Shown here in pieces: positions 1 through 43,909 of a stretch of DNA of 43,909 nt. Below the pieces are notes generated by a model. It did not search any database and was not told the origin of the DNA. It worked only from the letters and a program-made list of their open reading frames with translations. A program made the translations under genes and the position numbers. Source of the DNA: Oscillospiraceae bacterium (GTDB lineage Bacteria > Bacillota > Clostridia > Oscillospirales > Oscillospiraceae); the NCBI GenBank assembly GCA_017469115.1, contig JAFUGY010000136.1, positions 1 to 43,909 on the forward strand. The letters run 5' to 3'. Position 1 is the stretch's first letter. Each line of letters opens with the position of its first letter.

Positions 1-82
1 CCGAATTTGTCTGACGCTAAAATTGCTGAATTTTGACGGAATTTTTATTATTTTTAGGCCTCTTTTTGTGCACTTTTAACAA

Positions 83-1012
83 TTATGAGTAAATTCCGCC
101 GCCGATGAATTCCCGAAGGACGGAATCTTCCGGTACATCGCTCTCCTCAATCACGCCGAACAGCTGAATCGCCGGCAGAACCGCCCTGAGTTCTTCAAAC
201 CGGTCAATCCCTTCCGGCACTGTCTGAAAGAGTTTTGTTGCCGTCCGGTTCATCACGGCCGCTTCACAGGCAAGCGTAGAGTCAAAGCAATAATCCGCTT
301 TGTTTTTGAATGGTGTGATGTACAGCTTTTCCCCGCGGCGAACATTCGCCCACATTGCCATGGTTTCCGCCGGATCTGCCCCGCGGAAATTATAATCGCG
401 AACCGTCCTCCGTACAAGTCTGAACCAGGTGGATTTGAAAACTTCTTCTCCTTTGAAGGCAACTCTGCTCGAGGCGGAAACATGGAGCTTGAAAGCCTCC
501 GGATGCCGCCCGGCGATCTCATCATTCAGCGCATGAATCCCTTCAAAAATACAGATTTCATCCTTTTTCAGCCGTATGGCTTTGGATGGTTCCGTCACAC
601 GCATCCGTCTGGAAAATTCATATTTCGGCACAAAAATCCGCTTTCCCTTCTCCAGATCCGAAAAATGCCGGTTCAGCAATTCCATATCCAGGCAAAGGGG
701 TGATTCCAGATCATAATCTCCTTCCGGTGTTCGCGGTGTCCCCTCGCCGACGGTGTTGAAATAATCATCCATACTTACATAGTGCGTGCCGATTCCGCAG
801 TGGTTGAGCGCCTCGCTGATTTTCATAGCGGTTGTCGTTTTCGCTGATCCTGACGGGCCTGCCAGAAGAACGATCGGGCTGTTTGCGAGATTTTCCTTGA
901 TCATTTCTACCACGTGATCAACTTTTTCGTTATATGCCGCCTCGCATTCTTCGCAGAAACCCTTTGGATCCGCAATGGTTTTCAGATTGATTTCGCCGAG
1001 ATCATACGTCAT
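83..1012 (-). CDS. Uridine kinase-like nucleoside kinase (P-loop)
   Basis: A P-loop kinase of the uridine kinase/phosphoribulokinase superfamily, about 309 aa. It has a Walker A GPSGSAKT at about residues 52-59, followed by the DDYF segment (SMDDYF) and the FEGIHALN segment typical of Udk-like enzymes. Family members phosphorylate uridine/cytidine or a related nucleoside with ATP in the cytosol; the exact substrate is not readable. In Clostridia this domain is often fused behind a TGS-like domain, but here it stands alone. I place the start at the ATG at 1012, six bases after an AGGTGA, rather than the GTG at 1021. This overlaps the end of hemZ by 11 bases, so translation is probably coupled to hemZ. 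Confidence 0.85.
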   Translation of the reverse strand: MTYDLGEINLKTIADPKGFCEECEAAYNEKVDHVVEMIKENLANSPIVLLAGPSGSAKTTTAMKISEALNHCGIGTHYVSMDDYFNTVGEGTPRTPEGDYDLESPLCLDMELLNRHFSDLEKGKRIFVPKYEFSRRMRVTEPSKAIRLKKDEICIFEGIHALNDEIAGRHPEAFKLHVSASSRVAFKGEEVFKSTWFRLVRRTVRDYNFRGADPAETMAMWANVRRGEKLYITPFKNKADYCFDSTLACEAAVMNRTATKLFQTVPEGIDRFEELRAVLPAIQLFGVIEESDVPEDSVLREFIGGGIYS

Positions 1013-2471
1013 AAAACTCACCTATCTTTCTTTTTTCCTCACAGATTGTTTCAATTTGCTGGATATACTCCAAAGGATATTTCGGTGCGGTAATCCGGAT
1101 ATTTCTTCCGCCCTCCGGGTGGATCAGCTTCGTCGAGCCTCCCCCTCCGGAAGCGAGGATACTGCACAGCTCTTCCATCATACAGATATTATAAAGGTTC
1201 CCCTTTCCCGGTTTCGTCCATCCGGTATTTTCAAACCCGCCGGACATGTTTTTCTGCCGGTAAAGATAATACGGCGCATATCCTTCTCTTTTCAACGCCG
1301 CATAGGCATCCTCGAGCATTTTCGCCACTTCCTCCGCCGGCGGGATTCTTCCCCGTTCCGCCATGAGCCGTGATCCTCTCTTCAGCGACAGGGTATGTAC
1401 GGTGATGTTTTCCGGCTTCAGCGCAAGCACTTCCTCGAGTGACTGTGCAAAGCCCTCTGGGTCGTCCTGAGGCAAGCCTGCAATAAGGTCCATATTCACG
1501 CTAAATCCGCCGACCGTTCTGACCTTGTCCAATGCCTCCCGGATATCCTGCGCAGTATGGCGCCTGCCGATTGCCTCCAGCACGCTGTCGCGCATCGTCT
1601 GCGGGTTGACGGATACCCTGTCAACGCCGTATTTCCGCAAAACCTTCAATTTCTCAAGCGTGATGGTATCCGGTCTGCCGGCTTCCACGGTATATTCCCG
1701 CAAAGCACTGCAGTCAAACTGTTCTTCCACGAAAGCGCACAGCCGTTCCAGCTGCCCGGTGGAAAGCGTTGTGGGGGTTCCCCCTCCCGCATAAATGGAA
1801 ACAACTCTCAATCCGCATTTTTTCACCTGCTCTGCATTTGCCGCGATTTCCTGCAGCAGCGCCTCCAGAAACGGCTCCATCAAACTTTTATTTTTTTCTG
1901 TCGCCTGGCTGACGAAGCTGCAGTAGGCACAGCGCGTCGGGCAGAACGGAATCCCGATATAAAGGCATACGTCTTTCCCGCTCAACGTCTGTTTCGCCTC
2001 GATCGTTGCAAGCGAAGTTTCATAGCACATCTCCGCGCGGGGCAACGTCACATCATATTCCGTCACAAATCGCCGGATTGCCTCTTCCCTGTTCTCGCTC
2101 TGAGGAATGATGGCATGCATCAGTTTTCCGGGCCGCACGCCTGTCAGGGCTCCCCAGGGCGGTCTTTCCAGTCCGGAGGAGCGTACTGCTCTGTAAACAG
2201 CATTTTTAATGGCAAACTGGCAAAGGCGATCCCGCTCAACGGGTTCCGTGAGCAACGCCGTTTTTACGGCAGCCCGTCCCCGAAAAGTTCCTTGTTCTGT
2301 CCGGTAGATGCAGGTTGCGGTGGTATAGACCGGTGCTTCCCGCAGGTTGATTGTCATGCCGTTTTCCTTCTGTTTTCCGGGTGAATAGTCCGGTTTTTCT
2401 CCCGGAAAAAGGGTGGAGAGCATCTGTTCCACGGCATATTTATATTCGTGTCCGCTAAGCTGAAGTTTCAT
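1002..2471 (-). CDS. hemZ: Coproporphyrinogen dehydrogenase HemZ (radical SAM)
   Basis: An oxygen-independent coproporphyrinogen III oxidase-like radical SAM enzyme of the HemZ branch, 489 aa. The radical SAM cysteines C177, C181 and C184 lie in CPTRCAYC, and the SAM-binding AGGGTPT and the VNPQTM and GLPQDD segments follow. An N-terminal domain of about 160 residues precedes the barrel, as in HemZ and unlike HemN/HemW. HemZ is annotated in anaerobic heme synthesis, but many Clostridia carrying it have no full heme pathway, so the physiological substrate is uncertain. The start is the ATG at 2471, preceded by CGGAG; the in-frame TTG at 2507 lacks a good ribosome binding site. It is divergent from the CarD gene and upstream of the nucleoside kinase. 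Confidence 0.88.
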   Translation of the reverse strand: MKLQLSGHEYKYAVEQMLSTLFPGEKPDYSPGKQKENGMTINLREAPVYTTATCIYRTEQGTFRGRAAVKTALLTEPVERDRLCQFAIKNAVYRAVRSSGLERPPWGALTGVRPGKLMHAIIPQSENREEAIRRFVTEYDVTLPRAEMCYETSLATIEAKQTLSGKDVCLYIGIPFCPTRCAYCSFVSQATEKNKSLMEPFLEALLQEIAANAEQVKKCGLRVVSIYAGGGTPTTLSTGQLERLCAFVEEQFDCSALREYTVEAGRPDTITLEKLKVLRKYGVDRVSVNPQTMRDSVLEAIGRRHTAQDIREALDKVRTVGGFSVNMDLIAGLPQDDPEGFAQSLEEVLALKPENITVHTLSLKRGSRLMAERGRIPPAEEVAKMLEDAYAALKREGYAPYYLYRQKNMSGGFENTGWTKPGKGNLYNICMMEELCSILASGGGGSTKLIHPEGGRNIRITAPKYPLEYIQQIETICEEKRKIGEFYDV

Positions 2472-2515
2472 CTGAAAAAACTCCGTGAAAAAAGAATTAT
2501 TTGTCAAAAAAATGC

Positions 2516-2544
2516 TTGACTTTTATCCACTTATTTGCTAAAAT
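2516..2544 (+). promoter_or_regulatory. Promoter of the CarD gene
   Basis: TTGACT (2516-2521), a 17-base spacer and TAAAAT (2539-2544) form a near-consensus sigma-A promoter 33 bases before the CarD start codon. The ribosome binding site GGGGGA follows at about 2562. Confidence 0.85.
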
Positions 2545-2577
2545 AGTACATAGATATATATTGGGGGATTTTTTACG

Positions 2578-3066
2578 ATGTATTCGGTTGGTGACAAAAT
2601 AATTTATGGTGAGAGCGGCGTCTGTACGGTTGAGCTTATCGCCCCGTTGGAGTCTTCCGGTTCGCCGGACAGGCTTTATTATCACCTTCGCCCTTATATC
2701 GGAAGCGGCACGTATTTTTCGCCTGTCGATTCCGGCGCTTTCATGCGCCCTGTGATCAGCCGCGAGCAGGCCGAAGCGCTGATCCGTTCCATCCCCGGTA
2801 TAGAACCTGCCATCTGCAATGATACCCGTTTCAATCATGTCGATGCTTTTTATAAAGAGCTATTCCGGCAGCACACGCCGGAAGCGATGGTGTCGATTAT
2901 CAAAGGTCTTCATTTGCGCATCAACTCCAGAAAGACAAAAAGCACCCGTGCAGAAGCAACCATGAAGCGTGCGAAAGAAGTGCTTCACGGGGAATTAAGT
3001 GTCGCGTTGGATATTGCGTATCCGGAAGTAGAAGAATATATCAAAAACCGTATCGGAGAGGCTTGA
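2578..3066 (+). CDS. CarD-family transcriptional regulator
   Basis: A 162-aa protein opening with the CarD/CdnL/TRCF RNA-polymerase-interacting domain (YSVGDKIIYGESGVCTVELI, residues 1-20, then YYHLRPYIGSGTYFSPVD). A basic helical C-terminal part follows (residues about 95-160). CarD-type proteins bind the beta subunit of RNA polymerase and stabilise open promoter complexes; which promoters this one affects cannot be told. It is monocistronic: its own promoter lies upstream and a terminator hairpin contains its stop codon. Length and domain order match the family. Confidence 0.9.
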   Translation: MYSVGDKIIYGESGVCTVELIAPLESSGSPDRLYYHLRPYIGSGTYFSPVDSGAFMRPVISREQAEALIRSIPGIEPAICNDTRFNHVDAFYKELFRQHTPEAMVSIIKGLHLRINSRKTKSTRAEATMKRAKEVLHGELSVALDIAYPEVEEYIKNRIGEA

Positions 3067-3079
3067 GCCTCTCTTTTTT
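3056..3079 (+). terminator. Rho-independent terminator of the CarD gene
   Basis: GAGAGGC (3056-3062), loop TTGA, GCCTCTC (3067-3073), then a run of T. The CarD stop codon (3064-3066) lies in the loop. The convergent ispE gene ends 31 bases beyond the stem. Confidence 0.9.
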
Positions 3080-3103
3080 GTTTCTTCTCTCCCGTGCAAT
3101 CGT

Positions 3104-3973
3104 TCAAAGCAACGCTCCGACCGGTTTTGCCACACATGCGAACGGAAACTCCCTGTGTAAAGCACTGCCGGCTTTTTTGGCAGCGCTTTCATCGGTAAAG
3201 ATTCCGAAAACCGCAGATCCGGTTCCCGTCATCACGGCGCCTTCCGCTCCTCGGTTGATCAGGCGCGTCTTGATCTCGGCAACAGTCTTCATCCGCCTGT
3301 CCGGAACGTCCTCAAACACGTTGTACATTCTCCTGCAAATCTGGGCAAGATTTCCTTCCCGAATGGCCTCAAGCATTCCCGCGGTGTCCGGATGAACGCG
3401 CAGTTTCTCCCTGTCTATGGCCCGGAAAAGCTCCGGAGTCGAAATGGAGTAGTCCGGTTTGCAAATCACGATGCTGCACGCCGGGAGATCCCGCAATCTC
3501 GTCAGGATTTCTCCGCGTCCTTCTGCAAGTGCCGTGCCGCCCATCACGCAAAAAGCCACATCCGAACCGGTCTTTTCGGCCAGTTCCATCATATCCTTAT
3601 AACTCAATTCATCGTCAAAAGCACGGTTGAGTGCCCGGATCACAGCTGCCGCGTCGGCAGATCCGCCTGCCATTCCCGCTCCGACCGGAATCCTTTTCTT
3701 CATGCGGATCACGGCGCCTGTCTCTTTCCGTTCGGTTCTGGCAAAGTAAAGCTTCGCCGCTTTGACAGCCAGATTCCGGTCATCCCGTGGGATATAGCGA
3801 AGATCCGTCTCCGCCCGAACTTTCCCCGTGTCATCCAGTGTAATGCTCAGCTCATCGCACAGCGACACCGTTTGCATCACCATCACCATGTCATGGTATC
3901 CGTCTTCCCGGGGTCTCGACACGTCCAGAGAGAAATTCAGTTTTGCATATGCTTTTTCTGTAATTGTCTTCAT
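3104..3973 (-). CDS. ispE: 4-diphosphocytidyl-2-C-methyl-D-erythritol kinase
   Basis: A GHMP-superfamily kinase, 289 aa, the usual IspE length. It phosphorylates CDP-methylerythritol at the 2-position with ATP in the cytosolic MEP isoprenoid pathway. Visible landmarks are the N-terminal AYAKLNFSLDV with the substrate lysine, the GHMP ATP loop PVGAGMAGGSADAA (about 96-109), the GSDVAFC segment carrying the catalytic aspartate, and the C-terminal TGTGSAVFG motif. It lies 15 bases downstream of trkH, so it may share the trkA-trkH transcript. No strong ribosome binding site precedes its ATG. Confidence 0.95.
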   Translation of the reverse strand: MKTITEKAYAKLNFSLDVSRPREDGYHDMVMVMQTVSLCDELSITLDDTGKVRAETDLRYIPRDDRNLAVKAAKLYFARTERKETGAVIRMKKRIPVGAGMAGGSADAAAVIRALNRAFDDELSYKDMMELAEKTGSDVAFCVMGGTALAEGRGEILTRLRDLPACSIVICKPDYSISTPELFRAIDREKLRVHPDTAGMLEAIREGNLAQICRRMYNVFEDVPDRRMKTVAEIKTRLINRGAEGAVMTGTGSAVFGIFTDESAAKKAGSALHREFPFACVAKPVGALL

Positions 3974-3988
3974 TCTCAGTAAACTTCT

Positions 3989-5431
3989 TTATCCTTTTCT
4001 GCTTTTTTTCGGCATCAGCAGAATCAGCACCGGATAAATTTCCAGCCTTCCGATCAGCATCGTAATCGACATAAAAATTTTGGAAAGCACAGAAAACCCG
4101 GAATAATTATATCTTGGGCCGACTCCTGCCAGTCCCGGGCCAACGTTGGAAATGCAGGAAAGCGAAGCCGTAAAGCTTGTTGTAAAGTCATTTCCATCGA
4201 AAGACACCACAAATGTGCAGACCAGCAGAATCAGAATATAGAGGGAGAAAAACGTTCCGACAGTGGTTAAGACGTTGTCTGATACGCATTTTCCATCCAT
4301 TCTTACTCTCTTGACGCGTCTCGGTGAAATCATTCTCCCCACATCTGCCGTTGCATTTTTTACCAGCAGCATCACACGCGAAAGTTTGATTCCTCCTCCC
4401 GTGCTGCCTGCGCATCCGCCGATAAACATCAGCATAACAATCAGCGCCTGGGTATATTGCGGCCAGGTCGTGTAATCCACCGTGCAGAACCCTGCCGTGC
4501 TCATGATCGACATGACATAGAAAAACGCATTTCTGGCCGCTGTTCCGATGCTGCCGTAAATTCGGGTAATCCCCGCCGTAATCATTCCGACGGAGGCTGC
4601 AATCAGAATAAGATACCAGTGCAGTTCCTCACTTTTCAAAGCCACCTTGAATTTTCCCGTCAGCATCAGATAGAAAAGGTTGAAGTTGGTGCCGAAAAGC
4701 ACAAGAAACACCGCCATCACGATTTCAATATAAGCGCTGTTGAAGGCACCTACGCTGGCATTTTTAGTGGAGAATCCTCCCGTACCGGCAGTCGCAAAAG
4801 CATGCAGCAGTGCATCAAAAAAGTTCATCCCTCCGAACAGGAGAAAAACGGTTTCCGCCAGCGTCAGCGCGGCGTAAATCATATATAATATTTTCGCCGT
4901 GTCACCTGCGCGTGGCACCAGTTTCCCGACGACGGGGCCCGGTACTTCCGCTCGCATAATATGCATGGAATGCTCTCCGCCCATCGGGAGCACTGCCATC
5001 ATAAACACCAGCACACCCATCCCGCCGATCCAATGGGTGAACGACCGCCAGAACAGGCTTGCTTTCGACAATCCTTCTATATTATTGAGAATCGATGCGC
5101 CTGTCGTTGTCAGGCCGGACATTGTTTCAAAAAAGGCATCCACATACGAAGGGATATCTCCTGCCAGCACAAAAGGCAGCGCGCCGAAAGCCGACATGGC
5201 AACCCATACCAGTGCCACTGCAACAAATCCGTCCCTTGCATACATTGTCTCTGTGCCCGGTTTCAGCCTCGTCAGGAGGAAACCTGTGATCCCTGTCACT
5301 GCCGCTGCAGCAAGATATGCAACCGGTTTTTCCCCGAAGCACAATCCCGCAATCACCGGAAGCAGCATCAGCCCACCTTCCAGGCTGAGAGAGAGCCCCA
5401 CAATGCGCCAGATCATTTTTCTGTTCATCAT
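3989..5431 (-). CDS. trkH: Trk-type potassium uptake protein, membrane subunit
   Basis: A 480-aa polytopic membrane protein of the TrkH/KtrB superfamily, made of four pore-loop repeats. The selectivity-filter segments can be followed: TTTGAS, TAGTGGFS, TAGFCTVDY and SNVGPG. It forms the K+-translocating pore in the cytoplasmic membrane and is gated by the nucleotide-binding TrkA ring. The start codon overlaps the trkA stop (ATGA), a classic translational coupling, and the pair is diagnostic. A short C-terminal Lys/Arg tail follows the last helix. Confidence 0.95.
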   Translation of the reverse strand: MMNRKMIWRIVGLSLSLEGGLMLLPVIAGLCFGEKPVAYLAAAAVTGITGFLLTRLKPGTETMYARDGFVAVALVWVAMSAFGALPFVLAGDIPSYVDAFFETMSGLTTTGASILNNIEGLSKASLFWRSFTHWIGGMGVLVFMMAVLPMGGEHSMHIMRAEVPGPVVGKLVPRAGDTAKILYMIYAALTLAETVFLLFGGMNFFDALLHAFATAGTGGFSTKNASVGAFNSAYIEIVMAVFLVLFGTNFNLFYLMLTGKFKVALKSEELHWYLILIAASVGMITAGITRIYGSIGTAARNAFFYVMSIMSTAGFCTVDYTTWPQYTQALIVMLMFIGGCAGSTGGGIKLSRVMLLVKNATADVGRMISPRRVKRVRMDGKCVSDNVLTTVGTFFSLYILILLVCTFVVSFDGNDFTTSFTASLSCISNVGPGLAGVGPRYNYSGFSVLSKIFMSITMLIGRLEIYPVLILLMPKKSRKG

Positions 5432-6789
5432 GCGCCTTTCATAATGCCGTCAATGGTTTCCAGCCATCCGGCTTCTGTCACAATCACCGCATGATCCCCT
5501 GCTTTGATCTCCGTGCTGCCGTCCGGAATAATGCTTTTCCCGTTGCGAATCAGGGCGGCAATCAAAATATTCGGTTTCAGCTGCAGATCTCGGATGGGAA
5601 TCCCAACGCACTTCGCACCGGGATTGATCTTAAATTCCAGCGCTTCCGCTTTTCCGTCAGCCAGCTTGTACAGGGTTTCCATGCTGCTGCCCACCGAGTT
5701 GCTCATGGCGCGCACATACCGTGTGATCTGCTGCACAATGATTTTCTTGGGGATAACAATACTGTCAAAGTCCTGGTCATTCAGGATCTCCGCAAAGTGC
5801 TCATGATTGATTCTTGTGACGATTTTCCCGTCCGTGCAGTGGCGCGCATAAATAGACGTGATGATATTATCTCCGTCATCTCCGAGAAGCGCCACGAACC
5901 CGTCTGTCGACCGGATTCCTTCCTCCAGCAGCACATCACTGCGGGAAGCTTTTCCGCAGATGATCCGGGCTTCGGGAATCAGTTCGCACAGCTCTTCACA
6001 CCGCTTCCGGTCTTCCTCGATCAGGGTCACCTCGATGCCGTTCTCTTCCAGAATTCTCGCCAAATAAACCGAAGTTCGTCCGCCCCCCGTTATCATCACA
6101 TTTTTGACCGGGCGTTTATAGGCTCCTGCCGCCATGAAAAATCTCCTGAGCTCTTTGGAAATCCCCGTGATGCTCAGCACATCTCCACCCTTGACAGTAA
6201 AATCGCCCTTCGGTATAATAGCTCTTCCTTCGCGCTCCGCAAGGCTCACCAGCACCTTTGCTCCGAACGTCTTCTGCAGGTCTTTCAGCGATACCCCGTC
6301 AAGCTTCCCGCCGGGAGCTACCCGGTGTTCCACGATCTCAAGGCTGCCCTTGGAAAAAGCATCGATGCGGGCCGCGCTTGGGAACCGCAGAATCCGCGAA
6401 ATTTCCTTGGCGCATTCATATTCCGGGTTGACCAGCAGAGAAATTCCGAGTGCCTCCCGTAAAAACTCCGTCTTTCCGAGATATTCCGTGTCCCTCACAC
6501 GGGCTACCACATGCTGTGTGCCGAGTTTCCGTGCCGAGATGCCGCAAACCATATTTACTTCATCCTGCTCCGTCGCCGCAATCAGCAAATCCGCATTTTC
6601 TGCTCCTGCTTCCGACAAAACGTCGGGATTCGTTGCGCTCCCTTCCAGGCAAATCACGTCGATATCGTTTGAAACATGGGTGATGGTTTCCTCATCCTTG
6701 TCAATCACCGTGATGTCATGCCCTTCTTTCGAGAGCACTTCGGCCAGAGAGCTGCCGATGCGCCCTGCCCCTGCAAGTATGATTTTCAT
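5428..6789 (-). CDS. trkA: Trk potassium uptake regulatory subunit TrkA
   Basis: A cytosolic regulator with two RCK units in tandem, 453 aa. Each has a Rossmann nucleotide-binding domain followed by a TrkA-C domain. The first begins MKIILAGAGRIGSSLAEVL and the second carries VMITGGGRTSVYLA, with acidic residues after each strand as expected for NAD(H)/nucleotide binding. I set the start at the ATG at 6789 because GGAGGA sits seven bases upstream and the protein then opens directly with the first beta strand; the longer frame to 6843 adds an unconserved 18-residue leader. It is the first gene of trkA-trkH(-ispE). Confidence 0.94.
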   Translation of the reverse strand: MKIILAGAGRIGSSLAEVLSKEGHDITVIDKDEETITHVSNDIDVICLEGSATNPDVLSEAGAENADLLIAATEQDEVNMVCGISARKLGTQHVVARVRDTEYLGKTEFLREALGISLLVNPEYECAKEISRILRFPSAARIDAFSKGSLEIVEHRVAPGGKLDGVSLKDLQKTFGAKVLVSLAEREGRAIIPKGDFTVKGGDVLSITGISKELRRFFMAAGAYKRPVKNVMITGGGRTSVYLARILEENGIEVTLIEEDRKRCEELCELIPEARIICGKASRSDVLLEEGIRSTDGFVALLGDDGDNIITSIYARHCTDGKIVTRINHEHFAEILNDQDFDSIVIPKKIIVQQITRYVRAMSNSVGSSMETLYKLADGKAEALEFKINPGAKCVGIPIRDLQLKPNILIAALIRNGKSIIPDGSTEIKAGDHAVIVTEAGWLETIDGIMKGA

Positions 6790-6885
6790 TTTCTGTTCCT
6801 CCGGAGTCTGCCGGTTTCCGCTGCCGTTCCGTGTTTCTGCCACAATTTGTAGGCTCCGACAGCCGTATTAATTCCTTAACAATTG

Positions 6886-6894
6886 ATTATATCA
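6886..6894 (-). promoter_or_regulatory. Extended -10 promoter upstream of trkA
   Basis: On the minus strand TGATATAAT, an extended -10 element, lies about 100 bases before the trkA start. No clear -35 hexamer is visible. The long leader (6790-6885) shows no recognised riboswitch. Confidence 0.5.
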
Positions 6895-6973
6895 CAAATC
6901 ATCCCGCTCGTACAGACACGGCTTTATCTTTTTTCCTCCGGGATGTTTTCCCGTCTTTCGGGGAAAAGAGGTT

Positions 6974-6989
6974 ACACTATATCTTGTGG
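6974..6989 (+). promoter_or_regulatory. NrdR-like box 1
   Basis: ACACTATATCTTGTGG closely resembles the 16-bp palindromic NrdR box. NrdR is the ATP/dATP-sensing repressor of ribonucleotide reductase operons. The position, 50 bases before the -35 of the nrdG-nrdD promoter, supports the call. Confidence 0.7.
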
Positions 6990-7016
6990 TTATAAAAGTT
7001 ACAATCTGGAAAAATA

Positions 7017-7032
7017 TTCTAAATATTGTGAA
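7017..7032 (+). promoter_or_regulatory. NrdR-like box 2 (degenerate)
   Basis: TTCTAAATATTGTGAA keeps the right half (ATTGTG) of an NrdR box. Its centre is about 43 bp, roughly four helical turns, from box 1, and it ends six bases before the -35 element. Paired boxes on one face of the helix are usual for NrdR. Confidence 0.5.
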
Positions 7033-7038
7033 ACCCTC

Positions 7039-7067
7039 TTGACAGCCGTTCAAGAAAGGATTATGAT
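7039..7067 (+). promoter_or_regulatory. Promoter of nrdG-nrdD
   Basis: TTGACA (7039-7044), a 17-base spacer and TATGAT (7062-7067) form a near-perfect sigma-A promoter. Transcription should begin near 7074, at the base of the leader hairpin. Confidence 0.85.
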
Positions 7068-7073
7068 AGGCAC

Positions 7074-7092
7074 GCTGCCGCATTGCGGCAGC
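7074..7092 (+). promoter_or_regulatory. 5'-leader hairpin of the nrd transcript
   Basis: GCTGCCGC-ATT-GCGGCAGC is a perfect 8-bp GC-rich stem with a three-base loop at the predicted 5' end of the mRNA, 15 bases before the ribosome binding site AGAGGAG. It lacks a T tract, so it is not a terminator; a stabilising 5' hairpin is the simplest reading. Confidence 0.65.
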
Positions 7093-7114
7093 ACACGTAT
7101 ACAGAGGAGATGCC

Positions 7115-7810
7115 ATGTTTCTTTCAGGTTTGCAAAAGTTAACACTTCTGGATTATCCCGGCAAGGTCGCCTGTACGGTTTTTACGGCAGGTTGCAACCT
7201 TCGCTGTCCGTTCTGTCACAACGCCGGCCTCGTTTTGCCGGAAAGGCTTTATCAGGATGTAACGGAAGATGATGTTTTTGCCTTTCTGAAAAAACGCACC
7301 GGCATTCTTGACGGCGTGGCAATCACCGGCGGTGAGCCCCTGCTCCATGCTGAAATGCCGGCTTTTCTACGCAAAGTCAAAAGCCTTGGCTTTCTCGTCA
7401 AGCTCGATACCAACGGCTCCTTTCCCGACCGTCTGGAAGCGTTAATCGCCGAAGGGCTGGTTGACAGGGTCGCAATGGATATTAAAAACGCCCCCTCTCT
7501 CTATGCAGAGACAGCCGGCATCCCCGGGCTTGACCTTACACCGTTTGAACGCAGCAAAAATCTTCTTCTCTCCGGCACAGTGGACTATGAGTTCAGAACC
7601 ACTGTTGTAAAGGGTCTTCACACAAAGGAAAGCCTCATAGAGGCTGCCCGGTGGATTGCCGGCGCAAAAGAATATTATCTCCAGCAGTTCAAAGATTCCG
7701 GTGATGTAATTGACATCGGCGGTCTCTCAGCGTATGACGAGAAAGAAATGCATGCGCTGGCCGATGCTGTTTCGCCCTATATCCCGGGCGTTCAGGTGAG
7801 AGGCGTATAA
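7115..7810 (+). CDS. nrdG: Anaerobic ribonucleotide reductase activase
   Basis: A radical SAM activase, 231 aa, that uses a [4Fe-4S] cluster and S-adenosylmethionine to put the glycyl radical on NrdD. The cluster cysteines are C27, C31 and C34 in CNLRCPFC, followed by the SAM-binding ITGGEPLLH. The AGAGGAG ribosome binding site fits the ATG at 7115. It precedes nrdD by 36 bases in one operon; activase first is the reverse of the E. coli order. Such proteins are also annotated as generic anaerobic RNR activating proteins of the longer Clostridial type, with which this length agrees. Confidence 0.92.
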   Translation: MFLSGLQKLTLLDYPGKVACTVFTAGCNLRCPFCHNAGLVLPERLYQDVTEDDVFAFLKKRTGILDGVAITGGEPLLHAEMPAFLRKVKSLGFLVKLDTNGSFPDRLEALIAEGLVDRVAMDIKNAPSLYAETAGIPGLDLTPFERSKNLLLSGTVDYEFRTTVVKGLHTKESLIEAARWIAGAKEYYLQQFKDSGDVIDIGGLSAYDEKEMHALADAVSPYIPGVQVRGV

Positions 7811-7846
7811 AAACGAAAAGCAGACGAAACCGATAGGAGAATTGTT

Positions 7847-10285
7847 ATGTACAACAAAGTAACAAAAAGAGATGGAAAAGTAGTCGATTTCGACATTCAG
7901 AAAATCGCTGACGCCATCCGGAAAGCATTTGATGCTACCGACACAGAGTATAATGACAGTGTCATTGATTTTCTTGCCCTGAAAACCACCGCTGACTTTC
8001 AGAGCAAAATCAAAAACGGCTCCATTGCCGTGGAAGACATTCAGGACAGCGTGGAAGCCGTGCTTTCCCGCGGCGGGTACGAGCAGGTTGCAAAAGCCTA
8101 CATTCTCTACCGCAAGCAGCGTGAAAAACTCAGAAATGCCAAGTCTTCTTATCTCGATTATAAAGAGACGGTTGATAAATATCTCAACATTGAAGACTGG
8201 CGTGTCAAAGAAAATTCTACCGTCACTTATTCCGTCGGCGGCCTGATTCTTTCCAACTCCGGGGCAATTACCGCCAATTACTGGCTTTCCGAAGTCTATG
8301 ATGAAGAAATCGCCAACGCGCACCGCAATTGTGACCTTCATCTCCACGATCTTTCCATGCTCACCGGTTACTGCGCCGGCTGGAGTCTCAAGCAGCTGAT
8401 TCAGCAGGGTTTGGGCATCCCCGGCAAAACCAATTCTGCTCCTGCCAGCCATCTCTCCACCCTCTGCAACCAGATGGTCAACTTCCTTGGCATCATGCAG
8501 AATGAATGGGCAGGCGCTCAGGCATTCTCCTCCTTCGATACCTATCTTGCACCGTTCGTAAAGGTAGACAATCTCTCCCAGAGAGAAGTCAAACAGTGCA
8601 TTCAGAGCTTCATCTTCGGTGTAAACACTCCGTCCCGCTGGGGCACACAGGCCCCCTTCTCCAACATCACGCTGGACTGGACGGTTCCTTCCGACCTGAA
8701 GGATCTCCCGGCCATCGTCGGCGGCAAGGAGATGGATTTCACGTACGGTGACTGCAAGAAGGAAATGGATATGGTCAACAAAGCCTTTATCGACATTATG
8801 ATTGAAGGCGATGCCAATGGCCGCGGCTTTCAGTACCCCATCCCGACCTATTCCATCACCCGCGATTTTGACTGGTCGCCTACCGAAAACAACCGTCTTC
8901 TCTTTGAAATGACGGCGAAGTACGGCACCCCCTATTTCTCCAACTATATCAACTCCGATATGGAGCCTTCCGATGTCCGCTCCATGTGCTGCCGTCTCCG
9001 TCTTGACCTTCGCGAGCTCCGCAAAAAATCCGGAGGCTTCTTCGGCTCCGGCGAGAGCACGGGTTCCATCGGTGTTGTCACCATCAACATGCCGCGCATT
9101 GCCTATCTCGCTTCCGATGAAGCGGACTTCTATCGTCGCCTCGACAAGCTGATGGATATCGCAGCCCGCAGTCTTGATGTAAAGCGCAAAGTGATTACGC
9201 GCCTTCTCGATGCAGGCCTCTATCCCTACACCAAATACTATCTCGGCACCTTTGCAAATCACTTCTCCACCATCGGCCTCGTCGGCATGAACGAAGCCGG
9301 TCTGAATGCCAACTGGCTCCGCTGCGACATGACGGATCCCCGCTGCCAGGAATTCACCAAACAGGTGCTTGACCATATGCGTGAGCGCCTCAGTGACTAT
9401 CAGGAGAAGTACGGCGACCTCTTCAACCTCGAAGCTACCCCGGCAGAATCCACCTCTTACCGTCTTGCCAAGCATGACGTTGAGCTCTATCCCGACATTA
9501 TCACTGCCGCAGAACCCGGCGGCACACCTTACTACACCAACTCTTCTCATCTGCCTGTCGGATATACGGACGACGTTTTTGCCGCTCTCGACATTCAGGA
9601 CGAACTTCAGACCCGCTACACCTCCGGCACCGTCTTCCATGCTTTCCTGGGAGAAAAGCTCCCGAGCTGGGAAGCCGCTGCCAACCTGGTGCGGAAGATT
9701 GCGGAAAACTATAAACTCCCGTATTACACCATGTCTCCGACGTATTCCGTCTGCAAAAACCATGGCTACCTCAACGGTGAGCAGTTCACCTGTCCCGAAT
9801 GCGGAGAATCTGCCGAAGTTTACAGCCGCATTACCGGTTACTACCGCCCGGTCCAGAACTGGAATGCCGGTAAAACACAGGAATTCAAAGAGCGTAAAAC
9901 CTACAGGCCTGAAATTTCCCGCCTGACGCACACCGGTCCTCTTGCCGACGGCGAGGCTTCTGCCCGTCTCACCGGCAAGTACACCCGTCCTGCCGCCGCT
10001 TCCAACGAAGCGGAAGCTTCCAAACCCGCCGCGCAGAACGGTCAGCATACTCCGCTTCTCTTCAAAACCGCTACCTGCCCCAACTGCCGTATCGCCATGA
10101 GCTACCTCGACAAAGCAGGGTTCGTATACGAATCCGTTCTTGCCAATGAAAATGCCGATCTCGCAACAACCTATGGGGTAAAGCAGGCACCCACTCTCAT
10201 CGTTTTCAAAGAGGACGGCACATATGACAAGTATGCCGGTGCCGGCGCAATCAAAGGGTTTCTCAATGTTACCATAAGCGCCTGA
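7847..10285 (+). CDS. nrdD: Anaerobic ribonucleoside-triphosphate reductase with fused redoxin domain
   Basis: Class III ribonucleotide reductase, 812 aa. It makes deoxynucleotides by glycyl-radical chemistry without oxygen. Residues 1 to about 90 form an ATP-cone (KRDGKVVDFDIQKIADAIRKA). The catalytic barrel contains MCCRLRLD with the active-site cysteines. Near the C terminus of the core lie a zinc-like C-x2-H...CPEC cluster and the glycyl loop RITGYYRPVQ, with G664 the probable radical site. A Pro/Ala-rich linker then leads to a thioredoxin/glutaredoxin-like domain (about 730-812) with C744-P-N-C747 and a cis-Pro-like QAPTL. The fusion suggests the enzyme carries its own reductant, as expected for the redoxin-dependent rather than the formate-dependent class. 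Confidence 0.95.
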   Translation: MYNKVTKRDGKVVDFDIQKIADAIRKAFDATDTEYNDSVIDFLALKTTADFQSKIKNGSIAVEDIQDSVEAVLSRGGYEQVAKAYILYRKQREKLRNAKSSYLDYKETVDKYLNIEDWRVKENSTVTYSVGGLILSNSGAITANYWLSEVYDEEIANAHRNCDLHLHDLSMLTGYCAGWSLKQLIQQGLGIPGKTNSAPASHLSTLCNQMVNFLGIMQNEWAGAQAFSSFDTYLAPFVKVDNLSQREVKQCIQSFIFGVNTPSRWGTQAPFSNITLDWTVPSDLKDLPAIVGGKEMDFTYGDCKKEMDMVNKAFIDIMIEGDANGRGFQYPIPTYSITRDFDWSPTENNRLLFEMTAKYGTPYFSNYINSDMEPSDVRSMCCRLRLDLRELRKKSGGFFGSGESTGSIGVVTINMPRIAYLASDEADFYRRLDKLMDIAARSLDVKRKVITRLLDAGLYPYTKYYLGTFANHFSTIGLVGMNEAGLNANWLRCDMTDPRCQEFTKQVLDHMRERLSDYQEKYGDLFNLEATPAESTSYRLAKHDVELYPDIITAAEPGGTPYYTNSSHLPVGYTDDVFAALDIQDELQTRYTSGTVFHAFLGEKLPSWEAAANLVRKIAENYKLPYYTMSPTYSVCKNHGYLNGEQFTCPECGESAEVYSRITGYYRPVQNWNAGKTQEFKERKTYRPEISRLTHTGPLADGEASARLTGKYTRPAAASNEAEASKPAAQNGQHTPLLFKTATCPNCRIAMSYLDKAGFVYESVLANENADLATTYGVKQAPTLIVFKEDGTYDKYAGAGAIKGFLNVTISA

Positions 10286-10320
10286 CGAGAGGTCTCTGTT
10301 TCCCGTTTACGCAAAACAAA

Positions 10321-10366
10321 AAACTGTTCATTCCATCGTAAATCCGTGGAATGAACAGTTTTTTTA
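10321..10366. terminator. Bidirectional terminator between nrdD and the metal ATPase
   Basis: AAACTGTTCATTCCA (10321-10335), an 11-base loop and TGGAATGAACAGTTT (10347-10361) form a perfect 15-bp stem flanked by A and T runs. It serves both nrdD and the convergent ATPase gene. Confidence 0.93.
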
Positions 10367-10370
10367 CAAT

Positions 10371-12452
10371 TTATTCCGCCAGCAGCGGCGTCAGGCAATC
10401 CATGCTCAGCAGAAGCGTAGAGCCGTTGTGCAGCAACGCCGAGGTAGCAGGCGGCAGCAAGCCAAAAGCGCCCAGCGCAATCAGGCTGCCGTTAAAGCCC
10501 ATCACAAAACGATAGTTTCGGTCAATCCGTCCCATCAGTCTTTGCGATAGTTTTCTCAGCAAAACGAGTTCACGAAGGTCTTCCGCCGCAATGGTAATAT
10601 CCGCCACTTCGCGGGCAATGCTGGCACCGCTCCCAATGGCAATGCCCACATCCGCCAGTGACAGTGCAGGGGCGTCATTGATTCCGTCGCCGATCATAAT
10701 CACTTTTCTGCCCTGCTCCTGCTCGGCGCGAATAAATGCCGCTTTGTCCTCCGGCAGCACCTCCGCGTGATACTCGTCAATCTGTAGTTCCTTTGCAATG
10801 GCTGTGGCCGTGTTGCAGCTGTCTCCGGTGAGCATCACCGCCTTCCCGATTCCCGCCTCATGCAACATCTGCACGATCTCTCTGGCCTCCGGCCGCAGCG
10901 GATCATAAATGCCGATCGCCGCTGCAAGCACTCCACCGACAGCGAGGTAAAGCCAGGAGCAGTCCGGTGAAAGCGCATCAAACTGTGCCTGATCCTCCGG
11001 CAGCACCTGAGCCCCTTCGTCTTCAAAAACAAAATGGCGGCTGCCGATTACTGCTCGTTCCCCTCCGATCCGGGTGGCGATGCCATGTGCTACAACGTAT
11101 TCTACTTCACTGTGCATTTCCCGGTGATCCAGTCCCTGTTCCAGAGCGGCCTGAACCACCGCGTTCGCCACCGAATGCGGAAAGTGCTCTTCCAGGCAGG
11201 CCGCAACACGCAGCATTTCCTTCTGATCCCGTCCCTGAAAAGCCACCACTTCCCGGACGGTTGGGCAGGCATTGGTGAGCGTCCCCGTCTTGTCAAAAAT
11301 CACAGTGTCGGCTTTGCTGAGGATCTCCATGTATTTCCCGCCCTTGACGGTCATTTTATGGCGTCCTGCTTCCCGCATGGCAGAGAGCACACTCAAGGGC
11401 ATGGAGAGCTTCAGTGCACAGGAGAAGTCCACCATCAGCACCGAAACAGCCCGTGCAGTGTCTCCGGTCAGCAGCCAGGTAAAGGCGCTGCCTCCCAGGC
11501 ACCATGGCACCAGCTTGTCTGCCAGGTGATAGGCACGATTCTCCGCTCCCGATTTCAGGCGTTCCGATTCTTCAATCATCCGTACAATCCGGTCATAGCG
11601 GTTCTCTCCGGCGGAGTGGGTTACGCGTATCACGCAGCTTCCTTCCTCCACCACCGATCCGGCATAAACCGCAGACCCTTGCCGCTTTGCCACCGGAACC
11701 GATTCTCCCGTGAGCGACGCCTGATTCAGCATCACGTCTCCCTGCTCAAGAATTCCATCCAGCGGCAGCACGTGGCCTGTATGCACAACAATTCGGTCTC
11801 CAGCCTGTATTTGTCCAAGCGGAACCAACACCTGCGTGCCGTCCTTCGTCATCTGCCAAACCTGATCCACCTGCAGCGACATGCTCTTCGCCAGATCATC
11901 CACCGATTTCTTGTGGGTCCATGCATCCAGTGTTTCTCCAAGCCCCAACAGGAAGCGCACGGATCCCGCCGTGGAAAAGTCACCCGTCAGCAGAGAAGCC
12001 CCGATCGCCACTCCATCCAGCACATCCACCGTCAGTTTGCCCTGCAGCAATGTTTTCCCTGCACGCCAGATCCGCGGAATCGCATTAACCGTGTTGATCA
12101 CCTGCCGCAACGGAGCCGGTACAAACAGTCTTTTCCCGTAATGCCGTAACACCTGAAATACCAGTTTCTCCTTGTATTCCCGATTGATGCGGCGGCTGTT
12201 CGGGCTGAGAATATGAGTCTCTTCACTCGCTTCCTCATAGCTGAATCGGGACAGGCGTTTATAGAGTTCCTCCCGTTCCCCACGATATGTAATGATCACG
12301 CCGCAGATGCGTTCATGCACTGTCACATGGTCAACCCCGGGCAGGGCAAGAATCCACGCCTCCAGAAGGTCTGCCTGCTCCATACTCATGGAATACTGAA
12401 TGGCCCGCAGGCGAACGCGTCCTGCGCTCTCATGCTGAATTTGAAATTTCAT
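10371..12452 (-). CDS. P1B-like heavy-metal-translocating P-type ATPase
   Basis: A 693-aa P-type ATPase of the cytoplasmic membrane. An N-terminal ferredoxin-like region without the CxxC metal site (residues 1-75) is followed by membrane helices, the actuator LTGESVPVAK, the phosphorylation site D387-KTGTLT, and the hinge MIGDGINDAPAL. The membrane metal site, CPC in copper and zinc pumps, reads S-C345-A-L-K, so the ion cannot be assigned by the usual rule; a transition metal (Mn, Fe, Zn or Cu) is likely. The HP dipeptide of the nucleotide-binding domain is replaced by HS (HFPHSVANAV). It lies six bases downstream of a DUF6110 gene and shares its promoter. Confidence 0.9.
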   Translation of the reverse strand: MKFQIQHESAGRVRLRAIQYSMSMEQADLLEAWILALPGVDHVTVHERICGVIITYRGEREELYKRLSRFSYEEASEETHILSPNSRRINREYKEKLVFQVLRHYGKRLFVPAPLRQVINTVNAIPRIWRAGKTLLQGKLTVDVLDGVAIGASLLTGDFSTAGSVRFLLGLGETLDAWTHKKSVDDLAKSMSLQVDQVWQMTKDGTQVLVPLGQIQAGDRIVVHTGHVLPLDGILEQGDVMLNQASLTGESVPVAKRQGSAVYAGSVVEEGSCVIRVTHSAGENRYDRIVRMIEESERLKSGAENRAYHLADKLVPWCLGGSAFTWLLTGDTARAVSVLMVDFSCALKLSMPLSVLSAMREAGRHKMTVKGGKYMEILSKADTVIFDKTGTLTNACPTVREVVAFQGRDQKEMLRVAACLEEHFPHSVANAVVQAALEQGLDHREMHSEVEYVVAHGIATRIGGERAVIGSRHFVFEDEGAQVLPEDQAQFDALSPDCSWLYLAVGGVLAAAIGIYDPLRPEAREIVQMLHEAGIGKAVMLTGDSCNTATAIAKELQIDEYHAEVLPEDKAAFIRAEQEQGRKVIMIGDGINDAPALSLADVGIAIGSGASIAREVADITIAAEDLRELVLLRKLSQRLMGRIDRNYRFVMGFNGSLIALGAFGLLPPATSALLHNGSTLLLSMDCLTPLLAE

Positions 12453-12458
12453 AAATCC

Positions 12459-12722
12459 TCAGGTTGCTGCGCCATCCTCAATATACTTTGCCTCATTCTC
12501 GGCCTCTCTCGTTTCGTTGATCGCTTTCGCATCCGCCAGAATGTCCGCGCAGCTTTCCTGAACGGTCTCCACATCACGCATCACCTGGTCTTTGCAGCGC
12601 AGCACAGCTGCAGTAGCATGGGTATAAACCTTGCGCGCATCCTTGCTGCCCAGCAGCTTGAACCCGGCAGAGCCAAACAGCGTGCCTCCGATAAAAAGTG
12701 CAATCTTTCCAGTTGTATTCAT
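12459..12722 (-). CDS. DUF6110 family small protein
   Basis: An 87-aa protein with one N-terminal hydrophobic stretch (IALFIGGTLFGSAGFKLLG) and an acidic helical tail. It resembles DUF6110 proteins, which are found beside P-type metal ATPases in Clostridia; the function is unknown. A helper of the pump, by membrane assembly or metal delivery, is inference from context only. The ribosome binding site AGGAGG precedes the ATG, and the ATPase start follows within six bases of its stop. Confidence 0.8.
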   Translation of the reverse strand: MNTTGKIALFIGGTLFGSAGFKLLGSKDARKVYTHATAAVLRCKDQVMRDVETVQESCADILADAKAINETREAENEAKYIEDGAAT

Positions 12723-12761
12723 TGTCTAATCCTCCTTAGGTGCTTTTAACAGGGTTCATGT

Positions 12762-12790
12762 ATTTTAACACATCCCGTTTTCTCTTTCAA
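12762..12790 (-). promoter_or_regulatory. Promoter of the DUF6110-ATPase operon
   Basis: On the minus strand TTGAAA (12790-12785), a 17-base spacer and TAAAAT (12767-12762) lie 40 bases before the DUF6110 start. The A/T-rich stretch to 12890 shows no clear metal-regulator operator. Confidence 0.75.
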
Positions 12791-12888
12791 GCTGTCGCGC
12801 CATCTTCTTCAAAAAAAGTTCTCTTTCAAAAAAGATTTTTCAAAAATAGTGAAATTACCCGGATGTAACCTCTGGCGAAACTTTTACC

Positions 12889-12897
12889 TGCTACAAT
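12889..12897 (+). promoter_or_regulatory. Extended -10 promoter of the small secreted protein
   Basis: TGCTACAAT is an extended -10 element without an obvious -35, about 87 bases before the start codon at 12984. Confidence 0.5.
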
Positions 12898-12983
12898 AGG
12901 CACAGAAAAACAAACAGGGCATTCATCCCTGTAACAAATCGAGAAATCATAAGATGCTGTATCTCAGCAGGAAAGGGAAAACC

Positions 12984-13301
12984 ATGAAAAACAAGAAAAC
13001 AATATCCATTCTCCTGGCATTGTCCATGTTCCTTCAGGCATTTCTGATCTTTCCGGGTTATGCTCTTGCAGAAGAGCTTTCTACGGAAGAAGACGCCGAA
13101 GAGTCTGTCGTCTATATTCTCACCTTTATAGTCGATGGCAAAGTGGCCCAGAGTCGCCCCGTAGAAGCCGGCAAAGCCCTCGGCCCTCTGCCGCAGATCT
13201 GGGCTTCCGACGGAGAAATCCTGTCCTCCTGGCAGTGCGATGAATGTCCCGTCAATGCAGATACCATTGCAACTTCCGATATGGTGCTCACAGCTGCCTG
13301 A
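12984..13301 (+). CDS. Small secreted protein with one InlB B-repeat-like domain
   Basis: A 105-aa protein beginning with a Sec signal peptide (MKNKK, a hydrophobic core, then a likely cleavage after ALA near residue 28). After a short acidic linker, residues about 40-105 read like one Listeria-Bacteroides/InlB B-repeat (Flg_new) unit: YILTFIVDGK, then VEAGKALGPLP, a WQC turn and ADTIATSDMVLTA. Such beta-grasp repeats usually occur in long arrays on surface adhesins; a solitary one without an anchor is odd. C and C in WQCDEC could form a disulfide. AGGAAAGGG precedes the ATG at 12984. Function unknown; it lies between two metal transport loci. Confidence 0.7.
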   Translation: MKNKKTISILLALSMFLQAFLIFPGYALAEELSTEEDAEESVVYILTFIVDGKVAQSRPVEAGKALGPLPQIWASDGEILSSWQCDECPVNADTIATSDMVLTAA

Positions 13302-13351
13302 TACGAATCACGGATAAGCTGCTTTAAATGAAACTCAACGTTATCCTGAAG

Positions 13352-13381
13352 TTGACAGTTCCCCCTTCTCCCTGCTATAAT
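13352..13381 (+). promoter_or_regulatory. Promoter of feoB
   Basis: TTGACA (13352-13357), an 18-base spacer and TATAAT (13376-13381) are consensus hexamers 63 bases before the feoB start. Confidence 0.85.
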
Positions 13382-13405
13382 CTCAGCTTGGAGAAGGGGG
13401 AATTG
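13356..13405. repeat. Inverted repeat across the feoB promoter (candidate operator)
   Basis: TTCCCCCTTCTCC (13359-13371) is repeated inverted as GGAGAAGGGGGAA (13390-13402); allowing one mismatch the arms are 16 bp (13356-13371 and 13390-13405). The left arm fills the -35/-10 spacer and the right arm covers the probable transcription start. Because the left arm is not transcribed from this promoter, the dyad is better read as a protein-binding site than as an mRNA hairpin. It does not match the Fur box. Confidence 0.6.
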
Positions 13406-13443
13406 TTTCCCCTTTGAATGGAGAATGAGGTAACATACTAAAA

Positions 13444-15798
13444 ATGGAGTACTTAAACGAATTAAAACCCGGCCAGTCCGCTCGCATCGAACAGGTTGGC
13501 GGGGAAGGCGCTTTGCGCCAGCATTTTCTGGATATGGGAGTAATCCCCGGTGCAGAAGTTACAATGATCAAGCTCGCACCGATGGGTGATCCGATGGAGC
13601 TTCGTATTCACGGCTATGAGCTCACGCTCCGCCTGGCCGATGCAGAAAAAATCCGGATCTCTCCGGTTGAAAACCCATCCGTAGCAAAAGCAGCTGCTCC
13701 CGAAAAAAAGCACAAAAATCACCCCGGGCTCGGGGAAGAAGGTAAGTTTCATCCCAAAGGAAGCGGAAGTCCCCTTCCCGAAGGCACGCTTCTTACGTTT
13801 GCCCTCGCAGGGAATCAGAACAGCGGCAAAACAACCCTGTTCAATCAGCTCACAGGTGCAAACCAGCACGTCGGCAACTTTCCCGGCGTAACAGTCGATC
13901 GGAAAGACGGTGCAATCCGCAACCATCCCGACACTTCCATCACTGACCTTCCCGGCATTTATTCCATGTCCCCCTATTCCAGTGAAGAAGTTGTCTCCCG
14001 TGATTTCATCCTGAACAGCAAACCAAAGGGCATTATTAATATTGTGGATGCCACCAATATCGAGCGAAACCTCTATCTGACCATGCAGCTTCTGGAAATG
14101 AACATCCCCATGGTTGTTGCACTGAACATGATGGATGAACTGACAGGCAACGGCGGTACGGTTGACATCAATGCCATGGAAGCCATGCTCGGTGTTCCGG
14201 TTGTCCCGATTTCCGCTTCTAAAAACGAAGGTGTGGATGAACTGGTGCGCCATGCCCTGCACATCGCAAAATACCAGGAAGCCCCTCTCCGGCAGGATTT
14301 CTGCAGTGCCGAGGACCACGGCGGTGCTGTTCACCGTGCTCTCCATGCAGTCAGCCACCTGATTGAAGACCATGCAAAAGCGGCAGATCTGCCCTTGCGT
14401 TTTGCCGCCAGCAAACTGATAGAAGGCGATTCACTCATTGCCGCCCAGTTACACCTGGATCAGAACGAAGAGGAAATGCTGGAGCACATCATCCTCCAGA
14501 TGGAAAAGGAGCGTGGGCTGGATCATAGCGCTGCCATGGCGGATATGCGTTTTGAGTACATCCGCAAAGTCTGTGAGGCCTGCGTCATCAAACCCCATGA
14601 AAGCCGTGAGCACATCCGCAGCCAGCGGATTGACAAGGTCCTCACCGGCAAATATACCGCGATCCCCATGTTTATCGGGATTATGGGGCTTGTCTTCTTT
14701 CTCACCTTTTTCCTGATCGGTCCCTTCCTGCAGGATCTGCTGGCAAGCGGCATTGAAGCGCTTGGAAGTCTGGTTGAAACTGCCATGCAGGCAGCCAATG
14801 TCAACCAGGCTGTGCAAAGCCTTGTAATGGGCGGTATTTTTGAAGGCGTCGGCAGCGTTCTGAGTTTTCTTCCTCTCATCATCATTCTCTTTTTCTTCCT
14901 CTCCCTGCTGGAAGACAGCGGCTACATTGCCCGTGTTGCGTTCTTTATGGACAAGCTTTTACGTCGCATCGGTCTTTCCGGCCGCAGCATCGTTCCCATG
15001 CTGATCGGGTTCGGATGCACCGTCCCTGCCGTTATGTCAACCAGGACACTTCCCAGTGATCGCGACCGGCGTATGACTATTCTTCTCACGCCCTTCATGT
15101 CCTGTACAGCCAAGCTGCCGATCTACAGCTTTTTCGTCAGTGCCTTTTTTCCCCGCAGCAGTTGGCTGATTATCACGGGGTTGTATCTTCTCGGCATTGT
15201 TACAGGCATTCTGGTAGCTCTTGTTTTTAAGAAAACCCTGTTCAAGGGCGAAGCGGTTCCTTTCGTTATGGAACTGCCGAATTACCGCCTGCCGAGTCCG
15301 CGAAATGTCATGCAGCTGCTCTGGGAAAAGGCAAAGGACTTTTTGCAGCGTGCCTTTTCGGTGATCTTCATCGCCACCATCGTTGTCTGGTTCCTGAAAA
15401 GCTTTGACTTCCGCTTTAATCTCGTGTCTGATTCCCATAACAGTATGCTTGCTGCCATCTCAAGCCTTCTGGTTCCGCTTTTCAAACCTGTCGGTTTGGG
15501 AGACTGGCGCATTGTCACCTCTCTCATCACCGGTTTTATGGCGAAGGAGAGCGTTGTTTCCGTGATGGAAATTCTCTTCTCCTCCGAAGCCGGCATCACC
15601 TCCATGATCAGTTCCCTGACGGCTGCTTCCCTTCTCGTGTTCAGCCTCCTCTATACGCCTTGTGTCGCCGCCATCGCTTCCATCAAACGGGAGCTTGGCC
15701 GGAAGTGGGCATTCTACGTCGTGCTGTGGCAGTGCGGCATTGCGTGGCTCATGGCTCTCCTTGTCCGTCTGATCGGCCTCGTTTTTGGCCTTAGTTGA
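13444..15798 (+). CDS. feoB: Ferrous iron transporter FeoB with fused FeoA domain
   Basis: A 784-aa Fe(II) importer of the cytoplasmic membrane. Residues 1-75 are a FeoA-type SH3-like domain (LKPGQSARIEQVGGEGALRQ, MGVIPGAEVTM), which is usually a separate protein. The G domain has GNQNSGKT (123-130), the switch NFPGVTVDRK, DLPG and the specificity motif NMMD. A helical switch region and about ten membrane helices follow, with the conserved Cys-bearing gate IGFGCTVPAVMSTRTL. Fe(II) uptake suits an anaerobic lifestyle. The small Cys-rich gene follows after nine bases. The ribosome binding site GAGG is rather distant from the ATG. Confidence 0.96.
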   Translation: MEYLNELKPGQSARIEQVGGEGALRQHFLDMGVIPGAEVTMIKLAPMGDPMELRIHGYELTLRLADAEKIRISPVENPSVAKAAAPEKKHKNHPGLGEEGKFHPKGSGSPLPEGTLLTFALAGNQNSGKTTLFNQLTGANQHVGNFPGVTVDRKDGAIRNHPDTSITDLPGIYSMSPYSSEEVVSRDFILNSKPKGIINIVDATNIERNLYLTMQLLEMNIPMVVALNMMDELTGNGGTVDINAMEAMLGVPVVPISASKNEGVDELVRHALHIAKYQEAPLRQDFCSAEDHGGAVHRALHAVSHLIEDHAKAADLPLRFAASKLIEGDSLIAAQLHLDQNEEEMLEHIILQMEKERGLDHSAAMADMRFEYIRKVCEACVIKPHESREHIRSQRIDKVLTGKYTAIPMFIGIMGLVFFLTFFLIGPFLQDLLASGIEALGSLVETAMQAANVNQAVQSLVMGGIFEGVGSVLSFLPLIIILFFFLSLLEDSGYIARVAFFMDKLLRRIGLSGRSIVPMLIGFGCTVPAVMSTRTLPSDRDRRMTILLTPFMSCTAKLPIYSFFVSAFFPRSSWLIITGLYLLGIVTGILVALVFKKTLFKGEAVPFVMELPNYRLPSPRNVMQLLWEKAKDFLQRAFSVIFIATIVVWFLKSFDFRFNLVSDSHNSMLAAISSLLVPLFKPVGLGDWRIVTSLITGFMAKESVVSVMEILFSSEAGITSMISSLTAASLLVFSLLYTPCVAAIASIKRELGRKWAFYVVLWQCGIAWLMALLVRLIGLVFGLS

Positions 15799-15807
15799 GG
15801 GTAAGTG

Positions 15808-16041
15808 ATGAATCTTTGGGATATTCTGATTCTTCTTGCCATAGCCGTGCTCCTGTTCCTTGCAGTCCGTACTGCGCGTAAGGGCAGGTCCGGATGCTGC
15901 TCCGCCGGATGCCCCGGCTGCACCTCTGCAGGTTGTTCCTCCTGCGGCTCGAACTGCACCTGTTCCTCCTGCCATCCTGCCGAACGCAAAGCAAATTCTC
16001 CCGGCAGCACCTTATGTGATTCTCCCTCTAACATAAGGTGA
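15808..16041 (+). CDS. FeoB-associated Cys-rich membrane protein
   Basis: A 77-aa protein with one N-terminal membrane helix (WDILILLAIAVLLFLAVRTA) and a Cys-rich cytosolic tail containing about ten cysteines in CC, CPGC and CSSC arrangements. This matches the FeoB-associated Cys-rich family, thought to help Fe(II) handling at the FeoB pore. GAGGG precedes the ATG; a GTG three bases earlier is an alternative start. The stop codon lies inside the first copy of an 11-bp repeat. Confidence 0.88.
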   Translation: MNLWDILILLAIAVLLFLAVRTARKGRSGCCSAGCPGCTSAGCSSCGSNCTCSSCHPAERKANSPGSTLCDSPSNIR

Positions 16042-16178
16042 AAATGGTGTTTTTGGTGAAAATGGAGCAAATTCTCAAAAAGCATTAATTTCCGGAACTT
16101 TTTCGCGCAAAAAGCAGGCATAATCTTGCCTGCTTTTTGCATTTTCACCCATTTTCACCTGTTGGGTCCATTTTCACC
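16037..16178. repeat. Two direct and three inverted copies of an 11-bp motif around a terminator
   Basis: GGTGAAAATGG occurs at 16037-16047 and 16055-16065. Its reverse complement CCATTTTCACC occurs at 16149-16159 and 16168-16178, with a 10-base match at 16140-16149. The hairpin at 16107-16140 sits in the centre, so the whole stretch can fold as a large nested stem. Confidence 0.8.
16107..16140. terminator. Perfect 14-bp hairpin between convergent genes
   Basis: GCAAAAAGCAGGCA (16107-16120), loop TAATCT, TGCCTGCTTTTTGC (16127-16140). The A/T-rich ends of the stem fit a bidirectional terminator for the feo operon and for the convergent nitrilase-family/hfl genes. Confidence 0.85.
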
Positions 16179-16188
16179 GTTATCCCGC

Positions 16189-17013
16189 CTATTTTGCCAC
16201 GGAATACACGTCTTCCCGCAGGCAGTGAAAAGTCGGCAGCTGGGCACGGATTACATCCGTCTGCTCCAGGTCAATGTCCGCATAGAGGATCTGTTCTTTT
16301 TCTTCACACTCTGCGATCACCGTCCCGAACGGATCTACAAACATCGAATGTCCCCAGCACTGATAAGAGAACTTCTCATCCCTCGCAGCAGCCGCTCCGG
16401 CGAAAAACACCTCATTGTCCACCGCCCGCATCCGAAGGGAAAGTTCCCAGTGGGCAGGGCCTGTTTTCATGTTGAACTGCGCAGGCAGAAAAATCATTCT
16501 GGCGCCTCGCTTTGCCATCGCGCGAAACAACTCCGGAAACCTTACATCGAAGCAAACCGCCACGCCAAAACGCCCGAACTTTGTGTCAAATACCGTGATG
16601 TCTTTGCCTGGTGTAAAAGTGTTGGATTCTTTAAACCGCATCCCGGGGAGATCCACATCGAAGAGATGCACTTTTCTGTGTCTGGCAATCTGTTCCCCCT
16701 TTTCATCGAAGACAAAACTCGTGTTGTATAACCTGTTTTCCTCGATCTCGGGGATGGATCCGCCGATGAGCACAATCTTGTTTTCTCTCGCCCATCTTGC
16801 CATTTCCCGCACGCTGTCTGTATGTCCTTTGGCGGCAAACTGCTTAAAATATGCTCCGGAATACGGGCAGTTGAACATCTCGGGCAAGCAAACAACTTGG
16901 GCGCCGTTTGCCGCCGCTTCCTTCACCATGTTTTCGGCTTTTTCCATCGTTTGGGTCTGGTCAAGCTCCGTCAGAATCTGACAGATTGCCGCACGAAACC
17001 GTTGATTTTCCAT
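16189..17013 (-). CDS. Carbon-nitrogen hydrolase, omega-amidase (Nit2)-like
   Basis: A nitrilase-superfamily amidase, 274 aa. The Glu-Lys-Cys triad is visible as E45 (LPEMFNCPY), K114 (RKVHLFD) and C154 (VCFDVRFPE). The sequence around MRFKESNTFTPG and HWELSLRMRAVDN resembles Nit2/omega-amidases, which hydrolyse alpha-ketoglutaramate and ketosuccinamate in metabolite repair; a different short-chain amide cannot be excluded. It is the last gene of a possible minus-strand transcript behind hflK-hflC, 32 bases after hflC. Confidence 0.88.
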   Translation of the reverse strand: MENQRFRAAICQILTELDQTQTMEKAENMVKEAAANGAQVVCLPEMFNCPYSGAYFKQFAAKGHTDSVREMARWARENKIVLIGGSIPEIEENRLYNTSFVFDEKGEQIARHRKVHLFDVDLPGMRFKESNTFTPGKDITVFDTKFGRFGVAVCFDVRFPELFRAMAKRGARMIFLPAQFNMKTGPAHWELSLRMRAVDNEVFFAGAAAARDEKFSYQCWGHSMFVDPFGTVIAECEEKEQILYADIDLEQTDVIRAQLPTFHCLREDVYSVAK

Positions 17014-17045
17014 TCTGTTTCCCTCTTCTGCCCGCTTCTGTCTGA

Positions 17046-17927
17046 TCAGTAAAACAGTTTGGCAATCGGGCTGTCGGCGTCTAAAATAAGCGTCTTCTCT
17101 GCGCCTGTCATCGATTCTTTCAATGCATCCAGCGCAATCATAAAGGTGTAAAACTCCGCTTCATCTTCCTCGTCATAGACATCCGCCAGAATACGCATGT
17201 ATTCCGCATCCCCTTCGGCACGCAGTTCAGCAGCCTGTGCATTTGCCTCTGAAAGAGTAATCATCACTTTCTTGTCCGCCTCATTGCGAATGCGTTTTGC
17301 TTCTGCATTTCCTTCTGCCGTGTAGGAGGCTGCAATATTGTTGCGTTCCGAAATCATACGGGTATATACCGCGTCTTTGTTATCATCCGGAAGATCCAGT
17401 GTCTTTGTTTCTACCGCGAGAATTTCAATGCCGTAACGGTCGAAGTTGTTGCCGATATTCTCCATAACCAGTTTTACGACCCGTCCGTCACGCCCGGAGA
17501 TAATGGTCTCCTGCTTCTGGGAAGAAATAACCGTTTTCAAAGCATTATAGATAATGGCGTTAATACGGCTTTCCGCATTGGCAATGCTACCCGAAAGCGA
17601 TTCGATAAACAGTCTCGGATCGCTGATACGCCACAGTGCAAACGAATCCAGCACCATCGAATGTTTATCTCCCGTAATAACGTCACTGATGGGGAGGTCA
17701 TACAGCAGTTCGGTCTTCGGCAGCGTCGATACCGACTGTATAAACGGCATCTTAAAGTAAAGCCCGGGCTGATCTCTTACGCTGTTTACCGCTCCGAACT
17801 GCCACACAATGCCATATTCATTCTGATGCACCACATACATGCATCCGAAAAGGATCAGCAGAATCACAATCACCGCAGCTGCAATCAGAACCTTTTGTAA
17901 CGACTTCTTTCCGTTTGCAAATTTCAT
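17046..17927 (-). CDS. hflC: FtsH protease modulator HflC (SPFH/band 7)
   Basis: A 293-aa membrane-anchored SPFH protein. It has an N-terminal transmembrane segment (about 11-31), then the band 7 domain (HQNEYGIVWQFGAV to about 210) and an Ala/Glu-rich coiled coil with the NIAASYTAEGNAEAKRIRNEAD segment. With HflK it forms large membrane cages that modulate the quality-control protease FtsH. Its start overlaps the hflK stop by four bases. No ftsH is in the window. Confidence 0.9.
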   Translation of the reverse strand: MKFANGKKSLQKVLIAAAVIVILLILFGCMYVVHQNEYGIVWQFGAVNSVRDQPGLYFKMPFIQSVSTLPKTELLYDLPISDVITGDKHSMVLDSFALWRISDPRLFIESLSGSIANAESRINAIIYNALKTVISSQKQETIISGRDGRVVKLVMENIGNNFDRYGIEILAVETKTLDLPDDNKDAVYTRMISERNNIAASYTAEGNAEAKRIRNEADKKVMITLSEANAQAAELRAEGDAEYMRILADVYDEEDEAEFYTFMIALDALKESMTGAEKTLILDADSPIAKLFY

Positions 17928-18937
17928 TGCTGTCCGTCCTCCTTTCCGGTCTGTACAAAATCATCCAACGGCAGAACCGTCGTCATTTCTGTGCCGTCCT
18001 TGCCGGTAATGATAATCTTCATTCCCGGGAAGATATCCGAAACCGTCTCATAGAAAAGGCGCTGTTTCGTGATTTCGGGATATTTGGAGTATTCCTCATA
18101 CAGCTTCTGGAATCTCGAAGCCTGTCCGTTGGCTTCATTGATGCGGGAGGTTTTATAGGCTTCCGCTTTCTGCAGCACTTCGTCTGCATCGGCCTGTGCC
18201 GCCGGCAGGACCTCATTGGCGTACTTGTTGGCGTTGTTGGTTGCCGTCTCAGCATCCTGCTTCGCCGTTTCCACCGCTTTAAAGGCTTCCTGAACCTTGG
18301 CTGTGGGCGGTTCCGCATCCTGAATGGTGATATTCACCAGCGTAATGCCCAGATCCTCTGCCTCCAGCCGGGCAAGAATTTTGTCCTTGATGGCCGCCTG
18401 AATCTCACTCTTCCCTGTTGTGATAACGTCATCCACTTTGTAAAGGCCGATGGTATCACGGATATACGACTGGCATAGCATCTTCAGAATCCCGACGGGA
18501 TCTGCCGAGCTGTAAAGGTACTTTACCGGGTCCGTCACGCGGTATTCCACATAAAAGTCAACATTGACGAAGTTATAGTCCACCGTAATCATGACCGACT
18601 CTGTAGGGATGGAATTTCCCGTCCGTAAATCATATCCGATGGAAAAGCCCTTGGTGGCCTTGGAAACAAGCCTTTTCTGCTGAATAAACGGCCACTTGAA
18701 TTTCAGTCCCGGTGTTGACACAACCGATGGCTTCCCCAGTGTTGTGATTACCGCGTATTCGTCCTCTGCCAATTCATAAAAAGAATTGAAAAACATCGAA
18801 GCAATCACCAACACGATCACCACAATCGGGATAATCGACGCACGAAACCGAAAAGGCGGTTTCTTCGGCTTTTCCCGTCGCGGCTGTTGCTGCGGCTCCG
18901 GGTCAGGCCGCTTCCAGCTGTATTCGTTAGGATCCAT
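17924..18937 (-). CDS. hflK: FtsH protease modulator HflK (SPFH/band 7)
   Basis: A 337-aa partner of HflC. A Pro/Gln/Arg-rich cytosolic N terminus (MDPNEYSWKRPDPEPQQQP) precedes one membrane helix (about 35-52), the SPFH domain (ELAEDEYAVITTLGKP) and a long coiled coil with the family motif TVQDAEPP-like ITIQDAEPPTAKVQEAF. The four-base overlap with hflC and the shared architecture make the pair certain. AAGGGAAG precedes the ATG. In the 124 bases upstream (18,938-19,061) only a short GTTTCC/GGAAAC hairpin is visible. Confidence 0.9.
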   Translation of the reverse strand: MDPNEYSWKRPDPEPQQQPRREKPKKPPFRFRASIIPIVVIVLVIASMFFNSFYELAEDEYAVITTLGKPSVVSTPGLKFKWPFIQQKRLVSKATKGFSIGYDLRTGNSIPTESVMITVDYNFVNVDFYVEYRVTDPVKYLYSSADPVGILKMLCQSYIRDTIGLYKVDDVITTGKSEIQAAIKDKILARLEAEDLGITLVNITIQDAEPPTAKVQEAFKAVETAKQDAETATNNANKYANEVLPAAQADADEVLQKAEAYKTSRINEANGQASRFQKLYEEYSKYPEITKQRLFYETVSDIFPGMKIIITGKDGTEMTTVLPLDDFVQTGKEDGQQ

Positions 18938-19061
18938 AGTACTTCTTCCCTTCTTTCTTTATGATTTACCGGGCAGTTTCTTCCCCCCGGTAGGATGTTA
19001 CAGTTTCCCCACGGAAACACTGATCAAATCGAATTGCACAGAATGGCGAGCAGCGATTGAT

Positions 19062-19901
19062 TCAGCCTTTCCCTAAATACTCTTCCAGCGTCACGCCGGC
19101 TTTCGTAATCTCCTTTGCCACCGAAAGCCCAACGTACCGATAATGCCATGGCTCATAGATAATCCCCGTTTGTTCTTCTGTACCGTCCGGGAATCTTAAG
19201 ATGAATCCGTATTCGCTGCAATGTTCCATCAGCCAGCGTTGTGCCGGGGACCATTGCTGTGTCCAGTCAAGGTTCGGGTTGTTGACATCCAGAATATCCA
19301 TCGCCAGTCCGAGCTGATGCTCACTCGTCCCCGGTACGGCAACTTCCTTTGCCGCCTCAGCCGGTGCTTCTTCCTCGGAAAAGCCGTTGGCCCGTACTCT
19401 CAGAACTTTATCGTCGAAAAGCCCCTGCTGGTATTCCATCGTCCTGTAACCGGAAATCGGCACCGCAATTATGCCCTCTTTCTTTGCATCAGCCAGCATA
19501 TGCGCAAGCGGTCCGGCTGCACGCTCATCAAAATACATTCCGTCGCCGATTTCAACCACATGCGGCTCATATTCTTCCGGCAGCATATTCCACGGGTTTA
19601 CAAGCATCAGCAGTTCCTCCCGGTTCCGTGCCAGAAAAGCATCCTTTGCCGAAATGCGCTGCGCTTCTTCTTCCTCTTCTGCCTCTGCTTTTGCTTTCAT
19701 TATGGCCGCCCGTCGGGCATCTGTCGTCCGTCGGATGGCAAGCTCCATGCGGTTCTTTGCCAGTTCCGCCTCCAAAGCTTCTTTTTCCGCTTCAGCTGCC
19801 CGCATCCAGGCTGCGCCGAACAGGAGCCCCAATGAAATCAGCAGCAGGAGCGAAAACCAAAGCAGAACTCCTGCTTTTCTTTTTCTCTTTCTTTCTGCCA
19901 T
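19062..19901 (-). CDS. D-alanyl-D-alanine carboxypeptidase, VanY/M15B type
   Basis: A 279-aa membrane-anchored zinc peptidase acting outside the cell on peptidoglycan stem peptides. A basic N terminus and one helix (11-33) lead to a charged Ala/Glu-rich coiled coil (about 34-90). The M15 domain follows with SGYR (R153), S-E-H195-QLGLAMD202 and EPWH253YRYVG, the zinc ligands and catalytic residues of the family. Its start shares one base with the end of the plsY-like gene, indicating an operon with der. Confidence 0.92.
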   Translation of the reverse strand: MAERKRKRKAGVLLWFSLLLLISLGLLFGAAWMRAAEAEKEALEAELAKNRMELAIRRTTDARRAAIMKAKAEAEEEEEAQRISAKDAFLARNREELLMLVNPWNMLPEEYEPHVVEIGDGMYFDERAAGPLAHMLADAKKEGIIAVPISGYRTMEYQQGLFDDKVLRVRANGFSEEEAPAEAAKEVAVPGTSEHQLGLAMDILDVNNPNLDWTQQWSPAQRWLMEHCSEYGFILRFPDGTEEQTGIIYEPWHYRYVGLSVAKEITKAGVTLEEYLGKG

Positions 19902-20551
19902 CAGAATTTATTGTCAAATTTATAGGTCAGATCGATTTTTGCAAGGTCGATCTTTGTTTCAGTTCCTTCACTGATTCTTTTCAGTGCCGGCAGATTGTGC
20001 ACCAGCACGGCAAGCCCCGTAAACAGCAGAAGGAGAATGCAAAGTCTGTCCTCCAGAATCAGAAAGGCTGCCGCCATTACCACGAGGCCGCTCGCCATCG
20101 CCGAGAGAGAAACATATTTTGTCACAAACAGCACGCCGACCACCACAATCACCAGCACAATACCCAGGGATTTGTCCGCAAACAGCGCTGTTATAATCAG
20201 CGGCATAATGGCATGGCTTCCCCGTAATCTGTAATAGACAGGCCACGATCGTCCCATCACCACACAGAACCCTGCAAAAGCTCTCCCAACCTCTGCATGC
20301 CCTTTGATTCCCAGCAGAACACCTCCGATAATAATCGGGATAATGTCCTTGATGGCCTCCACAAGCAGCAGCACCAGTGCCCCTTTGATCCCGTATACTC
20401 TGCGGAAATTGGTCAGCCAGTCATTTCCTCTCCCGAGTCGCCGCAGATTGTAACGGAATATAAAGTTGGAAGCGAGTACAAGCGTGCTCATACTGCCAAG
20501 CAAATAGGCAATTGCTGCCGTCGGCAGAAGCAGCAGCCAGTAAACAATCAT
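19901..20551 (-). CDS. PlsY-like glycerol-3-phosphate acyltransferase with degenerate motifs
   Basis: A 216-aa protein with about seven membrane helices, in the position after der where Clostridia keep plsY. PlsY transfers acyl groups from acyl-phosphate to glycerol-3-phosphate. The overall fold and landmarks are recognisable (LLGSMSTLVL, GNDWLTNFRRVYGIKGAL, GRSWPVYY). However, the usual SGNIGATN-like loop reads GRGNDWLTN and the GH...FKGGKG loop reads GRSWPVYYRLRGSHA. The conserved glycines, lysine and histidine are therefore lost, and enzymatic activity is doubtful. Alternatives are a regulatory paralogue or an enzyme with altered substrate. It overlaps der by four bases. Confidence 0.7.
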   Translation of the reverse strand: MIVYWLLLLPTAAIAYLLGSMSTLVLASNFIFRYNLRRLGRGNDWLTNFRRVYGIKGALVLLLVEAIKDIIPIIIGGVLLGIKGHAEVGRAFAGFCVVMGRSWPVYYRLRGSHAIMPLIITALFADKSLGIVLVIVVVGVLFVTKYVSLSAMASGLVVMAAAFLILEDRLCILLLLFTGLAVLVHNLPALKRISEGTETKIDLAKIDLTYKFDNKF

Positions 20552-21873
20552 TCCGTGTCTCCTTTCTGCCGGATCATCATGCGGATGGGTGTTCCTTCCA
20601 GCCCGAAGACCGAGCGGATCTGATTTTCCAGATACCGTTGATAGGAAAAATGGAACAAATCTCTTCTGTTGCAGAATATCACAAAGCTCGGCGGGCGTAC
20701 TCCCGTCTGCGTCATATAATAAATCTTCAACCGGCGGCCTTTGTCCGTCGGCGGCTGAACGCGCATTTGGGCATCAGTCAGCACATCGTTGAGCATTCCT
20801 GTTGTAATGCGCATGCTGGTCTGGTCATTGACAAAATTAATCAGCTCAAAAATCCGGTCGATTCTCTGTCCCGTCAGTGCAGAAATAAACAGGATGGGAG
20901 CATAACTCATAAAGGAGAGGTCCCGCATGATGTCTTTTCGCATCTTTTCCATGGTGCCGGTCTCTTTCTCCACAAGATCCCACTTGTTCACCACAACAAT
21001 CGATGCTTTTCCTGCCTCGTGAGCAAGGCCTGCAATCTTGGTGTCCTGCTCGGTTACGCCGTCACGTGCATCTATCAGGATCAGGCAAACATCCGCCCGT
21101 TCAATGGCGAGCTGCGCGCGCATCACCGAAAAGCGCTCTACCCGTTCCTCTACCTTGCTTTTCCGCCGGATTCCGGCCGTATCGATCAAAAGATACTTGC
21201 CGTACTGGTTTTCAAATTCAGAGTCTACCGCATCTCTCGTCGTCCCGGCTTCATCGCTGACGATTACGCGCTTTTCTCCCAGAATCCGGTTGATCAGAGA
21301 GGATTTTCCAACATTCGGTTTCCCGATTACCGCAACCTTAATGCGGTCCTCTTCCTCTTCGGCTTCTTCCTCCTCGGGGAAGTACTTCAGGCATTCATCC
21401 AGAATATCTCCCGTGCCGTGACCGTGTACCGCCGAACAGGGAATCGGATCTCCCAGCCCCAGCGAATAAAACTCATACACCGCCGGGTCTGTCTGCCCGG
21501 TGGAATCCGCCTTATTCACTGCCAGCACCACCGGCTTTCCGGCTTTCAGTAGCATTGTCGCCACTTCTTCATCTGCTGCCGTGACACCGGTGCGGATATC
21601 CGTCACAAACACAATCACCGTCGCTGCATCAATAGCAATCTGCGCCTGCTCCCGCATAAAAGCAAGAATCTCGCTGTCGGTGTTCGGTTCAATTCCTCCG
21701 GTGTCCACCACATCAAATGTCCGTCCTGCCCACTCACACGGCGCGTAAAGCCTGTCACGTGTCACTCCCGGTGTATCTTCCACAATAGAAAGCCTCTGTC
21801 CCACCAGCCTGTTAAATAACAGCGATTTTCCGACATTCGGTCTTCCTACAATTGCAACCAATGGTCTTTTCAT
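20548..21873 (-). CDS. der: Ribosome biogenesis GTPase Der (EngA)
   Basis: An essential GTPase of 50S subunit assembly, 441 aa. It has two tandem G domains (GRPNVGKS near residue 9 and GKPNVGKS near residue 185), the DTPGVTRDR and DTAGIR switches, NKAD and NKWD specificity motifs, and a C-terminal KH-like domain. The start is the ATG at 21873 (MKRPLVAIVGRP), preceded by AGAGGT; the frame extends 21 codons further but with no homology. It lies in the order DUF512 protein - der - plsY-like, typical of Clostridia. Confidence 0.96.
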   Translation of the reverse strand: MKRPLVAIVGRPNVGKSLLFNRLVGQRLSIVEDTPGVTRDRLYAPCEWAGRTFDVVDTGGIEPNTDSEILAFMREQAQIAIDAATVIVFVTDIRTGVTAADEEVATMLLKAGKPVVLAVNKADSTGQTDPAVYEFYSLGLGDPIPCSAVHGHGTGDILDECLKYFPEEEEAEEEEDRIKVAVIGKPNVGKSSLINRILGEKRVIVSDEAGTTRDAVDSEFENQYGKYLLIDTAGIRRKSKVEERVERFSVMRAQLAIERADVCLILIDARDGVTEQDTKIAGLAHEAGKASIVVVNKWDLVEKETGTMEKMRKDIMRDLSFMSYAPILFISALTGQRIDRIFELINFVNDQTSMRITTGMLNDVLTDAQMRVQPPTDKGRRLKIYYMTQTGVRPPSFVIFCNRRDLFHFSYQRYLENQIRSVFGLEGTPIRMMIRQKGDTE

Positions 21874-21941
21874 TCTTACCTCTGTTTTCTTCTTTTCCAA
21901 ACCCATTATCTCGTAATTCAATTCGTTTTCAGGCACTTATA

Positions 21942-21981
21942 CCTTGTACCCTATCCCCTGTATCCTGTATCCTGTCCCCTA
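21942..21981. repeat. Short tandem repeat between der and the DUF512 gene
   Basis: About 40 bases made of imperfect 7-base units CCTGTAT/CCTGTCC/CTTGTAC. The repeat runs into the DUF512 stop codon. No function is visible. Confidence 0.7.
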
Positions 21982-23349
21982 ATCGTTATAACGGTAAAAC
22001 TCTTCCTCTGTTTCCTTCCGCTTTGCCTCGGGCAAATCCGGCAAAGCTTCTCCCGACATCGCGTCCCACAGTGCAAATCCGTCCTGTTCAATCGGATAAA
22101 TCGGCACGCCCAATGCTTCTGAGGCTTGTTTCAGCGTCACATCATCGAGGAAGTCCCGTTCTTCCCGCCTGATCATGTTGTGTGAAATCAGCAGCCGGTC
22201 TCCCAAATCTTTTCCCTTTAATTGCGCAATCAGATCCTGTCCCGTGATGAGCCCCGCCACATCGATACTCCTCCCGAAAAAGTCATTGGCAATGGGATAA
22301 ACCTGGCCTTTTATTGTATCATATTCTGCCTGTGCATTGCAAACCAGCTTTTGAAAAAAAGGTGCTGCCGCAACGCCTGTTGCAATGGAGAACCGTTGTA
22401 TCTGTTCCGGTGCATCTGCCAGTTTCAGTGCTGATGAAAACTCTGTTTCCATCAGCCTCAGCATTCCTACGCCGTTTTCCAGCTGGGTATAATCTTCATA
22501 AAAGGAATCTTCCGGAATCTCTCTTCCGCATTTCAGGTAAAGCTCGTCTCCGCAGAAGAAGATTCTGCTTCCGTACCGTGCCAGGCATTCCTCTCCGAAC
22601 GCGGTAACCTCGTCTATGGTTTTCTCTGCCAGAGCCGGGGTAAACGGTGTGAGCGGATAAAGCCCTTCCCGGTACTTCGTAAGTCCCACCGGTACAATCG
22701 AAACGCTGTTCACATGCGGATACATCTCAGCGAGATCCTGCATGGTCCGCATCAGTTCTTCCCCATCATTCAGCCCGGGGCAGCACACGATCTGACAGTT
22801 CATCTGAATTCCGCCGGAGGCAAACCGACGCATGATTTCCAGTCCTCGTCCGGCATGTGGGTTGCGCAGCATTTTGCACCGCAGTTCCGGATCCGTCGTA
22901 TGCACCGAAACGTTCACCGGGCTGACATGCAGATCAATAATCCGCTGCACCTCCCGGTCAGACAAATTCGTCAGTGTGATGTAATTGCCCAGCAGAAAAC
23001 TCAGCCGAGCATCATCATCCTTGAAATACATGGTTGGCCGCATCCCCGTCGGAAGCTGGTCGATAAAACAGAACACACAGTTGTTCGCGCATGACCGAGG
23101 TGCATCCATCAGATAGCTCTCAAAATCCAGCCCGAGATCTCCGCCCTCTTGCTTCTCCACGTGAAGAGAATATCTGCTTCCGTCTTCCCGCTGCAGTTCA
23201 AGGTGTAAATGCCTGTCATAAGCATAAAATTTATAATCCAGCACATCTACGATCTTGTTTCCGTTGATGGCGAGCAGGCAATCCCCGATCGAAGCTCTCC
23301 CCTGCAGAGGCGATCCCTCATCTATTTTCTTTATCTTATTATTCTTCAT
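21979..23349 (-). CDS. DUF512 radical SAM protein with PDZ-like domain
   Basis: A 456-aa protein in three parts. An N-terminal PDZ-like domain (residues 1-75; GSPLQGRASIGDCLLAINGN) is followed by a radical SAM-like core with C87, C91 and C94 in CANNCVFC, then a DUF512 C-terminal domain ending about residue 450. The family is conserved in Clostridia next to der and is of unknown function. The only good AAGGAGG upstream is paired inside a hairpin 26 bases or more from the ATG, so translation initiation is unusual. Confidence 0.88.
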   Translation of the reverse strand: MKNNKIKKIDEGSPLQGRASIGDCLLAINGNKIVDVLDYKFYAYDRHLHLELQREDGSRYSLHVEKQEGGDLGLDFESYLMDAPRSCANNCVFCFIDQLPTGMRPTMYFKDDDARLSFLLGNYITLTNLSDREVQRIIDLHVSPVNVSVHTTDPELRCKMLRNPHAGRGLEIMRRFASGGIQMNCQIVCCPGLNDGEELMRTMQDLAEMYPHVNSVSIVPVGLTKYREGLYPLTPFTPALAEKTIDEVTAFGEECLARYGSRIFFCGDELYLKCGREIPEDSFYEDYTQLENGVGMLRLMETEFSSALKLADAPEQIQRFSIATGVAAAPFFQKLVCNAQAEYDTIKGQVYPIANDFFGRSIDVAGLITGQDLIAQLKGKDLGDRLLISHNMIRREERDFLDDVTLKQASEALGVPIYPIEQDGFALWDAMSGEALPDLPEAKRKETEEEFYRYND

Positions 23350-23360
23350 AAAAAAGCAAA

Positions 23361-23386
23361 AAGGAGGAGACTCTCATCTCCTCCTT
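23361..23386 (-). terminator. Hairpin between rpmF and the DUF512 gene
   Basis: AAGGAGGAGA (23361-23370), loop CTCTCA, TCTCCTCCTT (23377-23386): a perfect 10-bp stem. On the minus strand it is followed by TTTTTGCTTTTTT and then directly by the DUF512 ATG. It can terminate the yceD-rpmF transcript; it also pairs a consensus Shine-Dalgarno with an anti-Shine-Dalgarno. Confidence 0.8.
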
Positions 23387-23394
23387 ACTCTTGC

Positions 23395-23580
23395 TTACTC
23401 CTCTTCGACGGTCAGGACCTGACGGCTGTTGTACTTGCCGCAAGCCTTGCACACACGGTGTGGCATTACGAAAGCACCGCAGTTGGGGCACTTTACGAGA
23501 GCCGGAGCCGTGAGCTTCCAGGTAGAAGATCTTCTCTTATCTCTTCTCTGTCTTGATACTTTTCCCTTCGGGACTGCCAT
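23395..23580 (-). CDS. rpmF: 50S ribosomal protein L32
   Basis: A 61-aa zinc-ribbon ribosomal protein: MAVPKGKVSRQRRDKRRS, then CPNCG and, after HRV, CKACGKY, the four zinc cysteines. The length and start are typical. It follows yceD by 45 bases in the widely conserved yceD-rpmF pair. Confidence 0.97.
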   Translation of the reverse strand: MAVPKGKVSRQRRDKRRSSTWKLTAPALVKCPNCGAFVMPHRVCKACGKYNSRQVLTVEEE

Positions 23581-23625
23581 ATTGACACCTCCTGCATTCC
23601 AGCTGTTTTGAGCAGCTCGTATTTT

Positions 23626-24117
23626 TTATTTATCCAAAAGCTGCTCAAGTACAGCAAATCTTGGATCAGGTTCTTTTCGGCACCCACATGCGCCGAGATT
23701 CAGGTTTTTACCGCAGATCGGGCACAGGCCTTTGCACGTTTCCGAGCAAAGAACCTTCATGTCCATATCCATAATAAAGCAGGATCCCAGAACTTCATCC
23801 AGATCTACTGCATCACCTTTCAGTGCAAACAAATCCGGATTCTCTTCCGATTCTTCCTCTGCCAGAACAACATCCACCTTCGTGTTCTTTGTTCTCTCAA
23901 AGGCAGTGCCGCATCTGTCGCAGATGCACACCATCTCGGCTCTGATCTCGCCCTCCATCCGGAGGATTCCCGCTTCATTAAATACGCGGCCTTGTGCTGT
24001 GGGCTTTTGCTTATAAGCCCGAATGGAAGGAAACTCAAGATTATCTCCGTTGAGCTCACATTCAAAAGGAATCGAAGCTCCCGGTACTTCTATGATTTTT
24101 CTTACATCAAGCTGCAT
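23626..24117 (-). CDS. YceD/DUF177 family protein
   Basis: A 163-aa protein of the YceD (DUF177) family, almost always next to rpmF and linked to 23S rRNA accumulation. It has CDRCG in the middle and a C-terminal Cys cluster (CSETCKGLCPICGKNL), suggesting zinc binding. I chose the ATG at 24117 (MQLDVRKI), which has AAGGAGCG upstream; the longer frame crosses the promoter. Confidence 0.9.
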   Translation of the reverse strand: MQLDVRKIIEVPGASIPFECELNGDNLEFPSIRAYKQKPTAQGRVFNEAGILRMEGEIRAEMVCICDRCGTAFERTKNTKVDVVLAEEESEENPDLFALKGDAVDLDEVLGSCFIMDMDMKVLCSETCKGLCPICGKNLNLGACGCRKEPDPRFAVLEQLLDK

Positions 24118-24145
24118 AAACCGCTCCTTGCACAATCGCCTTGAT

Positions 24146-24174
24146 ATTATAATAGCCGAAAGCCCACTTGTCAA
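24146..24174 (-). promoter_or_regulatory. Promoter of yceD-rpmF
   Basis: Minus-strand TTGACA (24174-24169), a 17-base spacer and TATAAT (24151-24146), both perfect hexamers, 29 bases before the yceD start. Its -35 overlaps the -35 of the divergent promoter. Confidence 0.9.
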
Positions 24175-24196
24175 CACAAATTTTGCGTAGTATAAT
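24168..24196 (+). promoter_or_regulatory. Promoter of the RluA-type gene
   Basis: TTGTCA (24168-24173), a 17-base spacer and TATAAT (24191-24196). The -35 hexamer is the same DNA, read on the other strand, as that of the yceD promoter. Confidence 0.88.
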
Positions 24197-24233
24197 CCAA
24201 AAAACAAAAGTTTTTTGAAAACGAGGTTATTTT

Positions 24234-25196
24234 ATGAAAGAAATCACCGTCGGAAAAAATGATGCCGGTCAGCGGCTTGACCGTTTTGTCTCCAAAGCCG
24301 TTCCTCTCCTGCCGGAATCCCTTCTTCAGAAGTACATCCGCCTCAAACGCATCAAGCTCAACGGCAAAGGTTCCAAGCGCGATGTCCGCCTCTCCGAAGG
24401 TGACCGGATCTCTCTTTACATCAACGATGAGTTCTTTGAAAAGCCCCGGGAAGAAAACTCTTATCTGAAAGTCGGCAAACCTCGTGTCACCATCGTCTAC
24501 GAGGATGAAAACATTCTCCTCGCTGATAAAAAGCCCGGTGTGCTCTGCCACAGTGCCGGCCAGTGGGATTACAACACGCTCATCGCCAACATCCAGGCTT
24601 ATCTCTCCCAAAAGGGCGAGTGGAATCCGCGTGAAGAAAATTCCTTTGCTCCGGCTCTCTGCAACCGGATCGACCGCAACACCGGCGGCATCGTCATTGC
24701 TGCCAAAAATGCTGAGTCTCTCCGTATTATCAATGAGAAAATCAAACTCCGTGAAATTGAAAAATATTATCTCTGTGCCGTCCACGGCCGGCCGAATCCG
24801 CCCTCCGGCACCCTGGAAAATTTTCTTTTTAAAGATGCTGTCAAAAACCGCGTCTATATCAAATCCAAAAGTGAACCCGGTGCCAAAACCGCCGTCACGG
24901 AATATCACACCCTCCGCTCCAAAGGCCCGCTCTCTCTTGTTGAATGCCATCTCCTTACCGGCCGCACTCATCAGATCCGCGCTCAGATGGCTTATGCCGG
25001 CTGGCCGCTCCTCGGTGACGGAAAATACGGCAGCGAGCGCTTCAACAAACAGTATGATGAATCCGGTCAGGCGCTCTATTCCTACAAACTCCTTTTCAGC
25101 TTTCCCACCGATGCCGGTATCCTGAACTACCTCCGTGGGAAAGAATTCTCCGTTACCTCCGTCGATTTTGTGGAGAAGTATTTCCCGAGTAATTAA
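24234..25196 (+). CDS. RluA family pseudouridine synthase
   Basis: A 320-aa RNA pseudouridine synthase with an N-terminal S4 RNA-binding domain (AGQRLDRFVSKAVPLLP, about 11-70) and the RluA catalytic core. The catalytic aspartate is D147 in CNRIDRNTGG; the following LVECHLLTGRTHQIRAQMA is the second conserved motif. Members modify uridines in 23S rRNA or tRNA, but the target position cannot be read from sequence. The downstream 330 bases (25,197-25,528) hold only repeat debris and the Rpn promoter. Confidence 0.93.
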   Translation: MKEITVGKNDAGQRLDRFVSKAVPLLPESLLQKYIRLKRIKLNGKGSKRDVRLSEGDRISLYINDEFFEKPREENSYLKVGKPRVTIVYEDENILLADKKPGVLCHSAGQWDYNTLIANIQAYLSQKGEWNPREENSFAPALCNRIDRNTGGIVIAAKNAESLRIINEKIKLREIEKYYLCAVHGRPNPPSGTLENFLFKDAVKNRVYIKSKSEPGAKTAVTEYHTLRSKGPLSLVECHLLTGRTHQIRAQMAYAGWPLLGDGKYGSERFNKQYDESGQALYSYKLLFSFPTDAGILNYLRGKEFSVTSVDFVEKYFPSN

Positions 25197-25208
25197 GGCC
25201 GTACCGCG

Positions 25209-25284
25209 TAATTGGCCAACTGAGGGCTTTTTCTTTCACCCGCAGACGTATAATTGCTAATTGCTCTTTGCTAATTGCCAACTG
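25209..25284. repeat. AATTGC-rich repeat debris
   Basis: TAATTGGCCAACTG (25209-25222) and TAATTGCCAACTG (25272-25284) are near-identical direct copies, and TAATTGC/CTAATTGC recurs between 25251 and 25279. The second copy runs straight into the decayed Rpn 3' end. Confidence 0.6.
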
Positions 25285-25410
25285 GTCTCCACTTCAGGCC
25301 ATGGATGCCCTGAGTATCCCCGAATCCGATCGGCCTTTCTATCTTGATCTTCTGAAACAGCAATTCTCTCCCCCGCGGCTCCTCGTCACGGTTTTTGTTC
25401 TTTCAGCCTC
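25279..25410 (+). pseudogene. Remnant of the 3' end of an Rpn-family gene
   Basis: About 130 bases closely matching 26,347-26,480, the last 28 codons, stop region and terminator of the intact Rpn gene. Differences include CAG CAA in place of CAG TAA at the stop and a terminator stem whose right arm reads TCACGG instead of CGCCGCGG, so it is no longer a good hairpin. It lies in direct orientation about 1.07 kb upstream of its source and encodes only the C-terminal WSPLQAMDALSIPESDR segment. It is either a relic of an earlier element or a product of partial duplication. Confidence 0.85.
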
Positions 25411-25473
25411 CGCGGTCTCGCCATAACTGGATATCAAATTTCCACAAAATACTAATAATTAACAAATTTCTCC

Positions 25474-25502
25474 TTGAATTCACTTCTCATTTCCCTTACA
25501 AT
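25474..25502 (+). promoter_or_regulatory. Promoter of the Rpn gene
   Basis: TTGAAT (25474-25479), a 17-base spacer and TACAAT (25497-25502), 27 bases before the start codon. Confidence 0.75.
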
Positions 25503-25528
25503 AAAAATGAAAGTAAAGGTGAGCTCCA

Positions 25529-26431
25529 TTGGGTGAAAAAGATATTTCCGAAAAGATTCTTGAATCCTACAACGATGTATTTGCCGATATTGTAAATGTA
25601 CTCCTCTTCAGTGGAGAAGAAGTCATTCATCCTGAAGAACTGGAAGATCACTCTCCTCGCTCTGCTTACAAAGCCGACGGTAAAATCCGCGAAATGGAAC
25701 GGGATGTTTCCAAAATCTGGAAACGAGAGAACATCCGAATCGCATGTGTCGGTCTTGAGAATCAGACAGAACCCGATCCGCAAATGTCTCTTCGGGTGTT
25801 CGGATACGATGGTGCAGAATATCGCTCCCAGCTTACAAAAGAAAACCGTACTAATCCGAATTATCCTGTCGTTACGCTTGTCCTCTACTTCGGGTATGAA
25901 AAACATTGGGATGCACCCTTGGCATTGCATGAAGCTCTGCATGTGCCTGATCTCTTTAAGCCATATGTCCCTGATATTAAAATCAATCTGTTTGAAATTG
26001 CCTGGCTCAGCAGAGAAACCGTTGAAAAATTTAAGAGCGATTTCAGAATTGTAGCAGATTATTTTGTTCAGAAGCAAGAAAAAGATGATTACATTCCTCG
26101 CCCGGACGATTTTATCCACGTACAGGAAACTCTTCAGCTTCTTCGTGTGATGACCGGTGATTATCGCTTTGAAGACATTTTGAATGATAGTTCTGAGAAA
26201 GGAGCTGTGAAAAATATGTGTGATGTATTAGACAGAGCCGAAATGCGTGGCATACAGCAGGGTATGCAACAGGGGCTTCAACAGGGCATGCAGCAGGGAA
26301 AGTCAGATGAACGAATGAATAACCTGAGAAGCCTGATGCAGAAATTCAACTGGTCTCCACTTCAGGCCATGGATGCCCTGAGTATCCCCGAATCCGATCG
26401 GTCTCTCTATATCGATCTTCTGAAACAGTAA
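25529..26431 (+). CDS. Rpn-family recombination-promoting nuclease / putative transposase
   Basis: A 300-aa protein of the Rpn/YhgA-like PD-(D/E)XK nuclease group. The N-terminal core (about 35-130) carries the family signature with KADGKIREMERDVSKIW, GLENQTEPD and RVFGYDGAEYRSQ. Rpn proteins are DNA endonucleases that raise recombination and spread as repeated genes. The C-terminal part has four QQG repeats (GIQQGMQQGLQQGMQQG) and a final helix with WSPLQAMDAL. The start is a TTG with AAAGGTGAG upstream; an in-frame ATG with a site is not available. A terminator follows, and a decayed copy of its own tail lies upstream. Confidence 0.88.
   Translation: MGEKDISEKILESYNDVFADIVNVLLFSGEEVIHPEELEDHSPRSAYKADGKIREMERDVSKIWKRENIRIACVGLENQTEPDPQMSLRVFGYDGAEYRSQLTKENRTNPNYPVVTLVLYFGYEKHWDAPLALHEALHVPDLFKPYVPDIKINLFEIAWLSRETVEKFKSDFRIVADYFVQKQEKDDYIPRPDDFIHVQETLQLLRVMTGDYRFEDILNDSSEKGAVKNMCDVLDRAEMRGIQQGMQQGLQQGMQQGKSDERMNNLRSLMQKFNWSPLQAMDALSIPESDRSLYIDLLKQ
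26252..26299 (+). repeat. Four 12-bp repeats in the Rpn gene
   Basis: Four in-frame units of the form ATGCARCAGGGN encode (M/I/L)QQG. Slippage here could change the number of units without a frameshift; other Rpn-family genes carry similar repeats. Confidence 0.8.
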
Positions 26432-26440
26432 TTCTCTCAC

Positions 26441-26471
26441 CCGCGGCTCCTCGCCGCGGTTTTTTTATTTT
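26441..26471 (+). terminator. Rho-independent terminator of the Rpn gene
   Basis: CCGCGG, loop CTCCTCG, CCGCGG, followed by seven T. It is the last part of the duplicated segment. Confidence 0.9.
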
Positions 26472-26523
26472 TTCACCCTCCATCTTACAGGCGAGTGTGA
26501 AGCCGATAAAATTCAAAGCTGCG

Positions 26524-26578
26524 CACTTTTCAAGAGATTAGCTGTGCTCTCCTGTATATATACTTCTCACTTTTCAAG
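26524..26578. repeat. Direct repeat CACTTTTCAAG
   Basis: The 11-mer occurs at 26524-26534 and 26568-26578, 44 bp apart, between the Rpn terminator and the end of the kinase gene. No terminator for the minus-strand operon is evident in this gap. Confidence 0.5.
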
Positions 26579-26589
26579 CGAATTCTCGA

Positions 26590-27738
26590 TCACTCTTCAT
26601 TTGATTCCGCCAATTCCTGTACAATCCCCTGCATCTCCTCCATATGCGCCATCATGTCCCGGAAAAGCGCCAGCTGTGCTCTCGCTCTTACCAGGTTGTG
26701 TTCGGGATAATCGATTCTGAAATACTTGTCTCCCGTCAGATAATCCCCCAGAAATCTCGATGCCAGCTCCAGCGTAATAACCGCCGCGCCGGTCGCCAAG
26801 CTCTCAATCTCCGCCTCCGACAGTATATCTGCCGTTTGGGAAAGATATCCTTCCGCATACGCACGGAAGAGCCCTAGATCCAGCTTCATCTTCTCGGTGT
26901 CACTCTCGTCCTCCTCCGCCGTGCAGGCTGCAAAGCGTATCGTATCCCCAAAGTCATAGCACGCGAGCCCAGGCATGCACGTGTCAAGATCAATCACCAC
27001 CAGCGGGTCCAGCGTGTCCCTGTCAAAGAGAATGTTGTTGGTCTTTGTGTCGTTGTGCGTCACCCTGATCGGCAGCTCCCCTGCCTCAATCTGCCGGCAC
27101 AGCGTCCCGGCAAACTCCCGGTTCTCCCGGATCAGGGCAATCTCCTGCACAACTCCGGCAGCTCTCCCCACCGGGTCCTCCCCCACAATGCCGAAAAACG
27201 TATCCATCCGGAATGCCGTGTCATGAAAGTGTGAGATCGATTCCACCAGCTGGCTGGCATCAAAGTCCTGCAGCTGCCGCATGAATTTGCCGAAGGCCTT
27301 GCCGGATTCCCGCAGCACTTCCGGGTTTCCTTCCGACGTCTCAAAGCATACCGAGTTCTCCACAAAGTTGTATACCCGCCAGAACTCCTTCTCTTCTCCC
27401 TCTCCGAGGATCAGATAGTTGTTCCCTTCCGCCGTGTGGTGAAAGTGCAGCCGCCGCCTTCTCTCCAGCGTTCTCTCTTTGGCCATAATGTGCTGCGTGA
27501 TCAGTTCAATGTTGTGCATCATGGTGATCGGGTCTTTAAACACAAACCAGTTCACCTTCTGCACCAGATATTGTCTGACTTCCTTCCCGTCATACAGCGC
27601 TGTATAGTATGCCTCGTTGATGTGCCCGTTGGGAATCCTCCTGTAGAGTATCACTTCCCCCTTCAGCCGAAAGTCTCTGCATATTCTTTGTAACTTTTTT
27701 CGTATTGGATCTCCAGGTCTTGCTATATAATCCATCAT
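26590..27738 (-). CDS. APH-family phosphotransferase, N-acetylhexosamine 1-kinase-like
   Basis: A 382-aa small-molecule kinase of the aminoglycoside phosphotransferase fold. It shows the substrate-contact start PNGHINEAYY, the catalytic loop THNDTKTNNILFD and the metal-binding VIDLDTCMPGLACYDFGD. These read most like the NahK group, which phosphorylates GlcNAc/GalNAc at C1 in bifidobacteria. The setting among NagA, NagB and an N-acylglucosamine epimerase supports an amino-sugar kinase; whether it yields the 1- or 6-phosphate is unknown, and NagA downstream would need the 6-phosphate. Last gene of the operon, eight bases after the MFS gene. Confidence 0.8.
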   Translation of the reverse strand: MMDYIARPGDPIRKKLQRICRDFRLKGEVILYRRIPNGHINEAYYTALYDGKEVRQYLVQKVNWFVFKDPITMMHNIELITQHIMAKERTLERRRRLHFHHTAEGNNYLILGEGEEKEFWRVYNFVENSVCFETSEGNPEVLRESGKAFGKFMRQLQDFDASQLVESISHFHDTAFRMDTFFGIVGEDPVGRAAGVVQEIALIRENREFAGTLCRQIEAGELPIRVTHNDTKTNNILFDRDTLDPLVVIDLDTCMPGLACYDFGDTIRFAACTAEEDESDTEKMKLDLGLFRAYAEGYLSQTADILSEAEIESLATGAAVITLELASRFLGDYLTGDKYFRIDYPEHNLVRARAQLALFRDMMAHMEEMQGIVQELAESNEE

Positions 27739-27746
27739 GTCTTATC

Positions 27747-28901
27747 CTATTCCATTTTTAATGCCGTCAACGCACAGCAGATTGATAATGCTGGTAAAAC
27801 AAAAATTCCAACGTTTGCGCCTAATGCTGCTATAATTGCGCCAATAAGAGACGGTATAACAATGCTACCGCAATTATTTGTAAATATAATCACCGAACAC
27901 GCCACCGTGCTTTTCTTCCTGTCCAAAGAGCATGCATAATCCACCAGCATAGGAATTGTTGTCCCTTCTGCAAATCCTACCAAAAGGATCATAATGCACA
28001 TGATTTTTCCGTTTCCAATCAACACTCCGGCTATAAAGAGGGTTGCAGAACAGGCATTTCCAAATACCAGCAGCGTTTTGTGTCGCGCAATCAGATTTGG
28101 GAGAATGATCCTCGCGAGCAATGCCCCAACCCAGTAAAAAGTAAGAGCATAGATTCCCCAGCGTGTTTCCCTCAGATATTCCTGAATATATCGGACGATC
28201 CAAACCGTAAGTCCGATCTGATGTCCGTAATACATCAACCCGAACAGAAGTGTTCTGGCAGCGCCTTTTAATAATAAAAAGTCTTTTATTCCTGTTAAAT
28301 CAATTTGATCCGTTGCATTTACCGTTCCAGCAGGAAGCCTTCTTGCCGAAAACACAAAATAGAACATGAACAATCCTAACCCGACAAACCCAGCCCACAA
28401 TGCCACCCAGTGCCAGGTTAACCCGGTTGACATCAGTGCATTTAAAAGCAAAGGAGAAGTCATTCCGCCCAGGCAGTAAACTGCCCGCATATAACTCATC
28501 ATTTTAGCTGACTTTTCCGGGTAAATATCCGATATCAAGGAGGATGATAAACTATCGAAAATCCCGTAAGAGATCCCAAAAACTGCATACCAGAAGCAGA
28601 GGAAAAGAAACCGGTTCGGATGTAATCCAACACCCGGTAAAACCAGCGCCATGATGAATGCCATAATAAGAACAACCCTTGTTTTTGGCATTTTCGTCAA
28701 CAGAAACGCAGAAATAAATAAGGACAAGATAAAACCAATGCTTTCCGCTGTCCCGCAAAGTCCCTGGGCTGCTCCATCAAGGGAATATTCATCAATATAA
28801 GAGGTTAACATCACCCCTGTGGTTGCATGGATTGTCGCCGCGAGGGCAAACAAACCCATGAAACCGGCTATGGTTATGATTTCACCCTTTTGTCTGTTCA
28901 T
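27747..28901 (-). CDS. MFS transporter, probable sugar permease
   Basis: A 384-aa major facilitator with about 12 membrane helices (starting GEIITIAGFMGLFALAATIHATTG, helix 1). Short basic loops such as LTKMPKTR after helix 2 fit the MFS loop 2-3 motif. The substrate is not readable; its place between the AGE epimerase and the hexosamine kinase suggests uptake of an unphosphorylated (N-acetyl)hexosamine. The start overlaps the AGE stop by four bases (ATGA). Confidence 0.85.
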   Translation of the reverse strand: MNRQKGEIITIAGFMGLFALAATIHATTGVMLTSYIDEYSLDGAAQGLCGTAESIGFILSLFISAFLLTKMPKTRVVLIMAFIMALVLPGVGLHPNRFLFLCFWYAVFGISYGIFDSLSSSLISDIYPEKSAKMMSYMRAVYCLGGMTSPLLLNALMSTGLTWHWVALWAGFVGLGLFMFYFVFSARRLPAGTVNATDQIDLTGIKDFLLLKGAARTLLFGLMYYGHQIGLTVWIVRYIQEYLRETRWGIYALTFYWVGALLARIILPNLIARHKTLLVFGNACSATLFIAGVLIGNGKIMCIMILLVGFAEGTTIPMLVDYACSLDRKKSTVACSVIIFTNNCGSIVIPSLIGAIIAALGANVGIFVLPALSICCALTALKME

Positions 28902-30178
28902 ACAGGATTATACAGCAACTCAAGAATCAGAATCATGTTTCTCATAATGTGAAACGGATCCTTCACCGGTAATGCAACTACTTTCTCTTCCGGTGTTCCG
29001 TCTCTTCTTCTGATCTGTTTCCACTCTCTGATATTCGGATCTCTGTTTGGGAAAGTCTGAAATGTATATTCAAATACTTTTTCATGCCATGCCAGGAATT
29101 CTTCATCTCCCGATTCAAAATAACACCTCAGCGTTGTATACAGTGCCTCCGAATGAATCCACCAGAGTTTATCGCCCCATCCCATAAGTTGTTTTGTCAT
29201 GGTTTCGTTCTCAACACCTGTGTAGTCTCCGTTCGGTTCTCCGCCCTCTACGCCGCAGAAATGAAGCAATCCGCCATAAACATCATCCCAGCCATTCTGT
29301 AGTGCCTTTTTAGTCATATCAAAGATCTTTTCTTTAATTTCTGGTATTCCACAGATCGATGCCGTATCAAGCATAAACCATGCATCCTCAATGGTATGGC
29401 CGGGATTCATGTGCTGCCCAAGGATCTGCGGGAAAAAGATATTTTGTTCTGTAATAATTTCATGTAAAACGTTGTTTTTGTCTACAAAGTGCTCCAATTC
29501 ATCCAGGCAGAACTCCTTCATATCCTTTTTTAACTGCTCCGCAAAAACCATATCAAACTTCTCTGCTGCTCTCAAAAGTTCCCTTGCCGTGTTATCCAGA
29601 ATCATCGGGATTCCATGTGCTCTGTAGCAATGAGAAAGCGGATACGGCAGCGTGTTAAATTGATTCTTTCCCACTCGCTCCAAAATAGAGGCATACAGTT
29701 TTTTTGCAAATACATATGCTTCTTCTTTTCTGGAAACCGATGCATACATTCCCAGTCCGAGAACGGCAAAACAATCTGCATAAATGCTCATGTCAGGCGG
29801 TGAACCTGGAGTAACTTCTTTTGGTTTTCCATCCCGCTCCATCAGAAAAACACATCTCCAGTCACCCGGTGCAATAAGGCAATGCTTCATCAGAAATTCG
29901 GCACCCTGCTGTGCAAGGCGCAGAAATTCAGACCTTTCCCGGTCTGAAAACATCGGAATTGGTGTACCGGCTAATCTCGAAAAAATCCACACAAATCGCC
30001 CTTGGCTCCATGTATATTTGTCATAGGAGGCAAGTTTTTCTCCTGCATTATCAAAACAATTGAGAAATCCGCCGTACTCTTTGTCTTCACATCGTGGAAG
30101 CCAGAATCCCAAAAGATTCTGGCTCAATTCATTTTGGTAGAATCCATATAATTTTTTCTTCTCATTATAATTCATCAT
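28898..30178 (-). CDS. AGE-family N-acylglucosamine 2-epimerase
   Basis: A 426-aa (alpha/alpha)6-barrel epimerase of the AGE superfamily, whose members interconvert GlcNAc/ManNAc, glucose/mannose or related aldoses. Landmarks are the N-terminal NLLGFWLPRCEDKEYGGFLNC, the catalytic HMNPGHTIEDAWF and WWIHSEAL histidines and the RWGYTWSQGR-like YDKYTWSQGRFVW. I set the start at the ATG ATG at 30178, preceded by AAGAGG, which overlaps the upstream amidase by 14 bases; the frame runs open further to 30373 inside that gene. In this locus GlcNAc/ManNAc epimerisation is the natural guess. Confidence 0.88.
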   Translation of the reverse strand: MMNYNEKKKLYGFYQNELSQNLLGFWLPRCEDKEYGGFLNCFDNAGEKLASYDKYTWSQGRFVWIFSRLAGTPIPMFSDRERSEFLRLAQQGAEFLMKHCLIAPGDWRCVFLMERDGKPKEVTPGSPPDMSIYADCFAVLGLGMYASVSRKEEAYVFAKKLYASILERVGKNQFNTLPYPLSHCYRAHGIPMILDNTARELLRAAEKFDMVFAEQLKKDMKEFCLDELEHFVDKNNVLHEIITEQNIFFPQILGQHMNPGHTIEDAWFMLDTASICGIPEIKEKIFDMTKKALQNGWDDVYGGLLHFCGVEGGEPNGDYTGVENETMTKQLMGWGDKLWWIHSEALYTTLRCYFESGDEEFLAWHEKVFEYTFQTFPNRDPNIREWKQIRRRDGTPEEKVVALPVKDPFHIMRNMILILELLYNPV

Positions 30179-31109
30179 ATACCTCTTCATCCTTTGGTAA
30201 TTCTGTTCTCCTGGTGATTTCCCCATATAGTTCCGGTCGTCTTGTGCGGAGAATATCTTCTCCGAAGTAATCAACTCCGGATTTTCTGATACAAACAACA
30301 TCCTTTGTGATTCGGTGTTGTTCCGGTTCAAAAGCCGCAATTGCAAGTCCCGGTAAATGGCCTGTATCGGCAATAATTACGCCATCCGGATTGATAATAG
30401 TTGCTCTCCCCATATATTCATGACCTGTACAATAAGGTGCAAAAGGAGGAAGGCTGGCAAAATCCGCACCAACTATATAACATGCATTATCGATTGCTCT
30501 TGCCCTTGCCTGCAATAACACCATTTCTTCTGTCGGGCCATAGGTTTGATGCGGCCAAAGAAGGATATTTGCCCCTTTTAGCGTCAGAATCCTTGCTATT
30601 TCCGGGTAATTCATATCCATACAGATAATAATTCCGATTTTTCCGAAATCACAATCAAATACCGGAAGCTCGTCCCCGGCCGTAACACCGTTAATCCTAT
30701 GCTCCGATCCACACAAATGGCTCTTTCTATATTTCCCCGCAACATTCCCTTTCCTGTCTATCAGAACACATGTATTATAAGTTTTCCCATCATCCCGCTC
30801 ATAATAATTGGCGGCAATATACATGGAAAAATCTTGTGCTATGCAGCCAAAGCGATGCGTCATCGGGCCTGGAACAGGCTCTGCACAGGCAGCACAAATA
30901 TCACTTCTGTCTGTTCCTTCGCAATAGATTCCCCCGTCATTTACAGCCATCTCAAGAGAGCCAAATGTGTCAAAGTGTTCCGGTAGCACGAAAAGATCAC
31001 ATCCCGCTTTGCCTGCCTGATAAGCGGCATTTTCGCAAAGCTGAATGTAATCCTCCCGTGGAACTTCCGTTCCGTATTTTATTCTCGAAAAAGCAGCAGC
31101 TTTAACCAT
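30165..31109 (-). CDS. Carbon-nitrogen hydrolase (nitrilase superfamily)
   Basis: A 314-aa amidase distinct from the Nit2-like one at 16,189. The triad appears as Glu in LPEHFDTFG, Lys in GKYRKSHL and Cys in IIICMDMNYPE. Family members hydrolyse amides, N-carbamoyl groups or nitriles. Its place between the HIT gene and the AGE epimerase in an amino-sugar operon suggests removal of an acyl, amide or carbamoyl group from the sugar, but no specific substrate can be named. The start overlaps the HIT stop by eight bases and has no independent ribosome binding site, so it is translationally coupled. Confidence 0.85.
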   Translation of the reverse strand: MVKAAAFSRIKYGTEVPREDYIQLCENAAYQAGKAGCDLFVLPEHFDTFGSLEMAVNDGGIYCEGTDRSDICAACAEPVPGPMTHRFGCIAQDFSMYIAANYYERDDGKTYNTCVLIDRKGNVAGKYRKSHLCGSEHRINGVTAGDELPVFDCDFGKIGIIICMDMNYPEIARILTLKGANILLWPHQTYGPTEEMVLLQARARAIDNACYIVGADFASLPPFAPYCTGHEYMGRATIINPDGVIIADTGHLPGLAIAAFEPEQHRITKDVVCIRKSGVDYFGEDILRTRRPELYGEITRRTELPKDEEVYDEL

Positions 31110-31548
31110 GATTTAATCGGGAAAGCAGTGCTTCCCTCATCCTGTCCATGCGTTCTTTATTCTCTTCTTCGCTGAGAAACACTCTGTTTTCCGGGAACAT
31201 GATAAATGGCTGTCCCCACCCGATTTTCCCCTTGTATTTCGGGCATATTGTGAAGTGGACATGACGGCATTCATCTCCGTAAATACCATAATTAATCTTG
31301 TCAGGATGGAATAAATCTTTAATGGTTTCTGCCAAAAGGCATACATCATCCAGATATAGATCTCTCTCTTTCTTTGGAATCTGGTATATTTCTTCGTAGT
31401 GATCTTGAAACATAATTGTGCAGCGCCCCGGCAAAGTCTGATCTTTACAATAAAAGACCTTGGACACTCTCAAATCACATAGTTCGAATAATAGCTCCCG
31501 GAAGTTTTCATTCCTGTCACAATAATAGCATCCTTTTTCTGTAATCAT
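31102..31548 (-). CDS. HIT family protein with atypical triad
   Basis: A 148-aa histidine-triad protein: an N-terminal CYYC pair (C7, C10), then FQDHYEEIYQIPKKE and the triad segment C-R-H96-V-H98-F-T100-I-CPK. HIT proteins are nucleotidyl hydrolases or transferases that use the middle His as nucleophile. That His (H98) is kept but the third triad His is Thr. The role in a sugar operon is unclear; hydrolysis of a nucleotide by-product or a nucleotidyl transfer are possible. Downstream genes overlap it, and NagA ends 13 bases before it. Confidence 0.82.
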   Translation of the reverse strand: MITEKGCYYCDRNENFRELLFELCDLRVSKVFYCKDQTLPGRCTIMFQDHYEEIYQIPKKERDLYLDDVCLLAETIKDLFHPDKINYGIYGDECRHVHFTICPKYKGKIGWGQPFIMFPENRVFLSEEENKERMDRMREALLSRLNHG

Positions 31549-31560
31549 AGATTCTCTCCC

Positions 31561-32748
31561 TTATAAAACTTTTCTGCCCCCAATATAGACTGCTGAAACA
31601 CGCACATCCTCATCAAATAGGACGAAATCAGCATCTTTCGCTTTCTCGATGGATCCTTTTCTGTTATCTACACCGATCAGTCTAGCTGGATTCAGTGTCA
31701 TCATTTTTACTGCTTTCTCAATTGACAGTCCCGCCTGCTGGTGCATGGTTCTCACACATCGGTCTGTTGTGCAAACACTGCCGGCAAAGGCCTTGAAGTT
31801 TGGCATCATTGCCACACCATCCCGAATAATGGCATCCTGTCCATTTGCAAGGCTGCCCAATTTTGCATGCTGTCCTTCCGGTAATCCGGCTCCCCGCATC
31901 GAATCCGTAATCAGGCAGATCTTGTCATTGTCTTTGCATTTCACAATCAGCTTCAATAATTCTGCAGGCAGATGCTTTCCATCGGCTATAATCTCAACAC
32001 TCAGCTCATCAAATGCATAAGAAGACTCTACAACACCCAATACCCTGTAAGGCCCTACTCTGTGCAGCGATGACATGCCGGAGTATAAATGCGTCACATG
32101 GGAGTAACCATGTCCGAGTGCCTCCCGCACCTGATCATAATTCGCATCCGAGTGCCCGATAGCCGCCAGAATCCCCCGTCTGGCAAGTTCATCACCAAGC
32201 TGCATTGCTCCGTCCAGTTCCACTGCAACTGACATCCGTACAATGTCTTCTCCGCCCGCATCCAGAATCGGGAGATAGTTTTCCGGTTTCGGCAGTTGCA
32301 GATAGGCGGGATCCTGCGCGCCGGCTTGCGCCGGTGAAAAAAACGGCCCCTCCAGATGAATCCCGAGAAAATTCGGACCATCCTTCCACTCTGCTTTCAC
32401 CTTACGATAAATGGCAAAAAATCGAAACAGTTCTTCATTGGTACCGGTCAATGTCGTGGGACAAATCGAAGTCGTTCCATGTTTCAGATGCTCCTTGCAG
32501 GCCCCGATAAGAGCTTCCTCACTGCCGTCCATAAAATCGTGCCCACCGGCACCGTGCGTATGGATGTCAATAAAACCCGGTGCAAGATACTGCCCGCCGC
32601 AGTCAACCAGCTCATACTGCCGGGTTACCTTCTCGTCAGGTATTCCGCTGTAAATCCCGGATATTTTCCCATCATCCGCTGTTACAGATCCTGCAATAAT
32701 CCTGTCCGGTAAAACAATGTTCGCATGATAAAACAGTTGTCTCTCCAT
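31561..32748 (-). CDS. nagA: N-acetylglucosamine-6-phosphate deacetylase
   Basis: A 395-aa amidohydrolase that removes acetate from GlcNAc-6-P in the cytosol. Visible motifs are DIHTHGAGGHDFMDG, the metal glutamate in HLEGPFFS, GHSDANYDQ and THLYSGMSS with metal histidines, and the catalytic Asp in LITDSMRGAGLP. It also recognises the family QPxxAGAQDP loop (SPAQAGAQDPAYL). The HTH pair suggests a two-metal enzyme as in Bacillus. The ATG at 32748 overlaps the NagB stop by one base (TGATG), with GGAGAT upstream. Close homologues act on other N-acylhexosamine phosphates, so specificity is inferred. Confidence 0.9.
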   Translation of the reverse strand: MERQLFYHANIVLPDRIIAGSVTADDGKISGIYSGIPDEKVTRQYELVDCGGQYLAPGFIDIHTHGAGGHDFMDGSEEALIGACKEHLKHGTTSICPTTLTGTNEELFRFFAIYRKVKAEWKDGPNFLGIHLEGPFFSPAQAGAQDPAYLQLPKPENYLPILDAGGEDIVRMSVAVELDGAMQLGDELARRGILAAIGHSDANYDQVREALGHGYSHVTHLYSGMSSLHRVGPYRVLGVVESSYAFDELSVEIIADGKHLPAELLKLIVKCKDNDKICLITDSMRGAGLPEGQHAKLGSLANGQDAIIRDGVAMMPNFKAFAGSVCTTDRCVRTMHQQAGLSIEKAVKMMTLNPARLIGVDNRKGSIEKAKDADFVLFDEDVRVSAVYIGGRKVL

Positions 32749-33518
32749 CACAGGATCTCCCTCCCCGCCTCCTCGTCCGCATAGAGGAAAGCATGCTCCT
32801 GCGCTTTCAGAATGGTGGCTGGGCAGGCAGTGGAAATCTCATCCCGAACTACATGGGCAACAGCATTCGCCTTGGTCGCTGCTGGGACGGAACAATACAT
32901 CCATTTCGCAGCGCACAACCCCGGTACCGTTACCGTCAGTGCATGCGTCGGTACGTCTTCCAGCTTTTCAAAGCAACCGTCATGTACCTGCTGTTCCCGA
33001 CAAATGCGGTCAAGCTTCACAACTTTTGCCCGTTTTGTGTCAGCAAAATCAGCAACCGGAGGATCATTAAAGGCAATATGCCCATTTTCTCCGATTCCGA
33101 GAATACAGATATCCAGCGGATGTTCCTCCAATAACTTTCCATATCGATCCGCTTCTTCTTCCGGATCGTTCGCATTTCCGTTTAATAGATGAACGCTCTT
33201 AAACGGTTTCCGGTCAAATACCGCTTTTCGCAGAAAATTCCGAAACCCTGCCGGATGATTCTCATCCAGCCCGACATATTCATCCATATGAAATCCGTTT
33301 ACCCTGCTCCAGTCAATATCCGGATCTGCCATCAACACCTGCAGTGTTTCATTCTGCGAAGGCGCTGCTGCAAACATGACATTGATCTCTTCTTTCCCGG
33401 AGAGAAGTTCCTTTATTTTGAGTGCGGCTTCCGTTCCTGCGCACACACCCATTTCGTCACGCGTATCAAACACGCGAACCCGCATTTTCCCAAAATAAGT
33501 ATCTTTTCTTATAGACAT
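32748..33518 (-). CDS. nagB: Glucosamine-6-phosphate deaminase (NagB family)
   Basis: A 256-aa NagB/SIS-superfamily aldose-ketose isomerase that converts amino-sugar 6-phosphate to a ketose phosphate and ammonia. Motifs are FHMDEYVGLD (catalytic Asp), CILGIGENGHIAFNDPP with the ring-opening His and general-base residues, and a phosphate loop that reads AAAPSQNETL instead of the ATGSTP of E. coli NagB. This loop marks a NagB subgroup, so galactosamine- or another hexosamine-6-phosphate is possible. It is the first gene of the second block; AAAGGGG precedes the ATG. Confidence 0.85.
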   Translation of the reverse strand: MSIRKDTYFGKMRVRVFDTRDEMGVCAGTEAALKIKELLSGKEEINVMFAAAPSQNETLQVLMADPDIDWSRVNGFHMDEYVGLDENHPAGFRNFLRKAVFDRKPFKSVHLLNGNANDPEEEADRYGKLLEEHPLDICILGIGENGHIAFNDPPVADFADTKRAKVVKLDRICREQQVHDGCFEKLEDVPTHALTVTVPGLCAAKWMYCSVPAATKANAVAHVVRDEISTACPATILKAQEHAFLYADEEAGREIL

Positions 33519-33601
33519 AGTTATCCCCTTTAAGTAAGCATATCTGTTTTTATTATGTAGATCAGTTGTCTGCCCTGCATAACTTTGTCTTTCTCTTCTT
33601 T

Positions 33602-33627
33602 CTGTCTACACTCCGGATTGCAGACAG
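33602..33627. promoter_or_regulatory. Inverted repeat in the larA-like/nagB gap
   Basis: CTGTCT (33602-33607) and AGACAG (33622-33627) flank a 14-base interior. The 121-base gap 33,519-33,639 may also hold a weak nagB promoter (TACATA, minus strand, around 33556). Similar GTCTG/CAGAC elements occur in the lacI/SIS intergenic region. Confidence 0.4.
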
Positions 33628-33639
33628 GAAGCTGATGAT

Positions 33640-34914
33640 TCAGTTGTATAAGAATGTCTCTGCGCCGTTTGACAGTGCGCCAATCCTACAGTCAGGATTA
33701 TCTTCAATAACTTTATTGATCAGCGCTTGCAGTTGATTCAGAGGAACCTGCTCACAACCGCATTGCTCCATTTCTTCTTTTGTTACACCATCTCCTACAA
33801 CAATCAGTTTCCTTCTTCTTCGCATCTTGCTCATGCTGTTTCCTACTGCAATGGCAAGCGGATCTCCTTTTACTTCTTCGCGGCGAAAAATGGCTCTTAC
33901 CATTTCATCCCCGTCATCTCTGCCCATATATTCAGGGTATTCAGCGTGCGGGCCAATCCCCTCATAGTTTGGGCTGATCATAATCAGGATCCCACCCTTT
34001 TCTCCTTTCAAGGCAGGTTCTGCAGCATACATAGCCTTCGGGCTCTGCCAGAAATCCTGATCTGCCGGATGGGAAGAGCAGATCATCACATCTGCTTTCT
34101 CCTTTACTTGATAACCTACAATCTTTTTCCCCCGTCTGACGCCTTCACGCTGTGCTGCGATATAATGCCCGGCAACCACATCAGCAATCTCAAGGTGTGC
34201 GTTCAGAATTACATTGATGATAAAGTCCAACCCGATGGAGTTTACCCATCCCTCCATCATATTCCGGATTGGGGTTGTGTCACATCCAAACATATTCTCA
34301 TCAAACAGAGACGCTTTTAAATGGAAATAAGCAACAGTTTTTTCCCCTGCAATTCCGGGATAGAGGATTTTTCCTCCTCCACCCCATCCCATCACAGGAT
34401 GTGGCACCAGGCATCCTACACCTATATGGATTTCTGTGTCCATTACCACCTTGGAGGCAAGAATTTTCACGCCTTCCGGCGTATCCCCAACATATACCAG
34501 TTTTTCCGGATCACGGAATTCTGAATTCATCACGGCGTAGTTGCTGTAAACTTCATCTCCCACTCTCTCACGCAGTTCATCTTCCGTCATATACCGGTGG
34601 CTGCCAAGGGCTGCCACAATCCGGATATCCTCCCTGCGTGCGCCTGCTTTCTCCAGTCTTCTGAGCAAAATCGGCAGTATTTTATTCTGCGGTGTCGGGC
34701 GGGAACCGTCATCGATAATAACGGCAATCTTTTTCCCGGGAACAACAATCTGATCCAGCGGATCACATCCGAAAGGATGATCAATCGCAGCCTCGATTGC
34801 TCGGTCAAGATCTGCAATTGGGTTCACAAATTCCGGATCCATCATTCCGATAAAATTTTGATCCGGGATCTCGAACCGGACTTTTTCCTTTCCGTAAGGC
34901 ATGGTTATTTTCAT
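33640..34914 (-). CDS. LarA-type nickel-dependent racemase/epimerase (DUF2088)
   Basis: A 424-aa homologue of lactate racemase LarA, which uses a covalently bound nickel-pincer nucleotide. All key residues of Lactobacillus LarA have counterparts at an offset of two: H106 (GSHRYMT), H172 (PHPVMGWGGG), K182 (GGKILYPG, the cofactor lysine) and H198 (YFHLK), plus DDGSRPTP at the N terminus. Other LarA homologues epimerise malate, gluconate and other alpha-hydroxy acids, so lactate is not certain. No cofactor genes (larB, larC, larE) are in the window. It ends the ABC-transporter block; AGGAGG precedes the ATG. Confidence 0.9.
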   Translation of the reverse strand: MKITMPYGKEKVRFEIPDQNFIGMMDPEFVNPIADLDRAIEAAIDHPFGCDPLDQIVVPGKKIAVIIDDGSRPTPQNKILPILLRRLEKAGARREDIRIVAALGSHRYMTEDELRERVGDEVYSNYAVMNSEFRDPEKLVYVGDTPEGVKILASKVVMDTEIHIGVGCLVPHPVMGWGGGGKILYPGIAGEKTVAYFHLKASLFDENMFGCDTTPIRNMMEGWVNSIGLDFIINVILNAHLEIADVVAGHYIAAQREGVRRGKKIVGYQVKEKADVMICSSHPADQDFWQSPKAMYAAEPALKGEKGGILIMISPNYEGIGPHAEYPEYMGRDDGDEMVRAIFRREEVKGDPLAIAVGNSMSKMRRRRKLIVVGDGVTKEEMEQCGCEQVPLNQLQALINKVIEDNPDCRIGALSNGAETFLYN

Positions 34915-34944
34915 AAAACCTCCTGTCCCCTCTTTCCCTCCGGA

Positions 34945-34966
34945 TGTCTCCGTCAGTACGGAGACA
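34945..34966 (-). promoter_or_regulatory. Intercistronic stem-loop before the larA-like gene's upstream permease
   Basis: TGTCTCCGT, loop CAGT, ACGGAGACA: a perfect 9-bp stem between the second permease (ends 35009) and the LarA-type gene (starts 34914). No T tract follows on the minus strand, so it is probably an mRNA-stabilising or processing stem rather than a terminator. Confidence 0.55.
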
Positions 34967-35008
34967 CCCGCGAAGAGAAAGGAGGGTTACCCAATGAAAC
35001 GGCTCTTT

Positions 35009-35842
35009 TTATTTGATTGCGCCTTTTGTTGCATCACCCGTAATATAATTCCGGATACAGATAAACAATACCACAAGCGGAATCGTCGTCAAAACCGCAC
35101 CGGCCATAACCAGCTCCCACGGGATTCCGACTGCAGGGTTGTTTTTCAGGATCTCATACAACTTCACGATAATTGTTTTCTTATCTGTGCTTGAGATAAA
35201 TGTAAAGGCAAAGAGAAATTCGTTCCACGTTCTTGTAAAAACGAAGATGACGGATACGGCAATTCCGGTTGCTGAGATTGGGGTGATCACCCGCGTTAAC
35301 GTCTGAAATTTGCTGCAGCCGTCAATCGTAGCAGCTTCCACAATCTCATTCGGTACGTTATCAAAATTGCTTTTCAACATTAGCACAATAAAAGCCAGAT
35401 TGAATGTCACATTCATCATCACGAGGCTTACCCTTGTGTTAATCAGCCCCCAGCCGTTCACCATCTGATAGAGTGGAATCACGACAATAATCGGTGCAAA
35501 CATCTGGCTGATCAAAACGAGATAGTAAAGCGGCTTCTTGATTTGAAATTTCAGCTTCGATAACGCATAGGCAGCAGGAATCGCAATTGCCATAATCACG
35601 ACGATTGTTCCGCCGGTTACAATCAGGCTGTTCTTAAATCCGTTCAGGATATCCATCTTCCGAAAAACCGTAACATAATTGGACCATTGCGGTTCTGCCG
35701 GAAACCAGGTAACCGGTTTGGAAAAAACCTCTGCGTTCGTCTTCAGTGAAACACCGATCATGGCGATTACCGGGCCAAGCAGCAGCGTCAGCATAACAAC
35801 CACCACAAGCCCGAGAACCAGTTTTTTTGTTGCTTTACTCAT
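35009..35842 (-). CDS. Sugar ABC transporter permease, MalG type
   Basis: A 277-aa inner-membrane subunit of a carbohydrate (CUT1) ABC importer. It has about six membrane helices and the EAA loop for the ATPase (VEAATIDGCSKFQTLTRVITP). The start is the ATG at 35842 with GGAGGAG upstream, overlapping the stop of the first permease by eight bases. It pairs with the MalF-like protein and the binding protein upstream. No ATPase gene is in the locus, so a shared MsmK/MsiK-type ATPase elsewhere is expected. Confidence 0.92.
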   Translation of the reverse strand: MSKATKKLVLGLVVVVMLTLLLGPVIAMIGVSLKTNAEVFSKPVTWFPAEPQWSNYVTVFRKMDILNGFKNSLIVTGGTIVVIMAIAIPAAYALSKLKFQIKKPLYYLVLISQMFAPIIVVIPLYQMVNGWGLINTRVSLVMMNVTFNLAFIVLMLKSNFDNVPNEIVEAATIDGCSKFQTLTRVITPISATGIAVSVIFVFTRTWNEFLFAFTFISSTDKKTIIVKLYEILKNNPAVGIPWELVMAGAVLTTIPLVVLFICIRNYITGDATKGAIK

Positions 35843-36719
35843 AGCTCTCCTCCCTGCCCTTGCTTTGAACATAAAGCACTGCAAATATCATCAGGATGAA
35901 GAAGCACACAACACTGATTGCCGCACTGTACGGCCTGTTGTTAAATTCGAAAGCATTGGAATACACCTGATTGACCAGAATTGCAGAAGAATTCGCTGGT
36001 CCTCCCGTTGTCATCATATAGATCACATCAAAGGAGTTGAATGCCCAGATGCCAATGAGAAGGGCAAGCGTTCTTACATCTTTGAAAATCATCGGGAGTG
36101 TAATCCGCATATACTGCTGCCAGGCGTTTGCTCCATCCAGTTCGGCAGCTTCATAAATATAAGCCGGGATTGCATACATGGAGGAGAGAATATTCAATGC
36201 GCAAAAAGGTGCTACTGCCCAGATATTGACAATCATTACAGCAGTAAGTGATGTTGCAGGTTTCCCCAAAAAGGAAACCGCTCTATTGATAAAATGCAAA
36301 TCCAAAAGCATCTGGTTAATATGTCCGAAGTTTGGATTATACATTAATCTCCACACCGTGCAGGAGACTGCCGCCGGCATCGCATAGGGTATCAGAATAA
36401 TTACCGTAAGCAGCTTTTTCCCCCTGAATTTTTTGTTAAGAATATAGGCCATAATGAGGCCGAGGACAATTTTGGATGCCGTGCCGATCAGGCACCAGAT
36501 AGCAGTGTTTTTAAACACTATTTTTGCTTCTTTCGAGTGAAAGAATTTTGTATAGTTGCCGAGCCCTGCCCAGCTCATTTCTCCGGAGGCAGACTTGATA
36601 AAAAAGGACTGGTAGATTACCTGGACAACAGGATAAAGAATAAAAACACAGAATACCAGGATCATCGGAAGAATATAGAGATAGTCCTTCCATCTGTCTT
36701 GATTAAGAGAATGATTCAC
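35835..36719 (-). CDS. Sugar ABC transporter permease, MalF/UgpA type
   Basis: A 294-aa CUT1 permease with six membrane helices, starting LYILPMILVFCVFILYPVVQ, and the EAA loop YEAAELDGANAWQQYMRITLP. I place the start at the GTG at 36719 (VNHSLNQDRWKDY) because AAAGGAG lies ten bases upstream; the frame open to 36848 would read through the intercistronic stem-loop. It lies between the substrate-binding protein and the MalG-type permease. Confidence 0.9.
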   Translation of the reverse strand: MNHSLNQDRWKDYLYILPMILVFCVFILYPVVQVIYQSFFIKSASGEMSWAGLGNYTKFFHSKEAKIVFKNTAIWCLIGTASKIVLGLIMAYILNKKFRGKKLLTVIILIPYAMPAAVSCTVWRLMYNPNFGHINQMLLDLHFINRAVSFLGKPATSLTAVMIVNIWAVAPFCALNILSSMYAIPAYIYEAAELDGANAWQQYMRITLPMIFKDVRTLALLIGIWAFNSFDVIYMMTTGGPANSSAILVNQVYSNAFEFNNRPYSAAISVVCFFILMIFAVLYVQSKGREESYE

Positions 36720-36748
36720 AGATAATCTTCTCCTTTCTTTTGGGGATC

Positions 36749-36774
36749 GGGCCACAGGTTTAATCCCATGGCCC
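36749..36774 (-). promoter_or_regulatory. Stem-loop between binding protein and permease genes
   Basis: Minus-strand GGGCCATGGG, loop ATTAAA, CCTGTGGCCC gives a 10-bp stem with two G-U pairs. Stable stems after binding-protein genes commonly protect the mRNA 3' end and raise its expression over the permeases. No T tract. Confidence 0.55.
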
Positions 36775-36820
36775 TCTTTTCTTGACTGGATCTTATGAGA
36801 GAATTCCGTGCCAGTACTTT

Positions 36821-38056
36821 TTACTGTGCTGCAAGCACTGCATTGCATTCGGTCTCGGCAGCAGCCCAGGCTTCTTCTGCCGTCTCTACGCCGAACACCG
36901 CATTGGTAACATGGTCAGCCATAATCTTCTGGATTTCTTCCCAGCAGGTAATGGACGGTTTGAACTTGGCAATTCCTTCCATTGCAACAAACGGTGCAAC
37001 CAGGGCATTGTCAGGATCAGAGAACGCAGGGATAGCTTCTACATAGGATGCCTGGTTGGGAACCCAGCCTGCAGCCTTGATTACTTCGCCCTGATATTTG
37101 GCCTGATGCCACAGTTCAAGGAACTTTGCCGTAATCTCTTCGTTGCCTGTTGCAAACATCAGGTCTACATCCATAACACCGTAAGAATAAGCTTCTCCGC
37201 CGGGTCCCTTCAACGGGTCAATAATCTCTGCCCATTCATGGCTCTCACCTGCAGCTTCCAGTGCAGCAAGCCCCTGCCCGTTGTGAATATAAACAGCAGC
37301 TGTCTGCGTTGTGAATGCGCTCTGGGTTTCGTTGATGGTGTTTTCACCATAGCCCGGCTCTGCATACTCGGCAAGATCCACATACATCTGAAGCGCTGCA
37401 ACACCTTCCGGCGTATTGAAGGCAACCGTCTGGCGGTCAGCACTCAGTACGTCGCTGCCATATGCCCACAGGATCGGGAGGAAGCAGTCGATGGTGTTCT
37501 TTGCATGGCCTGCAACCATGGTGTAAGCATACGGTGTCACATCATTGCAGAGCTTCGGTGCAACTTCAAGCAGGCCTTCCCACGTGTCGGGAACTTCAAC
37601 GCCGGCTGCATCAAAGGATGCTTTGTTGATCAGCTCAGAACGGACGGACATGTAAGAGGGCATTGCCCACATTTTTCCGTCAACACTGCAAACGTCACGG
37701 GCTGCCTGTGAGAAGTCGTTATACAGCTCGTCACTGATGAGCCCGTCAAATGGGACTGACCAGCCCGCCTTCATAAACTGTTCCGTCCATGAAGAGAACC
37801 CATACATGGCATCCGGCATATTTCCTGCTTCTGCCAGCGTCAGGATCTTCTGATAAGCATCAGAATAGCTCCAGCTTTCGAGGTTGACCTTCACCCCGGT
37901 TTCTGCTTCAAATTCAGCCGCAGCTTCCTCAAGCAGTGCCATACCTGTGTCGCCAAGGGTCACATACGTGATTTCCTTTGTCTCGGCAGATGCGAAGCAG
38001 GTGCAGAGGGAAAGAACCATCACGAGTGCAAGGATAAGGGATAGTGCTTTTTTCAT
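36821..38056 (-). CDS. Extracellular sugar-binding protein of the ABC importer
   Basis: A 410-aa solute-binding protein (MalE/CUT1 cluster). It has a signal peptide (MKKALSLILALVMVLSLC, then probable cleavage after FASA at residue 24), followed by ITYVTLGDTGMALLEEAAAEF and the bacterial SBP fold with FATGNEEITAKFLELW near the C terminus. Unlike most Gram-positive binding proteins it has no proper lipobox around its cysteines (C18, C20), so anchoring is unclear. The start at 38056 has AAGGAG. It is the most upstream transporter gene, just after the SIS genes. Confidence 0.9.
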   Translation of the reverse strand: MKKALSLILALVMVLSLCTCFASAETKEITYVTLGDTGMALLEEAAAEFEAETGVKVNLESWSYSDAYQKILTLAEAGNMPDAMYGFSSWTEQFMKAGWSVPFDGLISDELYNDFSQAARDVCSVDGKMWAMPSYMSVRSELINKASFDAAGVEVPDTWEGLLEVAPKLCNDVTPYAYTMVAGHAKNTIDCFLPILWAYGSDVLSADRQTVAFNTPEGVAALQMYVDLAEYAEPGYGENTINETQSAFTTQTAAVYIHNGQGLAALEAAGESHEWAEIIDPLKGPGGEAYSYGVMDVDLMFATGNEEITAKFLELWHQAKYQGEVIKAAGWVPNQASYVEAIPAFSDPDNALVAPFVAMEGIAKFKPSITCWEEIQKIMADHVTNAVFGVETAEEAWAAAETECNAVLAAQ

Positions 38057-38111
38057 TGGTTTTTCTCCTTTTTCTTTATTTGATAGCCGGTCACCCGGAT
38101 ACCATTCATTT

Positions 38112-38723
38112 TTAAAGATGCCTGATGCGGAAAAGCATTTTATCGATTTTCTCTGTATTCCTGTCAAGATCAACGGTTCTCTTTCCAAGCCAGACTTTTT
38201 CTTCCGGAAGCCCTGCATCCATCATCATGTTCAGGATGGCCGAAACTGCAATGGCATATGTGTCATCCCCACAATGGGTAGAAACCGATACTTCTCCGTC
38301 CGTCCCATTGTCAGAGATTGTGATAATCCGCAGCTTTTTCTCCTTGGCCCACTGCAGGCTCTGTGCAAACATTGGGAGCGTTTCATCGCTGCCAATCAGG
38401 ATAAACGGATCCCCTTCCTCCACTCTTTCATAATAATCCAGAATACACGGTGCAAGATTCTTAACTTCCCAGGCCATCTGATTCCGATAGGCACCATGGG
38501 CTGAATCCAGTGTCGGGTCGAGCATCGGATCGATTGTGATCGGCATCCCTGCCCGGAAAAACACTTCTGAAATCAGTGCAGATGATCTTGTATCTGTTCC
38601 GAAGATGTGGATTAACCGGTTTTCTTTTACCGCAGCAGAAATGATCTTCTGTGCCGATTGAATATGCTTCTCCTCCGCATCCAGTGCTTTCAGGGTGGCA
38701 ATTGCTCTGTCAAGATATTCCAT
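38112..38723 (-). CDS. SIS-domain protein, short paralogue
   Basis: A 203-aa sugar-isomerase (SIS) domain protein: HIFGTDTRSSALISEVFFRAG, PMLDPTLDSAHGA, and ILIGSDETLP replacing the phosphosugar-binding Ser-rich loop. It is shorter and more diverged than its two neighbours but shares their order of motifs. SIS domains bind phosphosugars as isomerases, deaminases, etherases or regulators. The start at 38723 has GAGGGG upstream; a GTG at 38738 is possible. It is followed by the binding protein. Confidence 0.82.
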   Translation of the reverse strand: MEYLDRAIATLKALDAEEKHIQSAQKIISAAVKENRLIHIFGTDTRSSALISEVFFRAGMPITIDPMLDPTLDSAHGAYRNQMAWEVKNLAPCILDYYERVEEGDPFILIGSDETLPMFAQSLQWAKEKKLRIITISDNGTDGEVSVSTHCGDDTYAIAVSAILNMMMDAGLPEEKVWLGKRTVDLDRNTEKIDKMLFRIRHL

Positions 38724-38734
38724 TCTCTCACCCC

Positions 38735-39490
38735 TCACATCGATTTCACTCTGCCCCAGATCTGATTCATATAGGCACTGTTTGCCTCAATACCGCCTTC
38801 TTGCAAGGAATTTGTCCATGTAAACGGATCTACTCCTTTTTCCTTTAAGCGCACCATCGTTTCCGCCAGAAGTGCTTTCAGCAGTATCGCCTGCATCACA
38901 GTAGCCACCGGCGAAATCTTATGCTCCAGAAAATCATATTCTAAAATAGCATCTCCATAAGGCACTTTGCTGTCCAGATAAAGGTCACTCACCGAGTATA
39001 AACTTGCTCCGCTTTTATGCTTTGCCCCTGCATAAGTGGATGCGTCTGAGAAAGACGGTGAAGTGATAGAGATTACAGTTGCTCCTCTGTTTCGGCATTC
39101 AACCGCTGCGCTGATAGCCACGGGGTTGATGCCGTAAGCACTGCCGAACACAATCACATCACCTTTCCCAATCCGATTGTATTCCACGATCACTTTTCCC
39201 AGGCCTTCCACACGTTCCATTCCGTTAATCTCACGCGCAGCTCCGTGGGATAGGGAGATATTGGCATCGTAAATCGGGCAGACAGCGGCAAGCTCTCCTT
39301 TGCGGTACATGATATCCTCTGAAAAGATGGAGGAATGCCCTCCGGGACCCCATGTGAAAATCAGATGCCCTTCAGCAACCCGATCTGCCATGATTTCAGC
39401 CGCCTGTGCAAACTTTTTTGCCTCGGTTTCTTTCACCTGCTCTATTAAATTCTGAACACCGGTCAGATAATCCAATGCCGCATGTACCAT
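38735..39490 (-). CDS. SIS-domain (UPF0309-like) sugar isomerase homologue 2
   Basis: A 251-aa SIS protein with LIFTWGPGGHSSIFSEDIMYRKG, YDANISLSHGA, the loop VFGSAYGINPVAISAAVECRNRG and HKSGASLYSVSDLYLDSKVPYGDA. It is a clear paralogue of the 39,589-40,350 gene and resembles UPF0309 proteins of unknown function. The canonical NSGR phosphosugar loop is SAYG. Probably an isomerase or phosphosugar lyase acting on the imported sugar. Confidence 0.85.
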   Translation of the reverse strand: MVHAALDYLTGVQNLIEQVKETEAKKFAQAAEIMADRVAEGHLIFTWGPGGHSSIFSEDIMYRKGELAAVCPIYDANISLSHGAAREINGMERVEGLGKVIVEYNRIGKGDVIVFGSAYGINPVAISAAVECRNRGATVISITSPSFSDASTYAGAKHKSGASLYSVSDLYLDSKVPYGDAILEYDFLEHKISPVATVMQAILLKALLAETMVRLKEKGVDPFTWTNSLQEGGIEANSAYMNQIWGRVKSM

Positions 39491-39516
39491 AATAAGCTCC
39501 CGTTTTCTCCTTTTTG

Positions 39517-39535
39517 CCTTCCCATGCAGGGAAGG
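39517..39535 (-). promoter_or_regulatory. Stem-loop between the first two SIS genes
   Basis: CCTTCCC, loop ATGCA, GGGAAGG: a perfect 7-bp stem in the 98-base gap, 15 bases before the ribosome binding site of the next gene. It may tune expression of the downstream SIS gene. Confidence 0.5.
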
Positions 39536-39588
39536 GGGACCGCGATCTATCGAGGTGGATGAGGTTCACCTGATTAACTGCTGCGCAA

Positions 39589-40350
39589 TTACAGCAGATG
39601 TTTCACAAGTCTCCCGTACTTTTCTTCCAGTGCCTTGTTGTGCTCATCCCCTCCGGGCATATTGGCACTCTCAAAAACTGGCGGCTCTATTCCTCTCTTC
39701 ACCAGCTCCTGAACAATGGTGGCGCTCAGGCAATTCATGCAAAAGCAGTTGCAGAAGGTGCTGGTTGAACCTACTTTCTGGTCGTATCCTTCGATTTCGA
39801 TCACCGCATCGCCCACCGGCAGGTGATTATTGATATAGATATCAGCCTCTTCAAACAGATTCTTTCCGCTCGGATGCCTGCTCTGATGGCCTTGCGGCAC
39901 AATTTTCGCAAAAGAATCTGACGTAACAGCAATTGTCGTTACCCCTCGCTTTTTACACTCCAGCACAGTATCAATCGTCATGGCATTGATCCCATAGGCA
40001 TTGATAATCACCATCACCTCTCCCGGCTCTTTGCCGACATGATAAGCATCAAGCACTGCTTTTGCATAGCCGGGTGTCCGTTCTACTATGTTGCTTCTCT
40101 TTGCCCCGTGGATTAGGTTGGTGCCGGCGTCAAGAATAGCATCCCAGATAGCCAGCCCCCCGGCTCTCCACAGAATTTCTTCCACTCCCATATTGCTGTG
40201 CCCTCCGGGGCCGATCACATGCACCATCTTGTCAGCTTCCACTGCATCTGCAATAATCTTTGCCGCTTTGTCAAAAGACTCCTGCTCCTGCTCAATTTGG
40301 GCAAACAAGCCATCAATTGTTTCTCTAAAGCCATGAATCAGATTACTCAT
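39589..40350 (-). CDS. SIS-domain (UPF0309-like) sugar isomerase homologue 3
   Basis: A 253-aa SIS protein and first gene of the operon. It carries VHVIGPGGHSNMGVEEILWRAGG, LDAGTNLIHGA, VIINAYGINAMTIDTVLECKKRG, HPSGKNLFEEADIYIN and the C-terminal GIEPPVFESANMPGGDEHN typical of UPF0309 sugar-isomerase-domain proteins. The NSGR loop again is NAYG. GGGAGGA precedes the ATG. Expression is presumably controlled by the divergent LacI-type regulator. Confidence 0.87.
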   Translation of the reverse strand: MSNLIHGFRETIDGLFAQIEQEQESFDKAAKIIADAVEADKMVHVIGPGGHSNMGVEEILWRAGGLAIWDAILDAGTNLIHGAKRSNIVERTPGYAKAVLDAYHVGKEPGEVMVIINAYGINAMTIDTVLECKKRGVTTIAVTSDSFAKIVPQGHQSRHPSGKNLFEEADIYINNHLPVGDAVIEIEGYDQKVGSTSTFCNCFCMNCLSATIVQELVKRGIEPPVFESANMPGGDEHNKALEEKYGRLVKHLL

Positions 40351-40380
40351 GTCTTTTCCTCCCCGTAGTTCTTGATTGAA

Positions 40381-40409
40381 AGAGTAAAACAGAAAAATAT
40401 TTCTGTAAA
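40381..40409 (-). promoter_or_regulatory. Promoter and candidate operator of the SIS-ABC operon
   Basis: Minus-strand TTTACA (40409-40404), a 17-base spacer and TACTCT (40386-40381) form a weak promoter. The palindrome ACAGAAA-AATA-TTTCTGT (40389-40406) fills its spacer and touches the -35, an ideal repressor position. Confidence 0.5.
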
Positions 40410-40410
40410 G

Positions 40411-40495
40411 TTTGATTTTGTCTGCATTTTAACCAAATATTTGTCTTTGATTTTGTAAAAATTAGCTAAAAAACAACCCAGACAAGTCTGTAGAC
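40411..40495. promoter_or_regulatory. Repeats and palindromes in the lacI/SIS intergenic region
   Basis: TTTGATTTTGT occurs twice (40411-40421, 40446-40456). TTAGCTAA (40462-40469), CAGAC-AA-GTCTG (40479-40490) and GTCTGTAGAC (40486-40495) are palindromic. Any of these could be regulator sites; none has the central CG usual for LacI-family operators. Confidence 0.4.
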
Positions 40496-40523
40496 ATATT
40501 TAAAAAAGAAAACTTTTCTTTTC

Positions 40524-40552
40524 TTGCTTTCTTCCTTCTCTCGTGTTATTCT
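40524..40552 (+). promoter_or_regulatory. Promoter of the LacI-type regulator
   Basis: TTGCTT (40524-40529), a 17-base spacer and TATTCT (40547-40552), 29 bases before the ATG at 40581. Confidence 0.6.
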
Positions 40553-40580
40553 GAAAAAAACACTGTTTCAGGAGGCCGCC

Positions 40581-41675
40581 ATGTCCCGAAAGAAAAATCC
40601 AGCTCGCGGTGCAACCTTAGCCGATGTCGCAAATCGGTCAGGCGTATCTCTCGCCTCTGCTTCCCGCGTCCTCAGCGACTCTGAATATCCCGTTAGTACA
40701 AAAACAAGAAAACGTGTGATTGAGGCCGCAAATGAACTGAATTACTTTCCCGTTGCTTCTTCTCTCATCATAAAATTTGATACCAGCCCGGTATTGGGAA
40801 TCATCGTCCCGACGCTTCAGAACCCTTTCTTCAGCCAGGTAATTCTGGGAGTAGAAGCAGAAGCAAACAGGCATGGTTATCAGGTGATGGTCTGCTCCTC
40901 GCATCGCTCCGTAGAAGAAGAGCGAAAAAACATTCACTCGCTCCTGCGCTCAAGAATCACTTCCCTGATCATCATTTCCATCGATTCTGAGAAGGCAACT
41001 CTTGAAAACTATATTGCCTGCGGTGGGCAGGTCGCCATGCTGGAGTCAAATTTTTCTTTGCCTAACACCATCATGACGCGCACTGATTATCCCTCTGCCG
41101 GGAAGATGGCTGCAGAGCACCTTATTTCCTTTGGGCATAGGAACATTGCGTTCTTCACGTCCCCACTCACCAAATCCTACCGCAGAGGAATACTTTCCGG
41201 TGTACGCACCACCATGAAAGAAGCAGGTCTCCCCTTTCCTGACAGCAATATCTTTGTCGCTGGAACTGAGATGGAAACTGACACCGGATTATATGAGTTT
41301 GAAATGGGAAAACATCTGGTCGATCAGTTTCTATCCGAAAAGCATGGTTCCATCACAGCCATCATTGCCATCAACGACCTGACAGCTTTCGGCATTCTCC
41401 AGGCTTTCACCAGGAAGGGTATCTCCGTGCCGAAAGACATTTCCGTTATCAGTTTTGACAACCTGCCGTATTCCGGCATGATCTATCCGCCGCTGACAAC
41501 AATTGAACTTCCATCTGCCAATCTCGGCACTTCGGCCTGTAAAATGCTCATCAGCATGATAGAAGGGCATTTCAGCCACCAGATCGGTATTACCTTTGAT
41601 TTTCAGGGAAAACTGATTGACCGTGAATCTGTCCGCTATCTCAACAGAGCCGAACGGTCAACCTCCGAGCAATAG
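40581..41675 (+). CDS. LacI-family transcriptional regulator
   Basis: A 364-aa regulator with an N-terminal LacI-type helix-turn-helix (TLADVANRSGVSLASASRVL, about 12-31) and hinge, then a periplasmic-binding-like effector domain (LGIIVPTLQNPFFSQVILGVEAE, GHRNIAF, AINDLTAFG, SVISFDN). GGAGG precedes the ATG at 41,581 minus 1000, that is 40581. It is divergent from the SIS-ABC-LarA block and most likely represses it, with a sugar or phosphosugar as inducer. The effector pocket does not reveal the ligand. Confidence 0.92.
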   Translation: MSRKKNPARGATLADVANRSGVSLASASRVLSDSEYPVSTKTRKRVIEAANELNYFPVASSLIIKFDTSPVLGIIVPTLQNPFFSQVILGVEAEANRHGYQVMVCSSHRSVEEERKNIHSLLRSRITSLIIISIDSEKATLENYIACGGQVAMLESNFSLPNTIMTRTDYPSAGKMAAEHLISFGHRNIAFFTSPLTKSYRRGILSGVRTTMKEAGLPFPDSNIFVAGTEMETDTGLYEFEMGKHLVDQFLSEKHGSITAIIAINDLTAFGILQAFTRKGISVPKDISVISFDNLPYSGMIYPPLTTIELPSANLGTSACKMLISMIEGHFSHQIGITFDFQGKLIDRESVRYLNRAERSTSEQ

Positions 41676-41683
41676 TATCCTCA

Positions 41684-41790
41684 TCAAAACTCTACCGAGC
41701 TGCCATTTCCTGGTCGGTATGCTCTTGCCAGGTGTGGATACCCTTTTTTATCATAGTATTCCCGATTCAGCTTCTCTATCACAGCATATG
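41684..41790 (-). pseudogene. Possible C-terminal gene fragment, unrecognised
   Basis: Minus-strand frame ending AVIEKLNREYYDKKGYPH...GSSVEF has protein-like composition but no recognised family. It would be the tail of a gene whose body has been replaced by the PIN fragment; it may equally be chance. Confidence 0.25.
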
Positions 41791-42043
41791 TATTGCGAAA
41801 AGAGCTCTCTCCGGATAAAATTGAAGATGTTCTGCTGAAGCTTTCTCTGATCTTCCACTTCACGGAGCTTAGCGTTGCTGACATTCATCATGCTGCCGGG
41901 ATGCGGTGGAAGAATTATGAGGACGCTGTACAATCCGCTACGGCTGAACGTCTCCATGCGGCGTATATCGTCACCCGAAATGTGAAAGATTTCAAAGCAG
42001 GAAGAATTCCAGCCCTTACGCCGTCAGAATTGTTGGCACGTCT
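41757..42043 (+). pseudogene. PIN-domain toxin fragment interrupted by the intron
   Basis: The frame AYVLRKELSPDKIEDVLLKL, then WKNYEDAVQSATAERLHAAY, IVTRNVKDFKAG and IPALTPSELL is the C-terminal two thirds of a PIN ribonuclease domain, the toxin of VapBC-like systems. The acidic D of YEDA and the TRNxxDF motif are present. The N-terminal half with the first catalytic Asp is missing (a TAG lies at 41754), and no antitoxin gene is seen. The frame enters the group II intron at 42044 and stops inside it at 42086. Confidence 0.75.
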
Positions 42044-42106
42044 ATCGGATAGGGGAGGTTTCGACCTCCCCTTCCACACCACGTAGCGTATTGTTCGGTA
42101 CTACGC
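42044..42106 (-). ncRNA. Group II intron domains V and VI
   Basis: Minus-strand ACCGCGTAG pairs with CTACGTGGT around a CCGAACAA interior to form domain V. GGGGAGGT-CGAA-ACCTCCCC follows as the domain VI stem with a tetraloop and TATCCGAT at the 3' splice site. The last three RT codons lie inside domain V. Confidence 0.8.
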
Positions 42107-43513
42107 GGTTCGTAAGTTTTCACAGACTTTCTGGTACTGGTCGAGCATGGACGTATATTCTGCTCTGGCCAGTCTTTCTTTTGTAATGACCGAGTTGAGC
42201 ATCATGGCCGCTCTCCAAGGTCCTTTTCTACAGTTGGCCATTTCGTGGACCTTCCATTCTTCTATGTGCAGCCTTTGAAGCATCCGATAGCGCGTTCGCA
42301 CCCTTTTCCATTGCTTCCATATCACTGTCCGTATCCGATGGCGAAGCCACTCATCCGTTTCCTTCATCAGCTTCCGCATATCTGCAAGCTTGAAGTAGTT
42401 TACCCACCCGCAGATATATGTTTTGAGTTTCTGTTTTCGGTCCTCGAAGCTCCACCGGTTGCCTCGACATGTTAGTTCTCTGAACCTCTTCCGCATCTTC
42501 ACAACCGATTTCTGATGAACTCTCAGTCTGCATTTTCCCTTGTGCCGGTAGAATCCATAACCAAGATATTTCACCTTGCTGACGTGTGCCACTGTAGTCT
42601 TTTCGAGATTGACTTTCATCTCCGTGATGTACGGTATTATGTTCCTCATGGTACGTTCCGCGCTCTTTCGCGATTTGCAGAAGATCATGCAATCATCTGC
42701 ATAGCGCACAAACTTGTGTCCTCTTTTCTCCAGCTCCTTATCCAGCTCATTAAGCATGACATTTCCGAGCAACGGACTGAGAGGGCCTCCTTGTGGCACT
42801 CCTTCTTCTGTACTGTGAAATCCGCCGTCTTCCATGACTCCCGCGTTGAGATACTTATGAATCAGCGATATGACCCGTCCGTCCTTGATTGTCCGTGACA
42901 GCACCTCTATCAGTTTGCTGTGGTTCACTGTGTCAAAGTATGCTGCCAAGTCCATGCTCACCACAAATGCATATCCATCGTTAACCAATTGTTGGCAGCG
43001 CTTCAATGCATCATGCTGTCCTCTTCCCGGGCGGAATCCAAAGCTGTTGTCCGAGAACTGCACCTCATACAGAGGCGTTAACTCCTGCGCTATCGCCTGT
43101 TGTACCATTCGGTCTACCACCGTCGGTATTCCCAGCTTCCTTACTTTGCCTTTCTCTTCCTTGGGTATTTCTACCCGCCGAACCGGGTTGGGTTTATATT
43201 TCCCTTCCCTCAGCTGTTGGATCAGTTCTTCGCCGTGCTCTTCCAGGTAGGGCAGAAGTTCATCCGCCTGCATCCTGTCGATCCCTGCGCTTCCCTTGTT
43301 CCTTTTCACCCTGCGGTATGCCTTGTTAAGGTTTCCCGTCCTGATGATCAACTCCAGCAGGTTGTTCGTCCATTCGTCTGTAATAGCGTCGTCGTCCCCT
43401 GCAATCCTCTGACGGGCGCACACTTCTGCCTGCTCTCCCTGTTCCGCAGTTACCATCAGCAGATAGTCTTCTATATGAAGTTGTCTATGCTCAAATCCGT
43501 CTTTGGTTGCCAT
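42101..43513 (-). CDS. ltrA: Group II intron reverse transcriptase/maturase
   Basis: A 470-aa intron-encoded protein. The RT domain shows NKGSAGIDRM, GIPTVVDRMVQQAI, FGFRPGRGQHDAL, GVPQGGPLSPLL and the catalytic FVRYADDCMIF. A maturase (X) domain follows, with RKGPWRAAMMLNSV near the C terminus. No HNH endonuclease domain is visible, so the intron probably moves without target-strand cleavage by En. The start is the ATG at 43513 with AAGGAG upstream; the TTG at 43522 is too close to it. Confidence 0.95.
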   Translation of the reverse strand: MATKDGFEHRQLHIEDYLLMVTAEQGEQAEVCARQRIAGDDDAITDEWTNNLLELIIRTGNLNKAYRRVKRNKGSAGIDRMQADELLPYLEEHGEELIQQLREGKYKPNPVRRVEIPKEEKGKVRKLGIPTVVDRMVQQAIAQELTPLYEVQFSDNSFGFRPGRGQHDALKRCQQLVNDGYAFVVSMDLAAYFDTVNHSKLIEVLSRTIKDGRVISLIHKYLNAGVMEDGGFHSTEEGVPQGGPLSPLLGNVMLNELDKELEKRGHKFVRYADDCMIFCKSRKSAERTMRNIIPYITEMKVNLEKTTVAHVSKVKYLGYGFYRHKGKCRLRVHQKSVVKMRKRFRELTCRGNRWSFEDRKQKLKTYICGWVNYFKLADMRKLMKETDEWLRHRIRTVIWKQWKRVRTRYRMLQRLHIEEWKVHEMANCRKGPWRAAMMLNSVITKERLARAEYTSMLDQYQKVCENLRTA

Positions 43514-43909
43514 GGTTTGCAACGTCTCCTTACGTTCGGCCCTTTCCCAGTGTCATATGCCACCGAGTCTTGTACTACGGCCTCTGCTGACTTCTCACGG
43601 CAAGCTTTACTCCGCGACAACGAATACTCTATCGCCTTTGCCGCGTCCGCGAGATCTCCCCGGGTACTCACACGTTCTTTCCCGCTTATACCTGCCCCGT
43701 ATACTGTTGGCGTTCCGTGCAGCTTTAGGACTTTAGTCTGTTATGCGACCTTATCCACGCCTTTCAGCCTTTCCGGACATCTTTTACAGGCCAGCGTTTT
43801 GCCTCCGTCTTCCTTCAGACTCCACCTCGCGATGGCGCCCCTGACTTTGGCTGTATCCTTCCCGCTGCCGGGCGGATTCGGGACTTTCACCCTTTAGACC
43901 GTGCGCTCG

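Follow-up and report, generated by a model that had tools for sequence, protein, structure and literature searches.

A bacterial gene cluster with NagA-, NagB- and NagS-like proteins that likely degrades acidic amino sugars

Which substrate is degraded by an amino-sugar gene cluster that encodes NagA- and NagB-like enzymes together with three SIS proteins, a LarA homologue, a HIT-like protein and an amidase? The cluster lies in the window, the entire 43,909-nucleotide stretch of Oscillospiraceae DNA analyzed here, and an earlier note had assigned it to a modified N-acylhexosamine carrying an extra acid, amide or lactyl group. Because a related gene set adjoins uronic-acid genes in some bacteria, the cluster likely degrades acidic amino sugars via a route not found described in the literature searched; no aminouronate catabolic route was found described in the open-licence PMC papers searched.

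Organization of the gene cluster

The cluster comprises 14 minus-strand genes at 26590-40350 and a divergent LacI gene, all of which are open reading frames at the coordinates listed here. Gene number, arrangement and family assignments of the earlier note were borne out by these frames and by profile and PDB matches; its coordinates also held, with likelier starts differing for the AGE, solute-binding protein and LacI genes.

40524..41675, plus strand: LacI-family regulator (Pfam LacI and Peripla_BP), divergent; likelier start 40581
40389..40406, no strand assigned: imperfect palindrome in the lacI/SISa gap, putative operator (candidate only)
39589..40350, minus strand: SISa, UPF0309-type SIS protein, NAYGIN variant of the NagS fold (PF13580; NF002805, 234.7 bits)
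38735..39490, minus strand: SISb, SAYGIN variant (SIS_2 profile; NagS alignment), placed inside the variant clade
38112..38738, minus strand: SISc, short SIS protein (PF13580, 46 bits; NagS alignment)
36821..38218, minus strand: ABC solute-binding protein (PF01547); likelier start 38056, signal-peptide-like
35835..36848, minus strand: ABC permease 1 (PF00528)
35009..35884, minus strand: ABC permease 2 (PF00528)
34941..34970, minus strand: stable hairpin in the permease 2/larA gap (106-nt fold, z -5.35), candidate expression control
33640..34914, minus strand: LarA homologue (PF09861, Lar_N; PF21113, LarA_C), loop P-V, helix 11 W
32748..33518, minus strand: NagB', NagB-like (PF01182, Glucosamine_iso, 63.4 bits; below NCBIfam cut-offs)
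31561..32751, minus strand: NagA', NagA-like deacetylase (TIGR00221 nagA, 271.5 bits; cut-off 225.65)
31102..31548, minus strand: HIT-like protein (motif HVHFT; similarity to solved HIT proteins)
30165..31109, minus strand: CN_hydrolase amidase (PF00795, 149.1 bits)
28898..30373, minus strand: AGE-type N-acylglucosamine 2-epimerase (PF07221 and PDB AGE match); likelier start 30190 or 30178
27747..28901, minus strand: MFS transporter (PF07690, MFS_1)
26590..27738, minus strand: NahK-like N-acetylhexosamine kinase (PF01636, APH; 4ocu, E 2.8e-80)

With refined starts, adjacent genes overlap by at most 50 bases and lie at most 121 bases apart, and gaps above 50 bases separate SISa from SISb (98), SISc from the solute-binding protein (55), permease 2 from LarA (94) and LarA from NagB' (121). 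No ATPase gene for the ABC importer is present within the 14-gene cluster, and the solute-binding protein shows only weak matches to solved structures in the PDB, all to varied sugar binders. Family profiles likewise identified no keto-uronate enzymes among the 14 genes. The HIT-like protein has no Pfam or NCBIfam match and is similar to solved HIT proteins (2oik, E 8.5e-10), with the third histidine of its motif replaced by threonine. Amidase and HIT form one protein in a related locus (L034), as in animal NitFhit, which is a nitrilase-HIT fusion. The use is opposite, however, the cluster here being catabolic, and the histidine replacement sets the window HIT protein further apart.

SIS, NagA and NagB variants and their phosphate motifs

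The predicted structure of SISa is closest to 3cvj and NagS in a fold search, with a TM-score of about 0.9 to NagS, the UPF0309 GlcNAc-6P dehydratase of Streptomyces (PMC12680351; PDB 9eol). The essential NagS residues H53, R64, E94, D179 and N228 are all retained in the alignment, whereas S91, S119 and S121 are substituted and an arginine is gained at position 89. Identity to NagS is about 30%, compared with an orthologue-level identity of at least 58.7%, and SISa belongs to a different clade and gene context. Because the NagS S119A and S121A mutants are still active, loss of the SISa serines alone does not prove lost phosphate binding; the same study left UPF0309 SIS proteins outside Streptomyces without a substrate (PMC12680351). 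SISb aligns with retention of H53, R64, E94 and D179 and loss of N228. SISc is likely a non-catalytic partner, judging from an alignment in which equivalents of H53, E94 and D179 are missing, and its relatives amount to 17 database proteins at E <= 0.001, its own copy counted. The SIS fold is also common to the MurNAc-6P etherase MurQ and SISa, with a weaker TM-score of 0.66, but none of the window SIS proteins receives a MurQ family call: SISb reaches 19.3 bits against a MurQ model cut-off of 168, and SISa and SISc give no match.

The adjacent NagA' and NagB' genes encode homologues of the deacetylase and deaminase of E. coli GlcNAc-6P catabolism, to which the window adds SIS, LarA, HIT and amidase genes and ABC import. 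NagB' retains D72, H143 and K208, while the canonical TGGTP-type loop is replaced by FAAAPSQ, D141 by asparagine and R172 by a residue that depends on the alignment (glutamine in one, mostly glycine in another, never arginine). We take the loop and R172 to be phosphate-binding; the phosphate-binding residues of NagB were not found described in the literature searched. NagA' retains E131, H195, H216 and D273 and carries SGM in place of the canonical NAM. In Mycobacterium smegmatis NagA, which does not use GlcNAc as a substrate, the matching asparagine and alanine are reported to bind the phosphate (PMC6016474).

Because SISa, NagA' and NagB' each lack canonical 6-phosphate motifs, the cluster is not a plain GlcNAc operon. 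The earlier statement that the GlcNAc pathway does not explain the locus holds; NagA and NagB, cited there as part of an N-acetylhexosamine route, provide no evidence for a GlcNAc-6P route, since both lack canonical phosphate motifs. Similar variants were seen among 38 loci encoding the variant, NAYGIN-type SIS protein, defined as any N.[YN]G.N (two copies read NVNGIN); the set includes L047, L052 and L062 and leaves out L042, L046, L049 and L055 as duplicates of L099, L100, L101 and L104. NagB is encoded in 21/38 loci, all 21 with an FA[AS]APS copy, and NagA in 24/38, none of the 24 with canonical NAM. Among 15 loci with a Ser-type SIS protein, NagB is found in none and NagA in one.

The window LarA shares its domains and the named catalytic and cofactor (NPN-binding) positions with the LarA superfamily, and LarC is encoded in the genome. 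It nevertheless reaches none of the NCBIfam subgroup cut-offs; its highest score, 281.1 against a cut-off of 500, is to malate racemase group 6. Its loop after the catalytic histidine reads P-V, unlike the F-F loop of lactate racemases (groups 1 and 3; PMC7583248, PMC11770544), and the loop valine and the tryptophan in helix 11 are the same as in gluconate-epimerase groups.

Recurrence of the core and association with hexuronate genes

The earlier note had suggested searching genomes for conserved co-occurrence, and such co-occurrence is indeed found in relatives: SISa, SISb, SISc, LarA and NagB are encoded together in 3/37 loci (L034, L035 and L037), beyond chance. HIT accompanies them in 3/3, ABC genes and the amidase in 2/3 each, AGE in 1/3 and NagA in 2/3, the locus without NagA being cut inside NagB. 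SISa is divergent from SISb in all three and in line with it in the window. The MFS transporter and NahK-like kinase, which the note had listed among the genes of the locus, are recorded in 0/37 loci and stand outside the recurrent core. The neighbors scanned in L041, L049, L058, L142 and L146 are mostly housekeeping or signaling genes.

In a sample of 398 genomes, the tagaturonate epimerase UxaE is over-represented where a NAYGIN-type SIS protein is encoded (11/13 genomes versus 22/384 others, p 1.6e-11), also after exclusion of three linked genomes (8/10 versus 25/387). Controls gave 2/16 for Ser-type SIS and 4/21 for NagB' without NAYGIN-type SIS (p 0.086). In the three linked genomes (G719, G820 and G732), SISa, NagA and NagB' are clustered with the hexuronate catabolism genes UxaE, UxaB and UxaA and with KduI, two of the clusters also containing a KDPG-aldolase/PfkB pair. 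No UxaC was found in these clusters, LarA, HIT and amidase are absent from them, and no glycosidase or lyase was recognized among their labelled or scanned genes. Such linkage concerns 3/38 loci, many of which are short. Elsewhere, NagB' lies inside a UxuA cluster without a recognized uronate isomerase or NagA in L140, and L149 has it close to a PfkB kinase (69% to its G732 counterpart). Outside the cluster, the window's genome has genes for UxuA, Mannitol_dh proteins and UxaA/UxaB-like proteins, and none for UxaE. The UxaE association and the Uxa-linked clusters make an acid-bearing amino sugar the best reading of the extra group, in partial agreement with the earlier note.

A possible route for N-acetylhexosaminuronates and competing readings

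We tentatively propose, at somewhat less than an even chance, that the cluster encodes a kinase-independent route for N-acetylhexosaminuronates in which the C6 carboxylate replaces the C6 phosphate of GlcNAc-6P. The ABC importer would take up an N-acetylhexosaminuronate or its amide, the amidase together with HIT would remove the amide, and AGE would interconvert C2 epimers (ManNAcA/GlcNAcA). On the open-chain sugar, SISa, perhaps with SISb and SISc, would act at C2/C3 through C2-proton abstraction of the NagS/MurQ type. NagA' would then take off acetate and NagB' would deaminate the product to fructuronate or tagaturonate. The UxuB/UxaB-like and UxuA/UxaA-like enzymes that the genome encodes outside the cluster would convert this keto-uronate to 2-keto-3-deoxygluconate (KDG). 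LarA may act as an epimerase on a hexonate or on the uronate, in which the C5 hydroxyl sits alpha to the carboxylate. In contrast to known hexuronate catabolism (UxaE/UxaB/UxaA, UxuB/UxuA, KDG), entry would occur by deacetylation and deamination of an amino-uronate, and the hexuronate genes lie outside the window. We infer the SIS reaction, the LarA substrate and the HIT-amidase role; of the proposed steps, those of SIS and HIT are the least certain. In favor of the proposal, SISa, NagA' and NagB' have lost canonical 6-phosphate motifs while keeping most catalytic residues, NAYGIN-type SIS proteins are associated with hexuronate genes, and the window LarA agrees with gluconate-epimerase groups at its loop valine and helix 11 tryptophan. 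Against it, the window cluster contains no Uxa genes and the Uxa-linked clusters lack the LarA, HIT and amidase genes, the LarA score is best for a malate racemase group, and MurQ-linked loci (L038 and L053) point elsewhere. KduI may also serve as uronate isomerase in all three Uxa clusters, and NagB' therefore need not supply the keto-uronate.

The lost motifs and the hexuronate neighbors would be accounted for at once by a neutral, unphosphorylated N-acetylhexosamine released from a glycosaminoglycan-like, uronic-acid-containing heteropolymer, with Uxa/Kdu enzymes serving the uronate half only and NagB' yielding a free ketohexose. KduI could here stand in for UxaC, and NagB' occurs with GH20/GH3 genes (L136 and L138), which also counts against the aminouronate proposal, as does its location near NamZ in L143, a locus with a heparinase-II/III-like gene; an FGGY kinase lies near SISa in L103. 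We nevertheless consider this reading unlikely: the three Uxa-linked clusters lack recognized glycosidases and lyases, L140 pairs NagB' with UxuA, and the window LarA is left without a role.

Quite improbable is a route for MurNAc or a muropeptide in which SISa would have etherase activity on unphosphorylated MurNAc, the amidase would cut the lactyl-peptide bond and LarA would racemize the freed lactate. NagS, MurQ and the modeled SISa share one fold, and a lactyl link may hold in the wider family: the Spirochaete loci L038 and L053 have MurQ (54-55% to E. coli) and oligopeptide-transporter-like genes beside SISa, and lactate-type LarA adjoins SISa in L053 and L056. The transporter and a BadF-type kinase in L038 and L053, like all neighbors called TRAP, Opp, GntR or BadF, take their names from sequence readings made without HMMs. 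At the window locus, however, the lactyl group of the earlier note is disfavored and the reading is weakened by a LarA that is not of the lactate type and by a genome (89% complete) with no clear MurQ, only one partial match (E 3.5e-4); the low MurQ score of SISb and the unexplained UxaE association add to this. Less probable still is an ordinary GlcNAc/ManNAc-6-phosphate operon with merely diverged NagA, NagB and SIS proteins and accessory genes gathered by chance, even though NagA' exceeds the TIGR00221 cut-off, the cluster includes AGE and a NahK-like kinase, NagB' keeps K208 and NagS tolerates losing phosphate serines. It is weakened by the motif loss, seen in every linked NagA and every linked NagB locus, by a separate canonical NagB encoded elsewhere in the genome and by the kinase, which is outside the recurrent core. 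NahK, moreover, makes 1-phosphates.

The N-acetylhexosaminuronate proposal extends, more doubtfully, to a bacterial pathway dedicated to N-acetylhexosaminuronic acids and the corresponding amides, with a core occurring in Firmicutes, Spirochaetes, Thermotogae, Acetothermia and a Thermococcus bin. NagA, NagB and NagS-type SIS proteins would have been retooled jointly to accept a C6 carboxylate instead of the C6 phosphate, and the window lineage would add a LarA that inverts an alpha-hydroxyacid carbon in the sugar acid. Bacterial capsules and wall polymers commonly contain aminouronic acids, and natural sources could include capsules, teichuronic acids and even archaeal pseudomurein with its talosaminuronic acid. 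If true, the proposal would provide a substrate class for UPF0309 SIS proteins outside Streptomyces and add context for a LarA subgroup below all NCBIfam subgroup cut-offs, and it would caution that GlcNAc-6P may not be the substrate of many proteins annotated as NagA or NagB.

Organization and recurrence of the cluster

Positions 26590-41675 carry the 14 genes on the minus strand and the divergently oriented lacI described in the earlier note, and family matches confirm the assignments made there: three SIS proteins (SISa, SISb and SISc), an ABC importer, LarA, NagB, NagA, HIT, amidase, AGE, MFS and kinase genes. The HIT protein finds no match in Pfam or NCBIfam and matches solved HIT proteins in a structure-database sequence comparison, while the last gene matches N-acetylhexosamine 1-kinases. 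Neighbouring genes overlap by up to 50 bases or are separated by up to 121 bases. A group II intron (42101-43836, minus strand) adjoins the cluster, and a YhgA/Rpn-like putative transposase or nuclease (PF04754; 25529-26431, plus strand) lies just past its end. Non-coding and intron features are as follows:

34941-34970, stable hairpin (z -5.35) in the gap between ABC permease 2 and larA, at the boundary of import and enzyme blocks
gap separating lacI and SISa, imperfect palindrome
42101-43522, minus strand, group II intron maturase
43539-43613 and 43669-43836, minus strand, group II intron RNA pieces

Searching genome contigs with SISa yielded 37 loci. SISa, SISb, SISc, LarA and the window-type NagB (NagB', lacking canonical 6-phosphate motifs) occur together in three of these (L034, L035 and L037, from MAGs of Clostridia and Oscillospiraceae). 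This matches the co-occurrence of SIS, LarA and NagB that the earlier note proposed to look for. The corresponding NagA-like protein (NagA') is encoded in two, the third locus being cut; HIT is found in all three, ABC genes and amidase in two each, and AGE in one. MFS and kinase genes are listed in none of the 37 loci, and SISb matches beyond the window did not exceed 37% identity across 394 genomes of the same order. One further genome carries HIT-LarA without SIS on a short contig (L071). A smaller core of SISa, NagB' and/or NagA' and an importer extends to Spirochaetes, Thermotogae, Acetothermia, a Thermococcus bin and Thermosediminibacter.

SIS, NagA and NagB proteins

The best-studied SISa relative is NagS, a Streptomyces GlcNAc-6P dehydratase. 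Its mutants H53A, R64A, E94A and D179A are reported to be inactive and S54A, S119A and S121A to be still active, with activity absent or negligible in three homologues sharing 25.7-35.7% identity (PMC12680351). In alignments SISa retains H53, R64, E94, D179 and N228 but differs from NagS in carrying N at 91 and 119 and Y at 121; it also has an Arg at 89 that is absent from Ser-type relatives. The retained His/Arg/Glu/Asp set suggests that SISa may abstract the C2 proton, and its reaction could then be a dehydration, an epimerisation or the removal of a substituent at C3. The predicted SISa structure (mean pLDDT 94) is nearest to 3cvj and NagS and less near to MurQ. In the tree, SISb falls with the variant SIS proteins into a single group that takes in 47 of the 70 rows (support 100/100); NagS sits on a long branch. 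SISc, in which three of the His/Arg/Glu/Asp residues are missing, may pair with SISb.

Compared with E. coli NagB, NagB' has FAAAPSQ in place of the TGGTP loop, N in place of D141 and a residue other than Arg at 172. In NagA', SGM replaces the canonical NAM; in M. smegmatis NagA the Asn and Ala at these positions bind phosphate and GlcNAc itself is not a substrate (PMC6016474). The 53 distinct SIS loci comprise 38 of the SISa class (NAYGIN-type, any N.[YN]G.N) and 15 Ser-type. NagB occurs in 21 of the 38 NAYGIN-type loci, always as an FA[AS]APS copy, and NagA in 24 (19 window class, five second class with HLGNG, none canonical), against 0/15 and 1/15 in Ser-type loci; these counts are lower bounds because many loci are short. 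The genome from which the window comes, 89% complete, has a separate gene for canonical NagB (C61, 60% to E. coli); searches of it revealed neither another NagA nor a clear MurQ. Near NAYGIN-type loci we also observe LarA (7/38: L034, L035, L037, L053, L056, L061 and L099; 1/15 for Ser-type), AGE (8/38) and a DctM-like TRAP gene named by sequence reading (11/38). Genes of the URO-D family (methyltransferase-like) are found repeatedly next to NagB' or SISa (L140:7612-10629, L044:15330-16550, L139:2234), as is a Ceramidase_alk-like gene next to SISa (L099, L100, L106, L107, L109 (PF04734), L110, L111 and L117).

LarA, HIT and amidase

The window LarA retains the named cofactor and catalytic positions, with a P-V loop and a W in helix 11, and LarC is encoded in the same genome. 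PMC7583248 assigns an E-V/S loop, helix-11 W and helix-14 A/V to gluconate-epimerase groups 18-20 and an F-F loop to lactate racemases. The overall score is nearest to malate racemase group 6, below the cut-off, and by sequence the protein belongs to an unassigned LarA subgroup. Lactate-type LarA adjoins SISa in L053 and L056.

In the window, the HIT gene (31102-31548) and the amidase gene are separate but overlapping. In L034 (6189-7628, minus strand) amidase (CN_hydrolase) and HIT form one 480-residue open frame, suggesting that the two probably act together; P0140 is likewise a single amidase-HIT protein (475 residues). Both are reminiscent of NitFhit, the nitrilase-HIT fusion of animals. 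Among 95 HIT relatives (P0018-P0112), 85 have Thr for the third His of the triad (HVHxT), two have Asn and eight have no motif match.

Hexuronate genes and the predicted substrate

A 398-genome phylum sample was searched with SISa, NagB' and UxaE. Leaving out the own genome, 13 genomes matched SISa at 200 bits or more, and all 12 whose SIS sequence was read are NAYGIN-type; seven weaker matches that were read are Ser-type. UxaE is found in 11 of the 13 (including one weak match, G759, and one split match, G813) versus 22 of 384 others (p 1.6e-11), and NagB' in 13/13 versus 21/384. As controls, UxaE occurs in 2/16 genomes with Ser-type or weaker SIS and in 4/21 with NagB' but without NAYGIN-type SIS (p 0.086); p-values are only indicative because the genomes are related. 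Counted by family label the association is 8/9 versus 7/152, the total number of families being approximated by the highest label. In G719, G820 and G732 the module clusters with UxaE, UxaB, UxaA and KduI, with a KDPG-aldolase/PfkB pair in two; an E. coli UxaC query (E 1e-10) found no match within these stretches. In L140, NagB' is also part of a cluster with TRAP-like, Mannitol_dh and UxuA genes, and in L149 it has a PfkB kinase gene nearby.

The predicted substrate class is N-acetylhexosaminuronates, a class that would most simply account for the loss of phosphate motifs together with the keto-uronate enzymes, AGE and a hydroxyacid epimerase. The sugar would be imported, deamidated where needed, epimerised at C2 and deacetylated by NagA', after which NagB' would deaminate it to fructuronate or tagaturonate, feeding the KDG route. 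A serious rival is a neutral, unphosphorylated HexNAc route in which the sugar derives from a uronate-containing polymer. Several observations count against the uronate reading: LarA, HIT and amidase are missing from the Uxa-linked clusters, no Uxa genes are present in the window cluster, and UxaE is absent from its genome. NagB' with the second NagA class adjoins GH20/GH3 genes in L136 and L138 and lies near NamZ and a heparinase-II/III-like gene in L143. The same holds for MurQ: it adjoins SISa in two Spirochaete loci (L038 and L053) with oligopeptide-transporter-like genes and, in L053, a PTS_EIIC-like gene, a set possibly serving muropeptide use. Kinase genes, too, lie close to certain SIS genes of the NAYGIN type: an FGGY kinase in L103 and, named by sequence reading, BadF-like kinases in L038 and L053. 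Scans covered a minority of the unlabelled neighbours.

The interpretation in the earlier note is supported in part: the window cluster is real and represents a conserved variant form of amino-sugar breakdown, the literature searches found no description of it, and its substrate class is a prediction.
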